A stretch of 64,000 nt of DNA from Bifidobacterium aquikefiri (lineage in GTDB: Bacteria > Actinomycetota > Actinomycetes > Actinomycetales > Bifidobacteriaceae). The stretch covers positions 1-64,000 of the forward strand of contig NZ_MWXA01000009.1 in assembly GCF_002259795.1 (NCBI RefSeq). Direction: 5' to 3'. The notes under the pieces were generated by a model. It did no database searches and was not told where the DNA came from. It saw only the letters and a list, made by a program, of their open reading frames with translations. Below, piece after piece: positions 1 to 64,000 of the stretch. Numbering within the stretch: position 1 is the first letter of the stretch; each line of letters opens with the position of its first letter. Both the position numbers and the translations under genes were made by a program.

Positions 1-1400
1 ACCATATTGGCAACGGTGGACTTGCCCGAACCCGATTCGCCGACGATTGCCAGGGTGGTGCCACGTTTGACCGAGAACGACACATCGTCTACCGCCTTGA
101 ACATTTCTGTTCTGCGAGGTAGTTTGAATTCCTTGGTCAGGTGCTCGACCGTTATGATGTGTTCACTGCGTTCCAGGGTTTCCTCACCCTTGACCTTGTG
201 CTCCAGCAAGGCATCGGCATCGCTGCCGCGCTCCTTGGCCGAGATGATGCGTTGCGAAGCCAGAGATGGTGCAGCATTTACCAGACGCTTGGTATATGGA
301 TGGCGAGGGTGCTGAAGTACTTCCAGACTTGGACCAGATTCGACAACACGCCCCTTGTACATGACAACGATATGCTGGGCGCGCTCTGCTGCAAGACCCA
401 GATCGTGGGTGATGAACAGTACCGCAGTGCCAAGCGAATCGGTGAGCATCCTTAAGTGGTCGAGAATCTTCTTCTGAACCGTAACATCCAAGGCGCTCGT
501 TGGCTCGTCCGCAATCAGCAGATCAGGACGTGAAGCAAGCCCGATAGCGATCAACGCACGCTGACGCATGCCGCCTGAAAATTCGTGCGGATACTGTCGA
601 GCTCGAGTTGCCGCATCGGGCAGACCTGCCTCGGCGAGAAGGCCTGCAATGCGGTCATTCATCGTGGAGTCATGCACGTGTTCCTTGGCAATTGCCCATG
701 CCTGATCGCTCTGGATACCGGCATCTATAAGGTCCTGCGCCACGATCCATCGCGGTTCTGAACCAGGAACCCAGGAAGCCTTGAATTGTTTCAGGGTCTT
801 TTCAACGGCATTGTTGCCTGCCTGCTCGAGAGCCAGTTTCGCGGCTTGCAACAGTGCGGGCAAGCCCGCCGAGGAAACGAAAGCCTCGTCATCCTCCTTG
901 CGCACATCAACCTCCGCATGTGCCAAGGTCTTGGAAAGGCTGCTCCTACGTTCGTGAGCAACATCCATGTTGTTCGCGACCAGCGCCTCTTTGACCTGTG
1001 AACCGATTCTCCATACCGGGTTGAGATTACTCATGGGATCCTGAGGCACCAACCCGATGTGGCGTCCACGGATCTGCTCGTATTCCTTCTTGGTGATCTT
1101 GGTGAGCTCGTTGCCCTGAAGATTGATACTACCCCCGGTGATGTGACCTGTTCCGGGAAGCAGTCCAAGCACAGACATGGCACTCGTCGATTTTCCAGAT
1201 CCCGACTCCCCCACGATTGCAACCCATTGACCTGGATACACGGTGAACGATGCGTCGCGCACGGCGTGAATCGGTGTATTGGAGTCTGTGGTGAAGTCGA
1301 CGCTCAAGTCCTTGACCTGCAGCAGCGGTTCGTTTGCAGACTGCTGATTGATTGGCTTTTCGTTCCAGCTCTCAATATTCTCATTCGTCTGGTTAGTCAT
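1..1400 (-). CDS. Oligopeptide ABC transporter, fused double ATP-binding protein (OppD-OppF type), 3' end outside window
   Basis: This protein should energise uptake of oligopeptides through the OppBC channel encoded just upstream. About 466 residues are visible from the ATG at 1400. The first ATPase has Walker A GESGSGKST at residues 64-72 and signature FSGGMRQR near residue 274. A second Walker A, again GESGSGKST, lies at the very edge of the window, so two ATPases are fused in one chain. The distance from the first Walker A to its signature is about 205 residues, roughly 95 more than in typical OppD, because of a charged Ala/Glu-rich insertion between the Q-loop and the signature. It is the last gene of the opp operon, 35 bases after oppC. 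The family is clear; peptide specificity is inferred from the neighbours. Confidence 0.93.
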   Translation of the reverse strand, partial: MTNQTNENIESWNEKPINQQSANEPLLQVKDLSVDFTTDSNTPIHAVRDASFTVYPGQWVAIVGESGSGKSTSAMSVLGLLPGTGHITGGSINLQGNELTKITKKEYEQIRGRHIGLVPQDPMSNLNPVWRIGSQVKEALVANNMDVAHERRSSLSKTLAHAEVDVRKEDDEAFVSSAGLPALLQAAKLALEQAGNNAVEKTLKQFKASWVPGSEPRWIVAQDLIDAGIQSDQAWAIAKEHVHDSTMNDRIAGLLAEAGLPDAATRARQYPHEFSGGMRQRALIAIGLASRPDLLIADEPTSALDVTVQKKILDHLRMLTDSLGTAVLFITHDLGLAAERAQHIVVMYKGRVVESGPSLEVLQHPRHPYTKRLVNAAPSLASQRIISAKERGSDADALLEHKVKGEETLERSEHIITVEHLTKEFKLPRRTEMFKAVDDVSFSVKRGTTLAIVGESGSGKSTVANM

Positions 1401-1435
1401 TAGTTCTCCTCATTGCACTGTTCTGCATGGCCTAT

Positions 1436-2422
1436 TTAGACTCTGCTCTTTGGATCAAGGGCATCCTTCACTGCATCGCCCATCATGATGAAGGCAAGTA
1501 CGGTGATTGCCAAGGCCAATGATGGATAGAAGAGCACCTGTGGATCGATTCTGAGCAATGATTGTGCGTCAGAGATATCGCCTCCCCAACTGACGACTGT
1601 GGTGGGTAGACCCACACCGAGGAAGCTCAAGGTTGCCTCGGCCACAATGTATGAGCCGAGCGAAGTGGTGGTGAGCACAATGACCGGTGCCAATGCATTC
1701 GGAACCACATGGCGGAACAGATTTCTCAGTGGTGACGATCCCAGCGCAGTCGAAGCGGTATTGAACTCAAGATTCTTTGCCTCAAGCACCGAGCCTCTGA
1801 TGATTCGTGCCGTGGTAACCCAGCCAAAGAGTGCAAGCACAAGAACAACCTTCCAGATTGAGGTTGAAGTCTTGAACATCTGCAATACGACGATTGCACC
1901 AAGCAGCATTGGTATGGCGAAGAAAATATCGGTGATGCGGCTCAGAACGGCATCGAGCCAGCCACCATAGAACCCTGCAAGAGCCCCGACAATGCCACCG
2001 AACAGCGTGACGATGACCGTGGTGAGAATACCGACACTCACCGAGGTACGGGCACCGTAGACAACGCGGGAGTATACATCGCAGCCCTGCTGATTGAACC
2101 CAAGAGGATGACCTGAACTGGGACCGTCCAAGGACTGTGGAAGATTGCAGTAATTCGGGTCAACCTTGGTAAATATGCCCGGGAAAATTGCGACGATGAG
2201 AATGATTAGAATCAGAATGCCCGAAACAATGAACAGCGGATTCTTTCGCATGCTACGCCATGCGTCAGCCCACATGCTTGATGCAACCTTCGACTCATCG
2301 ACCGAATCCACCTCCTGAACGGGGGTCTCATCAATTGGAGCAACAAATCGCTCCTGACCATGCAGTGGCTGCACGACGAAATCATTGGTATTCTCACTGA
2401 TTGTTGTATTTGAATCTGTCAT
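1436..2422 (-). CDS. oppC: Oligopeptide ABC transporter permease OppC
   Basis: This is the inner-membrane permease that pairs with OppB to form the peptide channel. The 328-residue protein has a hydrophilic N-terminal tail of about 65 residues, one anchoring helix (LFIVSGILILIILIVAIFP), then the usual five-helix BPD_transp_1 domain containing the loop EAKNLEFNTASTALGSSPLR, which docks with the ATPase. An in-frame TTG lies directly before the ATG. I chose the ATG at 2422 because GAGGTGG sits about five bases ahead of it, inside the nine-base gap after oppB. Gene order oppA-oppB-oppC-oppDF and tight spacing indicate one transcript. Substrate type is family knowledge. Confidence 0.93.
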   Translation of the reverse strand: MTDSNTTISENTNDFVVQPLHGQERFVAPIDETPVQEVDSVDESKVASSMWADAWRSMRKNPLFIVSGILILIILIVAIFPGIFTKVDPNYCNLPQSLDGPSSGHPLGFNQQGCDVYSRVVYGARTSVSVGILTTVIVTLFGGIVGALAGFYGGWLDAVLSRITDIFFAIPMLLGAIVVLQMFKTSTSIWKVVLVLALFGWVTTARIIRGSVLEAKNLEFNTASTALGSSPLRNLFRHVVPNALAPVIVLTTTSLGSYIVAEATLSFLGVGLPTTVVSWGGDISDAQSLLRIDPQVLFYPSLALAITVLAFIMMGDAVKDALDPKSRV

Positions 2423-2431
2423 CAATCCACC

Positions 2432-3358
2432 TCACGCATATCTGATTCTCGGGTCAAGCACCGCATAGAGCATGTCGACCACAAGATTGCACACCACGAA
2501 TACCAGAACAAGAATCGTCACGATGGAAACCACCAGAGGACCCTCGCCTCGTAAGATTGCCTGGTACAGAGTATTTCCCACACCTTGAATATTGAAGATT
2601 CGCTCTGTGATCATGGCGCCGCCCATAAGAGCACCGATATCAGTTCCGAGATAGGTTACCACTGGAATCAAAGAGTTCCTTAAGATATGACGCATGATGA
2701 CCGATCGATTCGACATGCCTTTGGCCCGTGCAGTGCGCACATAGTCTTCACTGATATTCGAAGAGACCTCGGTGCGTGCGAGTCTGATGATGTAGGCCAT
2801 GGACACGCTGCCCAGCACCATTGCCGGCATCAGCAAATCAAGGAATCCCGGTGAGCCTCCCGCAGTTACCGGAAGAATTCGCCATTTCACACCGATGAAA
2901 TATTGCAGCACAAAGCCGGTGACAAACGTAGGCACGGAAATCAGCAGCAGCGACACGATCAGAATCACTGAGTCGTACCACTTGCCTTTCTTCAGTCCAG
3001 ATATGACTCCAAAGATAACGCCAAAAATGCCCTCAAAGACAAAAGCCATCAGCGCGAGCCGGATGGTTACCGGGAATGCTCGACCAATGACGGAAATAAC
3101 AGGCTGACCAGAGAATGTCATGCCAAAATTGAGACTCAATGCATTCTTGAGGAACAGCAGGTATTGAATTATGAACGGTTTATCCAGGTTATATTCGGAG
3201 CGAATCTGTGCTGCAACCGCCTCGTTTACCGGTCGGGCGCCGAACATGGCTCTCACGGGGTCACCTGGAAGCGCAAAGACCAGCGCATATATCAACAACG
3301 TCGTACCGAGAATAACAGGAATCATCTGCAAAATTCTTCTTAGCAGATACTTACCCAT
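2432..3358 (-). CDS. oppB: Oligopeptide ABC transporter permease OppB
   Basis: This is the first permease of the peptide importer. The 308-residue protein starts MGKYLLRRILQMIPVILGTT, the amphipathic entry and first helix typical of OppB/DppB, and carries the family segment LPGDPVRAMFG after helix 1. The ATPase-docking loop SEDYVRTARAKGMSNRSVI is intact. The ATG at 3358 follows a clear AAAGGAGAT ribosome site. It lies downstream of oppA, separated by a long perfect hairpin that probably lowers permease expression relative to the binding protein, and is followed nine bases later by oppC. Confidence 0.94.
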   Translation of the reverse strand: MGKYLLRRILQMIPVILGTTLLIYALVFALPGDPVRAMFGARPVNEAVAAQIRSEYNLDKPFIIQYLLFLKNALSLNFGMTFSGQPVISVIGRAFPVTIRLALMAFVFEGIFGVIFGVISGLKKGKWYDSVILIVSLLLISVPTFVTGFVLQYFIGVKWRILPVTAGGSPGFLDLLMPAMVLGSVSMAYIIRLARTEVSSNISEDYVRTARAKGMSNRSVIMRHILRNSLIPVVTYLGTDIGALMGGAMITERIFNIQGVGNTLYQAILRGEGPLVVSIVTILVLVFVVCNLVVDMLYAVLDPRIRYA

Positions 3359-3481
3359 CGGCCATCTCCTTTATGTGTGTAAGGCCCGACCTCATCGTCA
3401 GTAGTGCGCGCTGCTTTGTACGGTTCATAGGCATTCAACAACAGTGCAAAAATTACGAGAAACAACAATTTCAAGCCACAT

Positions 3482-3523
3482 AAACGGAGGAAAGGCATAC
3501 TTCGCGATGCCTTTCCTCCGTTT
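3482..3523 (-). terminator. 17-bp perfect hairpin between oppA and oppB
   Basis: Positions 3482-3498 pair without mismatch with 3507-3523 around an eight-base loop. The hairpin lies 23 bases past the oppA stop on the minus strand. What follows is T-rich but not a clean U-run, so it is more likely a partial terminator or a 3' stabiliser of the oppA message than a full stop. Such hairpins are common after binding-protein genes that must be made in excess over their permeases. Confidence 0.7.
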
Positions 3524-3545
3524 GCTTTCTGGAAGGTTTCTAACC

Positions 3546-5195
3546 TTACTTGGTCAGGTTCTGATATACAGGAACGTTCTTCCAGTTGAGAACGAATCCC
3601 TTGACACCCTTGGCTGCAACACCTGCTGCATTGCTGTAGTAGAGCGGCACTGCCGGCAGATCCTTGAGAAGCAACTCCTCCGCCTGCTGGTAATACTTGT
3701 TGGCATCTGCGGTTGAGGATGCCTGATCGGCCTTGGCAAGCAAGGCATCGAATGCAGGGTTCTTGTAATCGCCATCGTTGGAACCATTGCCGTCAGCAGC
3801 TGAGCTTGAATACAGCGGCGTGAGGTAATCTTCTGCAGATGGGTAATCTGCCTGCCAGCCGGTACGGAATGCTGAAGTTACCTTGCGGTCGGTGATTGCC
3901 TGGCGGAAGGCGCTGAAGGTTGCGTACGGGTTGGTCTCAGCATCGATGCCAAGCGTGTTCTTCACAGAATTGGCAATGGCATCGTACACAGGCTTTGCAC
4001 CACCATCTGCATTGTAAGCAAAGGTGAGCTTATCAGAAGAGCTCCATGGAGCAATGGCATTGGCTTCCTTCCAGAGCTTCTTGGCTTCGGTTGGGTTGTA
4101 GCTCAACACATCCTTGCCCGTGAGCGAGTCTGAATAGCCAGGAGTCACTGGTGAAGTGTAATCGACTGCAGGAGTTCCTACACCACCGAGAACCTTGCTT
4201 ACGATGGTCTTGCGATCAATGGACATGGAAACGGCTGCACGACGCAGTCGACCTTCCTTGTCGAGCTTGAAGTGAGTGAGCGTTGACGGGAAAGTGAAGG
4301 ACTGGAATACCGACCCAGCCTTGTTGTATGCCTGAACCGTGTTGTCGGTCTGGAATGTCTGCGTGTCAGAGCTTGGAATGGTTTCGAGAACATCAAGGTT
4401 GCCACCCTGAACGTCAGCATAAGCTGCATCTGGATCGGTGTAGACCTTGAAGTCGACGCCACCATTCTTTGCGGGCTGTACACCCTTGTAATCAGCATTC
4501 TTTACCAAATCGATGCTCTGGTTATGAGTCCATGACTTGAACTTGTAAGGACCATTGCCGACCGGCTTCTCGCCGAATGCCTTGGGATCCTTGTAGAAGG
4601 ATGTTGGCAGTGGGGCATAAGCAGTGTATCCGACCATGGTCGGGAATATGGAGCTTGGAGCGTTCAAGGTTACCGTGAATTCGGTATCGCTGTTGACCTT
4701 CAGGCCTGAAAGTTGAGCGTCGGAAGCGGTGCCCTTTGCCTGAAGCGCGTCATATCCCTTGATGAGTGAGAAGAAGCTTGCGTTGACCTGAGCGTTGGTT
4801 GCATCGGCAGCATAGCTCCACGCCTTGGTGAAGGACTCTGAGGTCACCGGTGTGCCATCGCTGAATTTCCAGCCGCTCTTCAAGACGATGGTGTATACGG
4901 TCTTGTCTGCATTGGCAGTGATGGATTTGGCCACTTCATTCTTGGCGTTGCCCTTGGTGTCAAAGGTAACAAGCTTGGCGAACAGCAGGTCGATTGGATT
5001 TCCTCCGCAATTTTCGTTCGTGTTAGCCGGAATCAGTGGATTCTGTGGCTCGCAGCCATAGACGTTCATGACCTCGTTGGTGGATGCCGACGTAGATGAT
5101 GAACTTGTGCTTGAAGAACCACCACAACCGCTGAGCAACAGTGCCAATGCACTGCCGGCAGCAGCCATGTATGAGAGTCTTGAGACTTTCTTCAT
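3546..5195 (-). CDS. oppA: Oligopeptide-binding lipoprotein (OppA type)
   Basis: This extracellular, lipid-anchored solute-binding protein captures peptides for OppBC. The 549-residue protein begins MKKVSRLSYMAAAGSALALL and has a lipobox LLSGC, so the mature protein starts with the cysteine and a Ser-rich linker. The rest is an SBP_bac_5 fold with the family segments VKNADYKG and RRAAVSMSIDRKTIV. I chose the ATG at 5195 because GGGGGAGAAG lies just ahead of it and the signal peptide begins there. An upstream ATG at 5219 would add eight unlikely residues. It is the first gene of the operon, and a candidate promoter lies about 100 bases upstream. Confidence 0.94.
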   Translation of the reverse strand: MKKVSRLSYMAAAGSALALLLSGCGGSSSTSSSSTSASTNEVMNVYGCEPQNPLIPANTNENCGGNPIDLLFAKLVTFDTKGNAKNEVAKSITANADKTVYTIVLKSGWKFSDGTPVTSESFTKAWSYAADATNAQVNASFFSLIKGYDALQAKGTASDAQLSGLKVNSDTEFTVTLNAPSSIFPTMVGYTAYAPLPTSFYKDPKAFGEKPVGNGPYKFKSWTHNQSIDLVKNADYKGVQPAKNGGVDFKVYTDPDAAYADVQGGNLDVLETIPSSDTQTFQTDNTVQAYNKAGSVFQSFTFPSTLTHFKLDKEGRLRRAAVSMSIDRKTIVSKVLGGVGTPAVDYTSPVTPGYSDSLTGKDVLSYNPTEAKKLWKEANAIAPWSSSDKLTFAYNADGGAKPVYDAIANSVKNTLGIDAETNPYATFSAFRQAITDRKVTSAFRTGWQADYPSAEDYLTPLYSSSAADGNGSNDGDYKNPAFDALLAKADQASSTADANKYYQQAEELLLKDLPAVPLYYSNAAGVAAKGVKGFVLNWKNVPVYQNLTK

Positions 5196-5295
5196 ATAAC
5201 TTCTCCCCCATAAAACCATTCATATTGCAGAACCATTTTCTGCCCCCAATTGTGACGCACGTATCCCGCGCGCATTCATCTTTGGATTGGTAACC

Positions 5296-5345
5296 ATTCT
5301 TATCGCAAAATGTTTCAAGTGCAAGTTTTGAACGAATAACGTTAT
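5296..5345 (-). promoter_or_regulatory. Candidate promoter and palindrome upstream of oppA
   Basis: Read on the minus strand, TTGCAC (5324-5319) is followed after 16 bases by TAAGAAT (5302-5296), a plausible sigma-70-type promoter. The palindrome ATAACGTTAT occupies 5336-5345, just upstream of the -35, and could be an operator. This is inferred from sequence alone. Confidence 0.35.
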
Positions 5346-5604
5346 GAAAAGTTTAAGAATTGACGAATACATTATGAAATTTTGGTGCCAACAATCTATG
5401 GATTTTCTAAGAATTCCATGTCAGCACACGAATGTGGCACTTGTTTCGGTTATCTTTTTCCGATGTGCATATCCCGGCGTTTCACATATAGATGTACTTC
5501 CTCCATTGTGCGATAAGCGCAACCGTGCTTTGGATCAAGTGTGTAACCAACTCTCTGGCACATCGGTGATGGTAACGTTCTTAAGCATGTTTCCCACACC
5601 GCCG
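5346..5604. other. AT-rich intergenic stretch between the opp promoter and xerC
   Basis: I see no convincing gene here. A plus-strand open frame crosses into the xerC gene on the opposite strand and has no recognisable content. The two flanking genes are both on the minus strand, so this stretch is the 3' side of xerC plus the far-upstream region of oppA. No strong terminator hairpin with a T-run was found. Confidence 0.5.
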
Positions 5605-6552
5605 TCATTCTCGAGGGAACGCCAATGCATATTTTCGCTTCAACTGCTCGATGGAAACGTGTGTGTACCGTTGTGTCGTGCTCAGCGAAGCATGTCCCAA
5701 CATTTCCTGCACCTCGCGCATATCGGCACCTCCATCGAGCAGATGTGTCGCTGCGGAATGTCTCAGCGCATGAGGACTTATATCCGGGACTTGGGATTCA
5801 GCTGCATGCCGATGGACGATTTCACGGACTTGCCGTTGACCTATTCGCCTGCCTTGCACGCCAATGAAGACCGCCTTGAAGCTCAAGCCCGCACTGTGTG
5901 CGTGTTGAAGCATTGAGTTTCTTGGATCACCGATCCACGCCGCCAACGCCCTCGCTGCCGGAATGCCAAAGGGAATCACACGCTGCTTATTGCCTTTTCC
6001 TGTCACACGGACGGTATGTTGCGAAAAGTCAATGTCATGCACATCAAGGTTGGTGAGTTCGGCAACGCGCATTCCCGTTGCATACAAAAGCTCAAGAATT
6101 GCAGCATCTCTGGCGGTCAATGCTTCGTGCTTGCCGTGTTGCTGATGTTCGGTGGCGGCAGCTTCGTCCGCATCCTCCATCAGACTTTTGGCTTCCTGCT
6201 CTGTCAATACTTCCGGGAGCACTTTCGGCAGCTTCGGAGTCATGAGCGTGGCACCGGGATCAGTCGCGATGATGCCGTGCGCAAGACAAAAAGCAAAGAA
6301 ACGGCGAATGGCAACGGTTTTTCTGGCTAACGAAGACTTTGCGTGGTTGCGAGCAACATCGGCCTGCCATGCGCGCAGCACCTGGGTGGTGATATCCGCC
6401 ATATGCTCAATACCTACGGATTCCATGTAAGCAAGGCACTGACGAATATCGGAGTCATAGGACTTGATGGTGAGCGGTGCTACGCCCACCACAACGGACA
6501 TATGGGTGTCAAACTCTCTGAGTTGCTGTTCGAATTGCAATTGTCCTCCCAT
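5605..6552 (-). CDS. xerC: Tyrosine recombinase XerC
   Basis: This is a site-specific recombinase that, with XerD, should resolve chromosome dimers at dif near division. An N-terminal SAM-like core-binding domain (about residues 10-100) is followed by the catalytic domain. All catalytic positions are visible: Arg in ATGMRVAEL, Lys in GKGNKQR, His and Arg in SPHALRHS, His in LGHAS and the Tyr nucleophile in RYTHV. The start is uncertain. The ATG at 6552 has no good ribosome site, a TTG at 6540 follows GGAGGACAA, and another TTG lies at 6570. I call it XerC because the second Xer gene, at 18.3 kb, sits in the typical xerD-parA-scp context. That assignment is contextual. Confidence 0.88.
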   Translation of the reverse strand: MGGQLQFEQQLREFDTHMSVVVGVAPLTIKSYDSDIRQCLAYMESVGIEHMADITTQVLRAWQADVARNHAKSSLARKTVAIRRFFAFCLAHGIIATDPGATLMTPKLPKVLPEVLTEQEAKSLMEDADEAAATEHQQHGKHEALTARDAAILELLYATGMRVAELTNLDVHDIDFSQHTVRVTGKGNKQRVIPFGIPAARALAAWIGDPRNSMLQHAHSAGLSFKAVFIGVQGRRIGQRQVREIVHRHAAESQVPDISPHALRHSAATHLLDGGADMREVQEMLGHASLSTTQRYTHVSIEQLKRKYALAFPRE

Positions 6553-6819
6553 CCCATATTGTATCTGCAAGATTCAAGGCCTTGCACACACACTGAACAT
6601 AATTTCAATGCGTTGCCTCCATCCCCAGTGTAATTGCGCATATGTGCACAGCATCCAGTTCCCGAAGGAAAAAATCAACGGTTGAAGTCGGCGACACCTC
6701 CATGCATCTGCGCTCTGAAATGAACATCAAGCATCAAGACAAGGCATCCCTCTAGGATAAGAACGGACAAGAAACCTAGTCGTGATAATTATTCAGGTTT
6801 GCACATCTGATTTCGCAAC

Positions 6820-6841
6820 GATGTGTAACATCACATGTGAT
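6820..6841. promoter_or_regulatory. Two overlapping palindromes upstream of the ABC exporter
   Basis: GATGT-GTA-ACATC (6820-6832) overlaps the perfect palindrome ATCACATGTGAT (6830-6841), 16 bases before the chosen start of the downstream ATPase gene. The arrangement looks like a repressor operator over the promoter or leader of the exporter operon. No regulator gene is adjacent, so the binding protein is unknown. Confidence 0.4.
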
Positions 6842-6856
6842 ATGGATTGGTACGTT

Positions 6857-7858
6857 ATGGCCCGTCATTCAGCACACGAAGCACGCATGCACAGCAGCAC
6901 CTCGGAGCATGCTCATCCCGAGCAACCAGAGTATGGACACGCCTCTGACCCCATCACTGCGCCTCATGTGCCAGTCGCTCAGCACGAGAGCGCACAGAGG
7001 ATAGTGGCCTCGGCAAGCGATCTGACCAAGACATATGGCACACATGATGCCATTGTCACCGCTCTCGACCATGTGAGCGTCAACTTCGAACGCGGCAAGA
7101 TGACCGCCATCATGGGACCATCCGGTTCTGGCAAATCCACGCTGATGCACTGCATGGCAGGTCTTGACACTCCAGATTCCGGTACTGTACTTGTAGAGGA
7201 CTTGGAAGTTTCTTCCATGACACAAAAGCAGCTCACCACACTGCGTCGGGAACAGATAGGTTTCATCTTCCAGTCATTCAATCTGATTCCCACCTTGAGC
7301 GCTGAAGAGAATATTCTGCTGCCTCTCGAAATTTCAAAGAAAAAGATTGATCGCGATTGGTTCAGACACATCGTCGACGTTGTCGGTCTGCAATCTCGCC
7401 TCACCCACCGACCAAGCCAACTTTCTGGCGGTCAGCAACAGCGCGTCGCATGCGCTCGAGCCATGATGTCACGTCCATCGGTAATCTTTGCAGACGAACC
7501 GACCGGCAACCTCGATTCCAAATCAAGTGGCGAAGTGCTTGGATTCCTCAAATCATCGGTGCAACGTTACGGTCAGAGTATCGTCATGGTCACTCACGAT
7601 CCTCGCGCAGCCTCGTACGCCGACAGAGTCCTTGTTCTCGCCGATGGTCGCATCACCAACGATATGAAGGAACCCAGTTACGAAGAGATTCTTGCGGTCT
7701 TTGCCGATGAGGGATCAGACAATCACCAATCCGATGAGTCCAGCGAAAGCACCATAGAGCACACTGAGCATCTTACGCACGGGGAACACAGAGAAGTGCG
7801 CGAACAAGACGGTACGACCGCCGCTGCCTCGACCAAGCAGATGGGATTGCAACTGTGA
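6857..7858 (+). CDS. ABC transporter ATP-binding protein, LolD/MacB-like, with His-rich tails
   Basis: This cytoplasmic ATPase should drive the large FtsX-type permease encoded next. From the ATG at 6857 the protein has 333 residues, with Walker [10 protein letters not shown] at 87-95, signature LSGGQ at 189-193, and Walker [13 protein letters not shown], the form typical of MacB/LolD ATPases. Residues 1-45 form a tail with eight histidines, and the C-terminus carries a second His/Glu/Ser-rich tail. Typical family members are about 230 residues. A GTG at 6782 would lengthen the protein; I chose the ATG where the His-rich tail begins, but no strong ribosome site decides it. The stop overlaps the permease start by four bases (GTGA), so the genes are translationally coupled. 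Confidence 0.88.
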
Positions 7859-10488
7859 TCAAACTTGGCTTGCGCGACGCTCGCTCTCATTTCTCTCGAT
7901 TCGTGATGTCCATCATCGCCATCGCCCTCGGTGTCGCCTTTGTAGTCGGATCGTTCTGCTTTAGAGAGATGCTCAACAATCAGGTGAGCGATATGCTGTC
8001 CACGAACGCGGACGCAGATGTGTATGTGCGCGGTACAACCAAGACTGCCACGGATTCAACCACTTCCGCAGCTTCCAGCAGCTCCGATTACAATGTGATT
8101 CCTACGTCTCTGATAGACACAGTATCTGCTGTACAAGGTGTAAAGGGAACTTCGCCACTGTACACTGTTTCCGGTTTGGTACTTGTCGCCAAAGATGGCA
8201 ATGCTGTTGCCACAACCGGTGCACCCACGCTCGCCATGGGATTCAGCGCCAAAGATTCCTGGCGCGCAGTCACCTTCACTTCTGGCACTTACGCCAAGAA
8301 TACGCACGAGGTGGCTCTCGAATCCTATGCAGCAAAGCGTGCAAACCTGAAAGTTGGCAACTCCACAACCTTGGTGTATCCAACCGGACCGCAGAGTGTG
8401 AAGGTCGTCGGTATTTTCCAAACCACTTCAAGTCAGGCAGGGGCAATTCTCCTTGGTATCGACGAGAATTCAGCCAAGGCACTCTATGAGCAGACCACGG
8501 GTTCGACAACCAAGATTGACGAAATTGGATTGTATGGCAACGCCAATGGCGGTAACGCACTCAGCGAGCAACAACAGCAGAGTCTGGCAGATAAGGTCAA
8601 TGCAGCCATTCCTTCAGGGTCAAAGGCAACGGCGATAACCGGCGACGAGATGCGCAGTGAAAAGACCAAGTCAACGCAGGATTCTCTCGGTTTCATACAG
8701 CCCATGATCCTGATTTTCGCTCTGATTGCACTTTTTGTAGGATCATTCATCATCGCCAACACATTCTCTATGATCGTGCGCGAGTCCATGCGAGGATATG
8801 CACTGCTCCGATCGGTCGGCGCTTCTCCGAGCCAGGTGTTTCTCACGGTTGTGGTGCAGGCAATTGTCCTTGGCATTATCGGCTCTGCCGCAGGCATTGG
8901 ACTCGGCTGGGGCATGATCAAGCTCATTGTTTATGGATTTAGTCAATCCGGCTCCACGCTCACCGGATCCTCGAACCCTACAATTCCCGATATGCTCATT
9001 GGAGTCCTTGTCGGTGTCGCAGTCTCGTTGATCGGAGCTGCACTTCCGGCACGTCATGCCTCGCTTGCCCCGCCATTGCAGGCAATGAATGAGACAGTCA
9101 ATCCTGAAAAGGCAACGCGTGCACGAGGTATTCTCGGCCTTGTCATGATAGTGATCGGCATCGCATTCTGGGGCTTGGCGTGGTTGTTATCCAACGATGG
9201 CAAGCAGACACCTTGGGATTGGCTCAATTCCACAAATCCAGCAATTTCACTTGGCATAGGCGCAGCCTTGATTCTTGTGGGCACGATAGTCATGGCCCCT
9301 GCAATCGTCCAACCTGTCAGTCGAATACTTGGATGGATTCCGTCCTTGGTGTTCCCTGTAACCGGCCGACTCGCCTCACGCAATCTTGCGCGTTCCAAGC
9401 GCCGCACTGCCAATACGGCTGCCGCTCTGTTCGTCGGCATTGCCATAGTCAGCTGCCTTGGGGTTGTGGCATCTTCGGTGAATGCATCCGTCTCAGGCAT
9501 CGTTGAAAGCGGCATCAAAGCTGACTTTGCAGTGCTCGCCAACGGCGGCATGGGAAGAATCCCACAGCAAGGCATCGATGCCATGAGCAAGGTCAATGGT
9601 GTCAAATCGGTTAGCAGCATCAGCTATCTGATGGATGTGACGTACCCGGGAACAAGCGATAAACCCTCAACATTCATGGCTCAGCCATCCTTGTTCACCG
9701 ATGTGTTCGATCCTGTCGAAACCGCTGGAAATGCTCGTCAGGCTATGGATGCCGGTCAGCTCGTAGTCTCCAAGAGCGTTGCCGACGACAATGACTGGCA
9801 TGTTGGTCAATCGATATCGGTGAAATATGCGCAGGGCACTGAAAAACTCACCATTGGCGCGATCTCTGATAATTCGATTTTCTCAGGCAGCATCTATGTG
9901 AACCAGACTATGGGAAACAAGCTCACCACGGAGGCGACACGATTCATCACCGAGGCATTCGTCAAAGCTGATGCAGGCAGGAATGTCACCACCTTGAAGA
10001 AGGATCTGATCACGGCGGTCAAGCCCTACTATGTGATCAGTGTGATGACGAAGGATGAATTCAAGTCGACCATCAGCTCCATGGTAAATCAGGTGCTGCT
10101 GATTGTGAATGCTCTACTGGCACTCTCAATCGTGATTGCCATCTTTGGCATCATGAACACGCTCGCACTCTCCGTTTCTGAACGCACGAAGGAGATTGGT
10201 CTGTTGCGCGCCATTGGAGCGGGCAGAGGGCAGATTCGCGGCATGATCGCCATCGAAGCGTCAATGATTTCCGTTTTTGGCACACTTCTAGGACTGCTCG
10301 TTGGCACTACTGCAGGTGTAGTGATTCGAAAGCTCTATGCAAATCAAGGCCTGACCGAACTGAATATACCTATCAGTGAATTGGTGATCTTCGTGGTCCT
10401 GGCCATTGTTGTTGGCATGGTTACCAGTCTGCCACCAGCCCGAAAGGCACTGAAGGTTCCCGTTCTCAACGCTGTAGCCAGCGAATAG
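7855..10488 (+). CDS. FtsX-like ABC transporter permease with two FtsX domains
   Basis: This membrane permease is partner of the preceding ATPase. The 877-residue protein has an N-terminal anchor (HFSRFVMSIIAIALGVAFVV), a large extracytoplasmic region, three helices of the first FtsX domain near residues 280-405, further helices near 425-490, and a duplicated half from about residue 510 with its own extracytoplasmic region and final three helices. This ten-helix duplicated plan is that of actinobacterial exporters for peptides, antibiotics or lipoproteins. It starts with GTG at 7855 inside the stop of the ATPase gene. Substrate cannot be told from sequence. Confidence 0.88.
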   Translation: MIKLGLRDARSHFSRFVMSIIAIALGVAFVVGSFCFREMLNNQVSDMLSTNADADVYVRGTTKTATDSTTSAASSSSDYNVIPTSLIDTVSAVQGVKGTSPLYTVSGLVLVAKDGNAVATTGAPTLAMGFSAKDSWRAVTFTSGTYAKNTHEVALESYAAKRANLKVGNSTTLVYPTGPQSVKVVGIFQTTSSQAGAILLGIDENSAKALYEQTTGSTTKIDEIGLYGNANGGNALSEQQQQSLADKVNAAIPSGSKATAITGDEMRSEKTKSTQDSLGFIQPMILIFALIALFVGSFIIANTFSMIVRESMRGYALLRSVGASPSQVFLTVVVQAIVLGIIGSAAGIGLGWGMIKLIVYGFSQSGSTLTGSSNPTIPDMLIGVLVGVAVSLIGAALPARHASLAPPLQAMNETVNPEKATRARGILGLVMIVIGIAFWGLAWLLSNDGKQTPWDWLNSTNPAISLGIGAALILVGTIVMAPAIVQPVSRILGWIPSLVFPVTGRLASRNLARSKRRTANTAAALFVGIAIVSCLGVVASSVNASVSGIVESGIKADFAVLANGGMGRIPQQGIDAMSKVNGVKSVSSISYLMDVTYPGTSDKPSTFMAQPSLFTDVFDPVETAGNARQAMDAGQLVVSKSVADDNDWHVGQSISVKYAQGTEKLTIGAISDNSIFSGSIYVNQTMGNKLTTEATRFITEAFVKADAGRNVTTLKKDLITAVKPYYVISVMTKDEFKSTISSMVNQVLLIVNALLALSIVIAIFGIMNTLALSVSERTKEIGLLRAIGAGRGQIRGMIAIEASMISVFGTLLGLLVGTTAGVVIRKLYANQGLTELNIPISELVIFVVLAIVVGMVTSLPPARKALKVPVLNAVASE

Positions 10489-10491
10489 CAA

Positions 10492-10516
10492 TCAGGACTC
10501 CTGACTGGCGTTTTTT
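10492..10516 (+). terminator. Terminator of the ABC exporter operon
   Basis: TCAGG (10492-10496) and CCTGA (10500-10504) flank a three-base loop, and a run of six T follows at 10511-10516. The T-run overlaps the stop codon of tyrA on the opposite strand, so the two transcription units converge with almost no spacer. The stem is short, hence moderate confidence. Confidence 0.55.
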
Positions 10517-11759
10517 ACAGGCTCCGTGTGATGACTCTTGCCGCATGTGTCGTCACAAAGCCTGTTATCTGTTCCCCAGCCTTCGCAGATTCAATTAACG
10601 TCTGCTGCCACGCCTGCTCGGGAATGGTGATTTCGTTATGCTGCCCATCCAGCTGCTGAGTCGAGGAATTCTCATCAGCGGTATTGTCTTTCCGCTGCTT
10701 GCGTTTATATGCGCGGAAAGGCTCGGGGGCCTGGAAGAATTCGTAAATCCGCTTCTCTGCCTGCTGTGCGTCTGGCGACTGCTCTTTTTCCAGGGGCGTT
10801 TGAGAAGAAACATCGCCAAGCTGTTCCAGCGACTCCGCAACAGAGCTCAGCCGTTGCGATAACTGTCTGAGCAACGAAGCCACATTTCCAGAATCTTCCT
10901 CGATCATTGCTCTGGTTCGATCAGGGTCAGTCAAAGAGACCCTTGTCATATCACGCCATGAGCCGGCAGCAAGGGCTGCCTCAATGTTGCGATGCTCAGA
11001 ATCGACAAGCATGGCTGACAAAGCTGTGGAGACAACATGCGGCATGTGTGAAATCATCGCAGCGCTGCTGTCATGAATATGATCGTCAAGCGTGATGATT
11101 CTATTGCCGACACCCTGTGTAATCATGTCAGCGACCGTGAGGTATCGATCGTAACGGGTATTTTCATCAACGGTGATTGCCCAAAGCGCACCGTCGAACA
11201 ATGTGGGATCGGCAGCAGCGAATCCTGAACGTTCATTTCCAGCCATGGGATGAGCACCGACATAATACTCTGCAAGACCTGCGTTGCTGACTTGCTGGCG
11301 CAGTTCGGTCTTCACGCTTCCGACATCCGTCAACGTTGTAGCAGGAGACAATGCAGGAGCCAGTTTGGCAAGCACTGCTGGCATTGCAGTCAAAGGTGTG
11401 GCAAGGACCAAAACGTCGGGTTTCCCCGCAGCCAATGCTTCAAGCGAATCCACGCAGCGAATATGATGTCTGGCGGCTGCCTCATAAGGGCGACTGTTAT
11501 GGTTCCACGCGATTACGTAACGCCCACGCTCGGCGAGTCTCAACGCAAGGGAACCGCCGATGAGACCTAATCCCGCTATCGCTATCTTATGTGCCGATGT
11601 GAGAATCGGTGAGGCCTGCATGCCAGGCATGGGATGCATCGAATCGTGGATGTGTGAATGATTGTCATGCAGCGCATGCTCGGCATGCGCTGCATCGGTT
11701 GCTGCATGCCTCGCCGAACGCGTAGATATTGATTGGTTGGTGCCAGAAACTTCACTCAT
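10515..11759 (-). CDS. tyrA: Prephenate dehydrogenase with His-rich N-terminal extension
   Basis: The enzyme oxidatively decarboxylates prephenate to 4-hydroxyphenylpyruvate in tyrosine synthesis. After a tail with eight histidines between residues 18 and 42, the Rossmann motif KIAIAGLGLIGGSLAL starts at residue 58. The dehydrogenase segments TDVGSVKTELR and GAHPMAGNERSGF follow, the latter containing the catalytic-site His of the family. A C-terminal region of about 100 residues is Gln/Glu-rich and unassigned, with no clear ACT domain. I chose the ATG at 11759. The open frame extends upstream into pheA, but the ATG lies beyond the pheA stop and before the tail. It is the last gene of a membrane-protein/pheA/tyrA run. 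Confidence 0.88.
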   Translation of the reverse strand: MSEVSGTNQSISTRSARHAATDAAHAEHALHDNHSHIHDSMHPMPGMQASPILTSAHKIAIAGLGLIGGSLALRLAERGRYVIAWNHNSRPYEAAARHHIRCVDSLEALAAGKPDVLVLATPLTAMPAVLAKLAPALSPATTLTDVGSVKTELRQQVSNAGLAEYYVGAHPMAGNERSGFAAADPTLFDGALWAITVDENTRYDRYLTVADMITQGVGNRIITLDDHIHDSSAAMISHMPHVVSTALSAMLVDSEHRNIEAALAAGSWRDMTRVSLTDPDRTRAMIEEDSGNVASLLRQLSQRLSSVAESLEQLGDVSSQTPLEKEQSPDAQQAEKRIYEFFQAPEPFRAYKRKQRKDNTADENSSTQQLDGQHNEITIPEQAWQQTLIESAKAGEQITGFVTTHAARVITRSL

Positions 11760-11841
11760 ACCCTTTTCCCGCTCTTTTCGATCCCTGTTCTTGTATCGAC
11801 CTACCAACTCCTGGTGAAAGTATCGCCAAGAGTCCATCAGC

Positions 11842-12840
11842 TCAAATGAACTGCGCTTGAAGTCTTGTCGCTGTCTCGTCTGCAGAGAGGCTATCTCTCC
11901 CGCCTGCACCACCATCAGGGAGCATCCACGATGTCACTGGAGGATTGGGGCGTTCCTGTCGGGCATATACCGCCAGAGTCTTGACCCAGTCGCCTCTCTC
12001 GATGATGTTTTCCAACACCGATCTGAAATGAGATTGCCATGGTGCTGCATCGATGGTAGCTATGAAACTATAGGTTCCATCATGACCCTTGATTGGTCGA
12101 GATATGAAGCTGGTCATATTCAGACCGGCATCTCGAAGCAAATCAAGTAGACCAGCCAGCACACCTGCTCCTGTGCTCAGGGGAATGAAGGCGACCACCG
12201 ACTCATATTCCGCAGACGGTTTCTGGTCACCAACCATCAGGCTTCTTGCTTCATTTCTAGGGGCGAGCAGTAAAAAGTCGGTTCTACTCCCCTGATAATC
12301 CTGGACTCCACGCTGCTTGGTGGCCAATCCGTAAAGTTCGCCACAGATTCGCGGACCGAGAGCAATCTGTCCTGATATGATGTCTCTGCATGCAGCGGCA
12401 TTGGATGCAGCAGGAACTTCTCGTAGTCCTAAATGCTGGGTAAAAGTACGGCATTGGGCCAATCCATGAGGATGAGCGGTAACTTCTGTTGGCTCTGCAA
12501 CGTCGTCGGGGAGCATAAAGGCATCGAACTCGATATTGACACTCACCCGCCCACAGCCCACCACATTATGAGCATCGATAAGACCGTCAAGATTGGGGAC
12601 GACATACCCTTCAACGTTATTTTCCCATGCGATTACTCCAAAGGCACCACCTACATTGACTGCCTCAAATATCTGTGAGACATGTTCTGCGGGCTGCAGC
12701 ACCGTTGAAGCTGCGTCATGAGATGGAGCGGCGGAATCTGTTTCTCCTGATGCTCGCTGAACACGAGGCAGGAATTGCTTCGAGGCCGCATGGGTGAACG
12801 ATCCCTGTGGACCAAGATAATACACTGTGCGGCTACTCAT
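11842..12840 (-). CDS. pheA: Prephenate dehydratase
   Basis: The enzyme converts prephenate to phenylpyruvate in phenylalanine synthesis. The 332-residue protein begins with YYLGPQGSFTHAA, the start of the periplasmic-binding-like PDT fold, and has the catalytic-region segment YQGSRTDFLLLA (the conserved T-R/D-F element). The C-terminal ACT domain, with GVLAGLLDLLRDAGLNMTSF and SRPIKGHDGTYSFIATID, should bind phenylalanine for feedback control. There is no chorismate mutase domain. The start at 12840 follows AAGGAA and overlaps the stop of the upstream membrane protein by eight bases. Confidence 0.95.
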   Translation of the reverse strand: MSSRTVYYLGPQGSFTHAASKQFLPRVQRASGETDSAAPSHDAASTVLQPAEHVSQIFEAVNVGGAFGVIAWENNVEGYVVPNLDGLIDAHNVVGCGRVSVNIEFDAFMLPDDVAEPTEVTAHPHGLAQCRTFTQHLGLREVPAASNAAACRDIISGQIALGPRICGELYGLATKQRGVQDYQGSRTDFLLLAPRNEARSLMVGDQKPSAEYESVVAFIPLSTGAGVLAGLLDLLRDAGLNMTSFISRPIKGHDGTYSFIATIDAAPWQSHFRSVLENIIERGDWVKTLAVYARQERPNPPVTSWMLPDGGAGGRDSLSADETATRLQAQFI

Positions 12841-13438
12841 TGTTTGGTTCCTTATGCTCTGGCACAGGGTCAGAGTGAGTCGATTCTCTCTCGCCTATCA
12901 CACTCACCGCTAAGTCGGAGGCGATCTCCCCTTCAGTATCCAATATTGGCGCGTCATCAGCCAGCCTTGGTATTACGACAAACCATTGCACAGGAAACAG
13001 CGCGATAACGAACTGAACGAGAATCAAACCCAAAAGCCAATAATACCCGACATGCAACCCGAAGTATGTGTTGAATGCCGCTCCCCCAACTGGAATGAGC
13101 ACATCGCCCATAGGACCCTGCCCAGCAAGCATGCCCACACCGAAACATGACGCGATCAGATGCAAGACCAAGCCGATGATCCCGCCTCTTGATCGGGCCT
13201 GCCACGCTGAAACGCCAACCAGCACCAAAGCCAGAACAAGCCCGTAAGGTAGATTGCTCGACGCACCCATGCGATGCACCGGCGTGCCAACGATGGAAGC
13301 GACAAAGCCCAGCGCCAACGAAATGAACAACCGCACCCTGATGCCGAATCGGAAAGACCATGGCATGAGTTTTCGATTTGATTTGCCGCCGTTCGTGCCC
13401 AACATCATCGCATTGAGTCCATATGCACTCGATTTCAT
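12833..13438 (-). CDS. Predicted membrane protein of unknown function, upstream of pheA
   Basis: I do not recognise this family. From the ATG at 13438 the protein has 201 residues with about four hydrophobic segments (VRLFISLALGFVASIVG, GLVLALVLVGVSAW, GIIGLVLHLIASCFGVGMLA, YYWLLGLILVQFVIALFPV) and an acidic, hydrophilic C-terminal tail of about 45 residues. The open frame extends to 13507, but that part lies in the palindromic repeat upstream, so a start at 13438 or at the next ATG near 13405 is more likely. Its 3' end overlaps pheA, so it is co-transcribed with the aromatic amino acid genes. A transport role is possible but not shown. Confidence 0.7.
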   Translation of the reverse strand: MKSSAYGLNAMMLGTNGGKSNRKLMPWSFRFGIRVRLFISLALGFVASIVGTPVHRMGASSNLPYGLVLALVLVGVSAWQARSRGGIIGLVLHLIASCFGVGMLAGQGPMGDVLIPVGGAAFNTYFGLHVGYYWLLGLILVQFVIALFPVQWFVVIPRLADDAPILDTEGEIASDLAVSVIGERESTHSDPVPEHKEPNNE

Positions 13439-13480
13439 ACATTTCAGCCTAGTACAAGCCACATGCAAACGGCATCTGGT

Positions 13481-13603
13481 ACTCATTGTGAACTCACTGA
13501 AGTACAAAGCGACAAAAAGCCATGAAACATGCCGAAAACCCTTGAAATGCTATGGGCAATTCAAGGGTTTTCATGCTCTGTACTCCAGCGAGTTCACAAT
13601 GAG
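13481..13603. repeat. Palindromic intergenic element, copy A
   Basis: CTCATTGTGAACTC at 13482-13495 is the exact inverse of GAGTTCACAATGAG at 13590-13603. Inside, CACTGAAGTAC faces GTACTCCAGCG, and a 12-bp perfect inner stem AAAACCCTTGAA / TTCAAGGGTTTT sits at the centre. The element follows the typA stop on the minus strand. The same outer sequence bounds three other intergenic elements in this window, near 19.4, 44.8 and 52.4 kb. Confidence 0.8.
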
Positions 13604-13632
13604 CGCTAACTACCAAAAATTGACGTCATCAA

Positions 13633-15555
13633 TCAGCTATTTTTGTTCTGACGACGCTGGCGTGCGTTCCATTTGTACCACTGATCACGGTCGAGAATGA
13701 TCTTGCGCACACGAATCGACTCTGGCGTGACCTCGACGCACTCGTCTTCGTTCGCAAAGTCCAACGACTCTTCAAGGCTCATATCAATGGGTGGAGTCAA
13801 GGTCTCAAGCACATCAGCTGTGGCGGAACGCATATTTGTCATATGCTTTTCGAGCGTCACGTTAATGTCCAGATCCCCCGGCTTATTGGCGATACCAACG
13901 ATCTGACCCTCATATACAGGTGTCTGTGGCTTGACGAAGAAGTTGCCACGAGCCTGAAGCTTCTGCATGGCGTATGGGCTTGCCTTGCCTGAACGGTCAG
14001 AAACCATCGAACCGTTCTGCCGGGTCGTGATTTCTCCTGCCCAAGGTGCATAGCCGGCGGAAAGCGATGAAGCGATGCCTGTACCACGAGTGGCACTGAG
14101 GAGAGCAGTTCTGAAACCGATCAGGCCACGGGACGGAACGGTGAACTGAAGACGGACCCAGCCTGAACCATGGTTGCTCATGGAGTCCATACGACCCTTG
14201 CGGTCTGCCATCAGCTGCGTGATGGTACCCATATATTCCTCAGGAACATCAATGGTCGTGTTCTCCATTGGCTCATTGAGCTTGCCATCAATCTCCTTGG
14301 TGACAACCTGAGGACGACCGACCGTGAGTTCATATCCCTCGCGGCGCATCTCCTCTGCAAGCACAGCCAATGCCAGCTCGCCACGACCCTGAACCTCCCA
14401 CGCATCTGGACGTTCGGTCGGAACGACCTTGATGGAGACATTGCCGATAAGTTCGTGGTCAAGACGATCCCTGAGCATACGGGCGGTCAGCTTGTGATCC
14501 TTGCCTTCCGTTCCGGCGATTGGAGAATCGTTGGTAGCGAAGGTCATCGAAATGGCAGGATCATCGACATGAATCAGCGGCAATGGCTTCGGGTCGTTGG
14601 GATCAACGATTGTTTCGCCAATCATGATGTCCGAGACTCCTGCAATGGCAACGATATCTCCAGGACCTGCCTCATCAACCGGTGTGCGATCAAGACCGAC
14701 CGTGCGAAGAATCTCGGTCAACTTGAAGTTTTCGATAGAGCCACCCACGCGGGAAAGACCATAGGTCTTCCCCTTCACAAGCTTTCCGTTATAGATACGC
14801 ACCAAGCCGAGTCGACCAAGATAGTCGGATGCATCGATGTTCGTGACGTGAGCCTGAACTGGGGCACCTTCTTCATATTCCGGTGCGGGAATGTTCTTCA
14901 AAATGGCATCGAACAGTGGCTCAAGATCCTCATTGTCAGGAACGTCACCGTCAGCTGGCTGCTTCGTTGAAGCGTAGCCGGCCTTCGCCGCGCAATAGAT
15001 CACTGGCAGATCAAGCAATGAATCAAGGTCGAGATCGACACCTTCTTCGCTCACATCCTGTGCGAGTCCAAGCAACAGATCGGTGCTCTCTGAAACGACT
15101 TCCGATATACGCGCATCAGGACGATCTGTCTTATTGATGGCGAGAATCACAGGGAGCTTGGCCTCCAGGGCCTTACGCAGCACAAAACGTGTCTGCGGCA
15201 ATGGTCCCTCTGAAGCATCAACCAGCAAGACAACGCCATCCACCATGGAGATACCGCGTTCGACCTCGCCACCGAAATCGGCGTGACCAGGTGTGTCGAC
15301 AACGTTGATGGTGATGCCTTCTGGCTCATTCAATTCTGCAGCGAGAGGACCGGTATATTTCACAGCCGTATTCTTCGCCAGAATGGTGATGCCCTTTTCG
15401 CGTTCCAAGGCGTTGGAATCGAGAACTCGATCGGGAACCTCTTCGCGCTCGGAAAAGACATGCGATTGCTTGAGCATCGCATTAACCAACGTCGTTTTAC
15501 CGTGATCAACGTGAGCAACAATCGCAACATTCCTGATATCACCGCGTACCGCCAT
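13633..15555 (-). CDS. typA: Ribosome-associated GTPase TypA/BipA
   Basis: This translational GTPase acts on the 50S subunit in ribosome assembly and stress adaptation. The 640-residue protein has G1 AHVDHGKTT at residues 14-22, G3 [15 protein letters not shown]4 NKTD, and the EF-G-like domains III and V, followed by the TypA-specific C-terminal domain with [14 protein letters not shown]. The start is the ATG at 15555, with GAGG five bases ahead; the open frame begins 18 codons earlier without support. It is a stand-alone gene, with palindromic element copy A downstream. Confidence 0.96.
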
Positions 15556-15715
15556 TACAACCTCATTCTGTGGGTAACAATCCAAAGGAAGATAATCCTT
15601 GGAAGACAAGAGTTCCTAAACCTCGGCAATTCTAGCCACATTTATAGACTTTAAGAATTTCTTGAGAGTGAACATGCGGCCAATGTAGGGTGAAAAGCTT
15701 GCAAATCAATGCAAA

Positions 15716-16393
15716 TCAGCGGTTTTCACTCTCCAACGCATTCGCCACATTAGGCAGGAACGGAGCGAGCGATGGCAGTTGCTCAAGTGAGTCCAGCCCG
15801 ATTTTTTCAAGGAAGTATTCGGTGGTGACCAACAACGCTCCACGCGTATCCTCATTAATACCGTTCTCGCGAATCAAGCCTCTGATCATCAATGAACGCA
15901 ACACGCCGTCAGAATTCACACCACGTATGGCTCCAACCTGTGCACGCGTCATCGGCTGCTTGTAAGCAATAATTGCCAATGCCTCCAGCGAAGCCTGAGT
16001 AAGCCTTGCAGTCTGGCCTGCGGTGACGAATGCGGAGACGACAGATTCGAACTCCCGCCGATTCACGAACTGCCAGCCTCGGGCGGTGTGTCGCAGGGTG
16101 AAGCCGTGCGGCTGCTGAGATGCCGACGCTGACTCGTAGCTGTCGGTGAGCTCCTGCAAGGCAGCGGTAACATCGGAAAGGTCAACAGCGAGAATTCTTG
16201 CAAGATCCTCTCCGTGCTGCGGTTGATCCGCAACCATAAGAATCGCTTCCAGGCAAGCCTTGAGTCCTCCTGGAAAATCATTGACATCGAAGTCAACATA
16301 TTCTGGGCGCGCATCGTTACGATCTATCTGAGTCTCATACATTCCCGGGTCCGCCCGTGTTCCAGACACTGCGTCAGATGTATTGTCAACCAT
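15716..16393 (-). CDS. scpB: Segregation and condensation protein ScpB
   Basis: This winged-helix kleisin-interacting subunit works with ScpA and SMC to condense and segregate chromosomes. The 225-residue protein has an acidic N-terminal leader of about 40 residues and then two winged-helix domains, with the family segments LKACLEAILMVADQP and QASLEALAIIAYKQPMTRAQV plus GLIRENG. The ATG at 16393 has GAGAAGG seven bases ahead. It follows scpA after 12 bases and is therefore co-transcribed. The SMC partner is in this same window at 45-48.7 kb. Confidence 0.93.
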   Translation of the reverse strand: MVDNTSDAVSGTRADPGMYETQIDRNDARPEYVDFDVNDFPGGLKACLEAILMVADQPQHGEDLARILAVDLSDVTAALQELTDSYESASASQQPHGFTLRHTARGWQFVNRREFESVVSAFVTAGQTARLTQASLEALAIIAYKQPMTRAQVGAIRGVNSDGVLRSLMIRGLIRENGINEDTRGALLVTTEYFLEKIGLDSLEQLPSLAPFLPNVANALESENR

Positions 16394-16405
16394 TCATCAA
16401 CCTTC

Positions 16406-17275
16406 TCATGCGAAATCACCGGCATCGACCGGCAAGGCGGCACCATCTGTGTGCTTGGCGACCCAACGAAGTGACAATGATGCAAACGGTCCGGCCTGCC
16501 TGTATTGCACGAAACCCTGTTTGAAGAATACCAGCACCGCAAAGAAACGAGCGATTATCTCCAATCGGCTCGTTGCATCACAGATCAGATCCTCGAAACT
16601 GCACGCATCTCCTTCCGCCGACATCAGTCTTTCGCGAATCATTGCAGCCTGAGCTTGCAGATTGACCTGAGGTACATGCAACTGTGCGAGTGAGACCTCT
16701 TCCGGCGGAGCATTCATCAACGCTCGGGCGGCAAGTCTCGCGAGATCGAATGCATCGGTGCTCCATTGCAATTCCGGGAGCATCGAAGCAACCTGTTCAG
16801 TGACCACAGCATGATGCGGGAAGAAACCGGAATTTGCTGCAAGACGCTCACGAAAATTATTTCCGGCCTCTTTGAAAGCCTTGTATTGCAGTAATCGTGC
16901 GAACAGGAGATCGCGATCTCGAAGTGCCTGCAACGTCTGCTCATCATGGTCACTGGATTCGGTGTGCGGCAGCAAGGCCGCGCTTTTAGCCTCAATCAGA
17001 ATCGAAGCAACATCGATGAATGCGCTCACTGTATCAATGTTCCTGTTCATATCGAGCGTCTGCACAAAATCGAGAAACTCTTGAGTTATCTCGCAGAGTG
17101 ACAGTTCGGTAAGATCCAGACTGCGGCGGGCAAGCAAACCCAGAAGCGCATCGAATGGACCTTGATAGACATCGAGATTCACCGAAAATTCCACATTGAT
17201 GTCATTCTCCATAACGGAAACATCGCTGGTTCCGTCTGAGGCAATCTGCTGATTCTCGGATATATGCGTTTCCAT
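16406..17275 (-). CDS. scpA: Segregation and condensation protein ScpA (kleisin)
   Basis: This is the kleisin that bridges the SMC heads. The 289-residue protein has a charged N-terminal leader, then the ScpA start FSVNLDVYQGPFDALLGLLA, LTELSLCEITQEFLDFVQ and the SMC-binding helices. The C-terminal winged helix ends LEIIARFFAVLVFFKQGFV, which contacts the SMC cap. A GTG at 17314 would overlap the parA end by 17 bases. I prefer the ATG at 17275, preceded by AAGAAGAG, but this is not certain. Order parA-scpA-scpB is typical of actinobacteria. Confidence 0.93.
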   Translation of the reverse strand: METHISENQQIASDGTSDVSVMENDINVEFSVNLDVYQGPFDALLGLLARRSLDLTELSLCEITQEFLDFVQTLDMNRNIDTVSAFIDVASILIEAKSAALLPHTESSDHDEQTLQALRDRDLLFARLLQYKAFKEAGNNFRERLAANSGFFPHHAVVTEQVASMLPELQWSTDAFDLARLAARALMNAPPEEVSLAQLHVPQVNLQAQAAMIRERLMSAEGDACSFEDLICDATSRLEIIARFFAVLVFFKQGFVQYRQAGPFASLSLRWVAKHTDGAALPVDAGDFA

Positions 17276-17297
17276 CGTCTCTTCTTGCAAGCCGTCG

Positions 17298-18137
17298 TTA
17301 AGCGACGATGCCACGAGCGATCAGTTCTCGAGCAACTTCACGATATTCCTTTGCAGTCTTGTGCTCTGGGGCATACATGGTTATCGGCTCCCCCGAGACC
17401 GTGGCATCAGGAAGCTTGATCGAGCGCGTGATGACCGAATGCAGCACCTTGCCCTTGAACGCCTCATAGATGCGTTGGAGCACCTCTTCTGAATGCAAGG
17501 TACGCGTATACATCGTCACCAGCACCCCATAGACAGTCAGATCAGGATTAATTCGCGTCTGCACCTTTTCGATTGACTGCATAAGCAATGCAACGCCTCT
17601 CAGGGCAAAGAACTCGGCAGCTACAGGGATTATCACTCCGTCCGCCGCTGTAAGTGCATTTACGGTCAACAGACCCAGAGAAGGCTGGCAATCAATGATA
17701 ATCAAGTCATATTCGTTACGAAGCCGGCGCAAAGTGCCCGCAAGCACCTGTTCCCTACCAACCTCAGTGACCAGCTGTACCTCTGCCGCTGAAAGATCGA
17801 TGTTTGCAGGAATGATGTCCAGATTGGGGAAACGCGTATGCACGACCACATCGTGCACATCCATGGAAGGGTTAAACAACGCGGTATAGATCGTATTGTC
17901 AACGCTATTAGCATTGATGCCCAGTCCGACGGTCGATGCCCCCTGAGGATCGAAATCGACGATAAGGACACGACGACCGTAAATACTCAAAGCACCTGCG
18001 ATATTAATTGAGCTCGTCGTTTTGCCAACACCGCCCTTTTGGTTGCACATGGCAATGATTCTCGCAGGTCCATGTTGATGAAGAGACTCGGGTGCAACGA
18101 AGGTCTCATACTCTCGTCCCAATAAATCCGTAGGCAT
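17298..18137 (-). CDS. ParA/Soj-family ATPase
   Basis: This is a Walker-type ATPase of the ParA/Soj family that binds DNA non-specifically and positions cargo, usually chromosome origins. The deviant Walker A KGGVGKTT lies at residues 34-41, with DFDPQGASTVGLG and the Walker B region YDLIIIDCQPSLGLLTVNAL following. The 279-residue length suits a chromosomal Soj without a helix-turn-helix leader. No parB gene is adjacent. Instead it sits between xerD and scpA, so this may be the second ParA-like protein common in actinobacteria rather than the parAB pair at the origin. Its link to condensin genes is contextual. Confidence 0.9.
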   Translation of the reverse strand: MPTDLLGREYETFVAPESLHQHGPARIIAMCNQKGGVGKTTSSINIAGALSIYGRRVLIVDFDPQGASTVGLGINANSVDNTIYTALFNPSMDVHDVVVHTRFPNLDIIPANIDLSAAEVQLVTEVGREQVLAGTLRRLRNEYDLIIIDCQPSLGLLTVNALTAADGVIIPVAAEFFALRGVALLMQSIEKVQTRINPDLTVYGVLVTMYTRTLHSEEVLQRIYEAFKGKVLHSVITRSIKLPDATVSGEPITMYAPEHKTAKEYREVARELIARGIVA

Positions 18138-18200
18138 ACTGCTACACTACCAACTTCCCCGCTCATGCGTTTGTACGTCTAGACTTGTGCGGCATCGCCC

Positions 18201-18332
18201 CTATGAGCAAGACTGCTGACGCACATCGTGAATCCGCTCCTTGAAATGTATCGTACTCGACAGTGTAGGCACATCATCGAACAGCAGCAGCAATTCAGTC
18301 ACGCTTTTCTTTGCATGCTGAAGTTTTGTCAT
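18201..18332 (-). CDS. Possible 43-residue protein between xerD and parA
   Basis: An ATG at 18332, fourteen bases past the xerD stop and in another frame, opens 43 codons with a leucine cluster (TELLLLF) and a charged remainder ending RQQSCS. No ribosome site is convincing and the family is unknown. It is listed because it fills almost the whole gap between two co-directional genes. It may be chance. Confidence 0.25.
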   Translation of the reverse strand: MTKLQHAKKSVTELLLLFDDVPTLSSTIHFKERIHDVRQQSCS

Positions 18333-18345
18333 TGCAGATTCCGGC

Positions 18346-19299
18346 TCATCGTGCTCTCGGATGTGCCATGATATAGCTCTCCTTCAATGTTTCAGGGCTC
18401 ACATGCGTATATATCTGGGTCGTGGTGACCGAGGCATGCCCGAGCAATTCCTGCACAGTTCGCACATCGGCACCACCTTGAATCAGATGCGTTGCAAACG
18501 AATGCCTGAGTGTATGAGGGTGTACCTTCTGGGACAAGCCTGCACGAGCCGCAGTATATTGCACAATCTCCCATACCGATTGACGAGACAGCCTATGCCC
18601 GCGAGTGTTGAGGAATATAGCTCGCATCTCGAGTTTGGTCTTTGATCTCTTCTGCAACTCATTTCGTCCATATGTAAAATATTCCTGAACCGCTCGTTGG
18701 GCGTATCCGCCGAAGGGCACCAGTCTCTGCTTTGAACCCTTCCCCATAAGGCGAACGACACGACCAGCAAGATCGATATCTTCCCTATTGATTTTCACTG
18801 TCTCTGAAACCCGAGCTCCGGTTGCATACATCAGCTCCAGCAATGCCCTATCGCGGAGCGCGATTGGGTTGATATCTCCTGCCGAACATGCGGCTTCGAG
18901 CAGTGCTGCAACCTCATCGATCGTCAAGACATCTGGAAGATGCGCAGGAGCCTTTGGTGCCTTTATCTGTTGCGAGACATCGGCATCGATCTCATGCTCA
19001 GCCAAGGCAAAACGATGGAACTCATGTATTGAAGCCAGACGTCGGGCACGGCTGCGTGTCGATTCGTCCTGCAGACTCACGATGAAGTCCTCGACAGTCT
19101 GGGATTCAACAGGGGCAAGACTGGTATATCCATGCTGCTGCAACCATTCACAATACCGATGAATGTCTGCTTCATATGCCTGCACCGTCGAAGCGGCCAA
19201 TCCGCGTTCCACATCGATATGTACAAGAAATCGAGGGATAAATTTCCCGAACCAGGTGTCTGCACCACCTGTTGTGACTTTTCCCATACTATGAATCAT
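18346..19299 (-). CDS. xerD: Tyrosine recombinase XerD
   Basis: This is the partner recombinase of XerC. The 317-residue protein has an N-terminal core-binding domain and a catalytic domain with Arg in ATGARVSET, Lys in GKGSKQR, His and Arg in HPHTLRHSFATHL, His in LGHASVTTTQ and Tyr in IYTHV. It sits upstream of parA-scpA-scpB, the common actinobacterial context of XerD. The ATG at 19299 is chosen; a second ATG four codons on is possible, and neither has a strong ribosome site. Palindromic element copy B separates it from the ribosomal protein operon. Confidence 0.92.
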   Translation of the reverse strand: MIHSMGKVTTGGADTWFGKFIPRFLVHIDVERGLAASTVQAYEADIHRYCEWLQQHGYTSLAPVESQTVEDFIVSLQDESTRSRARRLASIHEFHRFALAEHEIDADVSQQIKAPKAPAHLPDVLTIDEVAALLEAACSAGDINPIALRDRALLELMYATGARVSETVKINREDIDLAGRVVRLMGKGSKQRLVPFGGYAQRAVQEYFTYGRNELQKRSKTKLEMRAIFLNTRGHRLSRQSVWEIVQYTAARAGLSQKVHPHTLRHSFATHLIQGGADVRTVQELLGHASVTTTQIYTHVSPETLKESYIMAHPRAR

Positions 19300-19361
19300 A
19301 GATTCCCGATTGGATTCGACGACTGTGCTGTATTGCCCACGAGCTTTTCGACTTGGTGAGG

Positions 19362-19473
19362 TTCATTGTGAACTCCACCAAGTATATAAGTCCTCAATCG
19401 TGAGAAATCAGGCCGCCGGGAGCCTAAAATGGCACCTTTCGGTGTTGCTATACTTTCTGAAGTTCACAACGAG
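19362..19473. repeat. Palindromic intergenic element, copy B
   Basis: TTCATTGTGAACT at the left is mirrored by AGTTCACAACGA at the right with one mismatch, and AAGTATA inside the left arm faces TATACTT inside the right arm. The element lies between the rplT terminator and the start of xerD. It shares both arms with copies A, C and D, while the centres differ. Confidence 0.75.
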
Positions 19474-19509
19474 CAACAGACACAAGCGTAATTCAGACCA
19501 AAAATATAA

Positions 19510-19533
19510 AAACCCCGTCAGAAGACGGGGTTT
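19510..19533 (-). terminator. Terminator of the infC-rpmI-rplT operon
   Basis: AAACCCCGTC (19510-19519) pairs perfectly with GACGGGGTTT (19524-19533) around a four-base loop. On the minus strand it is followed by TTTTTATATTTT. It lies 18 bases past the rplT stop, so it ends the ribosomal operon. Confidence 0.92.
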
Positions 19534-19551
19534 GAACAGCTACGGTCGTTT

Positions 19552-19935
19552 TCAGGCGGCCACAGGCGCGTTGACATCCTCTGGCAAAGCGTTCTTTGCC
19601 TGCTCAACGATTGTCTTGAATGTCTCTGGATCATTCACGGCCAAATCTGCCAAGGCGCGGCGATCGAGCTCGATGCCGGCAAGGTGCAAACCTTGGATGA
19701 AACGATTGTACGTGATGCCTTCGGCACGAACTGCAGCGTTAATGCGCTGAATCCAAAGCTTGCGGAAATCACCCTTGCGAGCCTTGCGATCGCGGAAGCT
19801 GTAGTTGAATGAATGGAGCAGCTGTTCCTTTGCCTTGCGATACAGACGCGAACGCTGTCCACGATATCCCGAAGCCCTATCCAATACGGTGCGACGCTTC
19901 TTCAAAGCGTTCACTGCGCGCTTTACACGTGCCAT
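19552..19935 (-). CDS. rplT: 50S ribosomal protein L20
   Basis: L20 (bL20) binds 23S rRNA early in 50S assembly. The 127-residue protein begins [15 protein letters not shown] and carries the family segments [20 protein letters not shown] and [17 protein letters not shown]. The Ala-rich C-terminus is a few residues longer than in enterics. It is the last gene of infC-rpmI-rplT, with a strong terminator directly after. Confidence 0.98.
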
Positions 19936-19977
19936 AATCTATTCCTGCTTTCCTTGGATCTTTAAGTTTCGCTGCGC

Positions 19978-20172
19978 TCAGTGATTGAGCAATTTTCTCA
20001 TGTTCTTGGTCTGGCCTGGAGCAAGAACCTGATCTGCCTTCAAGACACGACGCTTGCGAGCTGACTTGTGCTCGAGATTATGGCGCATGGCACTGCCGGC
20101 CTGCATCAGCTTTCCCGTGCCAGTGACGCGGATACGCTTCGAAGCCGCGGAATTACTTTTCATCTTCGGCAT
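19978..20172 (-). CDS. rpmI: 50S ribosomal protein L35
   Basis: L35 (bL35) is a small basic protein of the large subunit. The 64-residue sequence [20 protein letters not shown] and the later [14 protein letters not shown] are typical. It lies 14 bases after infC and 42 bases before rplT, in the standard order. Confidence 0.98.
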
Positions 20173-20186
20173 TGCTGCCCTCCTTG

Positions 20187-21059
20187 TTATTTATTGTTCT
20201 TAGAAGTCTTTGCAGACGCGATGCGGTGCATGTTCTGTGCTGCACTGCTGGCAGCTGCACTGCTTCGCATTGCCGTACTCGTAGAATGTCCTGATCCGCT
20301 ACGGCGTGCGCTCGCGTCATGCGACGCATGCGAATTGGATTGCGAAGCACGGTGCTCATGCTGATGTGTTTCATGAGACTCATGTGCCGGAGCATGACGT
20401 TGCTCATGAATCTCCTGAGGCACTTCGTTCTTCACAGGCTGAACGCCACTTTCCTCTTGCTTGGTTGCCAGGCGAGCTGCCTGACGAGCCTGGCGCTCTG
20501 CTCTCGACTGGCTGCCACGACGGCGCTGTTCAGATTGCGTGTGCACTTTCTTGCCCTTCGGAGCCAACGTCATGATGATGTTGCGCCCCTCCTGCTTCGG
20601 TGCGAATTCAACAGTCCCCAGATCGCTGACTTCTTGAGCAAGGCGCCTCAGCAGATCAACACCGCCGATAGGACGAGACTGTTCTCTTCCTCTCAGCATG
20701 ATGGTGACCTTCACCTTGTCTCCTCCGGAGAGGAAGCGCGAAACGTGACCCTTCTTCACTTCAAAATCGTGTTCGTCAATCTTGAGGCGGAAACGGATTT
20801 CCTTGATCTCAGCGGTGCTCTGGTTTCTGCGAGCTTCACGTGCCTTGATCTTTTCGTTGTATTTGAACTTGCCGTAATCAATGAGCTTGGTTACAGGCGG
20901 TTTGGCATTGGGCGCCACCTCGACTAAATCGAGACTCGCCTCACGTGCCAAATTCAATGCGACAGAGGTTGCGATAACCCCAACCTGCTCGCCGTTCGGG
21001 CCGATCAGGCGTACCTGAGGTACGCGAATCTCGTCGTTAATCCTTGGTTCGTCGCTAAT
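20187..21059 (-). CDS. infC: Translation initiation factor IF-3, AUU start, with long His/Ser-rich C-terminal extension
   Basis: IF3 binds the 30S subunit and polices start-codon choice. The family N-terminus ([20 protein letters not shown]) is encoded upstream of any ATG, and the only in-frame codons between it and an upstream TAA are GGA, GTC, ATC and ATT. I therefore set the start at ATT 21059, five bases after AAGGAG; ATC at 21062 is the alternative. AUU starts in infC allow autoregulation, because IF3 discriminates against them. The core ends near residue 174. A further tail of about 116 residues is first Arg/Gln-rich and then rich in His, Ser and Ala. Total length is 290 residues against about 180 usual. 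Confidence 0.94.
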
Positions 21060-21318
21060 GATGACTCCTTATACTTGCTGCCTTGTTCATTCCGCTGGAC
21101 ACCACATGGAAACCGGCACAGTATCAAGTCCTGAGCTGCATGACGAAAAAGATTCGCAATGAATCTTCACTTTCATTCGCACGTGTAAGCGAATGATGAA
21201 ATGATACATATCATTTCTTCGACTTCAGTCGGACCCGAAACCGCAAAAGGCTTCCAGGTGGGGCACCCCAACGGGATAATCCACTTTCCTGATTTCTCAA
21301 GCGTTGAATATAATACCA
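21060..21318 (-). promoter_or_regulatory. infC operon promoter and structured leader with attenuator-like hairpin
   Basis: On the minus strand an extended -10, TGG-TATTAT, lies at 21318-21310, giving a leader of about 240 bases. Within it are GAAATGAT/ATCATTTC, CATTCGC/GCGAATG, and AGATTC-ATTGC-GAATCT (21166-21150) followed by TTTTT, which looks like an intrinsic terminator upstream of the gene. A G/C hairpin, TTGGGG-TG-CCCCAC, sits earlier in the leader. Together these suggest transcription attenuation of infC-rpmI-rplT, as is known for L20-type leaders in other phyla. I cannot match it to a named family. Confidence 0.55.
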
Positions 21319-21397
21319 CACCCTCGGACATTACTGTCTGAAGTCATGCCATGTGCTCATGCTATCTGTGTCGCGCAAGCCAACATGGATGCGTGGA

Positions 21398-22333
21398 TCA
21401 CTTCACCTGAGCGAGATACTCACCATATCCCTTGGCTTCCATCTGATCCTTGGGAATGAAGCGCAGGGAAGCCGAATTCATGCAGTATCGCAATCCACCA
21501 AGTTCCTGCGGCCCATCATTGAAAACATGCCCAAGATGAATGTCGGACCGTGCTGCGCGCACCTCTATCCTAGGTCTGCCAAACAGCGAACGATCCTCAC
21601 GATTCGTCACCGTATCCGTCGATATCGGCTTGGAAAATGCCGGCCATCCACAACCCGAATCGAACTTGTCGCTTGAAAGGAACAGCGGCTCGCCACTGAC
21701 GATGTCAACGTATATTCCCGGCTTGAAATTCTCATCGTATTCATTTTCAAATGGCCGCTCGGTACCTGCGTTCTGGGTCACATCGTACTGCTCGGGAGAA
21801 AGCTTCCAGACCTGCTCGATGAACTGCTGTCTTTTGGAAACATTGAGAATCTTCTTCATCGGGATGTGGCAGTATCCCCCAGGATTCTTGTCGAGATAAT
21901 CCTGATGGTAGTCTTCAGCGGGATAGAAATTCTGCAGTTCCCCTATCTCTATGGCGCTTTCCCTCCCGAAGCGAGTATGAAGTTCGCGAAGCACCTGGGT
22001 GAAGGTCTGTTCCTGATCTGAGTCTTCGGCATTCCAATAGATGCCACTTCGATATTGTCGCCCACGATCATTGCCCTGCCGATTCACTGAAAAAGGATCA
22101 ATGGCATCTATGAACAACAACGCAAGCATATGCGCCGAGACCAAGTCGGGATCATAACTGACCTTCACCGTTTCCACTGCATCAGTTTCGCCGGTACACA
22201 CCTGCTCATAGCTTGGATTCGCAATCTTGGACTGGGCGTATCCGACTTCGGTTGCCGTGGCCCCTGTGACATTCTGGAAGTAACGCTGCAAACCCCAGAA
22301 ACATCCACCTGCAAAATATGTTGTTGTCGTCAT
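21398..22333 (-). CDS. msrAB: Peptide methionine sulfoxide reductase MsrA-MsrB fusion
   Basis: This bifunctional repair enzyme reduces both diastereomers of methionine sulfoxide in proteins. The MsrA half has the catalytic motif GCFWG at residues 10-14 and the segment YHQDYL. The MsrB half from about residue 165 has [26 protein letters not shown] and the catalytic RYCMNSAS near the C-terminus. The paired CxxC zinc motifs of many MsrB proteins are absent. The protein is 311 residues, a normal length for the A-B fusion. It is a single gene, and no strong ribosome site precedes the ATG at 22333. Upstream, TTCTCGA-TTGT-TCGAGAA (22345-22362) is a small inverted repeat that could be an operator. 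Confidence 0.95.
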
Positions 22334-22567
22334 GCCAAGAATTATTCTCGATTGTTCGAGAAAAGTCTACGACAACCGTCGCATTTTGGCGCAGCGCACA
22401 AGCTTTTCAATCGAAATGTCGAGTTTTGTGGCAATTGAAGAAGTATACAAGCTCAAAAACGTTGGAATCGACACAGAGAAGAGCCAAAAACGAGACTTAT
22501 AGCTAAAAATTGTCACAAAACTCAATATTTCGATCGCACCATGAAGAACAGTGGCCTCGATTGAGCG

Positions 22568-24361
22568 TCACGTTAGGCTCATGAGGCCGGAAATACCCTG
22601 CTCCTTCAATATCTTCCGGTACGGCCCGGCCTGTTCCTTGATAAGTTCGTCAATTGCACGCATGCCAAGCACCTCGACCGGAGCCTTGTCATCGGTGAGT
22701 ACATAGCCCGACATGGTTGAAGAATACTTGACAGGGATCAAACGCAGGGTCACTGAACTCATGGCATCGGCAAGATCGTCGCTTCTGGTACGTTGCACGG
22801 CAGTTTCTGGAAGCGATTCGAATGATAGCCCATCGCTCCGGTTCAACGGCTTCTTGGCAAACAGCTCTCGGTTGGTGGTATCAGGAACATCCGCCGTTGC
22901 AACCAGCGGAGAGGATGCGGAACGATTCGTGCCAGCCCCATTCTCAAAGACCGATGAAATCGTTGCTTCCAGAGCTTCGTTGATGGAACCTTTGCCGTCA
23001 GAGATCATGTTCATGTTCACTACCATGACTCCACCGGGATTGAGATGATCTCGAACCAGATTGAAAAACTCGGTTGACGACATCTGGAATGGAATGGTGA
23101 TGTCCTGATAGGCATCGACCATGATCACATCGTATTTTTTTGTATCAGAAGCAAGCCATGCACGACCATCGTATGTGCTTACCGGTATGTCGCTGGGTTC
23201 CTTGAAATAGCGGTCGGCAAGCTTGGTGATTGACTGATCGATCTCTACGCCAGTGATTGCCATCTTTGGATAATATTCGCGCAATTGTCGTGCGTACGTT
23301 CCAGTACCCATGCCCAGAATCAATGCCGAGTTTGCATGTGCCGCGAAAGCCGGTGCTGCAAGCGCAGTGTCGTAATAGAGCCCCGTCAGTCCACCTGCCT
23401 TCATGGTGACCGATTGCACGCCGAAGAGCACATTGGTGGAGAGAATGGTTCGGTCAGAGAGATCCTTGACCTGAAGATAGTTGTATTCCGATTCTCCTTC
23501 ATAGGCAAGATTGCGTTCCCAGAATGCAAATCCCGATAACGGCGACACGATCGCTGAGGCAGCGAAGAGCACAATGCATGCGATGCTGGTGATGATGTAG
23601 GTACGGCCCGAGAGGAAATAGACCAATGGCAGTGCCAGCAGAATGCCCGCAAAGATAAGGAAGGTCACGAAGGTTCCCACTGTGGGGATGGTAAGGAAAG
23701 TCGGCAGAAAAGTGCCGAGAATCGATCCAATCGTATTGCACGCACCGAGCCGTCCGACGATGGTTGCATTGTTCTTCAATGAATCGGTCGTGAATTTCAC
23801 CAGACCTGGCGTAACGGTTCCCAGCAGGAACAGTGGCGGCACAAATATGACCATGCAGCTGATGAACGCTGCAAGAATAAGAAAATTCGTCGAAATCGTA
23901 ACAATCAGCACACCAGAGATCGCGATGATGATGTATTTGCCAACGAGGGGAACCAATGCCAGCCATACCGCGGCGAACATGATGCGTCTGTAGAGGTGGT
24001 CCGGATCTGGATTCTTGTCTGCCTGACGTCCTCCCCATACGTTGCCTAATGCCATGGCGATCATGATCGTGCCGATGATGATCGTCCACACTATTTGCGA
24101 ACTGGAAAAATACGGCGCGAGAAGCCTCTGCGCTCCAAGCTCTGCGGCCATCACCGCCATGCCGGAAAAGAATTCAGTAAGATAGAGAAAGATTTTCGAG
24201 TTGAGAATCGCCTTTGGCGTGTGGGTTTCCAGCATGAGAACCTTTCGATACGCTGTCGTTGCTGATATCACCTTACTGCGGTAGCCAATCATGCGCTCAA
24301 AGAACATCGAATGTGTTGCATCGAAAACCGCTGACTTCGACGCGCTATTGGACTCATTCAT
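22568..24361 (-). CDS. Membrane-anchored spermidine-synthase-like protein (fused transporter-like and methyltransferase-fold domains)
   Basis: Residues 1 to about 290 hold several hydrophobic helices, with segments such as IVWTIIIGTIMIAMALGN and GRLGACNTIGSILGTFLPTF. From about residue 300 there is a spermidine-synthase-like Rossmann domain with the nucleotide motif ALILGMGTGTYARQLREYYP, ITGVEID and VIMVDAYQD. The acidic DAYQD replaces the GGG/D arrangement of true aminopropyltransferases, so polyamine synthesis is doubtful; such fusions are widespread and uncharacterised. I chose the ATG at 24361, which has GGGG six bases ahead; the open frame starts at 24403. An SRP-like RNA lies upstream on the other strand. 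Confidence 0.82.
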   Translation of the reverse strand: MNESNSASKSAVFDATHSMFFERMIGYRSKVISATTAYRKVLMLETHTPKAILNSKIFLYLTEFFSGMAVMAAELGAQRLLAPYFSSSQIVWTIIIGTIMIAMALGNVWGGRQADKNPDPDHLYRRIMFAAVWLALVPLVGKYIIIAISGVLIVTISTNFLILAAFISCMVIFVPPLFLLGTVTPGLVKFTTDSLKNNATIVGRLGACNTIGSILGTFLPTFLTIPTVGTFVTFLIFAGILLALPLVYFLSGRTYIITSIACIVLFAASAIVSPLSGFAFWERNLAYEGESEYNYLQVKDLSDRTILSTNVLFGVQSVTMKAGGLTGLYYDTALAAPAFAAHANSALILGMGTGTYARQLREYYPKMAITGVEIDQSITKLADRYFKEPSDIPVSTYDGRAWLASDTKKYDVIMVDAYQDITIPFQMSSTEFFNLVRDHLNPGGVMVVNMNMISDGKGSINEALEATISSVFENGAGTNRSASSPLVATADVPDTTNRELFAKKPLNRSDGLSFESLPETAVQRTRSDDLADAMSSVTLRLIPVKYSSTMSGYVLTDDKAPVEVLGMRAIDELIKEQAGPYRKILKEQGISGLMSLT

Positions 24362-24414
24362 CGCATGCCCCATCCGCGGTGGTCTGTGCTTGTTAAGATG
24401 CACCTAAGATGCAG

Positions 24415-24484
24415 ATGTGACGAAGGTGGGTTGCAGCCCGGCATATCCGAAAGGTCAGCAGCCGTCAACGCACCCCTGACACGT
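24415..24484 (+). ncRNA. Candidate small signal recognition particle RNA (4.5S-like) or other structured RNA
   Basis: The sequence folds as a rod. ATGTG (24415-24419) pairs with CACGT (24480-24484), GGTGGGTTG (24425-24433) with CAACGCACC (24466-24474, one mismatch), and CGGC with GCCG. At the apex a GAAA tetraloop (24449-24452) is closed by CC/GG and followed by AGCAGCC (24457-24463). A GNRA-type tetraloop, GG and AGCAGCC are the hallmark of SRP helix 8. The usual CAGG opposite AGCA reads CATA here, and one extra base is present, so I am not certain. Ends are approximate. If it is not SRP RNA, it is a structured leader of thiN. Confidence 0.5.
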
Positions 24485-24527
24485 TCTGTTCTGTGTGTTC
24501 TGCAACGCGATGCGAGGATAGATAGCT

Positions 24528-25334
24528 ATGGAAGATGTGCGTTCAAGGCAGCATGATTCGAACCATGCCGAGTCAGACTTCAGTGGCAGCATACGAGTGT
24601 GCGTCATCTTTGCAGCAGGAGAATATTTTGGAAAAACTGCCAGGATTCCTCAGGATGCGTATGTCATAGCGGCTGATGGCGGCTTCGATCATTGCCTCAG
24701 CCAGCACGCTCATGCCGATATAGTCATGGGCGATTTCGATTCAATCACCGTGGATGTCCCCGCCGGCACAGCAAGCTTCCATGTGCCAGCCGAGAAGGAT
24801 CTCACCGATACCGCCAGTGCGGTTACCCTAGGTTGGGAAAAGGGTTGTCGCGAGTTTCATATCTATGGTTCATTGGGTGGTCGACTCGATCACTCGATAG
24901 CCAATATGCAGCTCGTGGCAGGCTTGGCCAATCATGGTGGCATAGGGTTTCTCTACGGCGCAGATGTGGTGGTAACGGCAATTCGTAACGGCAGTCTGAC
25001 TTTTCCAGCCTTCACCTGCCCGGAACGTACGATGCTTTCAGTCTTTTCGAGTTCAGACGCTTCACTTGGCGTGAATGAGAGAGGGCTTAAGTATTTTCTC
25101 GACAATGCAACCTTGACAAACGACCGTTCCAATGCGGTGAGCAATGAGTTCATCAGCGGCACGCCGTCTCAGATCAGTGTCGAGACGGGAACCATCCTTG
25201 TCACTTTCGCATCTGAAGCCGAGGCACCGAACTGGTCTACACGAGTCGCTCAAGAAGCAACATTTGACACCATAAGCACACAAGTAACTTCAGCTTTGAA
25301 CACGCCAGGCAACAAGAACGCACACCTTGTCTAA
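24528..25334 (+). CDS. thiN: Thiamine pyrophosphokinase
   Basis: The enzyme transfers pyrophosphate from ATP to thiamine to give the cofactor TPP. The 268-residue protein has the family landmarks in order: AADGGFDHCL, MGDFDSI, PAEKDLTDT and YGSLGGRLDHSIANM. The C-terminal beta domain carries GLKYFLDNATL and SNEF, the thiamine-contacting end of the family. About 20 extra polar residues precede the first strand. I see no TPP riboswitch core in front of it; the upstream structured RNA does not match that consensus. Confidence 0.92.
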   Translation: MEDVRSRQHDSNHAESDFSGSIRVCVIFAAGEYFGKTARIPQDAYVIAADGGFDHCLSQHAHADIVMGDFDSITVDVPAGTASFHVPAEKDLTDTASAVTLGWEKGCREFHIYGSLGGRLDHSIANMQLVAGLANHGGIGFLYGADVVVTAIRNGSLTFPAFTCPERTMLSVFSSSDASLGVNERGLKYFLDNATLTNDRSNAVSNEFISGTPSQISVETGTILVTFASEAEAPNWSTRVAQEATFDTISTQVTSALNTPGNKNAHLV

Positions 25335-25360
25335 TTCTTTAACTGAGAGCCAATTTTCGT

Positions 25361-25846
25361 GTGTATCTCTTTGATTCCTGCGATAATTCTCGTGTGAACA
25401 GAGTTACTGAATCAATTCATAAGTCATCCGAGGACGGCAGTGCACATTCCCCGGATCAGGGTAGAGACTTCAGCAACGACAAACCAGAAGATGCAATTGG
25501 ATTTGTCTGCTACAAACCTTGCTCGACTTGTGCTAGAGCCCGCGTTTGGCTCAATGACCATCACATACCTTTCAATGAGCGTGACATCAAGGACGACAAC
25601 CCTTCTGCAAGCGAGTTGAAGAGATGGTGGGAAATGAGCGGTCTTCCTCTGAAGCGATTTTTCAATACCTCGGGACAGTCATACCGATCATTGAACATGA
25701 AGGACCGACTGCCTCAGATGTCAAACGAGGAAGCGTTGGAATTACTTGCTACCGATGGAATGCTTGTCAAGCGACCCATAGTTGTGAGCGCTAACAATAT
25801 TCTTGTGGGATTTCGTCCCGAGGAATGGCAGAAGGCTCTGCTCTAG
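25361..25846 (+). CDS. ArsC/Spx-family protein (arsenate reductase-like)
   Basis: This is a thioredoxin-fold protein of the ArsC/Spx/YffB family. The 161-residue frame has an N-terminal polar stretch of about 45 residues, then YKPCSTCARARVWLNDHHIP with a CxxC pair, the segment LKRFFNTSGQSYRSLNMKD, and KRPIVV with the conserved Arg-Pro. CxxC at the first position is more like Spx/MgsR regulators or YffB than arsenate reductase with its single Cys. The start is uncertain: GTG at 25361 follows GAGAG, and another GTG lies at 25394. It follows thiN after 26 bases and may be co-transcribed. Confidence 0.75.
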   Translation: MYLFDSCDNSRVNRVTESIHKSSEDGSAHSPDQGRDFSNDKPEDAIGFVCYKPCSTCARARVWLNDHHIPFNERDIKDDNPSASELKRWWEMSGLPLKRFFNTSGQSYRSLNMKDRLPQMSNEEALELLATDGMLVKRPIVVSANNILVGFRPEEWQKALL

Positions 25847-25947
25847 TACAGGCACACTATTACAGTAAATGGTGTTGAAATAACATATCGCCACTGCGTT
25901 CTGTGGTTCTCGCAGGCGTATGGCCCAAATCCCATAGGGAGATGTAA

Positions 25948-27000
25948 ATGACAGTAAAGATTGGCATTAACGGCTTCGGTCGTATCGGTCGTCTCGCATT
26001 CCGTCGTATCTTCGAGCTGCAGCATCGTGGCGGTGAAGCCGGTGACATCGAGGTCGCAGCAATCAACGATCTGACCACCCCATCGATGCTGGCATACCTG
26101 TTGAAGTACGACAGCACTCATGGCACATTCAAGCACGACGATGGCACTCCCGTTGAGGTCACCTCAACGGATACCGCAATCGTCGTCGATGGCAAGGAAT
26201 ACACCGTCTACGCGGAAAGAGATGCCTCCAACATTCCGTGGGTCAAGAACGATGGCGTTGAATTCGTGCTCGAGTGCACCGGCTTCTACACCTCGGCCGC
26301 GAAGTCCCAGGCTCACCTTGATGCCGGCGCGAAGAAGGTTCTTATCTCCGCTCCTGCCAAGGACGACGTTCCTACCGTTGTCTACGGCGTGAACCACGAG
26401 ATCCTGAAGCCAACGGACGCCATCGTGTCCGCAGGATCCTGCACCACCAACTCACTCGCCGCCATGGTCAAGCTTCTTGATGACAAGTTCGGCGTCAAGG
26501 TCGGATTCATGACCACCATCCACGCCTATACCGGCACCCAGATGCTGCTTGACGGACCTCGCGGAAGCAAGCCACGCAACAACCGTGCATCCGCCATCAA
26601 TACCATCGAACACTCCACCGGTGCTGCAAAGGCAATCGGCAAGGTCGTTCCTTCGGTCGATGGCAAGTTGCAGGGCCACGCACAGCGCGTTGCCATCCCT
26701 GATGGTTCGGTTACCGAACTGACCTCCGTACTCGAGAAGAAGGTCACCGTCGAAGAGATCAACGATGCTTTCAAGGAAGCATTCTCCGATACGGATTACT
26801 TCGGCTACAACGGTGACGGCATCGTCACCTCCGACATCGTCGGCGACACGCACGGTGGCGTCTTCGACCCAACGCAGACCGACGTGAACCAGGCTGGAGA
26901 TGATCAGCTCGTTCGCACCGTTTCCTTCTACGACAACGAGTACGGCTTCACTTCAAACATGATCCGCACTCTGCTCTACTTCGCTGAGATTTCTGAGTGA
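25948..27000 (+). CDS. gap: Glyceraldehyde-3-phosphate dehydrogenase, NAD-type
   Basis: The glycolytic enzyme (also lower part of the bifid shunt) oxidises glyceraldehyde-3-phosphate. The 350-residue protein starts with [16 protein letters not shown], has the catalytic Cys in [11 protein letters not shown], the catalytic His in [10 protein letters not shown], and WYDNEYG-like [11 protein letters not shown] near the end. An aspartate-containing adenine pocket sequence (AAINDLT) suits NAD. The start has GGGAGA six bases ahead. Codon use is markedly biased to C-ending codons, as in highly expressed genes. Two hairpins follow the stop. Confidence 0.98.
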
Positions 27001-27007
27001 GCACTGC

Positions 27008-27040
27008 ACCGTTCCCCTCTCGCTGAGAAATCGGAACGGT
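27008..27040 (+). terminator. First hairpin after gap
   Basis: ACCGTTCC (27008-27015) pairs with GGAACGGT (27033-27040) around a 17-base loop. It starts seven bases past the gap stop. No T-run follows, so on its own it is more likely a 3' stabiliser than a terminator. Confidence 0.45.
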
Positions 27041-27051
27041 GATTGACAAAA

Positions 27052-27093
27052 GGCGATGACCCCACGGAATGTGATTTCCGTGGGGTCATCGCC
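27052..27093. terminator. 18-bp perfect hairpin between convergent gap and SDR genes
   Basis: Positions 27052-27069 pair perfectly with 27076-27093 around a six-base loop, one of the strongest stems in the window. On the minus strand it is followed by TTTTGTC, so it can end the SDR-side transcript, and it would also block read-through from gap. Confidence 0.8.
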
Positions 27094-27132
27094 ATATCAC
27101 AGCCTTGTATCAGACAGATTCATATCGCCAGG

Positions 27133-27158
27133 CTTGTGTCACAGACTTGTGTCACAGA
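27133..27158. repeat. Tandem 13-base repeat 3' of the SDR gene
   Basis: CTTGTGTCACAGA occurs twice in tandem at 27133-27145 and 27146-27158, with a degenerate third copy near 27104. A perfect palindrome CTCGTAT-C-ATACGAG (27172-27186) covers the SDR stop codon nearby. Confidence 0.6.
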
Positions 27159-27177
27159 CAAGTTGCGCAGACTCGTA

Positions 27178-27888
27178 TCATACGAGATAGCGGGCATCGA
27201 CTTCGACTCTCGGACGGATGTCCAGATTGGTCAGATGGACGTCCTGTGGCGAATCCACAACCATGAGAATCATTTCGGCAACGCTCGAGGCATGAATGTA
27301 GCGGTCCGGCTCATAGTCCAGACTCATCTCCGAAGAGATGGTCCTCAGCATCGTCGTATCGATCTGACCGGGATAGAGCGTCGCGACACGCACTCCATTG
27401 GCCGACTCCTCAAGCCTGAGCGTATCGGCATAACCACGCAGGGCATGCTTCGATGCGGCGTACACGGCATGCTGTGCCACTGCCCGCTCCCCTGCACCCG
27501 AATTCACGAAGACGATCGTTCCACGTCGATCACGCAAGGATTGAATGAGCCCATTGACGATAAGGGCCTGCGAGATCACATTCGTTCTCATCGTCATGTT
27601 CCACATATGCTCATCGGCTTCGCAGGCCCTGGAAGTGTGGCATACGGCTGCAGTGAATATCAGCGCGTCAAGCGTCCTTCCCTGCATCGAAAGCAACGCT
27701 TCACGAATGGAATCATCGTCCGACAGATCCAGGCTCATGGTCTCTACGCCCAGCTCCTGGAGGGTAGACAGGTCACGCTTCGAACGCGCAGTTGCAATGA
27801 CACGCCAATGCTCTCTTAGAGCCTTCACTGATGCAAGGCCCACGCCTCCGCCCGCGCCGATGATCAGAGCTGTTCTCTTCTCTGACAT
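27178..27888 (-). CDS. Short-chain dehydrogenase/reductase
   Basis: This is an NAD(P)-dependent oxidoreductase of the classical SDR fold. The 236-residue protein has the dinucleotide motif GAGGGVG at residues 11-17, a basic residue pattern ATARSKRDL after strand 2 that suggests NADP, catalytic Ser in VNSGAG, and Tyr/Lys in YAASKHAL. The ATG at 27888 follows AAAGGAGTG. It is the last gene of the liv / methyltransferase / C-S lyase run, 128 bases after livGF, so it may share that transcript. Its substrate is unknown. Confidence 0.85.
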   Translation of the reverse strand: MSEKRTALIIGAGGGVGLASVKALREHWRVIATARSKRDLSTLQELGVETMSLDLSDDDSIREALLSMQGRTLDALIFTAAVCHTSRACEADEHMWNMTMRTNVISQALIVNGLIQSLRDRRGTIVFVNSGAGERAVAQHAVYAASKHALRGYADTLRLEESANGVRVATLYPGQIDTTMLRTISSEMSLDYEPDRYIHASSVAEMILMVVDSPQDVHLTNLDIRPRVEVDARYLV

Positions 27889-28016
27889 ATCACACTCCTT
27901 TCCATAGTCGCTCGTGGACCTTCCCGATCATCCAAGCCAGCTGCATGCTCTGACCGTCGTGAATGTCCACTTGCCGCATTGCCACGGTGCACCGCATTGC
28001 CCAGGGATTTCTCAGA

Positions 28017-29795
28017 TCATGCATTCTTGCCGAGGTATGCTTCCTGGACCGCCGAATTCGATGCCAGGCTTCTTGCAGACCCCTCAAGAACGATCGAGCC
28101 GTTCTGCAGTACGAACCCATAATCTGCGATCGAGAGCGCCAACTCCGCCTGCTGCTCGATCAGCAGCACCGCAATGCCCAGATCGTCGCGAAGCATCTTG
28201 ATCGCATGCAGCACCTCATCGACAAGCTTGGGAGAAAGCCCCATCGTCGGTTCGTCCATGCATATCAGCCGGGGCTTGCTCATCAGAGCACGTCCGAAGG
28301 CAAGCATCTGCTGTTCGCCGCCGGAAAGCGTTCCTGCAAGCTGCATATGGCGCTCCTTCAATCGTGGAAATCGTTCGAATATCTCATCTACATCCTCGCG
28401 GACCGCCTTGCCCGACTTACGGACGTAGGCGCCGCTCAGCAGGTTCTCAGTGACCGTCATCTCGGGAAATACATGCCTGGCTTCAGGAACCGAGGCGATG
28501 CCCCGTCGAATCCTCTGCTCGGTGCTGACCCCCTGAATGTCGCGGCCTTCGTAGATGACCTTCCCACTTCTCGGATTGAGCAGACCGAGCACGGTGCGCA
28601 TGGTGGTGGTCTTCCCTACCGCATTGCCACCGAGCAGAGAGACGATTTGTCCGGTGCGCACGTTGAGTGATACGTCATAGAGGGTCTGCACAGGGCCATA
28701 TCCGGCATCCACATGCTGGACGTCAAGAATATAGGGATGCTCGACCGAGATCGGCAGCTTCCTGTGCTCGGAAACCTGATGGCCATCGACAACCTGAGGA
28801 TCGGGAACGACTTCGACCGTCGAGGCCAGACTCGCCAACGATGCCGAAGCGGAAGACATCGCCGGCTCCTCCGACGCTGACGATGATGTCGAATCCGCTG
28901 AATCCACCGATGCAATCTGCCTGTCGCCTCCAAGATAGGCGTTGATTACCTTCGGGTTCCTGCGCACGTCGGCAGGAAGTCCCTCCGCGATGATCGAGCC
29001 GTTGTCCATGACGACCAACCAGTCGCACAGCGCCATGACGAAATCCATCTTGTGCTCGACAAGCAGCATCGTATGCCCCTTTGCCTTGAGCTCGAGAAGC
29101 TGCTCCATCACCTCGGTCGTCTCAGTCTGATTCATACCGGCCGTGGGCTCGTCGAGGCAAAGGAGATGCGGTTCGGCAATCATCGCACGGCCTATTTCCG
29201 TCCTTCGCTTGTTCGCATACGAGAGCGAATAGGTCTGATGCTGGCGCATGGGTTCGAGATGATCCCCGAAGGACTTGACGCTCTGGTCAACGCCATCCTT
29301 GACCCCTGCCATCTCCTTGCGTGACTTAGGTCCAGGAATCAGGCTCAGGCACAGCTCCCCGAGTAACGATGCCCATTTCACCACGGGATAGTCCTGAAGA
29401 CCCTTCCATGGACGGGATGCGGTCATGACCTTATGCAGTCCCATCTCGAGATTCTCATCGACGCTCATGGAACCGAAGACCCTGCCATTCTGGAAGGTGC
29501 GCGCGATGCCGACATCCGACACCGCAGTCTGCCGGAAGTGCTCGATATGCGTGCCCTCGAAGACTATCTCTCCCGAATCGGGGTTGAATAGTCCTGAGAT
29601 CATGTTGATAGTTGTGGACTTTCCCGAACCGTTGGGACCAATGATGCCAACAGTCTCGCCCTTATGGATCCGCAGTGAAATGTCGTTGACTGCATGCACC
29701 CCTGAGAATGACTTGTCGAGATGGTTGACTTCCAGGATGGCCGGCCGTGAGGCCTGGTTCGGCTGCTGGCCGCCAAGTGACTTGTTGTCTGCCAT
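28017..29795 (-). CDS. Branched-chain-type ABC transporter, fused ATP-binding proteins (LivG-LivF)
   Basis: Both ATPases of a HAAT-type amino acid importer are on one 592-residue chain. The first has Walker A GPNGSGKST, signature LSYANKRRTEIGRAM (the degenerate LivG signature) and LCLDEPTAGMN. A Ser/Ala/Glu linker near residues 290-340 joins it to the second, with Walker A GGNAVGKTT, signature LSGGEQQMLAFGRAL and CMDEPTMGLSP. The second P-loop has Ala-Val in place of the usual Ala-Gly. The ATG at 29795 has AAGGAG seven bases ahead, lying within the end of the upstream permease gene. The open frame runs further upstream without support. Confidence 0.92.
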   Translation of the reverse strand: MADNKSLGGQQPNQASRPAILEVNHLDKSFSGVHAVNDISLRIHKGETVGIIGPNGSGKSTTINMISGLFNPDSGEIVFEGTHIEHFRQTAVSDVGIARTFQNGRVFGSMSVDENLEMGLHKVMTASRPWKGLQDYPVVKWASLLGELCLSLIPGPKSRKEMAGVKDGVDQSVKSFGDHLEPMRQHQTYSLSYANKRRTEIGRAMIAEPHLLCLDEPTAGMNQTETTEVMEQLLELKAKGHTMLLVEHKMDFVMALCDWLVVMDNGSIIAEGLPADVRRNPKVINAYLGGDRQIASVDSADSTSSSASEEPAMSSASASLASLASTVEVVPDPQVVDGHQVSEHRKLPISVEHPYILDVQHVDAGYGPVQTLYDVSLNVRTGQIVSLLGGNAVGKTTTMRTVLGLLNPRSGKVIYEGRDIQGVSTEQRIRRGIASVPEARHVFPEMTVTENLLSGAYVRKSGKAVREDVDEIFERFPRLKERHMQLAGTLSGGEQQMLAFGRALMSKPRLICMDEPTMGLSPKLVDEVLHAIKMLRDDLGIAVLLIEQQAELALSIADYGFVLQNGSIVLEGSARSLASNSAVQEAYLGKNA

Positions 29796-29799
29796 GTGA

Positions 29800-31611
29800 C
29801 TACTCCTTCTTTGCGAACAAACCCTGTGGACGGAAGATGATGATGAGAATGAGCAGCACTCCGTAGACGATGATTCGACCGCCCGACATGAATCGAAGCA
29901 GCTCGGGTGCTCCCACCAGAACGATTGCACCAAGTATCGTGCCGACCGGTGAGCTGAGTCCTCCCAGGACGGCGATGGTCAGCACCAGTGAGGATGTTGC
30001 GAATGGGAACATCGAAGGGTCGATATAGGTGTATTGATGTGCCATGAGTGCGCCGGCGATGCCCGCGAAGAATGCCGCGATTGCGAATGCGAGAGCCTTG
30101 TACGCCGATGTCCTGATGCCGATGGATTCCGATGCAACGGGATCATTGCCAATGGATTCGATTGTCTTTCCAAGATGTGACTTGCGAATCTTCGTAATGA
30201 CCAGGAGCTCGATCAGCAGGAACGTCAGAACCAGCACATATTGCAGCTGGGGTGTGAAGAGCGTGAACCCGAAGAGCTGGGGGAACGGAATCCCCGTAAT
30301 GCCAAGCGAACCTTTGGTTATCGGCTCGAACACACGGATCAGTGCGACCGTTATCGATCCCACTCCAATCGTTGCAATGGCGATGTAATGGCCCGAAAGC
30401 TTCCATACCGGGAAGGTGATGATGCTGGAAAAGATCGCCGCAACCAATCCGCCGCAAAGCACTCCGACCAGGAAGGAAGCATGCAGCTGCCCCACCAGAA
30501 TCGCCGACGTGTATGCTCCCAGGGCTATCGGACCCGCCTGCCCGAGTGCGACCTGACCGGCTGAACCGGAAACCATCGTCAGTCCCATGGCCGCCATCGC
30601 ATAGATCATGATCTGAATGCCCACGCTTGAGAAATAGTCAGTCGCCAGGAATGGAGCCACGAGCGCGGCGACGATCAGTATCGGCCCAAGCCATCTCGGA
30701 ATTCTGTAGGGTTTCGCCCCTCCCGAGAATGATCCGGTCATCGGCTCGTGCAACACCTGCTTCTTTCCGAAGAGGCCGTTGGGACGGACGAGAAGAATGA
30801 TGATAAGCGCGCCGAAGGTGATCAGATCATGCGCGCCATCTCCAAAGGCGTACACTCCCAAGGCTTCGACTATACCTAGGGTGAGACCGCCCACGACGGC
30901 TCCCGGCATTGAGCCGAGTCCCCCGATGGTCGCAGCTATGAAGGCCGTCATTCCCACTGAGGAGCCGCTTGTCGGGCTGACGTTCGAATTGAACATCCCG
31001 ACGAATATGCCTGCGACTCCCGCGAACGCGGATGCAATGACGAAGGAGATGTTCTGGATTCGCTTCACCGGTATGCCCACCTGCTTGGCTGCCTGGGTGT
31101 CCTGTGCAGTCGCCCTGATTGCCTGACCCATCTTGCCATATTTCAGGAATGCCGCCATGCTCGCCATGATGGCCACGGTGAGTAGCAGCATCACGATATC
31201 GGAGGTCCCGATTCTCACTCCCAGGAATTCGATGTTGTGCGATGGCAGCAATTCAGGGAATGACCTCGTTTCCGTGCCGAAGATCATCTGCGATGTGTTA
31301 TCGAGAATCATGCCGACGCCTATCGTCGCCAGCAGGGCCGCCACCGATGGGCGGTTCTGCAGGGGCGATATCACGAGCGTGTTCAGTAGCAGCCCGATCA
31401 GACCAGTGATGAGCGCAACCAGGATGATGGTGGGCACTATGCCAAGTCCCAGAACGGAACCAAGCCACCAGGCAATCATCATTCCCATGCCGAACACTGC
31501 GGCGTGTGCGAAGTTCGCCACGTTGGAGACTCCGAAGATCAGCGACATTCCGAGCGCGACTATGGCATACGCGTTACCGTGCATGAAACCGGTAATCAGT
31601 GTATCTACCAT
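29800..31611 (-). CDS. Branched-chain-type ABC transporter, fused permeases (LivH-LivM)
   Basis: Both permeases of the importer form a single 603-residue chain. Residues 1 to about 290 are LivH-like (SLIFGVSNVANFAHAA, then RATAQDTQAAKQVGIPVKRI, the ATPase-docking loop). The second half is LivM-like with GLTMVSGSAGQVALGQAGP and the docking loop GKTIESIGNDPVASESIGI. It lies between the binding protein and the fused ATPase, with four bases between its stop and the next start. LivHM fusions are known in actinobacteria. The ligand class is inferred as amino-acid-like or amide-like. Confidence 0.93.
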   Translation of the reverse strand: MVDTLITGFMHGNAYAIVALGMSLIFGVSNVANFAHAAVFGMGMMIAWWLGSVLGLGIVPTIILVALITGLIGLLLNTLVISPLQNRPSVAALLATIGVGMILDNTSQMIFGTETRSFPELLPSHNIEFLGVRIGTSDIVMLLLTVAIMASMAAFLKYGKMGQAIRATAQDTQAAKQVGIPVKRIQNISFVIASAFAGVAGIFVGMFNSNVSPTSGSSVGMTAFIAATIGGLGSMPGAVVGGLTLGIVEALGVYAFGDGAHDLITFGALIIILLVRPNGLFGKKQVLHEPMTGSFSGGAKPYRIPRWLGPILIVAALVAPFLATDYFSSVGIQIMIYAMAAMGLTMVSGSAGQVALGQAGPIALGAYTSAILVGQLHASFLVGVLCGGLVAAIFSSIITFPVWKLSGHYIAIATIGVGSITVALIRVFEPITKGSLGITGIPFPQLFGFTLFTPQLQYVLVLTFLLIELLVITKIRKSHLGKTIESIGNDPVASESIGIRTSAYKALAFAIAAFFAGIAGALMAHQYTYIDPSMFPFATSSLVLTIAVLGGLSSPVGTILGAIVLVGAPELLRFMSGGRIIVYGVLLILIIIFRPQGLFAKKE

Positions 31612-31648
31612 GCTTACATCCTTTCTTCATGAACGAGCGGACCGCATC

Positions 31649-31708
31649 CGCCGCCCTGACCGCCCTGACATCTTCGATGATCGGATATTCGGGGCGGTTC
31701 GGGCGGCG
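31649..31708 (-). promoter_or_regulatory. Long GC-rich hairpin between livJ-like gene and permease gene
   Basis: CGCCGCCCTGACCGCCC (31649-31665) pairs with GGGCGGTTCGGGCGGCG (31692-31708) with two mismatches. It lies directly after the stop of the binding-protein gene. There is no T-run, so it probably stabilises the upstream message or causes partial termination, giving more binding protein than permease. Confidence 0.6.
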
Positions 31709-31719
31709 AAGCGTCGCGC

Positions 31720-32895
31720 TCAGTCGGTGATCTGGAACTTTCCGTCAGTCAGTTCAAGCTTGAGGAATGACGTGCTGTCCATTCGACGCGTGCTCTGATT
31801 GAACTTGAACGTCGTCTTCGTGCCGACATAGCAAGGGAAGTCGTCCACGGTCTTCAGCGCCTTCTCGACGCCCTCTCTGGTCGCGCTCGTCTTGTTCATT
31901 CCGTATGCCAGATCTATGATCGACGCATATGATGTCTGGTTGAATTCACCGGGGTCGGTCTTGTAAGCCGCTCTGAATGCCTTGACGAATTTGGCAGCGT
32001 TGGGGTTGGTTGAATCAGGAGTGAATGGACCAATGAGTCGCGTTCCCTCGCCATTCGAACCGGAGAGCTTGATATATTCCTGCGTGATCTGCCCGCCATA
32101 GAACAGCCCCGTATAGCCAAGCTTATCGCGCAAGGTGTTGACCACCAGCGCACCGTCCGGCCCATAACCGATATGCACAACTGCGTCGGGCTTCGCATCC
32201 CTGGCAGGAATCAGTATTGGCGAAAGATCGGTGGAATCCGCCAGATAGGAGGACTCATAGACGATGCTGATGCCGAGCTTCTTGGCTTCCTTCTTGAATT
32301 CGGCGTAGGCCGACTTGCCCCAGTCATTCTCGATGTAGACGGCTGCGATCTTCTTCGCCTTCTGCGCCACCAGCTCTGCGTTCTGCTTCTGGAAAACCGC
32401 CTGACTGAACTGTGGTGTCCATACATAGTCGCCGGTCGAAGTGAAATCCGATACCGAATTGTTGAACCCGTAATGGACCAGCTTTGCCTGCTGGAAGGTT
32501 GGCGATGCCGCCATGGATGCGCCGGATGAATAGTCTCCTACAACCGCCACCACTGACTTGTCCGCCGCTATCTTGGGGGCGATCGCAGCGGTCTGCTTCG
32601 GATCCGACTGCGTGTCGAAATACTTCAGCTCAAGCTTCTTCCCCTGCACACCACCATCGGCGTTGACCTGCTTGACGCCAAGATCAAGACCCTGCTTGAA
32701 CATCTTTCCATATTCTGCGTATTGTCCCGTCTCCGGATACATGACGGCGATCGCCACGCTTGATGAGCTGCTTTCGCCGCTTGTTCCCGATCCGAAGGTT
32801 GAATTCTGTGCGCATGCGCTGGTGAAGAGCAGCGCACCTGCTGTGCAGACTCCGAGGAGTAGTTGTCGTATTGAAATGTGATTGTTTCTTGTCAT
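31720..32895 (-). CDS. Branched-chain-type ABC transporter substrate-binding lipoprotein
   Basis: This is an extracellular lipid-anchored receptor of the LivJ/AmiC type (Peripla_BP_6). The 391-residue protein has a signal peptide with lipobox FTSAC, a Ser/Gly linker, and the family start VAIAVMYPETGQYAEYGKMF. Segments VVAVVGDYSSGASMAASPTF and IAAVYIENDWGKSAY match the fold; the ligand-contact region GDYSSGA is Ser-rich as in amino-acid binders. It follows the methyltransferase gene by 62 bases. The specific ligand cannot be read from sequence. Confidence 0.92.
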   Translation of the reverse strand: MTRNNHISIRQLLLGVCTAGALLFTSACAQNSTFGSGTSGESSSSSVAIAVMYPETGQYAEYGKMFKQGLDLGVKQVNADGGVQGKKLELKYFDTQSDPKQTAAIAPKIAADKSVVAVVGDYSSGASMAASPTFQQAKLVHYGFNNSVSDFTSTGDYVWTPQFSQAVFQKQNAELVAQKAKKIAAVYIENDWGKSAYAEFKKEAKKLGISIVYESSYLADSTDLSPILIPARDAKPDAVVHIGYGPDGALVVNTLRDKLGYTGLFYGGQITQEYIKLSGSNGEGTRLIGPFTPDSTNPNAAKFVKAFRAAYKTDPGEFNQTSYASIIDLAYGMNKTSATREGVEKALKTVDDFPCYVGTKTTFKFNQSTRRMDSTSFLKLELTDGKFQITD

Positions 32896-32957
32896 GATTG
32901 TTCTCTCTGCGATGTGTGTTGGTTATGGTGCCATGGATATGCAGGACTCGCGCAGGA

Positions 32958-33995
32958 TCATGCCTCTTGCAGCAAGGTGAGCGCAGAATCCGAGGCCGGA
33001 GTCGGAATGGTGCAGCTTGGGGCCAGCAGGAACGGCTTGCCCGCCCGAGATTTGAATGTTTCGCTGAGCTGCTCGCCCACCTCGTCCAGATGCTGATTGT
33101 CGCCAAGGAGCGAATAGTTCACACCACCTACAGGCGTGATTCCCATGTCCTCGGTTATTTCAGGGTTGTCAGGCAGGAATTGGTCCCATTGCAGGGCGCT
33201 GATTGGATATGAGGTGAACCATTGCGGATGCGAGTTCTTCTGGCAGGTGTGCAGCACGGAGATCTTGCCGTATTCCTTCAGCTTCTCGAGAATCTGAAGA
33301 TCGTATGGCGTCGAGAATTCCTTGAATTCCTCTTCGCTGAAATACCCGTCGCTCGCCGTTCCCGTGACCGCATAGAACAGTCCGTCGAGACCAGCCCCGC
33401 CATCCTCGGGGGCTGCGACAAGTGCGTCAAGGTAGTCTATGAAGGTGTCGGTTATCGCCTGCAGAGCCTTCTTGGCCTCTTCCGGCTGCTCAAGAATCAG
33501 TTCCTTTCTCGTGAAGGTCGTCTCTGAGCCGTATACGACCATATTCGGATACAGTGGAAGGCCTGCCAGTTGCAGCAGGGTCGACAGCGGCGAGAACATC
33601 GTCTGTATGGTCACGCGATCCGGGAAATGTGCCTTTATGAGTCTGGCTCCCTCGACATGCTCTTGGAGAATGTCGGATTCGGCGATCGTCTTCGCAGTAA
33701 TCGAAGCCACATCGGCCGGCTTTTCGATTGCCGCCTTGAGCTGCTTCTGGACGGGAACGTCGCCATAATCGTTGGGCAAGAACTGCGCTCCCCAGACTTC
33801 CGCGAAGTAGGTGGCTCGTGGATTGATCTTGATCCAGTCCCAATCCCACTTCTCCACGAAGTCGATGGTGTGCTGGGCGAAGTCCTTTGCATCGTTCTCA
33901 TGCCCGTTGAAATGCTGCCATGCGCTCCTCAGAAAGGGGGTCGTGCTGTCGGAATCGATGATCCCGGCGAATTCTTCGGTTCTGTTCCTTGTCAT
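32958..33995 (-). CDS. UroD-superfamily methyltransferase with zinc-ligand pattern
   Basis: The 345-residue protein belongs to the uroporphyrinogen decarboxylase fold superfamily, with the characteristic segment IKINPRATYFAEVWGAQF. Near the C-terminus it has HTCQ and, about 85 residues on, APSCTIPTPASD. A His-x-Cys plus distal Cys set is the zinc site of the methyltransferase branch (MtbA/CmuA and methionine-synthase-like enzymes), not of haem-pathway decarboxylases. A methyl transfer to a thiol is therefore the better guess. The ATG at 33995 follows AAGGAG by six bases. It sits between a C-S lyase and an amino-acid-type importer, which supports a sulfur or methyl-compound role by inference. 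Confidence 0.78.
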   Translation of the reverse strand: MTRNRTEEFAGIIDSDSTTPFLRSAWQHFNGHENDAKDFAQHTIDFVEKWDWDWIKINPRATYFAEVWGAQFLPNDYGDVPVQKQLKAAIEKPADVASITAKTIAESDILQEHVEGARLIKAHFPDRVTIQTMFSPLSTLLQLAGLPLYPNMVVYGSETTFTRKELILEQPEEAKKALQAITDTFIDYLDALVAAPEDGGAGLDGLFYAVTGTASDGYFSEEEFKEFSTPYDLQILEKLKEYGKISVLHTCQKNSHPQWFTSYPISALQWDQFLPDNPEITEDMGITPVGGVNYSLLGDNQHLDEVGEQLSETFKSRAGKPFLLAPSCTIPTPASDSALTLLQEA

Positions 33996-34016
33996 GTTCT
34001 TCTCCTTGATATTGCG

Positions 34017-34046
34017 TTGATGTGGATTGATGTGGATTGATGTGGT
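34017..34046. repeat. Three tandem copies of a 10-base unit upstream of the methyltransferase gene
   Basis: TTGATGTGGA is repeated at 34017-34026 and 34027-34036, then as TTGATGTGGT at 34037-34046. The array lies in the 5' untranslated gap between the C-S lyase and methyltransferase genes, 22 bases before the methyltransferase start. Copy-number change here could alter spacing between the two genes. Confidence 0.7.
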
Positions 34047-34077
34047 TGAAATTGAAGTTGGTCGATAGGAAGCAGAC

Positions 34078-35295
34078 CTATGCAAGCCCGTCCCCGTGCA
34101 GGGCGCAATACATGCGGTCGAAGCTTTCCTGAAGCAGTGGATATGGCATCGCCGTGTTCATCCGCACGCAACCATGCCCCACCTTGCCGCACTCACTGCC
34201 ATCGGTAAGGGCGATTCCTGCCTTCTCGACGAAGTACCGTGCCGGATCGTCTATTCCCAGCGGGTTGAAGTCAAGCCATGCGATGTAGGTACCTTCGGGG
34301 TGGATGTAGCCGACATTGCTGAAGCGGCCCGACATCTCGTCGTCGACCAATGCGATGTTGCGTCTGACATAGTCCATGGCTTCGGAAAACCAAGCCATGC
34401 CGTGTTCGTATGCGGCCACCGTTGCGACCGCACCAATGGTCGCCGTCTGATGCTCTGACCACATCTCCCTTCGATTCCACAATTCAAGATCATCTGCGTT
34501 GGTGAGAATGACCTGTGCGCACTTGGTTCCGGGAATGTTGAAGGATTTGGAGACCGATGTCGCCGTAACTGCCTGCTTCGCCGTCGTCTCGTCGATCGAG
34601 GCAAAGGGAATATGAGTGTGTCCGTCAAATACAAAGGACGCATGGATCTCATCCGAGAAGATGCGTGCCCCGTATTTCCTGGCAAGCGCAGATATGTGCA
34701 GAAGCTCATCCTGGGTCAGCACCTTGCCGATGGGATTGTGCGGATTGCACAGGACGAAAGCCCTGCACCCATTCTGGAATGCCTTTTCAATGGCATCGAA
34801 GTCGAAAAGCCAGGAACTCTCTTGGCGAAGCATGTCGATTTCGATACATTCGATGTCATAGAGCTGTGGAACGCTCAGAAAAGGCATGTATGCGGGAGTC
34901 GGCACGATTACCGAGTTTCCGGATTTAACGAAGTCTCGCAGAAAGATCTCGTAGGCCTCGACAACATCGGGAACCACCTTGACGGCTCCCGAATCGACCT
35001 CCCAGCCATACTGATCGCGTTGCCATGCAGAGCATGCATCGGCGACGCGCCTCTTCCATGGATCTGAGATATAGCCCAGCGCGCCCTGCCTGGTGCTTTC
35101 AATCATCGCTTCCTGGATGCACGACGCAACGCCATAATCCATTTCCGCGATGAAGGCACCGATGCAGCCAGGGTATCGGGTCCACTTGTCGCCGCCGAGA
35201 GCTGCGAGGTCTTCTGCTTCAAGTGCATCGATCCGACGCGCCTTGAAACCGGTTTCTTCATATGCTGCTGTTGTGTTCATGCTGGTATTGTGCAT
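34078..35295 (-). CDS. MalY/PatB-type aminotransferase (C-S beta-lyase)
   Basis: This is a PLP-dependent fold-type I enzyme of the MalY/PatB branch, which cleaves cystathionine, cysteine conjugates or related C-S bonds to pyruvate, ammonia and a thiol. Landmarks are KWTRYPGCIGAFIAEMDYGV at the N-terminus (WIADMDF-like), VLCNPHNPIGKV, FSDEIHASFVFDGHTHIPF, and the PLP lysine in SVSKSFNIPGTKCA. The C-terminus has GHGCVRMNTA, with the substrate-binding Arg. An in-frame ATG at 35280 is an alternative start. It is the first gene of the run, and a LysR gene lies directly upstream. Lyase rather than transaminase activity is family knowledge. Confidence 0.88.
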   Translation of the reverse strand: MHNTSMNTTAAYEETGFKARRIDALEAEDLAALGGDKWTRYPGCIGAFIAEMDYGVASCIQEAMIESTRQGALGYISDPWKRRVADACSAWQRDQYGWEVDSGAVKVVPDVVEAYEIFLRDFVKSGNSVIVPTPAYMPFLSVPQLYDIECIEIDMLRQESSWLFDFDAIEKAFQNGCRAFVLCNPHNPIGKVLTQDELLHISALARKYGARIFSDEIHASFVFDGHTHIPFASIDETTAKQAVTATSVSKSFNIPGTKCAQVILTNADDLELWNRREMWSEHQTATIGAVATVAAYEHGMAWFSEAMDYVRRNIALVDDEMSGRFSNVGYIHPEGTYIAWLDFNPLGIDDPARYFVEKAGIALTDGSECGKVGHGCVRMNTAMPYPLLQESFDRMYCALHGDGLA

Positions 35296-35365
35296 GAATT
35301 CGCCGGCTCATTTCGGCACTATCTATCTGTAAAAACTTCAAGCTTGACAAGAATGCTTATATCCG

Positions 35366-35378
35366 TTAACACTGTTAA
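35366..35378. promoter_or_regulatory. Palindrome upstream of the C-S lyase operon
   Basis: TTAACA-C-TGTTAA is a perfect 13-base palindrome of the T-N11-A type bound by LysR regulators. It lies 70 bases before the C-S lyase start and 40 bases past the lysR stop. A TATAAG-like -10 follows it on the minus strand. Binding by the adjacent LysR protein is inferred. Confidence 0.5.
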
Positions 35379-35417
35379 TCCATTGTATTTCTACAACACA
35401 TGGATGTCCTCTCATTC

Positions 35418-36347
35418 TCACTCAAGCAGGTATTTCCTGGCAGCGCGGCGCACCTCCGCACGAACCTGCCGCAGCGACGGTCTGTCGTCACCCCGACGCA
35501 TCACAAAGAAGACGGAGCGGAATGCATTCGCATCACGAATGGGACATGCCTCCAGACTCTCTCGCACATGGGTCAGTGTCGCCAACCTAGGTACTATCGA
35601 AACCCCCATGCCCACCTCCACCAGATTCTGGGTGGCCCAGTAGTCGTCGGTGGAATGAGTGATGTTGGGCGTGAAGCCTGCAGCCTGAGACAGCCTCAGC
35701 AGGTTGGCCTGGCACATCGTGCATCCAGCGATCCACTGCTGCGATTGCACGGAAGAAAGATTCACCGCCTGCCGGTTTCTCTGATAGTCCTTTGCGACAT
35801 CACTGGATTTTCTTACCAGAAGCAACAGCGGGTCCCGCCCGAATTGCTCCATATTGAAATCCTCATGACTTTGCATAAATTCAGGAAGTGCATTGTATCG
35901 AAATGTTATTGCGCAGTCCACGCTTCCCTGCGACAAGGATGCCATCGCTTCCGGCGGTTCCATCTGTGTCAGAGTCACTCTCACATCAGATGACCAACTC
36001 ATATGGACCAGAACTCTCGCGATGAAAGTCGAACAGGCGGAGGGCGGTGCCACAAGTCTGATGTGCGAGGAATGATCGCTTCTGAGGTGCTGAAGGTCCT
36101 CGACGACCTGGGTCAGTCTACTGTCGATCAGCTGACCGTGACGTGCGCATGTCAATCCGGCCTGTGTGAGCTCAACCCCTGATGCCGTGCGGCGGACCAG
36201 CGTCATGCCGCAATCTTCCTCCAATTTCTTGATTTGCTGACTGATCGCAGGCTGTGACCAGCCATTTTCACGCGCCACCGCCGAGAAGGACCCCAGCCTC
36301 TCGACGTTCCACAGTGTGACGAGTGCCTGCGGATTGAAACGTTTCAT
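35418..36347 (-). CDS. LysR-family transcriptional regulator
   Basis: This LysR-type regulator probably controls the operon that begins with the C-S lyase. The 309-residue protein begins MKRFNPQALVTLWNVERLGSF, with the winged helix-turn-helix in FSAVARENGWSQPAISQQIK. The remainder is a two-lobed periplasmic-type effector domain with ANLLRLSQAAGFTPNITHS. The ATG at 36347 is preceded by GGGGG at five bases. It is on the same strand as the operon rather than divergent, which is less usual for LysR genes. Confidence 0.9.
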   Translation of the reverse strand: MKRFNPQALVTLWNVERLGSFSAVARENGWSQPAISQQIKKLEEDCGMTLVRRTASGVELTQAGLTCARHGQLIDSRLTQVVEDLQHLRSDHSSHIRLVAPPSACSTFIARVLVHMSWSSDVRVTLTQMEPPEAMASLSQGSVDCAITFRYNALPEFMQSHEDFNMEQFGRDPLLLLVRKSSDVAKDYQRNRQAVNLSSVQSQQWIAGCTMCQANLLRLSQAAGFTPNITHSTDDYWATQNLVEVGMGVSIVPRLATLTHVRESLEACPIRDANAFRSVFFVMRRGDDRPSLRQVRAEVRRAARKYLLE

Positions 36348-36559
36348 GTATACCCCCATGCGTCGTATTCCCTATGTAAGCAGCGCTCATGCGCTGATGG
36401 AAGGCATCCCTGCGTTCGTTGAATTGCCCATGCCCCTTGAAAAGGGCGGCCGCATCGCGCGGGTAGTGCAAACAATACCCACAGCTTCGCGAACGCAAGG
36501 TTTCGTCCATGCAAACTGCATATTCCTACGTAACATTCCCTCAGCGCAGCCATGAATCT

Positions 36560-37081
36560 ATGATGGTGTGCGTGAGCAGAAAATCCAAGAAGACCACCGG
36601 AAGGGCTTCGACCCCTGCAACCGTTGCGCTCGAAAGGGCCGGGATCGAATTCCGTACCGTTGAATATGAGCATTCGAGCGAGCACATGGATGATGGCTAT
36701 GGCATTGAGGCTGCCGAAAAACTGGGTTTGGACCCCAAACGCATCTTCAAGACGCTTCTTGCCGACACAGGAGCGGAAAGAGTCGTCGGCATCGTTCCCG
36801 TCAGCGGGCACCTCGATTTGAAAGCCCTTGCGGCAGCAGTGGGCGCCAAGAAGGCAAGCATGGCAGATCCTCGCCGAGCCCAGAGAGAAACCGGCTACGT
36901 TCTTGGAGGAATTTCTCCGCTTGGGCAAAGAACACAACACCGCACCGTTCTGGATAGCAGCGCGCTTGCATATTCCGAGATTCTTGTTTCTGGCGGGAAA
37001 CGTGGGTTTGATATCGGCATCAGTCCACAGGCACTGCTTACTGCACTCAAGGCAACAACGGCCGATATCGGCACGTGGTAG
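36560..37081 (+). CDS. YbaK/EbsC-family aminoacyl-tRNA deacylase
   Basis: This protein should hydrolyse mischarged tRNA, most often Cys-tRNA(Pro). The sequence STPATVALERAGIEFRTVEY opens the YbaK domain, followed by the lysine segment RIFKTLLAD (conserved catalytic-site Lys), VSGHLDLKALAAAVGAKKA, and GYVLGGISPLGQ, where the GGxSP motif is typical of YbaK. From 36560 it has 173 residues. The open frame extends to 36509 and the true start is unsettled; no strong ribosome site is visible. Single gene. Confidence 0.88.
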   Translation: MMVCVSRKSKKTTGRASTPATVALERAGIEFRTVEYEHSSEHMDDGYGIEAAEKLGLDPKRIFKTLLADTGAERVVGIVPVSGHLDLKALAAAVGAKKASMADPRRAQRETGYVLGGISPLGQRTQHRTVLDSSALAYSEILVSGGKRGFDIGISPQALLTALKATTADIGTW

Positions 37082-37110
37082 AGCTGGATTCTCCAGTTTG
37101 CCGCTAGTAT

Positions 37111-37124
37111 TGTTAACGATAACA
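37111..37124. promoter_or_regulatory. LacI-type operator upstream of galM
   Basis: TGTTAACGATAACA is a near-perfect palindrome around a central CG, of the form bound by LacI/GalR regulators in bifidobacteria and related bacteria. It lies about 90 bases before galM. No LacI-family gene is in this window, so the regulator would act in trans. Inferred. Confidence 0.5.
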
Positions 37125-37201
37125 TACTTGGGAACGATCAATGAAGATTCCCCGTGGTAGGCAGCAACTGACCCTACCCCTCATAATCATGGGAGCGCAT
37201 T

Positions 37202-38233
37202 ATGACCTTGACTAACATTCAGAGCACTGCACAACAGATGGCAGAGACTGCTTCTACAGTGAGCGCCGACCGACACACAGGTTACGTGCCAAAGCCGATA
37301 ACGGGACAGCAGTATTCGATTTCGTCCGGCCCATACTCTGCCACCATCGCCGAACTCGGTGCAGGTCTGCGCACCCTCACCTTCGAAGGACATGACATCG
37401 TGGTGTCATATGATCCGAACAAGACTGTTCCCTGCTGCAATGGCTATGTTCTCGTACCGTTCCCCAATCGTCTGGAGGACGGCGAATACTGCTTCGAAGG
37501 CACAGATCACGCACTTCCCATCGATGAGCGCGAGAGGCAGACGGCACTACACGGTCTCGGATACCGCTACATGTGGGAACTGAAATCGCTTGCGGACACG
37601 TCCGTGACGCTCTCCTGGCGCGTTCCAGCCATACTCGGCTACCCCTTCGACGTTGTGGTCACCGTGACCTATTCACTCGGCTCAGAGGGTCTATCCATGA
37701 CCTGCTCCGCGGAGAATCTGGGAAGTCATGCAGCTCCGTGGGCATTCGGCATTCATCCCTGGCTTTCCAATGGCCGTGCCGGTTATGGCAATGACGAGAT
37801 CGAGGCAGACAATGCGCTTTGCTCATTGCGTCTTCCGGGCAATACCCATGTGATCGCAAGCAAGGATCGCCTGCTCCCCCAAGGTGAGGAATCCGTTGAG
37901 GGCACCCCATATGATCTTCGTAACACGACTTCGCTCACTGGCAAGGTCTTCGATGATGCCTGGACCGACCTCGACCGAGCCGAGGATGGTTCATCGACCG
38001 CCATATTCACCCGTTCTGATGGAATAGCGGTTCATCTGAAAGGCGATGCAACCGTCAACGCCTGGCAGGTGTGCACCGGGACCGGATTCCCCGCAGATGC
38101 CCATCCCGCAGGTGTTGCCGTTGAGCCAATGACTGCATATGCCAACGCCTTCAGAACCGGCAGAAATCTGGTGACCATCCAACCAGGCGAACGTTATTCG
38201 ACAACGATTTCCTATCATATTGAACGCGTGTGA
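37202..38233 (+). CDS. galM: Aldose 1-epimerase (mutarotase)
   Basis: The enzyme interconverts alpha and beta anomers of galactose or other aldoses. The 343-residue protein carries a leader of about 35 residues and then the galactose-mutarotase fold, with NGYVLVPFPNRLEDGEYCFE, the catalytic-site His in TALHGLGY, FGIHPWLS with the second His, and the catalytic Glu region GVAVEPMTAYANAF. The ATG at 37202 has GGGAGC ahead. A LacI-type operator lies upstream, so control by sugar availability is likely. It is not next to other Leloir genes. Confidence 0.9.
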   Translation: MTLTNIQSTAQQMAETASTVSADRHTGYVPKPITGQQYSISSGPYSATIAELGAGLRTLTFEGHDIVVSYDPNKTVPCCNGYVLVPFPNRLEDGEYCFEGTDHALPIDERERQTALHGLGYRYMWELKSLADTSVTLSWRVPAILGYPFDVVVTVTYSLGSEGLSMTCSAENLGSHAAPWAFGIHPWLSNGRAGYGNDEIEADNALCSLRLPGNTHVIASKDRLLPQGEESVEGTPYDLRNTTSLTGKVFDDAWTDLDRAEDGSSTAIFTRSDGIAVHLKGDATVNAWQVCTGTGFPADAHPAGVAVEPMTAYANAFRTGRNLVTIQPGERYSTTISYHIERV

Positions 38234-38256
38234 GAACGCTGCTCCCAACGCGTGAT

Positions 38257-38285
38257 TTGAATTGGTCTGGACAATGTGGGATAAT
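38257..38285 (+). promoter_or_regulatory. Promoter of the bL37-type gene
   Basis: TTGAAT (38257-38262), a 17-base spacer and GATAAT (38280-38285) form a good sigma-70-type promoter 38 bases before the small gene. It lies just past the galM stop, so the small gene has its own promoter. Confidence 0.6.
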
Positions 38286-38323
38286 TCATCAGGCTTATTC
38301 GCAATGGAGTAAAGGAGTCCATC

Positions 38324-38398
38324 ATGGGCATGCGTGGACGTAAGCGCAAAGATCGTCGCAAGAAAGCCGCTAACCACGGCAAAAGGCCAAACGCCTGA
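38324..38398 (+). CDS. 24-residue basic ribosomal protein, bL37 type
   Basis: An ATG at 38324, with GGAG six bases ahead, opens a 24-codon gene. The product starts MGMRGRKRKDRRKKAANHGK and ends RPNA; more than 40 % of its residues are Lys or Arg. The size, the GRKRK/RKK pattern and the ANHGKRPNA end match my memory of actinobacterial bL37, the 24-residue 50S protein first seen in mycobacterial ribosome structures. It has its own promoter and a strong terminator, which supports a real gene. It is easily missed because of its length. Confidence 0.8.
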   Translation: MGMRGRKRKDRRKKAANHGKRPNA

Positions 38399-38415
38399 TT
38401 CTTAGCGAACATAAA

Positions 38416-38479
38416 GATCCCCGACGCTCTCACCCTCACTGCTTTTGCGGTGTCAGAGAGACAAAGTCGGGGATTTTTT
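38416..38479 (+). terminator. Terminator of the bL37-type gene
   Basis: GATCCCCGAC (38416-38425) faces GTCGGGGAT (38466-38474), followed by TTTTT. The 40-base interior contains a second pairing, CTCTC with GAGAG. It starts 18 bases past the stop. Confidence 0.85.
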
Positions 38480-38684
38480 CATATTCTATGAAGCGCTAAA
38501 GGGCTATAGCACCAGAGGTGTGTGGGGAATCGTTTCCTAGTTCTTGTGGGAGTGGGTGTTGCTCCTGTTTGATAATTTTTACGCTGGTATAACGGCACGG
38601 CACAAAGTATGTGTGAAACATGCCGTGATGCGTTCTTCCAACTGGGGTTTCGACTGGTTGATAACCCTGTTTGACCTGGGAGGC

Positions 38685-38780
38685 ATGAAAGCAACACTGT
38701 GCCCGTATTGCGGCACCATCGTGCATCGCAACAGAACCACGAGAGCGGGAACGACCCGATATCGATGCCCGCTATCCCGA
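38685..38780 (+). pseudogene. N-terminal fragment of an IS1249-like transposase
   Basis: From the ATG at 38685 the reading MKATLCPYCGTIVHRNRTTR continues about 12 residues, with a CxxC zinc knuckle and the basic segment typical of the start of IS1249/IS256-group transposases. It then runs into tandem ATCCCGACC-like units with no catalytic domain. Everything after about residue 32 is missing. Confidence 0.65.
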
Positions 38781-38823
38781 CCATCCCGACCATCCCCACC
38801 TCCCCTGTCATCCCGACCGAATG

Positions 38824-38915
38824 TCATCTCGAGTGAGCGGAGCGAGTCGAGAGATCTCACCCTTGCGAGCATCGACAGCGAAGATCCCTCGACTCGCTAC
38901 GCTCGCTCGGGATGA
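38824..38915. repeat. 34-bp inverted repeat inside the deleted IS element
   Basis: Positions 38824-38857 and 38882-38915 are inverted copies matching in 30 of 34 bases, with the core GAGCGAGTCGAG-like sequence. The spacer is 24 bases. Such GAGCGNAGCGAGTCGAG palindromes recur as REP-like elements in many genomes. Here it is preceded by ATCCCGACC tandem units at 38772-38820. Confidence 0.75.
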
Positions 38916-39046
38916 CGGAAGAGGAGCATGGCATCGACTGGAACGAATTACACGCCAGCACACCAGCAAAGACCAAAAACCCACACTTCAGTGCCTATAA
39001 CCCGCGCCAAACCCTGTGAAACTTATATACAGAACAACGTTACAGC

Positions 39047-39322
39047 TCATTGACGAGAAGTATCGTCATGCTTCAAGTCCGAAGTGGTTTCATCCATGAA
39101 CTGGTGCAAACGCCGCAACAGACACTGCGGCGCGACCTGCGGACGAAGATAGTCTCGCAAGGTCTCAATCACAGCACGCTCATGGGCATCACAGCATGTA
39201 CTCGGGTCAAAGCACTGGGAGGATGTGCTCACCTTGGTAACCTCGATGCTTGTCCGGACCAGTCGGCCATCAGAATCTCGGGTCAATGATACGTGCTCGG
39301 TATGCTCAATCCGACCGTTCAT
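39047..39322 (-). CDS. Probable anti-sigma factor partner of the upstream ECF sigma factor
   Basis: The 91-residue protein is encoded 72 bases after the sigma gene, where SigH/SigR factors have their redox-sensing zinc anti-sigma. It holds four cysteines (37, 43, 44, 67) and His47, but not the HxxxCxxC motif of RsrA. The central stretch AHERAVIETLRDYLRPQVAP and the end RRLHQFMDE are helical, as expected of an anti-sigma domain. The assignment rests mainly on position and cysteine content. Confidence 0.5.
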   Translation of the reverse strand: MNGRIEHTEHVSLTRDSDGRLVRTSIEVTKVSTSSQCFDPSTCCDAHERAVIETLRDYLRPQVAPQCLLRRLHQFMDETTSDLKHDDTSRQ

Positions 39323-39394
39323 ATCCGCCCCTTTCCGTGATGCGTGGTGAATGTGTCACCGCTGACTTGGACCCCATGACCCTCATCATGATCG

Positions 39395-40192
39395 TTACTC
39401 TTCTCCATTAACTGTATCGCCGCCCATGGCTTTCGGATTCGCGGTCGGTGAATTATTGCTATCAGCGGCATGGGAATAATCTCGAGCTTCCACCTGTGCC
39501 TCTTTATCTGCATCCTGCGCATTGTCATGTGCATGATTGCCGTGGTTGTGCTTGCCGTACCCTCTCTCGCGCGCATATACGGCAAGCTCGCCCTTCAATT
39601 GAGCACGAGCGCGATTGAGTCTGCTCATCACCGTGCCAATCTTGATGCCCTCTTCTTCAGCGACCTGATTGTAGCTTTTACCGTCAATCGCTGCGTCAAT
39701 GAAGACCTTGCGACGTTCTGGACTCAGCTTTTGCAGGGCAGCCATGATCTCCTTGGGCGCGAAGTTCTCAAGATATTCCTGCTCGGCAGATTTCAAACCC
39801 TCCGAAGAATGAGCGGAAGCGGAGTAGATATCCCAATCATCGTATTCACCGGTTGAATCGTTGGCTCGCTGAGGTCTGCGCTTGGCTTTCTGATACTGGT
39901 TGAAAAAGGCATTGCGCTCGATGGTCGTCATCCACGCCTCGAAGTTGCTGCCAATCTCGAATCGATCGAATGCCTTGAATCCACGTTCGAATGTGTCTTG
40001 AACCAGATCCTGGGCATCGTCGGGATTGTTGGTAAGCTTCATGGCTTGCCTGTACAGTGCATTGACGGCAGGCATAGCTAATTCTTCGAAGCGTCTGCGC
40101 TTTTCTTGCAGCCGTTCCTTACTTTCCTCTTGTTCCACAAGCCCCGTCTGATCCGCCACACCTCCATTGTGCCATTGCCGACGAATAAGCAT
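39395..40192 (-). CDS. ECF-type RNA polymerase sigma factor (SigH/SigR-like) with His-rich tail
   Basis: This alternative sigma factor is of the kind used for oxidative or heat stress. Region 2 is seen in YRQAMKLTNNPDDAQDLVQD and the -10 recognition helix FEAWMTTIERNAFFNQYQKA. Region 4 has LSPERRKVFIDAAIDGKSYN and the helix EEEGIKIGTVMSRLNRARAQ. After region 4 about 55 residues follow, starting with a His-rich stretch (KHNHGNHAHDN) not found in typical SigH. The start is unsettled: the ATG at 40192 and a GTG at 40159 have poor ribosome sites. Confidence 0.88.
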   Translation of the reverse strand: MLIRRQWHNGGVADQTGLVEQEESKERLQEKRRRFEELAMPAVNALYRQAMKLTNNPDDAQDLVQDTFERGFKAFDRFEIGSNFEAWMTTIERNAFFNQYQKAKRRPQRANDSTGEYDDWDIYSASAHSSEGLKSAEQEYLENFAPKEIMAALQKLSPERRKVFIDAAIDGKSYNQVAEEEGIKIGTVMSRLNRARAQLKGELAVYARERGYGKHNHGNHAHDNAQDADKEAQVEARDYSHAADSNNSPTANPKAMGGDTVNGEE

Positions 40193-40207
40193 TGTTTCGG
40201 AGTGTCC

Positions 40208-40999
40208 GTGTCAAAACGCACAATTACGGATATGAACGATTTGGCGCAAAGCGAGCAACTTCTGAAAACGTTGGAATCCGCACCGCAGCAAACCAGTGAA
40301 ACCGCATTGTCGAAGTCATGGCTTCTTGGCTTTGATACTGAAACGACAGGGGCACGTCCAGGGCGCGACGCGATTGTCTCGGCAACGCTTGTGTTGAGAG
40401 ATCCCGAGGGTGGCCACGCCAAGGATGTGCTCGGCGAATGGATCATCAACCCTCATAGACACATGAGTCCCGGGGCAAGCAAGGTGAATGGTTTCACCGA
40501 TGACTATTTGCAAAAGCATGGGATTGAACCGGAAGATGCCCTCGAATCCATCACACAGGTGATTGCAAGCGCACAGAACAACAATATTCCATTGCTCGCC
40601 TATAATGCACCTTTCGATGTTGCCATGCTCCAACACGATTTGGGTCAGTGGAAGCTTGACAGTCTCGAATCCAGAATCACGAACGACAACATACTCGTTG
40701 TTGATCCTCTGGTAATTGACCGCGCTGTGTCACATCGAAGTAGCAAGCGCACGCTGAGCTATACGACAGAATATTACGGCGTTGAACCAGATGGGGATTT
40801 TCATAATGCAACTGCTGACACGGTTGCGGCAGTCGATTTGATTCAGCCCATGACCACGCTGTATCCGCAGATAGGTCACCTCACCATTGGCGAACTGATG
40901 GCTTGGCAGCAACATGCACATAGCGTCTGGAAGGACTCCTTCAACCAATGGCTTGTGTCCAAGGGACGACGCCCCATACATGATGGATGGTTCGAATAG
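40208..40999 (+). CDS. DEDDh 3'-5' exonuclease (DNA polymerase III epsilon-like)
   Basis: This exonuclease of the DnaQ/RNase T superfamily could act in proofreading-like or repair roles. Motif I is FDTETTGARPGRD, motif II lies in APFDVAMLQHDL (Asp), and motif III HNATADTVA gives the His and Asp of the DEDDh set. The 263-residue length matches stand-alone actinobacterial epsilon-like exonucleases. I chose GTG at 40208 because GGAG lies five bases ahead. The open frame starts 34 codons earlier but would overlap the divergent sigma gene. Confidence 0.85.
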   Translation: MSKRTITDMNDLAQSEQLLKTLESAPQQTSETALSKSWLLGFDTETTGARPGRDAIVSATLVLRDPEGGHAKDVLGEWIINPHRHMSPGASKVNGFTDDYLQKHGIEPEDALESITQVIASAQNNNIPLLAYNAPFDVAMLQHDLGQWKLDSLESRITNDNILVVDPLVIDRAVSHRSSKRTLSYTTEYYGVEPDGDFHNATADTVAAVDLIQPMTTLYPQIGHLTIGELMAWQQHAHSVWKDSFNQWLVSKGRRPIHDGWFE

Positions 41000-41210
41000 T
41001 CACAATCGCATCACCATTGGCGTTGTAGACTTGCAATGATTTTCTGTGATACTTTGACCGGTCAATGAAACATAGTGCTGCACCGCTACCATGGAGAGAT
41101 ATGCGTGGCAAGGGATTCGGATGATGCACATGCCGGATTTGCGCAATGGGTTTCATGGATGATGATCGTTTGGCACACATGATGAATGAAGAGATTGAAG
41201 GAATACTGTT

Positions 41211-42842
41211 ATGGCTCTAACCTTGGCTTCTGCAACTCAGCTGCTGAAACGCAATGGTTTGTTACGAGAACTGATCGGTGAGGATCGCTGGACCTTGGAT
41301 CCACACTCATTCGACAATGCAGACACCAACTTCACTGACATTACCTATGACACGCGCAAGGTCAGTCAAGGCGCTCTGCTGTTCTGCAAAGGGCAGTTCA
41401 GGGCCAAATTCCTTGACAACATCGACGACACTGGCCTGGCTGCATACGTGTCGGAAACTCCCTATGCCGACAAGACAAGCTCGGTGGGCATTATCGTCAA
41501 TGACGTCCGCAAGGCAATGAGTCTGCTGGCAGCCGAGTTCTTTTCCAGGCCTCAGGACAGCATGACGGTAGTGGGAATCACCGGCACCAAGGGCAAGACG
41601 ACCACCGCATATTTTGTGCAAAGCATCCTCAACAGTTTCAGTGGCAATAAGGCGGCTCTGTTTTCTTCAGTAGACAATTGCCTTGATGGCGTGCATTATC
41701 AGGAATCAGATCTTACTACGCCAGAATCCTTGGATATGTTCCGCATGATGAGCGCTGCTCTTGACAATGGCATGCGCTATCTCGTTATGGAGGTCTCGTC
41801 CCAGGCTTACAAGGTGGATCGCGTATACGATCTGCATTTTGACGTAGGCGCTTTTCTGAATATTTCACCCGATCACATCAGTCCAATCGAGCACCCTACA
41901 TTTGAGGATTATCTGTTCTGCAAGCGTCAGATTACAAAAAATTCATCCCACCTTGTTCTTGGGCGTGATTGCGCTCACGCAGATTTGATCCGTGAAGATG
42001 CCAAAGCCTCATCAACGACCGTCTCAAGCTTTGCACTGGACGAAAGCCGTATGAACGATGAGTCTGCACCTTCCGATGACGTTTGCCGTGCTGCTGATTG
42101 TCCTGTCAATGACGGCATAGCAACTGTTTGCGCAGTTCCCACCTCGGATACAGAGACCGAGAGCTACTCAATGTATGTCTCTCATGAATCTCTCACGAAG
42201 ATAGGCGACTTTACGCTCTCCATCGAAGGGGCTTTCAATGCGGCAAACGCTGCCGCTGCCATCGCGATTGCGCTGCATCTTGGCATTCCGCAGGGCAGCA
42301 AAGCTCTCCATGCTTTGGAATCGGTGAAGATACAGGGCAGAATGGAACGATTCTCGGCACGCAACGTCATCGCATATGTCGATTACGCGCATAACTATGC
42401 GAGTGTGACGGCACTTCTTGACTTCGTTGACCATAAATACGGATCTAAGCATCCACGAATCACGTTGGTAACAGGTTCTGCCGGCAACAAGGCCTACGAC
42501 CGACGCAAGGAAATCGTCGACGCTGCACAGAACCGTATCGCACGATTCATCTTTACCGAGGAAGACACGGATACCGAACCCCATGTGGACATCTGCAAGC
42601 AGATGCTTGGCTATGTCAGCAATGACTCGGTCGAGGCAAGCATCGTCATGGGCCGCACCGAAGCCATCACACAGGCCATTGAGGAGAGCGAGATTCACCA
42701 TGAAACTCTCAATGTCATTCTTATCATTGGCAAAGGCGAGGAACGTTGGATCAAGGATCACGGCAAGCATAAGCAGTATGAGGGCGATGATATCGCAGTT
42801 GAGCGCCTTCTTGCGAAGTACAATCGGCACGTACAGGATTGA
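41211..42842 (+). CDS. MurE-like Mur ligase (UDP-MurNAc tripeptide synthetase) with altered specificity motif
   Basis: This ATP-dependent ligase should add the third, diamino residue to UDP-MurNAc-L-Ala-D-Glu. The 543-residue protein has TYDTRKVSQGALLFCKG (MurE N-domain), the P-loop GITGTKGKTTTAY, the central VMEVSSQAYKVDRV, and C-domain VDYAHNYASVTALLDF. Where MurE enzymes carry DNPR (mDAP) or DNPA (Lys), this one reads EEDTDTEPH, so the diamino acid cannot be assigned from the motif. The insertion near residues 275-320 is acidic and Ala/Ser-rich. GGAAT lies before the ATG. It is the first gene of a three-gene operon. Confidence 0.85.
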   Translation: MALTLASATQLLKRNGLLRELIGEDRWTLDPHSFDNADTNFTDITYDTRKVSQGALLFCKGQFRAKFLDNIDDTGLAAYVSETPYADKTSSVGIIVNDVRKAMSLLAAEFFSRPQDSMTVVGITGTKGKTTTAYFVQSILNSFSGNKAALFSSVDNCLDGVHYQESDLTTPESLDMFRMMSAALDNGMRYLVMEVSSQAYKVDRVYDLHFDVGAFLNISPDHISPIEHPTFEDYLFCKRQITKNSSHLVLGRDCAHADLIREDAKASSTTVSSFALDESRMNDESAPSDDVCRAADCPVNDGIATVCAVPTSDTETESYSMYVSHESLTKIGDFTLSIEGAFNAANAAAAIAIALHLGIPQGSKALHALESVKIQGRMERFSARNVIAYVDYAHNYASVTALLDFVDHKYGSKHPRITLVTGSAGNKAYDRRKEIVDAAQNRIARFIFTEEDTDTEPHVDICKQMLGYVSNDSVEASIVMGRTEAITQAIEESEIHHETLNVILIIGKGEERWIKDHGKHKQYEGDDIAVERLLAKYNRHVQD

Positions 42843-42851
42843 GGGATCGTT

Positions 42852-44096
42852 GTGAAAAAGTTTCAGCCATTTCTTCTCGGCAGTGACATAAATGTGTATG
42901 GCATGGCTCGCGCCTTCCATGAACAATATGGCATCGTCTCGAAGGCATATGCACACTTCCAGCTTGCCCCAACCAAATACAGCAGGATCGTCGACGTCAC
43001 GATTGTCCCAGAATTCGATGAACTCGATGCCTTCAGACACTACATGCTGCAACTTGGCGCTTCATTCAAGGCGCAGCACCCGGATACGGTTGCCCTGCTC
43101 ATTCCTTGCAGCGACGTGTACGCCAATCTGCTGAGTCAGTGTGGCGATGCATTGCGCAAGTATTTTGTCTATAACACTCTCGATGACGATATCAGCCATC
43201 GACTGAGTTACAAGAGCAGTTTCTATAAGATCTGCGAACAGTTCGATCTTCCGCATCCGCTCACCAAGACTGTCGATAAGGCAGCCGTTGAGCGAGGCGA
43301 GTACCGGAATCTACCCTTTGGTTTTCCTGTTGCCATGAAACCAGCCAATAGTGTCGAGTGGCTCAACATCGATTTTGAAGGGCGAAAGAAAGCCTTTATT
43401 CTCAATACTCCTGCCGAACTCGAAAACGCCATCCAGAAATCATACAAGGCCGGCTACACATCTGAGATGGTCATTCAGGACTTCATCCCCGGCGATGACG
43501 ACCGTATGCGCGTGTTGAACGCTTATGTCGATCAGCATCATCGGGTTCGCATGATGTTTCTCGGCCACCCCCTGCTCGAGGATCCAACACCGGTTGCAAT
43601 AGGCAACTATGCTGCGATTCTGCCGGATTACAACGAAGAGGTATTTCGAAAGATCGCCACGTTCCTTGAAGCGATTCAGTATGAAGGCGTGGCTAACTTC
43701 GATATGAAATTCGATGTGCGTGACCAGACATACAAGCTTTTTGAAATTAACCTGCGTCAGGGCAGAAGCAGTTATTTTGTGACCCTGAATGGCTTCAATC
43801 TCGCGAAATATTTCGTTGATGACTTGGTCGAAGACAGCAAATTCGATGGACATATCGTCTTTGGACGTGGCAACAAGCTGTGGCTTGAGATCCCACGTTC
43901 CATCTTCAAGACGTATGTTGCCGACAATGCTGACAAGAGAGTTGCACTAGAGATGATGAAACGTGGTGATTGGGGTACCACCCTTGAATATTCTCGAGAC
44001 ATGAACCCCTTGCGTTGGCTGCTCATACGGCATATGTTCAATATTTACAAGAGGGGCTACAAGCAGTATTTCATCAAGAAGGCGGATAAATCATGA
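42852..44096 (+). CDS. ATP-grasp ligase, D-aspartate ligase-like (Asl type)
   Basis: This carboxylate-amine ligase of the ATP-grasp fold resembles Enterococcus D-aspartate ligase, which attaches D-Asp to the side-chain amine of Lys in peptidoglycan precursors. The 414-residue protein starts with the pre-ATP-grasp domain FLLGSDINVYGMARAF; ATP-grasp segments are FPVAMKPANSVEW, MVIQDFIPGDDDRMRVLNAY, and LFEINLRQGRSSYFV with metal-binding Glu and Asn. It starts with GTG at 42852, nine bases after the MurE-like gene, and overlaps the racemase gene by four bases. Neighbours on both sides support a cell-wall cross-bridge role. Confidence 0.83.
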   Translation: MKKFQPFLLGSDINVYGMARAFHEQYGIVSKAYAHFQLAPTKYSRIVDVTIVPEFDELDAFRHYMLQLGASFKAQHPDTVALLIPCSDVYANLLSQCGDALRKYFVYNTLDDDISHRLSYKSSFYKICEQFDLPHPLTKTVDKAAVERGEYRNLPFGFPVAMKPANSVEWLNIDFEGRKKAFILNTPAELENAIQKSYKAGYTSEMVIQDFIPGDDDRMRVLNAYVDQHHRVRMMFLGHPLLEDPTPVAIGNYAAILPDYNEEVFRKIATFLEAIQYEGVANFDMKFDVRDQTYKLFEINLRQGRSSYFVTLNGFNLAKYFVDDLVEDSKFDGHIVFGRGNKLWLEIPRSIFKTYVADNADKRVALEMMKRGDWGTTLEYSRDMNPLRWLLIRHMFNIYKRGYKQYFIKKADKS

Positions 44097-44803
44097 AGCA
44101 ATTCTTTGCAGTGATAGGTGGTATGGGCACACTCGCCACAGAGAGCTATATCCGACTTGTTGATGAACTGACCCATGCTCATGAGGATCAGGAGTTTCTC
44201 GATTACGTGGTATTCAACGATTCAAGCGTTCCTGACCGCACTGAATTCATCTTGGGCAACAGTTCAGAGAGCCCATTTCCCTATATTGCAGATGATATTC
44301 GCAAGGCAACGGCCATCGGAGCCTCGTTCATTACGCTCCCCTGCAACACGGCGCACTATTTCTTTGACGAGCTTCAGGCACTCACGCCAGTCCCGATCAT
44401 TCACATGCCCAAAGTCACGATTGAGCGTATGTCGAAACTCTACCCCGCTGCTGAGCACCCGCGCGCGGCTTTCATGGGCACGCGCGGCAGTCTGGTGTCT
44501 GGAATCTATAGCACTGCGGTCAAGGCAGCAGGGTATGAATTCGTTTCTCCCGATGAGGCCATTCAAGAGAAGATCAGCTACCTGATCTATCACGATGTAA
44601 AAGAGACCGGCAACCTTAACAAGGATCGTTACACTGAAGCCCTTGATGACATGCTCACGGGTCTTCATTGCGACATCGTGATCCTCGGCTGTACCGAACT
44701 TTCGGTATTGAACGAGGCATTCCCCATGCCTCAGCTGCCCATCGTCGATGCACAGGCGGTTTTGGCCGATGAAACGGTCAAACAGGCGAAAAAATTGCGC
44801 TGA
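44093..44803 (+). CDS. Aspartate/glutamate racemase family protein
   Basis: This PLP-independent racemase should supply D-Asp or D-Glu for the preceding ligase. The 236-residue protein has the start FFAVIGGMGTLATESYI, the first catalytic Cys in LPCNTAHYFFDEL and the second in ILGCTELSVL. The 236-residue size is normal for aspartate racemase. The ATGA overlap with the ligase gene indicates translational coupling. Palindromic element copy C follows. Choice between D-Asp and D-Glu cannot be made from sequence alone. Confidence 0.88.
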   Translation: MKQFFAVIGGMGTLATESYIRLVDELTHAHEDQEFLDYVVFNDSSVPDRTEFILGNSSESPFPYIADDIRKATAIGASFITLPCNTAHYFFDELQALTPVPIIHMPKVTIERMSKLYPAAEHPRAAFMGTRGSLVSGIYSTAVKAAGYEFVSPDEAIQEKISYLIYHDVKETGNLNKDRYTEALDDMLTGLHCDIVILGCTELSVLNEAFPMPQLPIVDAQAVLADETVKQAKKLR

Positions 44804-44828
44804 ATCATCCCAATTCGAAAACCTTTTT

Positions 44829-44931
44829 GTTCATTGTGAACTTCTCAAAGTATCAAGACCAGATATCGCTGCCTTCGTGAGCTCAAATCAAGGAAATCGA
44901 GCTCTTATACTGCAGTAAGTTCACAATGAAC
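44829..44931. repeat. Palindromic intergenic element, copy C
   Basis: GTTCATTGTGAACTT (44829-44843) is the exact inverse of AAGTTCACAATGAAC (44917-44931). AAGTAT inside the left arm faces ATACTGC inside the right arm, and GAGCTC occurs twice in the centre as a further stem. It lies between the convergent racemase and smc genes. It is the most perfect copy of the family. Confidence 0.8.
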
Positions 44932-44966
44932 GCAATGCTTGCATATTCCGGACAGCGCGGACGCAT

Positions 44967-47900
44967 TCAATGACTCATTTTCTGGGAAATGACGGCAGTG
45001 ACGCCGTCATCACGCATGGTTATACCATACAACGCATCAGCAATGCTCATCGTGCGCTGCTGGTGGGTGATGACAATGAGCTGAGCATGCGAACGCAGAT
45101 CTTGCAGCGCGTTGAGCAATCTTGTGAGATTCACGTCATCAAGGGCAGCTTCGACTTCATCCATCACATAGAACGGGCTTGGACGCGCAGTGAAAATTGC
45201 AAAGAGCAAAGCAAGAGCCGTCAGGGAACGTTCTCCGCCAGATAGCAGAGAAAGCTGTTTGACGCGCTTGCCCGCAGGACTCGCCTCAACAATCACACCC
45301 GTGTGCAGCAAATCATCGGGATCCTCCAGGCGCAGACGTCCTGTTCCACCAGGGAACAAGGTGCTGAATACCTTGGTGAAAGCCTGTGCCGTATCCTCGA
45401 AAGCCGTTCGGAATACGTCCATCATCGTCGCATCAAGATTCTTGACCAAGCTCATCAGATCATCGCGAGATTGCGTCACATCATTGCGCTGCTTGTTAAG
45501 GAACGCATTGCGCGATTCCAATGACTCGTATTCCTCGGCAGCCAGTGGGTTCACCTTACCCAGCCTCGCCAAATCACGTTGAGCTTTCTCCAGCCGAGAC
45601 TGCTGTTCTTCGCGAGAATATGGAATAGTCATGATCCGTTCATCGGGTGAAGCTGCATGCTGTGGATCAGCACCACTGATCTGGCCGTCTTTGACACTGC
45701 GGTCTTCGCTCTCACGAGGTTGGTCATCGCGGGATTCTTCATCACTGCCATCAAGCAATTTAGGCTTGCCTGTTTCATCCAGTACAGGTATCTGCTTATC
45801 GGGTCCAAATCCATCGATGAGTTCGGTGAGATTCAATCCCAGTTCATCGGAAACCTTTTGCGTAAGCTGGCCGAACTGAGTCGCCAATCGCTCTCGTTCT
45901 ATGTCCAAAGCATGCTCTTGCTGCTGCAATGCGCCGACCTGTGGCTCCTTGCCATCTCTGAGTGCACGCAGATCCTTCAATTGAGCATCATGCTCGGACG
46001 CTGCGGACTGCAAGGCATCACGCTTCTCCTGGGCAGATGAAACTGCAGCTTCTACAAGGTTGATGACCTGCTGCGTTGCACGAGCAACAGCAAGTGAGTT
46101 ATCGTACTGCGCCTGCAGCACAGCGTTCTTGCGCTGAATACGTATACGTCTCTCGTCGGCTGATTTCGCATTGTCCCGAAGCATCTGGGATTGTCTGGTC
46201 AATGACTCTGCCTTGGAAACGGCCTCGTTCCAAGCTATTTTGGCGGTAACCTCCTGCTCGCGAGTCTTGGCCAGTGATGCTTCGAGGGACTTTTCTCGCT
46301 GGCCGAGTTCGTCAAAACTGGCCTGTCCATCGGAAGAACGTTCCGCTTCGTTCAAAGCCTCTTGCAGATCATCGAGTTTGACTGCATGATTGTGTGCATC
46401 ATCGTGAGCTTGGCTGCTCTTTGTCTCAGCATCGTGGATTTGATGGCCGAATTGAGTGATGCGTCGCTGCAAATCGTTCAGTGAGTCACGCATCTGCTTC
46501 AACCTCAGCTGAACCTCGGTGCGCTTATTACGTAGAGATTCCAAGATCGAACGTGCAGCGCTGTGCTCTTCACTCAGATGCTTCACCGATGTGGTGAGCT
46601 CATCAAGTGTTGCATCCATTTCCTTGACCTGTTTCAGAGCAGCGTCTCGTCTCGAAACCAGTGCAAGATCGCTTTGTGAAAGGGAGGAGCCGCCCGATGC
46701 TCCAACAGCATTCACGACATCGCCGTCCGCGGTGACCGCCTGCTGCCATCCGTCGTGGATTGCCGATCTTGCCTGTTCAAGCGAATCGACTGCGGCAACA
46801 TCAGATAACAGCATCCTTACCGATTGCAAGATTGATACTGCCATCTGGTGGTCGACACCGCTGGATTCCCTGACTGAAATGTATTGTGCGAGCGAGCTAA
46901 ATCCGGATTGATGCGGATTTGCCGTGTCGAAATCTCCCAAGCTTTCGTTGATTGCTGTACCTGAGCTTGGAGAAATCAGCACGGCCTTGCCCAGATTATT
47001 GTCGCGGACGTGCTGAAGGGCCCGGTCAATCTGCTCTGCATCAGGCACAACCACGGCATTTGCGAATACATCCAGGGCATGAGCCACTGGCTCTTCCCAA
47101 CCGGTCTTCACGTGAATGAAGTCCGCAAGTTTTCCCATTACATCGATGGCATCGTCTTTTTCCAAAGCTCCTGAAGCATTGCGGCTCTCCAAGGTGTCAT
47201 TGAGCGCGTCAGCCTTGGCCTGCAATGAGATTATTCGACCATTGATCTTTCTTTGCCGTTCATTGGCCTCATTGAGCTTAAGTCCCTCGGCTTCGTATGA
47301 TTTCTGTGCCTTGGCGAGCTGGTCATCGAGGTCCTGCGCATCCATGTGCTCGCTCTGTGCACGCATCTCGGTATGCCTCGTCTCGAGATCGCCCAGCTGC
47401 TGGCGTAGATTGCCGATCTGGCCTTCAAAATCCTTGGCTCGGCTCTGCGATAGCTGCAAAGCCGACTGCTCGCGTGCAATCATCTCACGAAGCTTGGAAA
47501 GCTGACGTTCACGCTGCTGCGTCGACTGCCGAAGCTCATTCAACGTCTGGCGGACTGAGGCAAGGTGCTTTTCGAATCCTGCGCGTTCCTCCGTGGTCCG
47601 ATCGAATTTCAGGCGTGCATCATCAATCAATCGCTGCTGCGCCTTCCCCTGCTGTTCCAGCTCTTCAGCTCTGTTGCGCAACATCTGGGAATCATCGCCG
47701 ACTGCCTGTTGAATTCTTCCCAGTGCTGACTCACTGCGTTCATGAGCCAATGACTGTAAGGAGCGCAGCCTCTCCTGGATCCTGGTGAGCTCGTTGAATC
47801 CGTCATTCAGCTCGCGCATTTCAGGACTTGTGGTACTGCTCAGACTTTCAATCTGCTCGATCTGTGACTTGATGGTGACGAGTTCACGCTGCTGTGCGAC

Positions 47901-48665
47901 TAACGCTCCGCGCGCCTTGGTCAGTTCAGCCCGCACGGTATCGCGACGTGAACTTAGCGTCACTGCGTCCTCTGCCAACAGCCTGGACTGTGCATCGCGC
48001 AATGCAATCTGAATGCCGTCTGCGCGCCGAGAAATCCTTGCCTGCCGTCCCAAAGGTCCGAGCTGACGGTGGATTTCACTTAAGAGATCATCAAGTCGAG
48101 ACAGGTTCGTCTCGGTATTCGCCAGCTTACGCAACGCTCGTTCCTTGCGCTTACGATGCTTTAAGATGCCGGCTGCCTCTTCAATGAAAGCTCGATGGCC
48201 GGCCGGATCCGCTCGCAGGATCGAATCGAGTCTGCCCTGCCCTATGATGACGTGCATCTGAGAGCCAAGGCCTGTATCGCTCAACAGTTCCTGAATGTCA
48301 AGCAACCTGCAGGAAGTGCCATTGATGGAATATTCCGATCCACCATTTCTGAAAATCGTACGAGTAATGGTCACTTCGGAATATTCGATGTCCAGAGCAT
48401 GATCGGTATTGTCTATTGTCAGACTGACCTGAGCACGACCGAGTGGCGGGCGCGACGATGTGCCGGCAAAGATCACGTCTTCCATCGAGGTACCGCGCAA
48501 GGTCTTTGCACCCTGCTCCCCCATGACCCAGGCCAGAGCGTCTACAATATTCGACTTTCCAGAACCATTCGGCCCCACAACAGCAGTGATTCCTGGCTCA
48601 AAGCGTAAGGTCGTTGCCGATGCGAAGGATTTGAAACCTCGTAGACTCAGATCCTTCAGATACAT
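44967..48665 (-). CDS. smc: Chromosome segregation ATPase SMC
   Basis: This is the structural maintenance of chromosomes protein, the motor of the SMC-ScpAB condensin whose partners are at 15.7-17.3 kb. The 1232-residue protein has Walker A GPNGSGKSN at 31-39, a long coiled coil to the hinge near residues 510-650 (GKLADFIHVKTGWEEPVAHA), a second coiled coil, then signature LSGGERSLTALALLFAIF and Walker B FYVMDEVEAALDD. An acidic insertion (ESRDDQPRESEDRS) lies in the C-terminal coiled coil and is not typical. Its start overlaps the folC stop in TAATG, so the two genes are translationally coupled. Confidence 0.97.
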   Translation of the reverse strand: MYLKDLSLRGFKSFASATTLRFEPGITAVVGPNGSGKSNIVDALAWVMGEQGAKTLRGTSMEDVIFAGTSSRPPLGRAQVSLTIDNTDHALDIEYSEVTITRTIFRNGGSEYSINGTSCRLLDIQELLSDTGLGSQMHVIIGQGRLDSILRADPAGHRAFIEEAAGILKHRKRKERALRKLANTETNLSRLDDLLSEIHRQLGPLGRQARISRRADGIQIALRDAQSRLLAEDAVTLSSRRDTVRAELTKARGALVAQQRELVTIKSQIEQIESLSSTTSPEMRELNDGFNELTRIQERLRSLQSLAHERSESALGRIQQAVGDDSQMLRNRAEELEQQGKAQQRLIDDARLKFDRTTEERAGFEKHLASVRQTLNELRQSTQQRERQLSKLREMIAREQSALQLSQSRAKDFEGQIGNLRQQLGDLETRHTEMRAQSEHMDAQDLDDQLAKAQKSYEAEGLKLNEANERQRKINGRIISLQAKADALNDTLESRNASGALEKDDAIDVMGKLADFIHVKTGWEEPVAHALDVFANAVVVPDAEQIDRALQHVRDNNLGKAVLISPSSGTAINESLGDFDTANPHQSGFSSLAQYISVRESSGVDHQMAVSILQSVRMLLSDVAAVDSLEQARSAIHDGWQQAVTADGDVVNAVGASGGSSLSQSDLALVSRRDAALKQVKEMDATLDELTTSVKHLSEEHSAARSILESLRNKRTEVQLRLKQMRDSLNDLQRRITQFGHQIHDAETKSSQAHDDAHNHAVKLDDLQEALNEAERSSDGQASFDELGQREKSLEASLAKTREQEVTAKIAWNEAVSKAESLTRQSQMLRDNAKSADERRIRIQRKNAVLQAQYDNSLAVARATQQVINLVEAAVSSAQEKRDALQSAASEHDAQLKDLRALRDGKEPQVGALQQQEHALDIERERLATQFGQLTQKVSDELGLNLTELIDGFGPDKQIPVLDETGKPKLLDGSDEESRDDQPRESEDRSVKDGQISGADPQHAASPDERIMTIPYSREEQQSRLEKAQRDLARLGKVNPLAAEEYESLESRNAFLNKQRNDVTQSRDDLMSLVKNLDATMMDVFRTAFEDTAQAFTKVFSTLFPGGTGRLRLEDPDDLLHTGVIVEASPAGKRVKQLSLLSGGERSLTALALLFAIFTARPSPFYVMDEVEAALDDVNLTRLLNALQDLRSHAQLIVITHQQRTMSIADALYGITMRDDGVTAVISQKMSH

Positions 48666-50086
48666 TACGCTCTCTCCGCCTTTGGCTTCTTCAAGTCAGG
48701 ATTATCGTGCTCCTTGAGAAGGATACGCGCATCGCCTGCAGTGACAAAACTGCCACAAATCAGTACGCCTCGCCCGTATCCAACACCGAGTTCATCTTCG
48801 CTATCTACCAAGTCAACGGCCTTCTGGATCGCATCGGTGAGCATATCCTCGCGAATCACGCGGTCACGACCAAAGACGCTCACAGCAATTTTCTCAAGCT
48901 CTTCGGCGGGCATGACCCGATCACGCCATGAATTCTCCGTCACCACGATCTGGCTGAGCAGAGGTTCCAGAATCCCAAGGAATTCCTCGACCTGCTTGTC
49001 CTTCATCATGGCGACGACGCCGACGAGCTGTTCGAAGTGATAGCTCTCTTCAATCGCATCGCGCAATGCCTGAGCCGCATTCACGTTGTGACCGCCGTCA
49101 AGAATGATCGTCGGGGAATTGCGAATCTGTTCGATCCGTCCAGGAATCTTCACACTGCCCAGCGCCTCTGCCACCAAATCACCGTCAAGTGTGCCATTGA
49201 CCGGCAAGACAACCTCGGCAGCTGCGAGCGCCTCCAAGGCATTGTGTGCTTGATGCTTGCCGAATTTGGCGATAGGAACCTGTTCGTATCGCCCGTTCGG
49301 GGTGACCAATGTCGCAACCTGACCACCCACCGCAGGGATTCTTGATTCAACGCTCATTTCCTGACCGTCACGAATCAGCTCGCGTGCCTGATTGTTGTGG
49401 AATGCTGCTTCAATGATCGGCATGACCTTTTCCGCATGAGGCTGCGGTCCGACGATGACCGTTGAATTCTTCTTGATGATTCCTGCCTTTTCGGTGGCAA
49501 TCTCCTCTACGGTATTGCCAAGCCACTGCATGTGGTCCATGTCGACAGGCCCGATGATCGAGACATCCCCATCGAGCACATTCGTCGCATCCCACAATCC
49601 GCCCATCCCGACTTCAATGACGGCAACGTCGACCGGAGCATCGGCAAACGCCCATATGGCCATGGTCGTCAGAACCTCGAAGAAGCTCATCTTCGGGTCT
49701 CCCCGTTTGATGGACTCCTTATCGACGATATCGATGAAATCCTTCACCTGGTTGTATACGTCGATGAATCTGTTGTCGGAAAGCTGCTGACCATTGACGC
49801 ATATGCGTTCGGTGATCTTTTGCAGGTGCGGCGAAGTGTAGAGTCCGGTGCTCAATCCATAGGTTCGTACGATGGTTTCGACCATACGAGCGGTCGAGCC
49901 CTTGCCGTTGGTGCCGGTGATGTGCACGATGCGGAATGACCGTTCCGGGTGACCGAGAAGATCGAGAATCATCTTCATTCGATCGAGATTGAGGTTGGTC
50001 GTATTATGTTCAGGCGGTCGTTGCATGATCAGCCTCTGAACATCCTGCAGACTTTCTCCGCCTTTATTTGGTTCCTCTAATGACAA
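48665..50086 (-). CDS. folC: Folylpolyglutamate synthase / dihydrofolate synthase
   Basis: This Mur-ligase-fold enzyme adds glutamate to folates, and in many bacteria also to dihydropteroate. The 473-residue protein has HITGTNGKGSTARMVETIVR (P-loop), YTSPHLQKITERICVNGQ, FFEVLTTMAIWAFADAPVDV with the catalytic-site Glu, and EVGMGGLWDATNVL. The C-domain has ILDGGHNVNAAQALRDAI, the DGAHN-like motif. The start is TTG 50086 with GAAGG ahead; an ATG at 50026 preceded by AGAGG is nearly as likely. It precedes smc. Confidence 0.93.
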   Translation of the reverse strand: MSLEEPNKGGESLQDVQRLIMQRPPEHNTTNLNLDRMKMILDLLGHPERSFRIVHITGTNGKGSTARMVETIVRTYGLSTGLYTSPHLQKITERICVNGQQLSDNRFIDVYNQVKDFIDIVDKESIKRGDPKMSFFEVLTTMAIWAFADAPVDVAVIEVGMGGLWDATNVLDGDVSIIGPVDMDHMQWLGNTVEEIATEKAGIIKKNSTVIVGPQPHAEKVMPIIEAAFHNNQARELIRDGQEMSVESRIPAVGGQVATLVTPNGRYEQVPIAKFGKHQAHNALEALAAAEVVLPVNGTLDGDLVAEALGSVKIPGRIEQIRNSPTIILDGGHNVNAAQALRDAIEESYHFEQLVGVVAMMKDKQVEEFLGILEPLLSQIVVTENSWRDRVMPAEELEKIAVSVFGRDRVIREDMLTDAIQKAVDLVDSEDELGVGYGRGVLICGSFVTAGDARILLKEHDNPDLKKPKAERA

Positions 50087-50282
50087 GTCGCGCCTTCTAT
50101 CTCGTCTTTCTTCCCCCGGATCAGGGCCACTCGACCATTGTAAACGAAGCGTGATACGCGTTTCAGGGTTATTGCACGCTCAGAGACGAACGCATTCATC
50201 GAGGGACTATGTAATCGTTCATGGGTAGGATGGAATGTGTTATGTGGGAAGTTAGATGGCCATGGTCGGCCGAAGGAGAGTC

Positions 50283-51851
50283 ATGTCGGAAGTGGAAGAT
50301 TTGAATGCTGTAAATTCCAGCGAAGATAGTCCAAATATTGAAAAACGTATCAATAATCGAACGCTCAGTCCTGTTTCGCAGAATTTCAAGAAATTTATGA
50401 CCACCGGATGGGGCAAGGAAGATACGCACGTCAGGCCACTCGAATCAAGCGAATATACACCGGAACGACTGGAAACACTGGGCCACAGATTCCCAGGAGA
50501 CCGCATCGTCATTCCTGCGGGTACGCCGAAGGCGCGTAACAATGACTGTGACTACGCATTCCGTCCCGATACGACTTTCGCCTATTACACGGGTCTTGGT
50601 GAGGATCTCGAGCCGGGAGCCGTTCTGGTGCTGAATCCCGTCGCACCCGGATCTGCCGAGGCAAATGCCGGGAAGACTCATGTTCCAGAACTGTTCGTGC
50701 ATCCACGGGCAGACCAGAGCACCGAGGATTATTACCGCTCCTCGCAGTATGGCGAATACTGGGTCGGTCCTCGCGCTGGAATCGAAGAGCTTGGCACCAT
50801 GACCGGCATTGAGACGCATGATATCGCACAACTTTCCGATGCTCTCGCCAAGGATGTCGGCACCGAGCAGAATGCCGTTCGGCTGCGCGTGGTGCGTCAA
50901 GCCGACGAAAAGGTAACCGATCTGGTTCAGTCCATCCGCCGTACGCATGGCTTTGATGATCCCGACAAGAATCGCAGCGTCGATGGCAAGCTTCACGAGT
51001 TCGCGGCCGAAGCGCGCATGCTCAAGGACTCCTACGAGGTTGGCGAAATGCGCAAGGCCATTGCAGCGACGAAGGACGGCTTCGATCGCATGCTCATCCG
51101 TTTGCCTCAAGTCAAGGACACCACACGTTCCGAGCGAAAGCTTGAAGGAGCATTCAACGCAGTAGCTCGCGAAGAGGGCAACACCGTTGGTTACGACACG
51201 ATTGTGGCATCAGGCAGCAATGCGCCCATCCTGCATTGGATGCGCAACACGGGTGATGTATCTTCCGGAGATCTGCTCCTGATCGATGCAGGTGTTGAGG
51301 TAACGAGCCTATATACGGCAGATATCACCAGGACCTTCCCCGTTTCAGGCAGGTTCACGCCATTGCAACGCAAACTCTACGAAACCGTTCTGAAGGCGCA
51401 GCAAGCTGGATTCGAAGCGGCGCAACCGGGAGCAACATACTCGAATATCCATCATGCGGTCATGCGGGTGCTTGCAGAGGCGCTCCACGAATGGGGCATC
51501 CTGAAGGTCAGTGTAGAAGAGGCACTCAGTCCTGAAGGCCAGCAGCACCGTCGTTGGCATGCCTGCGGATGTGCACATCATCTGGGATTGGATGTTCATG
51601 ATTGTGCACAGGCTAGATATGAGTCATATCAGGATGCACCGATCACTCCGGGAATGATTTTCACAATCGAGCCTGGTCTCTATTTCAAGGACAATGACCT
51701 TCTTATTCCGCCCGAGTACCGCGGTATTGGCATTCGCATTGAAGATGACGTGTTGATGACCAAAAATGGCCCGGAATGGCTTTCTTCTGCCATTCCCAAG
51801 CAGGTTGATGACGTCGAGGCCTGGATGGCTCAGCAGGCAGGGAAGGCCTGA
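50283..51851 (+). CDS. pepP: Xaa-Pro aminopeptidase (aminopeptidase P)
   Basis: The metallopeptidase removes N-terminal residues that precede proline. The 522-residue protein has a creatinase-like N-domain (CDYAFRPDTTFAYYTGLGED) and a pita-bread C-domain with all five metal ligands: Asp in LLIDAGVE, Asp in YTADITRTFPVSG, His in HHLGLDVHD, Glu in FTIEPGLYF and Glu in GIRIEDDVL. The start is the ATG at 50283 with GGAGA just ahead. It is transcribed divergently from folC and followed by a Nudix gene after 49 bases. A Leu-rich or membrane segment is absent, so it is cytoplasmic. Confidence 0.94.
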   Translation: MSEVEDLNAVNSSEDSPNIEKRINNRTLSPVSQNFKKFMTTGWGKEDTHVRPLESSEYTPERLETLGHRFPGDRIVIPAGTPKARNNDCDYAFRPDTTFAYYTGLGEDLEPGAVLVLNPVAPGSAEANAGKTHVPELFVHPRADQSTEDYYRSSQYGEYWVGPRAGIEELGTMTGIETHDIAQLSDALAKDVGTEQNAVRLRVVRQADEKVTDLVQSIRRTHGFDDPDKNRSVDGKLHEFAAEARMLKDSYEVGEMRKAIAATKDGFDRMLIRLPQVKDTTRSERKLEGAFNAVAREEGNTVGYDTIVASGSNAPILHWMRNTGDVSSGDLLLIDAGVEVTSLYTADITRTFPVSGRFTPLQRKLYETVLKAQQAGFEAAQPGATYSNIHHAVMRVLAEALHEWGILKVSVEEALSPEGQQHRRWHACGCAHHLGLDVHDCAQARYESYQDAPITPGMIFTIEPGLYFKDNDLLIPPEYRGIGIRIEDDVLMTKNGPEWLSSAIPKQVDDVEAWMAQQAGKA

Positions 51852-51900
51852 CCTTTTCGTTCCAGCCGCAATCATCAATCAAGATAACCAGGGAGTATGC

Positions 51901-52413
51901 ATGGCAACACCAGAGTTCATTCTCAAGCTGCGCAAGAAAATCGGTCATGATCCTCTGTGGTTGGTGGGGATCACAGCGTATGTCCACTCCCAGGAAGGCA
52001 AGATACTGTTGGGCAGGCGGAGTGATACGGGCGAATGGGCTCTGGTGTATGGCATCAATGAACCGTGCGAGGAACCCGCGGATACGGTAGTCCGAGAGGT
52101 CAAGGAAGAGACTGGTATCGATGTAGTCCCCACAGCCTTGGCATCGGTCAAGTCATCTGCGCGCATGCTGACCTATGGCAATGGAGATCAGGCTCAATAC
52201 ATGGACTTGCTGTTTATATGCACGCTCAAGGATGGCGGAAACGCAGAACCTTACGTTGGCGACGAAGAGAGTCTTCAGGTCGGATGGTTCAGTCTCGATG
52301 AATTGCCCCAGCCACTTGCAAAAACCACGATGGAGCGGCTTGCCTACGTGCAGGAATTTGAAAATCGTTGCCACAGAGGAGACAATCGCGCACTTTTTGC
52401 CCAAAATCTCTGA
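51901..52413 (+). CDS. Nudix hydrolase
   Basis: This hydrolase acts on nucleoside diphosphates linked to another moiety. The 170-residue protein from the ATG at 51901 (GGGAG four bases ahead) has the Nudix box in GINEPCEEPADTVVREVKEE, followed by TGID, with the Gx5Ex7REUxEExGU pattern complete. The N-terminal lead-in LWLVGITAYVHSQEGKILLG and the closing VGWFSLDELPQPL are typical of MutT-like proteins. It is probably co-transcribed with pepP. Substrate unknown. Confidence 0.9.
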   Translation: MATPEFILKLRKKIGHDPLWLVGITAYVHSQEGKILLGRRSDTGEWALVYGINEPCEEPADTVVREVKEETGIDVVPTALASVKSSARMLTYGNGDQAQYMDLLFICTLKDGGNAEPYVGDEESLQVGWFSLDELPQPLAKTTMERLAYVQEFENRCHRGDNRALFAQNL

Positions 52414-52420
52414 GTTTTTC

Positions 52421-52523
52421 ATTCATTGTGAACTCGCTTGGGTAGTTACACTTGAAATCGGCGCTCTCGCGTTGAAATTAAGGGGAATCTAGCACTGTAT
52501 ACCCCGAAATGTTCACAATGAAC
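52421..52523. repeat. Palindromic intergenic element, copy D
   Basis: TTCATTGTGAAC (52422-52433) is the exact inverse of GTTCACAATGAA (52511-52522). GGGTAGT in the left arm faces GTATACCCC in the right arm. It lies eight bases past the Nudix stop and about 40 bases before the ROK operator, so it separates two transcription units on the same strand. Confidence 0.78.
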
Positions 52524-52559
52524 GTTGCCTCCACTACGACACGCCGAGTGACGTTTTTG

Positions 52560-52576
52560 TATTAACTTCGTTAATA
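52560..52576. promoter_or_regulatory. Operator palindrome upstream of the ROK regulator
   Basis: TATTAAC-TTC-GTTAATA is a perfect inverted repeat with three-base centre, 53 bases before the ROK start. ROK repressors bind AT-rich palindromes of this type at their own promoters. Autoregulation of the ROK-fructokinase operon is inferred. Confidence 0.6.
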
Positions 52577-52629
52577 TACTATCTATGTGCGCTCAGTGAC
52601 ACCGCCGTCTATTTTTAAAGGAGTATGCA

Positions 52630-53859
52630 ATGAAGCAAGCTGCATCCGAAGGCACTCCTTCATCAATTTCAGAATTGAATCGCTCAAGAATCATCAACTT
52701 CCTTTTTCGTAATGGCATTAGTTCAAGGGCACAAATCGCAAAGGCAACCGGACTTACTGCAGCGGCAATAACGAAGATAACTGCTCGACTCATCGACTTT
52801 GGCGTAATCAGTGAAACCGGCGATTTGGAAGGTGCAATGAATCGGCGATCGATTGGGTTGCAATTCAACGATTCTCGGTATGAGGTCATAGCTGTGAAAT
52901 TTGCACGCAGTCTGGTTCAGATCGGCATCTTCGAATTAAGCGGCCGTTGCATAAAGATTCATGATTTCCCACCTGTCAACAACGAAGACGTGATTGACAC
53001 GGTTTCGCAAATCAAGCAATACATCAAGAGCACCATCGCTCACAATCCTGCCATCGTTGCAGTCGGCATGGCAGTTCCCGGACCATATCTCTCGGATGAG
53101 GGTCGAATCATCTCGGTCACGAGCATGCAGATGTGGAAAGAAGTCAATTTCAAGAATGAATTTACACAGGCATTCGCCGTTCCGACATTTATAGAGCATG
53201 ATGCCCAATCAGGCGCATTGGCCCAAAGTCTCTTTGGCGCTCAGACGGATGGAAACTCACTTGCCTATTATCTGATTGGCGAAGGTGTCGGTGTCGGTGT
53301 CATCGACAATGGCAATCTGGTTTCGGGTTCGCGGGGTGTTGCAACGGAAATTGGGCATTTGAGCATCGACATCAATGGCCGACCGTGCGAATGCGGCAAT
53401 GTAGGGTGCTTGGAGCGCTACTGCTCAACTGGCGCAGTCAAAGAGCTGCTGCAGGAACCAAGTAATAGGGGAATTCTCGAAGATGTCAATGATCTTCTCC
53501 CACGGGAAGCATGCAATCGTTTATTCAAGGAGTCTTACGCCGGCAATGCAGAAGCGCAGCGAATAGTCCGCGAGATCGCACGATACATCGCCTATGGCTG
53601 CATCAATATAATCTACGGCTACAATCCCAGCCAGATCATCATCGGCGACATTCTTTCTGAGGCCGGCGATACCATGCTCGACGAAGTCAGGCGAATCGTT
53701 GCCGAGCGTGTACTCCCCGACCTCATGGAAAGCACCACAATCACGCTTTCAGACCTTCCCACCGATGCAACCCTTACCGGTGCAGCCGCAGTTGCGGCAA
53801 GTCAATTTTTGCGCAATCCATCCCGATTTGTTGCTGGAATGGATACGCCAAAACGATGA
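52630..53859 (+). CDS. ROK-family transcriptional regulator
   Basis: This is a sugar-responsive repressor of the NagC/Mlc/XylR type. The 409-residue protein has an N-terminal winged helix (NRSRIINFLFRNGISSRAQI, then KATGLTAAAITKITARLIDF) and a ROK domain with IAVGMAVPGPY, IEHDAQSGALAQSLF, GVATEIGHLSID and the zinc motif CECGNVGCLERYC. The ATG at 52630 follows AAAGGAG. It is co-directional with a fructokinase gene 50 bases on and has a palindromic operator in front, so it probably represses its own operon and perhaps fructose or sucrose genes elsewhere. Confidence 0.93.
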   Translation: MKQAASEGTPSSISELNRSRIINFLFRNGISSRAQIAKATGLTAAAITKITARLIDFGVISETGDLEGAMNRRSIGLQFNDSRYEVIAVKFARSLVQIGIFELSGRCIKIHDFPPVNNEDVIDTVSQIKQYIKSTIAHNPAIVAVGMAVPGPYLSDEGRIISVTSMQMWKEVNFKNEFTQAFAVPTFIEHDAQSGALAQSLFGAQTDGNSLAYYLIGEGVGVGVIDNGNLVSGSRGVATEIGHLSIDINGRPCECGNVGCLERYCSTGAVKELLQEPSNRGILEDVNDLLPREACNRLFKESYAGNAEAQRIVREIARYIAYGCINIIYGYNPSQIIIGDILSEAGDTMLDEVRRIVAERVLPDLMESTTITLSDLPTDATLTGAAAVAASQFLRNPSRFVAGMDTPKR

Positions 53860-53909
53860 TTTTCAATCCAGAAAATCAGCAAAGTCAACACCCCACGAAA
53901 GGAACAACA

Positions 53910-54821
53910 ATGAGCAAACCAATCGCACTGAGCCTGGGAGAACTGCTGTGGGACATGCTTCCAAGCGGAAAACGCGCAGGCGGCGCTCCGGTGAACTTTA
54001 GCTATCACGCAACCAAGAATGGTGCCGATGGCTATGCGATCAGTGCTGTGGGAGAAGATGCACTCGGAGATGAGTTAATCGATGCTCTTCATCAAAGCGG
54101 CGTGGAATCAATCGTTCAGCGCAACGCATGGCCAACGAGCACCGTCGAGGTCAGTCTGAAGAACGGCATTCCCGAATACACCATCGTCAAGAATGTCGCC
54201 TGGGATCACCTGCTCTATACACGCCAACTCATTGACGCAGTTTCCAAGGCAGATGCCGTCTGCTTCGGAACGCTGGGTCTGCGTAGCCAGGAATCGCACG
54301 ACACGATTATCGAGCTGCTGAAGCACACCGCTCCAGGCACCTTGAAGTTCTTCGATGTCAATCTTCGTGGCGACCATTATTCCAAGGAATTAATCCATGA
54401 GATGCTGACCTATGCCACCGTCTTCAAGATCAACGATGCCGAGCTGCTGCTTCTCCAGGACATGTTCGGAATCCGTGGAACCTCGAATGAGGATGCCTGC
54501 GACTGGTTCCTTCATCAATTCCATCTTGATTATGTAATTCTCACCGCAGGGTCGGAATTCAGCACGATCTTCAGCCGCACAGGTGAATCATCAACGATTC
54601 CAACACCTCATGTGACTGTAGTTGATACCGTTGGCGCAGGAGATTGCTTCTCAGGAACCTTCACCATCAACATTTTGAAGGGTGCAAGCCTGCGCGAAGC
54701 ACATCGTGCAGCTGTCAATGCCGCTGCCTTTGTCTGTACACAAAATGGTGCATGGCCGGAATACCCAGAAGTCATGCCAGACTTCCTCGCAGAAAGCGGT
54801 TACTCTGACGACGAGAAGTGA
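53910..54821 (+). CDS. Fructokinase, PfkB family
   Basis: This PfkB-type kinase most likely makes fructose-6-phosphate for the bifid shunt. The 303-residue protein has SLGELLWDMLPSGKRAGGAP, the first PfkB region with VNFSYHATKNGADGYAISAV, DVNLRGDHYS (fructokinase-like), and the C-terminal signature VDTVGAGDCFSGTF with the catalytic Asp. The ATG at 53910 follows AAAGGA. It forms an operon with the ROK regulator. Sugar specificity is inferred from family resemblance. Confidence 0.88.
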   Translation: MSKPIALSLGELLWDMLPSGKRAGGAPVNFSYHATKNGADGYAISAVGEDALGDELIDALHQSGVESIVQRNAWPTSTVEVSLKNGIPEYTIVKNVAWDHLLYTRQLIDAVSKADAVCFGTLGLRSQESHDTIIELLKHTAPGTLKFFDVNLRGDHYSKELIHEMLTYATVFKINDAELLLLQDMFGIRGTSNEDACDWFLHQFHLDYVILTAGSEFSTIFSRTGESSTIPTPHVTVVDTVGAGDCFSGTFTINILKGASLREAHRAAVNAAAFVCTQNGAWPEYPEVMPDFLAESGYSDDEK

Positions 54822-54869
54822 CTGTAGCCTCGTCACTTTGTGCCCCCCCCAAAAAAAGTTGCGTTGAGG

Positions 54870-54934
54870 AGGTTGTGCTTCATGAGTCGCTTTTCGAGCA
54901 AATCGAGCGAAAACCGACTTATGAAGCACAACCT
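54870..54934. repeat. 27-bp inverted repeat between fructokinase and ssrA
   Basis: Positions 54870-54896 and 54908-54934 are inverted copies matching in 25 of 27 bases, with an 11-base loop. A homopolymer run CCCCCCCCAAAAAAA at 54843-54857 lies just to the left, so on the minus strand the stem is followed, after a short spacer, by T7. A small stem AAGTGAC/GTCACTT (54816-54838) overlaps the fructokinase stop. Possible bidirectional terminator or small mobile repeat. Confidence 0.7.
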
Positions 54935-55060
54935 GTGCGCGGAGGGTTCGCCTATTCCACGCACTTTTCGGCTTGAGGCTGTGTTTGGGAATAAAGAGGC
55001 GCGTTATGTTGTATAGTTGAATGTCCGACGGAATTGGTCGGGGTTTGATAATTTCATATT

Positions 55061-55455
55061 GGGGCTGATCGGTTTCGACGGTGACCTGTTCGTCGCAGGG
55101 AAGCGTGCCGAGAACGCGGGGGTCCGCTCGTTAATGTCCTCCCGCAAACAACAAGTGCTAAATCTAATCGCACTGAGTTCGCTCTCGCTGCCTGAGCTTC
55201 GCGCCAGGAATAAACAGTGAGCAGCTGCTCCGTTCACTCTCTCATGTCTTCGGGGAGAAGCTGAGCGTCATTAAGAAGACTTGCTTGAATCACTGTGCTA
55301 CAGGATGATTCAGGGACTTTTACTGTGGATATGCCCGCCAATGGTTGTCTGCGACATCATTGGGGGCAGATAAATTGCCACACGGCCAGCAGACTACGCA
55401 CGTAGAATTCTGAGGGTACGGTCATCGGACCCGGGTTCAATTCCCGGCAGCTCCA
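55061..55455 (+). ncRNA. ssrA: Transfer-messenger RNA (tmRNA)
   Basis: tmRNA rescues stalled ribosomes and tags their product for proteolysis. The 5' end GGGGCTGATCGGTTTCGACG and 3' end with CCCGGGTTCAATTCCCGGCA plus GCTCCA form the tRNA-like domain; the acceptor GGGGCTG (55061-55067) pairs with CAGCTCC (55448-55454). The tag ORF GCT...TGA at 55157-55195 encodes AKSNRTEFALAA, the bifidobacterial tag. CCA is not encoded: CGA follows the discriminator A, so CCA must be added after transcription. A TGA-TAATTT extended -10 lies about seven bases before the 5' end. Its 3' end is a common phage/element integration site. Confidence 0.96.
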
Positions 55456-55468
55456 CGAATACAGAGAA

Positions 55469-55496
55469 GGTCACTCCGTCTGGAGTGGCCTTTTTT
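55469..55496 (+). terminator. Terminator of ssrA
   Basis: GGTCACTCC (55469-55477) pairs with GGAGTGGCC (55482-55490) with one G-T pair, followed by TTTTTT. It lies 13 bases past the tmRNA end, before the integrase remnant. Confidence 0.88.
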
Positions 55497-55647
55497 GTTG
55501 CCATTCCAGCCTTTTCTCCTTTTATTTCCGGGCTTTCCCGGTTGGCCTGTCTTGACGTGCAGTGGCATGTTTTCGCTTGATATTTCTTGTTTGGTGTGGT
55601 AATTGATGTGGTAAAAGCAGTATGGTTCACGGGTGCGGGAGGATGTT

Positions 55648-56967
55648 ATGGCTCGGAGATTCGGTACGCTTCGGCACAAGAGCAATCGGACGAGCGCGTG
55701 GATTGAGGCGAGCTATCTGACGCCCTTCTGGGCGTTCGACAAGTGGCCTGACTTGAGGGAGCGCCAGTATGCCAGCTTCGACATTGATGACGATGCCGGT
55801 GCGCTGGTGTGGCTTAGGGATGCCAAGCTTCGCATCGATGCCCATTCGTGGCAGCCGGAGCGTGAGATCCTTCGAGAACAGATGCGACGTACGCTCACGT
55901 TCGGAGAGTATTTTGATGATTGGCTTGATCAACGTCGTACAAAGTCCGGTGAGCGTCTTCAGGCAGGTACTGTGTATCGGATTCGTAAGGATGCTCAGAA
56001 CCATGTTCTTCCTTTTTTCGCCAAGCGTCGTCTCGTTGAGCTTTCCAGTCAGGATGTTGACCGGTGGTGGGATGGGTTGGATCATTCGCAGCGCAGCATG
56101 TGCATCAATGCGCTCAAAGTTCTGAAGAGTGTTCTGGCATCAGCCAACCAACCAGACAAGATGGCGAGTCACCATTGATTTCCAGAAACCCTTGTCATAT
56201 CACGACGCCGCGCCCTCGACGTGATGTCGAGACTATACCGGCCTCCATTGAAGAAGTTCATACCATCTATGAGGCTATGCCTGAGCGGTACCGTGCAACC
56301 GTGTATATCGCGGTGTTTTGCAATGGCCCTCGTATCGGTGAGATCTGTGCACTTACCCGTGGCAACATTGACTTAGAGCGTATGATTTCACATTCGTACC
56401 AGTCGTAAGACCATAGGCTCTCAGCTCATCGGCAGCACCAAGACGGAGCGCAGTGAACGTGACGAGAGTATCCCCCCACAGCTACAACCGGTTTTGGAAT
56501 CATTGCTCTCAAATGGTTGACGATAGTGATGATTCGTTCGTTTTTCCGAGTGTCGATGATCCGTCAGCCCCTTTGCATCCAAATACGTTGAGGAGTTGGT
56601 ACGATCGCGCTCGAATAGTTGCGAATCGACTAGATTTGCGTTTCCATGATCTGCGTCATACGGCGTTGACGGTGCTGGCCCAGCAGGGTGCGACGATGCG
56701 TGAGATCATGGATGCGGCCGGTCATTCGGATCCGCAGACCGCCATGCGGTATCAGCACAGTGTCCAGTCGCGGTCAAGGGACCTCGCGCGACAGATAGGC
56801 TCTCTCATTCCCGGTGAGGATACCCTCGAATCATTACGCTCCCGTATAGAGGATAACGATCAACGCATACAGGAAAACTCAAGCAACAGAACGCACAACT
56901 GACAGCGCAGCTCGCCACTACCATGATGCAACATGAAACGGGCGAACAAGCGAAGAAACAGATCTGA
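55648..56967 (+). pseudogene. Decayed tyrosine-type integrase adjoining ssrA
   Basis: The ATG at 55648, with GGAGG six bases ahead, opens an actinophage-type integrase with an N-terminal AP2-like arm-binding part (ARRFGTLRHKSNRTSAWIEA), core-binding domain (TLTFGEYFDDWLDQR), and catalytic residues Arg in NGPRIGEICAL, His-Arg in HDLRHTALTVL and Tyr in AMRYQH. The frame is lost near 56150, near 56385, near 56515 and again near 56870, and the natural C-terminal coiled coil ends at a TGA at 56965-56967. All catalytic positions survive, so the decay is recent or the sequence carries errors. Its place directly 3' of ssrA marks an integrated element. Confidence 0.85.
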
Positions 56968-57406
56968 TTCCTCCCTCGGGTGTCAAATTGGTGTCCGTCG
57001 ATCTTCAGCTTTGGCAAAGTGCCTGTTGCCGACAGTCTGTTGTGGCAGGAACCACTTCTTATATAGCTGCGGAAGTCCTCGATGATCTGCACAGTGACGT
57101 CCAGCAGGAGTGTTGCTTGGCGGGTGTCCCCCGTGCAGGTTCTGTCCAATTCCATCAATGGCTTGGATATGTCTCTTTTATTCTCATGCGTGCAAGTCCG
57201 TTACGCGTCGCTTTGTCTTCGTAAGTCTGATGCTTCCGAGCCTATGACTTTCAATAAGTGTCAGTGTCGTAATCTGTCTCTGTAACCGCAACAGGCCGCC
57301 CGCATTCGAGCTTTGCGATTTGAGGAATCTTGGCTTCAGCAGACATGCGTCTCCCTGTTGCCGTGAGTATGTCGATATGGTCTAGATCCGATTGTTGTCA
57401 TCGAAG
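56968..57406. other. Non-coding stretch between integrase remnant and MFS gene
   Basis: I see no gene that I can support. Open frames are short, lack ribosome sites and have unusual Cys-rich composition, as chance frames do. No copy of the ssrA 3' end was found, so an att site is not visible here. It may be eroded mobile-element DNA. Confidence 0.5.
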
Positions 57407-58831
57407 TTATTGAGTTACTTTCGATTGTGTTGCGGCCTTGCTTCGTTGCGGAAGGAGTGTCCCTGCGATGGCGATGATGGCAGTCATGGCGATGGTTCCC
57501 CAAAATGCAGCCTGGAAACCGGTTGCGGGATGTGTCTGGGTTGCTTGCGAGGTAAGAATGACAGCCACCAGCGCGGTTCCGAAGGATCCACCGACCTGCT
57601 GAGCGATACGAGTGATCGCGGACGCGTGCGCCATCTGCTTTCTGCTGATGTCGACATAGGCGACGGTCATGATGGGGATGAGCACGATTCCCTGTCCAAC
57701 TCCCCTGATGAACAATGCAACGCCGAGAATCCACAGATTCGAAGAAGCATCTGCGAAGGCGAATGGTATTGTCGCTGCAGCCATGACAAGCGAGCCGACA
57801 ACGGTGACGAAACGGGAACCGAACCTTTCGACCAGTCTCCCGACAATGAACCGGGCAAGAAACGCGCCGATGCCTTGAGGTATCAGCAGGAATGCAGCAT
57901 CCAGAACGCTGTAGCCACGCAGCGACTGGAAGTAAAGCGGCAGCAGGAAATTGGCGGCGAATAGGGCGGCTCCTGCGAACGTGAGCGCGACGGACGAGAT
58001 ACGCACGGAGCGCACTGCGAGCAGCCTCACATCGACGAGAGCCGCATCATGCCGGCGTATCGCCCATATCGTGAAGCACGTCAATAGAACCGCACCGCCA
58101 ACGCCTGGAATCAGGACATCAGCACGGGCGAACCCTCCATCAGCATAGACGTTGGAAAGCCCATATAATAGTCCGGCTAACGCAGGGGCTAGGAGCAAAC
58201 CACCGAGCACATCGAGATGCTCGCGAGAGGCGTGAGAACTTGGATGGTCGTCGTTGATGAACTTGAAAGCGAGAATCCACCCGATAACCCCTATCGGAAC
58301 ATTGATGAGGAACAGCCAGTGCCATGAAAGCCAGTTGAGCACCACGCCACCGAGCACAGGTCCCAGAATTGGTCCGAGTGCCGCTGGAAGGCTCACGTTT
58401 GCGATTGCGGTTGTCATGTGTTCTCGATCGATGTTCTGCACCACGAGAGTCTGCATGAGCGGCATCATGATGCCGGCTCCCAATCCCTGCAGTATGCGGA
58501 AGACAATCAACGCATCCACGTTCCACGCGCCCGCGCAAGCGGCCGAGCCGAGTACGAACAAGCCAAGGGCAAACAGCCATAATCGCTTGCCCCCGAACTT
58601 CTCCTGCGCCCAGCTCACAAATGGAATCGCAATTGCCAATGCAAGCAGGTACCCAGTGCTGACCCATTGGATCGTGGAGACGGACGCATGCAGCTGCACG
58701 ATGAGCGTGTGCAGGCCAATCGCCACGATTGTCGTGTCTATAATCGCCGTGATTCCTCCGACGATCAGCGCTGCCATGAGTCCAGCGAGCGACTGAGGCG
58801 ATGTCGATGGTCTTTTTTGTCTGTGTAGCAC
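57407..58831 (-). CDS. MFS multidrug efflux transporter, DHA2 (EmrB/QacA) family
   Basis: This is a 14-helix proton-driven exporter. The 474-residue protein has helix 1 LAGLMAALIVGGITAIIDTTIVAIGLHTL with the Asp of motif D1, ALAIAIPFVSWAQEKFGGKRLW as motif A, and motif C-like LGPILGPVLGGVVLNWLSWH, which marks DHA2 exporters. Start GTG 58831 has GGAGG five bases ahead; a TTG at 58843 is upstream. The tetR gene is transcribed divergently from the adjacent region, so expression is probably induced by a drug-like ligand. Confidence 0.92.
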   Translation of the reverse strand: MLHRQKRPSTSPQSLAGLMAALIVGGITAIIDTTIVAIGLHTLIVQLHASVSTIQWVSTGYLLALAIAIPFVSWAQEKFGGKRLWLFALGLFVLGSAACAGAWNVDALIVFRILQGLGAGIMMPLMQTLVVQNIDREHMTTAIANVSLPAALGPILGPVLGGVVLNWLSWHWLFLINVPIGVIGWILAFKFINDDHPSSHASREHLDVLGGLLLAPALAGLLYGLSNVYADGGFARADVLIPGVGGAVLLTCFTIWAIRRHDAALVDVRLLAVRSVRISSVALTFAGAALFAANFLLPLYFQSLRGYSVLDAAFLLIPQGIGAFLARFIVGRLVERFGSRFVTVVGSLVMAAATIPFAFADASSNLWILGVALFIRGVGQGIVLIPIMTVAYVDISRKQMAHASAITRIAQQVGGSFGTALVAVILTSQATQTHPATGFQAAFWGTIAMTAIIAIAGTLLPQRSKAATQSKVTQ

Positions 58832-58843
58832 AATAACCTCCAA

Positions 58844-58935
58844 TAAGGTACGTATACGTCTCTAATATTGCCTTTCACATACGATAGACTGATAAAATAG
58901 AAAACGCAAGCGTTACTTATAGGGTGGAGAGTGAC
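58844..58935. promoter_or_regulatory. Divergent promoter region with TetR-type operator
   Basis: The palindrome ACGTATACGT (58850-58859) lies just upstream of the MFS start and overlaps a TATACG that can serve as its -10 on the minus strand. For the tetR side, TTGCCT-17-GATAAA reads as a plausible promoter on the plus strand. Repression of both genes by the TetR protein is inferred. Confidence 0.5.
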
Positions 58936-59595
58936 ATGACATCGACACGACGACGCGGTCAAGCGTTGGAAGCGGCAATACTCGACGCAGGATGGAACCA
59001 ACTCATCAAGGGTGGCTATACCTCGTTCACCTTCGAAGCCATTGCCGAACGCGCCGAAACAGGCAAATCAGTAATCTATCGACGCTGGCCAGACAAGGAG
59101 AAGCTGCTTCTGGCAGTAATCAAACGCCAGGGCTTTGGAGCCCCGTCAGACATTCCTGATATGGGCTCCTTACGGGAAGACCTCCTGGCGCTCCTGCGAA
59201 CGGCAAATCAACGAAGCGAACGCGCGGCCATACTCCTCAGCACCATCCTCAGCGCCTATTTCAGCGGTGAGATATCACTCACTCCGGAACGATTGCGGAC
59301 AGCCTTACTCGGCGACCAAAGCCGTGCCCTGACCGAAATTCTCCGCCACGCAGTCGATCGCGGCGAATTACCCACAGGCGACATCCCACCTCGCATCGTC
59401 AGATTGCCTACAGATTTGCTCCGCCAGGAAATCATCATGAACCTCAACCGAGTGCCCGACGAAACAATCGTGGACATCGTCGACACGATCTTCCTGCCAC
59501 TAGTCACTGACACAAGACTTCAGAGCACAGACAGAGAGGAAACACAGCTCAACCTCTCAGGGTCTTTCCACTCGCGCACGGCATCGAAAGAATAA
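58936..59595 (+). CDS. TetR/AcrR-family transcriptional regulator
   Basis: This repressor is divergent from the MFS exporter. The 219-residue protein begins MTSTRRRGQALEAAILDAGW, and the helix-turn-helix is FEAIAERAETGKSVIYRRWP, with the typical tail DKEKLLLAVI. The C-terminal domain is the TetR_C-like ligand-binding helix bundle. The ATG at 58936 has GGAGAG ahead; a GTG at 58924 is less likely. Natural partner of the adjacent exporter by position. Confidence 0.92.
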   Translation: MTSTRRRGQALEAAILDAGWNQLIKGGYTSFTFEAIAERAETGKSVIYRRWPDKEKLLLAVIKRQGFGAPSDIPDMGSLREDLLALLRTANQRSERAAILLSTILSAYFSGEISLTPERLRTALLGDQSRALTEILRHAVDRGELPTGDIPPRIVRLPTDLLRQEIIMNLNRVPDETIVDIVDTIFLPLVTDTRLQSTDREETQLNLSGSFHSRTASKE

Positions 59596-59906
59596 TGGTA
59601 AACCCTCCGTAATTGCTTGGCCATTCCTTCAGCGGCATGTGCGCTGCGCTTAACGTGTTCTTCCTAATGCCCACCAGATTGTTCTTGACACCCATCCCCC
59701 AATGCAAGGATCCGATACTGCTGCAGCAGACGCACCCACCGACTCTTCTCAATCTTGACTTCATTTTTCCACGATATAGATATAGTCAGTTCACAGGCCG
59801 TGCGATGTGCAGGAGCATCGCACGCGTCGTCTGGCGCTCGGGACTGTCTTGGAAAGTGTGTAACTGGCTTTGATCGCTGATCTTATGGAGGGATGAGAAG
59901 GAGCCG

Positions 59907-60020
59907 GTGAACATGCCGACTGAGATAATGGCTGGTATGGCAACCAAGAGGGAAGAATCCGAGAATGAACGTTCCGCGGAGATGGATGCCGCCGCCGAAT
60001 TGGTGCGTTTGGCCAAGCAA
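59907..60020 (+). pseudogene. N-terminal remnant of an IS256-family transposase
   Basis: The reading MPTEIMAGMATKREESENER continues to DAAAELVRLAKQ, the usual opening of IS256-type transposases, and then stops matching. Upstream, GGGACTGTCTTGGAAAGTGT resembles the terminal repeat of this family. A CGTGCGATG/CATCGCACG hairpin (59799-59824) lies before it. The catalytic DDE domain is absent, cut off by IS3-derived sequence. Confidence 0.6.
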
Positions 60021-60052
60021 CATTGCAGCAAACCCCATGAAACACCACGAGC

Positions 60053-60156
60053 GAACTGGAGACTGCGATCCATCAGTACATGGACTTCTATATAACAACC
60101 GCCGTATCAAAACCAGGCTGGGCGGCATCACCATTCGCGAATACCGAAACAGCTAG
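60053..60156 (+). pseudogene. C-terminal remnant of an IS3-family transposase
   Basis: ELETAIHQYMDFY (60053-60091) is followed in another frame by NNRRIKTRLGGITIREYRNS and TAG (60094-60156). Together they are the C-terminal end of IS3-group OrfB proteins, which end YNNxRIKxxLGGxSPxEYR. Two extra bases separate the two parts, giving a frameshift. No upstream integrase core is present. Confidence 0.75.
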
Positions 60157-60268
60157 AATCAACATCAACGGACTAAATCAACCAGAAAACAGTCCGAAGC
60201 CCCTGTTGATCTATAACCCACTTATTCAACCGAAACACAACCGGAAAGGAGTGGCACACAAAGCTACT

Positions 60269-60577
60269 TCATTCCTTGCGGGAAGGTCGTTCATGCTTTG
60301 GGTCGAAGAGCATGTCTTGCAGTTTCGCCAGTGATTCGTTCTGATTCCCTGTCCATGTCGCTCCGCCATTGGTGTAGACCATGATGAACAGCTTGTCACC
60401 GGGAACCAGCACGGAAGCAAGCTTCTGGAATATGGCATCCTTGTCCAGCGGAGATTGCACGATCCAGAACCCGTTCTGTACGTGGCAGAACAGAGGGAAT
60501 GACCTGAGCATGATCACCAAACTCTGATGATCCTCCTTTGGAGACCTCAATGTGTAGTTAATCGCATAGATACCCAT
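60269..60577 (-). CDS. Small protein resembling the SinR / Cas2-like ferredoxin-fold family
   Basis: The 102-residue protein begins MGIYAINYTLRSPKEDHQSL and continues with HVQNGFWIVQSPLDKDAIFQ and LVPGDKLFIMVYTNGGATWT. The order of strand, helix, tWiv-type strand, acid-plus-LF strand matches the small SinR-family/Cas2-like fold. No Cas genes or repeat arrays are near, so a CRISPR role is unlikely. The ATG at 60577 is chosen because the fold begins there. It is the third gene of a three-gene run of small proteins. Function unknown. Confidence 0.55.
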   Translation of the reverse strand: MGIYAINYTLRSPKEDHQSLVIMLRSFPLFCHVQNGFWIVQSPLDKDAIFQKLASVLVPGDKLFIMVYTNGGATWTGNQNESLAKLQDMLFDPKHERPSRKE

Positions 60578-60620
60578 GGGTAGCACCCCTTCCATTGATG
60601 CATCTCATCGCCTCGTGCTT

Positions 60621-60809
60621 CTACTCTCCCGAGCCTCGCGCGTCATCGGACTGGTTGTGCAGATGCTTCAAATCCTTGTCGATCAGCTCCTGCTCCTCGT
60701 CCGGCACGGCATCGCCCTGCATGTCACGTCCGGGATGTGGGCCGAAGTTTTGCTTCATGAAGGAGCGTTCCAGCTTGCCCTCCTGCTTGTTATGTTCACT
60801 TTCTGACAT
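60621..60809 (-). CDS. 62-residue hydrophilic protein of unknown function
   Basis: The protein starts MSESEHNKQEGKLERSFMKQ and is rich in Glu, Asp, Lys and Gln, with a central FGPHPGRDMQGDAVPDEEQE and no hydrophobic segment. The ATG at 60809 has GGAGA five bases ahead, which supports translation. I do not recognise the family. It lies eight bases after the Cys-rich small protein gene and 43 bases before the SinR-like gene, in the same direction. Confidence 0.6.
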   Translation of the reverse strand: MSESEHNKQEGKLERSFMKQNFGPHPGRDMQGDAVPDEEQELIDKDLKHLHNQSDDARGSGE

Positions 60810-60817
60810 ATGTTCTC

Positions 60818-61018
60818 CTAGTCTTCCAATTGTGCTTCGTGAACCATGCTGCTGTTCGCGTCCTCATCTTCTTTGTCGAGCTTGCGGCACAGCATGCACA
60901 GGCCAAGACCTGCCTTCCCGGGACGGCGTGACAAAGGCTTGATCGTCTGCCCGAACGGACAGTCGTCATTGTCGTGATAGAACAGGGCCAGATGCGAGTG
61001 AAAAGAATGTACTCTCAA
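60818..61018 (-). CDS. 66-residue Cys/His-containing protein, possible metal-binding
   Basis: With TTG at 61018 as start (GGAGG six bases ahead) the protein begins MRVHSFHSHLALFYHDNDDC and continues PFGQTIKPLSRRPGKAGLGL, then CMLCRKLDKEDE and an acidic end. One Cys, a CxxC pair and four His residues suggest a small zinc- or iron-binding knuckle. The open frame extends to a GTG at 61120 without a ribosome site. Family not recognised. It is the first gene of the three-gene run. Confidence 0.5.
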   Translation of the reverse strand: MRVHSFHSHLALFYHDNDDCPFGQTIKPLSRRPGKAGLGLCMLCRKLDKEDEDANSSMVHEAQLED

Positions 61019-61230
61019 ATGATCGCCTCCAAAGAACTTTGGGCGGCGTACCCGATGAACCACAGCGTCTACCAAATCTTCGTTGTGGCGAGCCCCGCAA
61101 ACGTTATTATGCCAACCCACTGTAACATCGGGCTGGCTGTGGGGCTCTAACGGCCTAACAGCATGGCCGCTACAGCCGACACTACACCATCACAATGAAC
61201 TCACGGCATAACAGACACTGACTGAAGTGA

Positions 61231-61575
61231 ATTGCATCCCAATATTTCTCACTGTCAAACACCGCAGGCCAGAACGGGCGGGACTTCACGGAACTGATCG
61301 AGCTCTTCGCCCCAGATGCAACCCTCACATCCGGACGAGGCGAAACAGCAAATGGAATCGACAAGATCAACAGCTTCTTCCACACCTTCTTCGCCCGCAA
61401 CACTGAACTCCACCACGTATGGAACACCCGACGCGTCAATTCAACACAATATGCCGTTGACTAGGCTGTAGCGGGATGCAGCGCAGCAGGAAAAGTCTTC
61501 GCCATCACAGGAACGGACACGGCAACCCTCGACAACGACAATAGAATCACAACGCTGCAAGTCCAGGTTCACTGA
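61231..61575 (+). pseudogene. SnoaL/NTF2-like protein remnant with in-frame stop
   Basis: The frame reads FSLSNTAGQNGRDFTELIEL, then FAPDATLTSGRGETANG and FFHTFFARNTELHHVWNTRR, the pattern of small SnoaL-like cone-fold proteins. A TAG at 61462-61464 interrupts it, after which AVAGCSAAGKVFAITGTDTA continues to TGA at 61573-61575. No start codon with ribosome site is found. The gene is broken unless the TAG is read through. Confidence 0.5.
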
Positions 61576-61714
61576 CACCAAGACAACCCAGCCAACACCA
61601 GAGCATGCACTTACAATCACGATTCATCCGACTGAGCACTGAATGAGTAGATTCACGGTATGCATTATTTCGACCAAACTCATCATAAGCCACTACTCGA
61701 TCTTGACATAAGTT

Positions 61715-62071
61715 CTATTCGTCATATAGCCGCAATGCCAGGCAATACTCGACTGCATCCACATCGGGATATTCTCTGTACCACAATCCATGCCCGGTAC
61801 TCTTCGTTGTTGTTCGTATATGAGACTGATAGTCCGCCAGCATCGTTGGGATAGAAGGTCCGCTCCTCTGTGACGAAGACACTGCCGCGGCCATAAAAAA
61901 GATATAGTGCCCATCAGCTGTAAATAGATCCAACGCTGCGATCGTTTGGGTGGGTGTCGGACGAGCAACATCCAATCGGCTACGAGCGAGCAGAAAATGC
62001 CAGAATCTCATAAGCACAAGGCAGTTCTCTAATTCCCAGCCTGTGCACCCCATCGAAGTCGTCAATACCAC
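61715..62071 (-). pseudogene. Frameshifted gene of unknown family
   Basis: On the minus strand one frame gives FWHFLLARSRLDVARPTPTQ and TIAALDLFTADGHYIF. At a run of six T (61900-61895) the sensible reading moves to another frame, GRGSVFVTEERTFYPNDAGG and LSVSYTNNNEEYRAWIVV, then returns to give YREYPDVDAVEYCLALRLYD and a stop. Two compensating frameshifts in one short gene suggest decay. I do not recognise the family. Confidence 0.4.
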
Positions 62072-62186
62072 TAGTGCTGTTATATCAAAGGTTGTTTCGA
62101 CTTATTTGCCGAAGACCATATGATCCGCTTTGGCCTGGAGAAGGCCTTCATCTTATACGGCATTGTCAGAGCAGCAATCCATTGAC

Positions 62187-63458
62187 TCATACATGCTGCA
62201 AATGGCTTGATGCGGTAACGCAGCTCTCGTCGTGGCCTGTGTCGAATGAGAATGTTGCTGTGGATTGAGTGGCGATCCCTGCCTGTTCCAATTCTTCGAT
62301 GAACGCTTTCGCATATGCGTCGTTGCGGAAGCCTTGCAGCACGTCGAATGAAATGGTGTCTGCTGCGGCAGTCATGTTGACGGTCATTCCCTTGACATCG
62401 CTGCTGTATAGATGCACGGAATCGATGTGGGTTGCGAAGTCATTGCATTGCATGCGTCCGACATAGCTCAGGACATAGGTGTTGATGATCAGATGATCGA
62501 ACATGCTCATGAACTGTTGCTTCTGTGTGAAGGTTGGCAGACTGTCGAGCTTGTTGAACAGTTCTGTCTGCATGTTTAATGACTTGTTCACCATGTTTGG
62601 CGAGCGTTGAGCGGCGATGAGCGAACGATATTCTTGAGATGTCTCATCTTGATCGGAGTGTGCGACCTGAGTCGAATATGGCAGGTAGAAGGATCCGGTG
62701 CAGTTTCGACGCGTGTGCTCGAATCCTGCTGCTGCTCGCAGATCGACCGCCATGCTGCATACGATTGGTCTGGCAGTATTCGAATGCAACTTCCATATCG
62801 CATGCGAAAGCATCATTGCTACCATGATCGCTGGCGTCGCCCCATGCTCCTTCGCATAGCGCACAAAATTGTTTTGATCTACTTGAATCTCCGTACATCG
62901 GCAATCATTCGGCGTTGCTGTGGCTTCGGGAAGTTGAAAGCCGTCCGTAATTACAGGAATCAGCTTTCTCGAATCCACGGGACGCCGCAATGTACTGATT
63001 GGCTCCTGCGTCTCTGAGCTATCGGGGAATTCGTTGACGGTGTGGATGCCCTCCGCGCTGAAGCGAGTGTTGTATTTAAGCGAGCAGTAGTAGAACAGCA
63101 ATGTTTCCATGAATGGCTTGATTCCTCTGCCATCGCATAAAGCATGATGAAATGATATTCTGATGGCGTTCACGGTGAAGGTGACGTCAACCAGATGATA
63201 GTCAACCTGTGCTCCTCCCAATGGTCGAAGATCAAGGGTTTCAGTTGCCTTCATAGGAGCCTGGTCAGCGGCCAGATAGTAGTCTGCGCCTTTCAGCACC
63301 AGTTGTTGGGTCAGGTCCGGGAAGCGCCTAACGGTATGGTCCAGGGCGGTTTGCAGTGCCTTGCCGTCTACTCTATCTTTCATTCGTGCTTCCAACACAG
63401 TGCCCTTGTACCCTTGCGCCCTGTAGAGGAAGGATTGTCCTGAACGTATTTTTTTCAT
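62187..63458 (-). CDS. Condensation-fold acyltransferase (HxxxDG motif)
   Basis: The 423-residue protein belongs to the CoA-dependent acyltransferase / NRPS condensation superfamily. The catalytic motif is HHALCDGRG near residue 105, in the position expected after an N-terminal half that starts KKIRSGQSFLYRAQGY. The second half has SMAVDLRAAAGFEHTRRNC (DxR-like structural motif) and TYVLSYVGRM, matching the NxG strand. There is no carrier or adenylation domain. Possible roles are acylation of an alcohol, sugar or lipid. It is preceded in the same direction by an MFS exporter gene 73 bases upstream. The product is unknown. Confidence 0.72.
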   Translation of the reverse strand: MKKIRSGQSFLYRAQGYKGTVLEARMKDRVDGKALQTALDHTVRRFPDLTQQLVLKGADYYLAADQAPMKATETLDLRPLGGAQVDYHLVDVTFTVNAIRISFHHALCDGRGIKPFMETLLFYYCSLKYNTRFSAEGIHTVNEFPDSSETQEPISTLRRPVDSRKLIPVITDGFQLPEATATPNDCRCTEIQVDQNNFVRYAKEHGATPAIMVAMMLSHAIWKLHSNTARPIVCSMAVDLRAAAGFEHTRRNCTGSFYLPYSTQVAHSDQDETSQEYRSLIAAQRSPNMVNKSLNMQTELFNKLDSLPTFTQKQQFMSMFDHLIINTYVLSYVGRMQCNDFATHIDSVHLYSSDVKGMTVNMTAAADTISFDVLQGFRNDAYAKAFIEELEQAGIATQSTATFSFDTGHDESCVTASSHLQHV

Positions 63459-63531
63459 GTGTTTATCGCTTTCATTTGACTTTCATGGCATGTGTTCGAC
63501 AATGATGTTTCTTCGATCGCGCTCTGCAATG

Positions 63532-64000
63532 TCAAGATGTGACCTGCTTGCCTGTGCTTTTTGTACGAAACGAGACAATTGCAATGACCAATCCAAGAAG
63601 AGACATGAGTATCATGCTCGCGAATATGATGGAGGTTCCCATGGCGCTTGGCGTTTCAGAAGCTTGTGAGGAAATTGCCGTGGCATGTGGACTTGTGCCG
63701 ACAAGCACGAACACAGAAACGGCAGGTATCAGCGTCCCTGCAATGCTGCGCAATGACATCATTAATGCGTTGGCTCCCGGCTGATACTGTTTCTTAACCG
63801 AGACAATGCCCCAGGTGAATGTCGGCATTATGGAGAGACCGGTTATCAGACAGTGGACGAAATAGATGACTGATACGTACCATATGGATGTCGAAACACC
63901 GAGAATGCCAAAACACAGCGAGCTCAGCGTGAGAGCGGACATGGAACCTATGACCACGGTCTTGGGGCCGAAGATGTCGAGCAGTTTGCCTCCGAGCGGG
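63532..64000 (-). CDS. MFS transporter, C-terminal part (5' end outside window)
   Basis: The visible 156 residues begin PLGGKLLDIFGPKTVVIGSM, an MFS motif A-like loop, followed by four helices, for example FGILGVSTSIWYVSVIYFVH and IIFASMILMSLLGLVIAIVS, and end at TAA or TGA near 63532. The internal repeat of motif A with LLDIFGPK and the segment LRSIAGTLIPAVSVFVL point to the DHA2 exporter family. The gene enters from the right edge and lies upstream of the acyltransferase gene, probably in the same operon. Confidence 0.8.
   Translation of the reverse strand, partial: PLGGKLLDIFGPKTVVIGSMSALTLSSLCFGILGVSTSIWYVSVIYFVHCLITGLSIMPTFTWGIVSVKKQYQPGANALMMSLRSIAGTLIPAVSVFVLVGTSPHATAISSQASETPSAMGTSIIFASMILMSLLGLVIAIVSFRTKSTGKQVTS

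Follow-up and report, generated by a model that had tools for sequence, protein, structure and literature searches.

A family of paired palindromic sites behind genes in Bifidobacterium aquikefiri: candidate bent, protein-bridged DNA micro-loops at transcription-unit borders

Palindromes scattered between genes are a long-recognised feature of genomes, yet there is still no agreement on their function. Several described systems share parts of their layout. BIME or RIP elements are inverted palindromes behind genes, some of them arranged around a bend, and are bound by gyrase or IHF. LacI/GalR-type repressors close DNA loops between phased operators. In nucleosome-positioning sequences A/T steps recur about every 10-10.5 bp and G/C steps lie half a helical turn away from them. 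REPINs, as presented in PMC3116915, have short conserved palindromic ends in inverted pairs, set at a fixed distance around a variable middle, and are extragenic, while invertons are invertible segments flipped by site-specific recombinases (PMC11892184).

The family described here, from Bifidobacterium aquikefiri, resembles each of these in part. It is A/T-phased like nucleosome-positioning sequences, but it is bacterial and has two specific end sites and a quantised length. With BIME/RIP elements (cf. PMC2817692) it shares inverted palindromes behind genes, which in some of them surround a bend; the sequences differ. As in the loops of LacI- and GalR-type repressors (cf. PMC1762422 and PMC5081198), two palindromic sites set about 90-110 bp apart keep helical phase. 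Unlike those loops, the family has dozens of copies lying behind genes rather than at promoters, its bend appears to be built into the sequence, and it has no known regulator. No description of this element family was found in the literature searched, and Bifidobacterium is not mentioned in the main text of PMC12306157, PMC3733652 and PMC2267715. Our best explanation, to which we give a probability of about one half, is that the copies, lying at the borders of transcription units, are intrinsically bent DNA micro-loops that a protein bridges and whose centre is able to invert.

The window, the whole 64,000-nucleotide stretch from which the analysis started (positions 1 to 64,000 of contig NZ_MWXA01000009.1), holds four copies (Table 1). 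All lie within 1 bp of where a preliminary description had placed them, and the differing centres, the inner AAGTAY/RTACTT pair and the palindromic site at each of the two ends are as it had reported. At up to 2 mismatches GTTCAYTRTGAAC has 18 matches in the window against a shuffle mean of 5.1, with 0 of 100 shuffles reaching 18 (both strands were counted, so a single palindrome may count twice). Across the whole genome of B. aquikefiri (G000), a search for the arm pattern that tolerates up to 3 mismatches finds 47 forward and 47 reverse arms, where the reversed control gives 1 and 0, and these arms form 47 paired copies with none unpaired. The strict pair CATTGTGAACT-N60..90-GTTCACAATG matches 39 times forward and 38 times in reverse (reversed control 0). 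The outcome named beforehand as counting against the observation, just four copies with no enrichment between genes, is not what the genome shows; the observation is confirmed and is larger than first claimed. The congener G018 has 36 pairs made from 72 of its 73 arms, the remaining one being a partnerless 3-mismatch arm, and a second congener, G015, has 43 pattern matches, 21 of which were inspected.

Table 1. Copies of the element in the window, with example parts taken from copy 3
Feature	Coordinates	Strand	Description	Neighbouring genes
Copy 1	13481..13604		longest class, 118 bp from CATTG to CAATG; arms 13482-13504, 13581-13603	
Copy 2	19361..19474		108-bp class; arms 19362-19384, 19451-19473	~60 bp upstream of tyrosine recombinase ORF 18346-19299 (minus strand)
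Copy 3	44829..44931		97-bp class; arms 44830-44852, 44908-44930	between convergent ORFs 44093-44803 (+) and 44967-48665 (-)
Copy 4	52421..52523		97-bp class; arms 52422-52444, 52500-52522	8 bp past ORF 51766-52413 (+), ahead of ORF 52630-53859 (+)
Palindromic end site GTTCATTGTGAAC (example)	44829..44841		copy 3	
Spacer N4 (example)	44844..44847	+	copy 3; mirror 44913-44916, no match here	
Centre (example)	44854..44906		copy 3; the part that bears phased A/T tracts across the family	

Each copy consists of two inverted, nearly invariant end sites around a freely varying centre. The end site is the 13-bp palindrome GTTCATTGTGAAC at positions 4-16 (one numbering, running on into the centre, is kept throughout), overlapped by ACTY-N4-RAGTA at positions 15-27, whose N4 spacer (positions 19-22) varies between copies. 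A family-wide search matched 7 of 189 genomes, and we judge G000, G018, G015 and G191 to be real carriers. The single matches in G007, G240 and G241 were dismissed because their ends do not match. An order-wide core search of 396 genomes, a sample from which G018, G015 and G191 are absent, matched two, G000 and one chance-like case. Three single matches in unrelated bacteria from a genome contig collection were rejected, having interiors unlike the family. One contig of a viral collection bears the G000 copy at C17:167521, and the phage and plasmid collections, each queried with a single copy, gave no match. Outside the elements, G000 has no exact GTTCATTGTGAAC that might mark a regulator gene, the sole zero-mismatch match in a search for solo sites being an arm of copy 4 of the window. 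Seven sites with one mismatch do occur elsewhere than in elements, and among them C14:205198 is an exact fit to the arm consensus GYTCATTGTGAAC; the stretches around the solo sites were judged by eye not to be element-like. We read the copies as a single family, scattered over the chromosome, whose sites work as duplex DNA.

Copy lengths differ by full turns of the helix, to within 1 bp. The 83 copies of G000 and G018 fall into classes of 97 bp (52 copies), 98 bp (5), 107 bp (4), 108 bp (19), 109 bp (2) and 118 bp (1), and none has a length between 98 and 107 bp. The two palindromic sites keep helical phase, as the sites of a protein-closed DNA loop would. Between G000 and G018 we found 27 orthologous pairs, counting a pair only when each of its two copies fits the arm pattern with no more than 3 mismatches; length is the same in 21 of these, differs by 1 bp in four, by 10 bp in one and by 11 bp in another. 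The A/T content of the centres is phased as well: in four sets its power is highest at 10.5, 10.6, 10.5 and 10.7 bp, where it is 4-9 times the shuffled value, and the 108-bp class carries one additional A/T tract, at the dyad. Substitutions in the 21 equal-length orthologous pairs favour swaps of A for T inside the phased tracts: the ratio of A-for-T exchanges to substitutions that change A/T is 36:51 at tract positions and 27:196 elsewhere (P = 7e-8). The length steps and phased tracts argue for the bending of duplex DNA rather than for RNA folding or a simple transposon.

The same comparison separates arms from centres. Arm positions 6-17 and 25-27 changed between species in only 3 of 810 comparisons over the 27 pairs, in line with the earlier suggestion that the elements are kept at unit borders. 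In the 21 equal-length pairs, each of the spacer positions 19-22 differs in 13-20 of 42 comparisons, and centre positions 28-54, the tract at 38-41 excepted, differ in 7-19 of 42. The presence of copies differs between the species. For 20 of the 47 copies in G000, none of the 36 in G018 qualifies as a partner under the mismatch limit above (the place itself was checked for two). G018 has no copy at the places matching copies 1 and 2 of the window, where its intergenic DNA is too divergent to set the boundary of an empty site. The G018 ortholog of copy 3 is 10 bp longer, with a centre too diverged to orient, and that of copy 4 has a collinear centre.

None of the 83 copies lies within a predicted gene, which bears out the claim that they sit between transcription units. 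They occupy 37 convergent, 43 tandem and 3 divergent borders, as raw counts, and the position behind genes could be mere tolerance. On the chromosome of G018 the copies are randomly spaced (gap CV 0.99, KS P = 0.51) and do not avoid the dif-like site; with such spacing a role at the scale of the chromosome lacks support.

Copies just behind stop codons might instead act as RNA: a stem of ~25 bp, placed in the 3' untranslated region, would terminate transcripts or make them more stable. The arms, spacers included, tend to complementarity, and in tandem contexts wobble-type mismatches number 36 on the sense strand and 22 on the other, a difference that is not significant by our own estimate. However, helical-turn steps and phased tracts without consistent pairing have no evident meaning for an RNA, and the 175 arm mismatches at positions 18-23 comprise 100 transitions and 75 transversions. 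In the window only tmRNA reaches an Rfam gathering score, and none of the four copies matches a family at that level. Column pairs in the centre, scored for foldback in 28 copies, are near chance, columns 34 and 42 alone standing modestly above it, and left/right identity at positions 32-46 does not consistently exceed shuffles in the three species. We consider an RNA element very improbable. A simple scan placed canonical terminators, a G+C hairpin with a T run after it, near 16 of 97 element-facing gene ends, against 7 of 54 control ends, and 4 of those 16 sit inside the element; these numbers speak neither for nor against a terminator role. The preliminary description had offered a terminator, an insulator or a nucleoid-protein site; it is partly supported, the nucleoid site fitting best, as a bent and helically phased loop, a form it had not proposed.

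Its argument against a recent MITE holds. None of the 83 copies in the two species has a flanking direct repeat of at least 4 bp at any of 5 offsets tried, there is no common centre, and G000 has no unpaired arms. Repeats of k = 2 next to the arm are in excess (18 against 5.2), which we attribute to semi-conserved bases adjoining it. No full-length partner with the same ends and a transposase was found: the 94 arms of G000 form only the 47 short pairs, and the 73 arms of G018 form 36 pairs and the 3-mismatch single.

A mobile or selfish component is present, given that copies come and go and that G018 contains near-identical recent ones, near 837/843 kb, 997/998 kb and 174/373/1867 kb. The family might be a selfish or domesticated repeat of the REPIN kind, its paired ends the substrate of a transposase and its copies spreading as a unit. 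The layout of inverted conserved ends at a fixed distance around a variable spacer is the same as that given for REPINs in PMC3116915, and the extragenic inverted pairs are shared with the RAYT-linked REPIN and REP-BIME elements of Pseudomonas and enterobacteria. Yet the Y1/RAYT transposase (PF01797) is missing from all 12 genomes searched, G000, G018, G015 and G191 among them and three of them rich in copies, in a search that found matches in 5 of 14 control genomes. Unpaired or decayed arms are absent from G000, arms are conserved in orthologous copies, and the duplicated units of G018 take short stretches of flank with uneven ends. The family also differs from REPINs in its little or no centre pairing and its inverted centres, and perhaps in its helical-turn lengths and phased A/T tracts. 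This origin seems to us quite unlikely.

Six of the 27 orthologous pairs show an in-place inversion of the centre, so that the same segment occurs in both orientations between species. Five of the inverted centres score at least 23, as did 0 of 1404 control alignments, and the sixth scores 15 (1 of 1404). In all three inverted pairs where it is readable, the switch point falls within the arms. The left and right spacers are also matched, with an excess of identity at positions 18-23 (z of 5.7, 7.4 and 7.9 in the three species, G018 being cut from 36 to 32 copies by similarity and G015 represented by 21 copies of its 43 matches) and no consistent excess over shuffles at positions 28-46. In a positional run without loci L053-L056, with orthologs and duplicates kept, the non-spacer positions 29, 34 and 45 also reach z of 2.2-2.9. 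At 10 sites the two arms have changed in step and taken on an identical base; shuffles give 3.7 such sites, and 1 of 2000 was as high. We read the matched spacers as a trace of strand exchange between the arms. A few rare outer-arm variants of G015 are likewise present in both ends of a copy, which fits whole-arm pairing or common descent. These inversions and matched spacers, like the length steps and phased tracts, lay beyond what the earlier reader could see.

Such traces, with the helical phasing, could point to a dedicated site-specific inversion system, in which a tyrosine recombinase would have its core site in ACTY-N4-RAGT, the spacer would be the overlap for strand exchange, expected to match between partners, and the bent, phased centre would let sites less than 100 bp apart pair and flip. 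The inverted end sites, the centre in two orientations and an overlap-like spacer that tends to match are features shared with invertons (PMC11892184). However, full identity of the N4 between the two ends is restricted to 8 of 47, 14 of 32 and 11 of 21 copies in the three species. The only tyrosine recombinases clearly common to these species are XerC- and XerD-like, and no dedicated recombinase was found among the PF00589 matches of five genomes (29 of 31 compared). A Xer/dif-type site was rejected: the dif-like CCGATAATGTACGTTATGTCAG, identified by pattern in each of the three species, is unlike the arms. Similarity to tyrosine recombinases occurs in 2 of the 100 element neighbourhoods searched. 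Unlike invertons, the family has no evident promoter or coding switch in its centre, and consists of ~40-50 copies, each shorter than 130 bp. Template switching between inverted repeats might yield identical inversions. We regard a dedicated system as rather unlikely.

The micro-loop reading accommodates these observations as follows. A dimeric protein that can bring two sites together, as a tetramer or a dimer of dimers, would bind both ends, which would then face the same side of the helix, and the bent centre would close a micro-loop of about 70-110 bp. Behind genes this loop may form a border that holds back transcription running on from the gene, the spread of supercoils, or both. The inversions would come about when the two matching arms exchange strands while the element is looped or extruded, through some site-specific recombinase or through template switching during replication. 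The bridging protein and the border function are proposals drawn from the sequence.

More tentatively still, and with some doubt, we suggest that this may be a new class of element: protein-closed micro-loops encoded in the sequence, ~9-11 helical turns long, set as ~40-50 border posts per chromosome behind genes. In such an element selection would act on how readily the centre bends and not on its sequence, and strand exchange in the arms would flip it. The family separates the hypotheses about dispersed palindromes sharply, and its many copies in related species amount to a natural mutation experiment. If the bridging protein were found, the family would provide a sequence-specific bacterial insulator or architectural site whose working part is bendability, and would make transcription-unit borders and supercoil barriers directly testable.

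The preliminary description had claimed four copies of the element in the window and proposed searching the genome for paired ends. All four copies were confirmed at the coordinates it gave; its end pattern, with up to two mismatches, matches the window 18 times against 5.1 expected from shuffling. Across the whole genome (G000; 2,408,364 bases in 18 contigs) the strict pair pattern gave 39 forward matches and its reversed control none. In our arm numbering the palindrome GYTCATTGTGAAC occupies positions 4-16, ACTY 15-18, the N4 spacer 19-22 and AAGTA 23-27. With up to three mismatches allowed, the arm pattern found 47 forward and 47 reverse arms in G000, with no three-mismatch arm listed. As these assemble into 47 pairs, the genome holds neither an unpaired arm nor a decayed tail by this pattern.

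Coordinates of element copies and neighbouring features
Feature	Location	Remark
Element copy 1	window 13481-13603	
Element copy 2	window 19362-19473 (preliminary), 19361-19474 (here)	about 60 bp upstream of Xer-like gene 18346-19299
Element copy 3	window 44829-44931	
Element copy 4	window 52421-52523	
Xer-like tyrosine recombinase gene	window 5605-6570	
Xer-like tyrosine recombinase gene	window 18346-19299	
tmRNA gene	window 55061-55458	
Phage-type integrase fragment	window 56501-56764	near the tmRNA gene
Element in locus L013	G000, C14:132244-132344	
dif-like site CCGATAATGTACGTTATGTCAG	G000, C14:132373-132394	about 28 bp from the element in L013
dif-like site	G018, 1252823	no element arm listed within 50 kb

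Copy lengths were taken from CATTG to CAATG. In G000 (47 copies) they are 97 (32), 98 (2), 107 (1), 108 (9), 109 (2) or 118 bp (1), and in the related genome G018 (36 copies) 97 (20), 98 (3), 107 (3) or 108 bp (10). The length classes thus lie one or two helical turns apart. Since the search accepted outer ends 95-130 bp apart, other lengths inside that range would have shown up. Orthologous copies in the two genomes were equal in length in 21 of 27 pairs; four pairs differed by 1 bp, one by 10 bp and another by 11 bp, and none by 2-9 bp.

The arms of orthologous copies hardly change. Positions 6-17 and 25-27 differed in 3 of 810 comparisons, although a pair was counted only when both copies passed the arm pattern, so that strongly decayed partners would escape. 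Up to three mismatches per arm were permitted, yet hardly any were present. Change was commoner in the spacer, where positions 19-22 differed in 13-20 of 42, and in the centre, where positions 28-54, except 38-41, differed in 7-19 of 42. The orthologous flanks mostly show 80-89% identity where alignable. We infer that each copy's arms are held in their own place by selection.

The centre is free in sequence, but its A/T content oscillates with the helix: the spectra of four sets peak at 10.5, 10.6, 10.5 and 10.7 bp. Copies of the 97-bp class in G018 have 95-100% A/T at positions 38-41, 8-18% at 43-44 and 92-100% at 48-50; the 108-bp class has an additional A/T tract at the dyad. The tracts are made of either A or T runs, and no consistent pairing between the halves of the centre was found. 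Among substitutions between species, taken from 21 gapless orthologous pairs, A-T exchanges stood at 36 against 51 A/T-changing ones in the tracts and at 27 against 196 elsewhere (P = 7e-8). The mirror test, C-G exchanges at out-of-phase positions, was weaker (14:85 versus 10:162, P = 0.026). A wedge model gave mean centre bends of 50 degrees in G000 (above their own shuffles in 43/47) and 72 degrees in G018 (34/36), against 26 degrees for shuffled centres. We read these patterns as selection on the bendability of the centre, not on its letters. Duplex DNA held in a loop would jointly account for four features: lengths that step, tracts in phase, ends that are symmetric, and a centre that does not pair consistently. 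Neither an RNA model nor a simple transposon model, in our view, covers them all.

The centre can also be turned. Of the 27 copies with orthologous flanks, 17 were called collinear at the centre and 6 inverted, with 4 left unclear; repeating the randomised calling rule gave 18, 6 and 3. The inverted pairs scored 33, 26.5, 24, 23, 23 and 15. None of 1404 control alignments of non-orthologous centres reached 20 and one reached 15, so by alignment score five inversions are safe and the sixth probable. The threshold rule behind the calls was looser, calling 41 of 702 non-orthologous pairs inverted and 17 the same. Read by eye, the switch point lies inside the arms wherever these are informative: in one inverted pair the centre has turned but spacer bases 19-22 have kept to the flank, in a second base 19 has done so, and in a third base 8 goes with the flank and base 20 with the centre.

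The two arms of a copy tend to match at positions 18-23, with agreement of 163/282 in G000 (z 5.7 against shuffled arms), 140/192 in G018 (z 7.4) and 106/126 in a further relative, G015 (z 7.9), equalled by 0/2000 shuffles in each. The whole N4 is identical in 8/47, 14/32 and 11/21 copies (expected 0.8, 1.5 and 1.5). Positions 28-46 show no consistent left/right excess in these genomes: z exceeds 1 at 28-31 in G000 (2.5) and at 28-31 (1.6) and 32-36 (2.1) in G018, the remainder lying below 1 (G015 32-36, -2.5). Agreement at positions 1-5 has z 0.9, 2.2 and 1.4 (G000, G018, G015). A redundant set of 69 copies gives z 2.7 at position 29, 2.9 at position 34 and 2.2 at position 45, each taken singly. 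Comparing species, joint change of the two arms to an identical base occurred at 10 sites, where shuffles average 3.7 and reached 10 once in 2000. Where the G000 arms agree, both arms had changed at 12 sites against 2.9 expected; starting from G018 the result was weaker (13 against 8.4).

Inversions and matched spacers point to strand exchange between arms. A tyrosine recombinase acting on the arms would best explain the matched 6-base window, but the three genomes clearly share such enzymes only of the XerC-like and XerD-like kinds, and the arms bear no resemblance to the dif-like site. Alternatively, no special enzyme would be needed if the inverted repeats allowed template switching, the mechanism proposed for small inversions in chloroplast DNA. 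The matching may also reflect whole-arm pairing or common descent, as a few outer-arm variants in G015 are present at both ends of a given copy. On the whole of this evidence we rank the loop first and a dedicated inversion system second.

The window's phage-type integrase fragment has 84-87% identity over 114-116 residues to integrases of G018, G012, G009 and G000 itself. An integrase of 444-450 residues (L141, L137, L139, L136, L140) is 92-99.8% identical among these four genomes, far above the Xer-like proteins of the same genomes, suggesting recent transfer.

None of the 83 copies in G000 and G018 lies within a gene predicted by a simple codon-model finder. As raw counts, 37 borders are convergent, 43 tandem and 3 divergent. 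By hand count, of the 80 copies at convergent or tandem borders, 71 have a predicted stop codon no more than 50 bp away. The G018 copies are spread randomly along the chromosome.

Of 149 genomes treated as relatives, own genome included, two carry the strict pair pattern (G000 and G018). The core pattern, without the outer palindrome, was matched by 7 of the family's 189 genomes: 30 times in G000, 31 in G018, 43 in G015, twice in G191, and once each in G007, G240 and G241, the last three discounted because their ends do not fit. The matches in G240 (L155) and G241 (L156), from another genus, adjoin an apparent tRNA gene end and differ from the element at their ends. In an order sample of 396 genomes, which left out G018, G015 and G191, two carried the core pattern: G000 and one chance-like match. 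The outer arm varies by species, being GTTCATTGTGAAC in G000 and G018, AAGTTTTTGGCACTT in most of 21 inspected G015 copies and AAGTTTTGAGAACTT in both G191 copies, with a near-match in two G015 copies; the inner ACTY-N4-RAGTA is common to all by construction of the search pattern.

Repressor loops have their physics in common with the proposed loop. REPINs share the element's layout (PMC3116915); as observed here, the elements differ from them in having no PF01797 (RAYT) transposase match and no folding centre, and in showing helical steps and inversion. Flipping is shared with invertons (PMC11892184). The elements fit the full definition of none of the three, and no description of them was found in the largely open-access literature searched.

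RAYT as a spreading agent was ruled out within the reach of a PF01797 search of 12 genomes. G018 holds three sets of recent near-identical copies (L101; L098/L099; L085/L089/L112). By eye, these share 8-22 bp of flank on most sides with uneven ends, and the set of three has a longer left flank resembling a tRNA gene 3' end; they look as if duplicated with part of their surroundings. Window copies 1 and 2 have no counterparts in G018. Together, the near-identical copies and the absent counterparts indicate that the family spreads at times.
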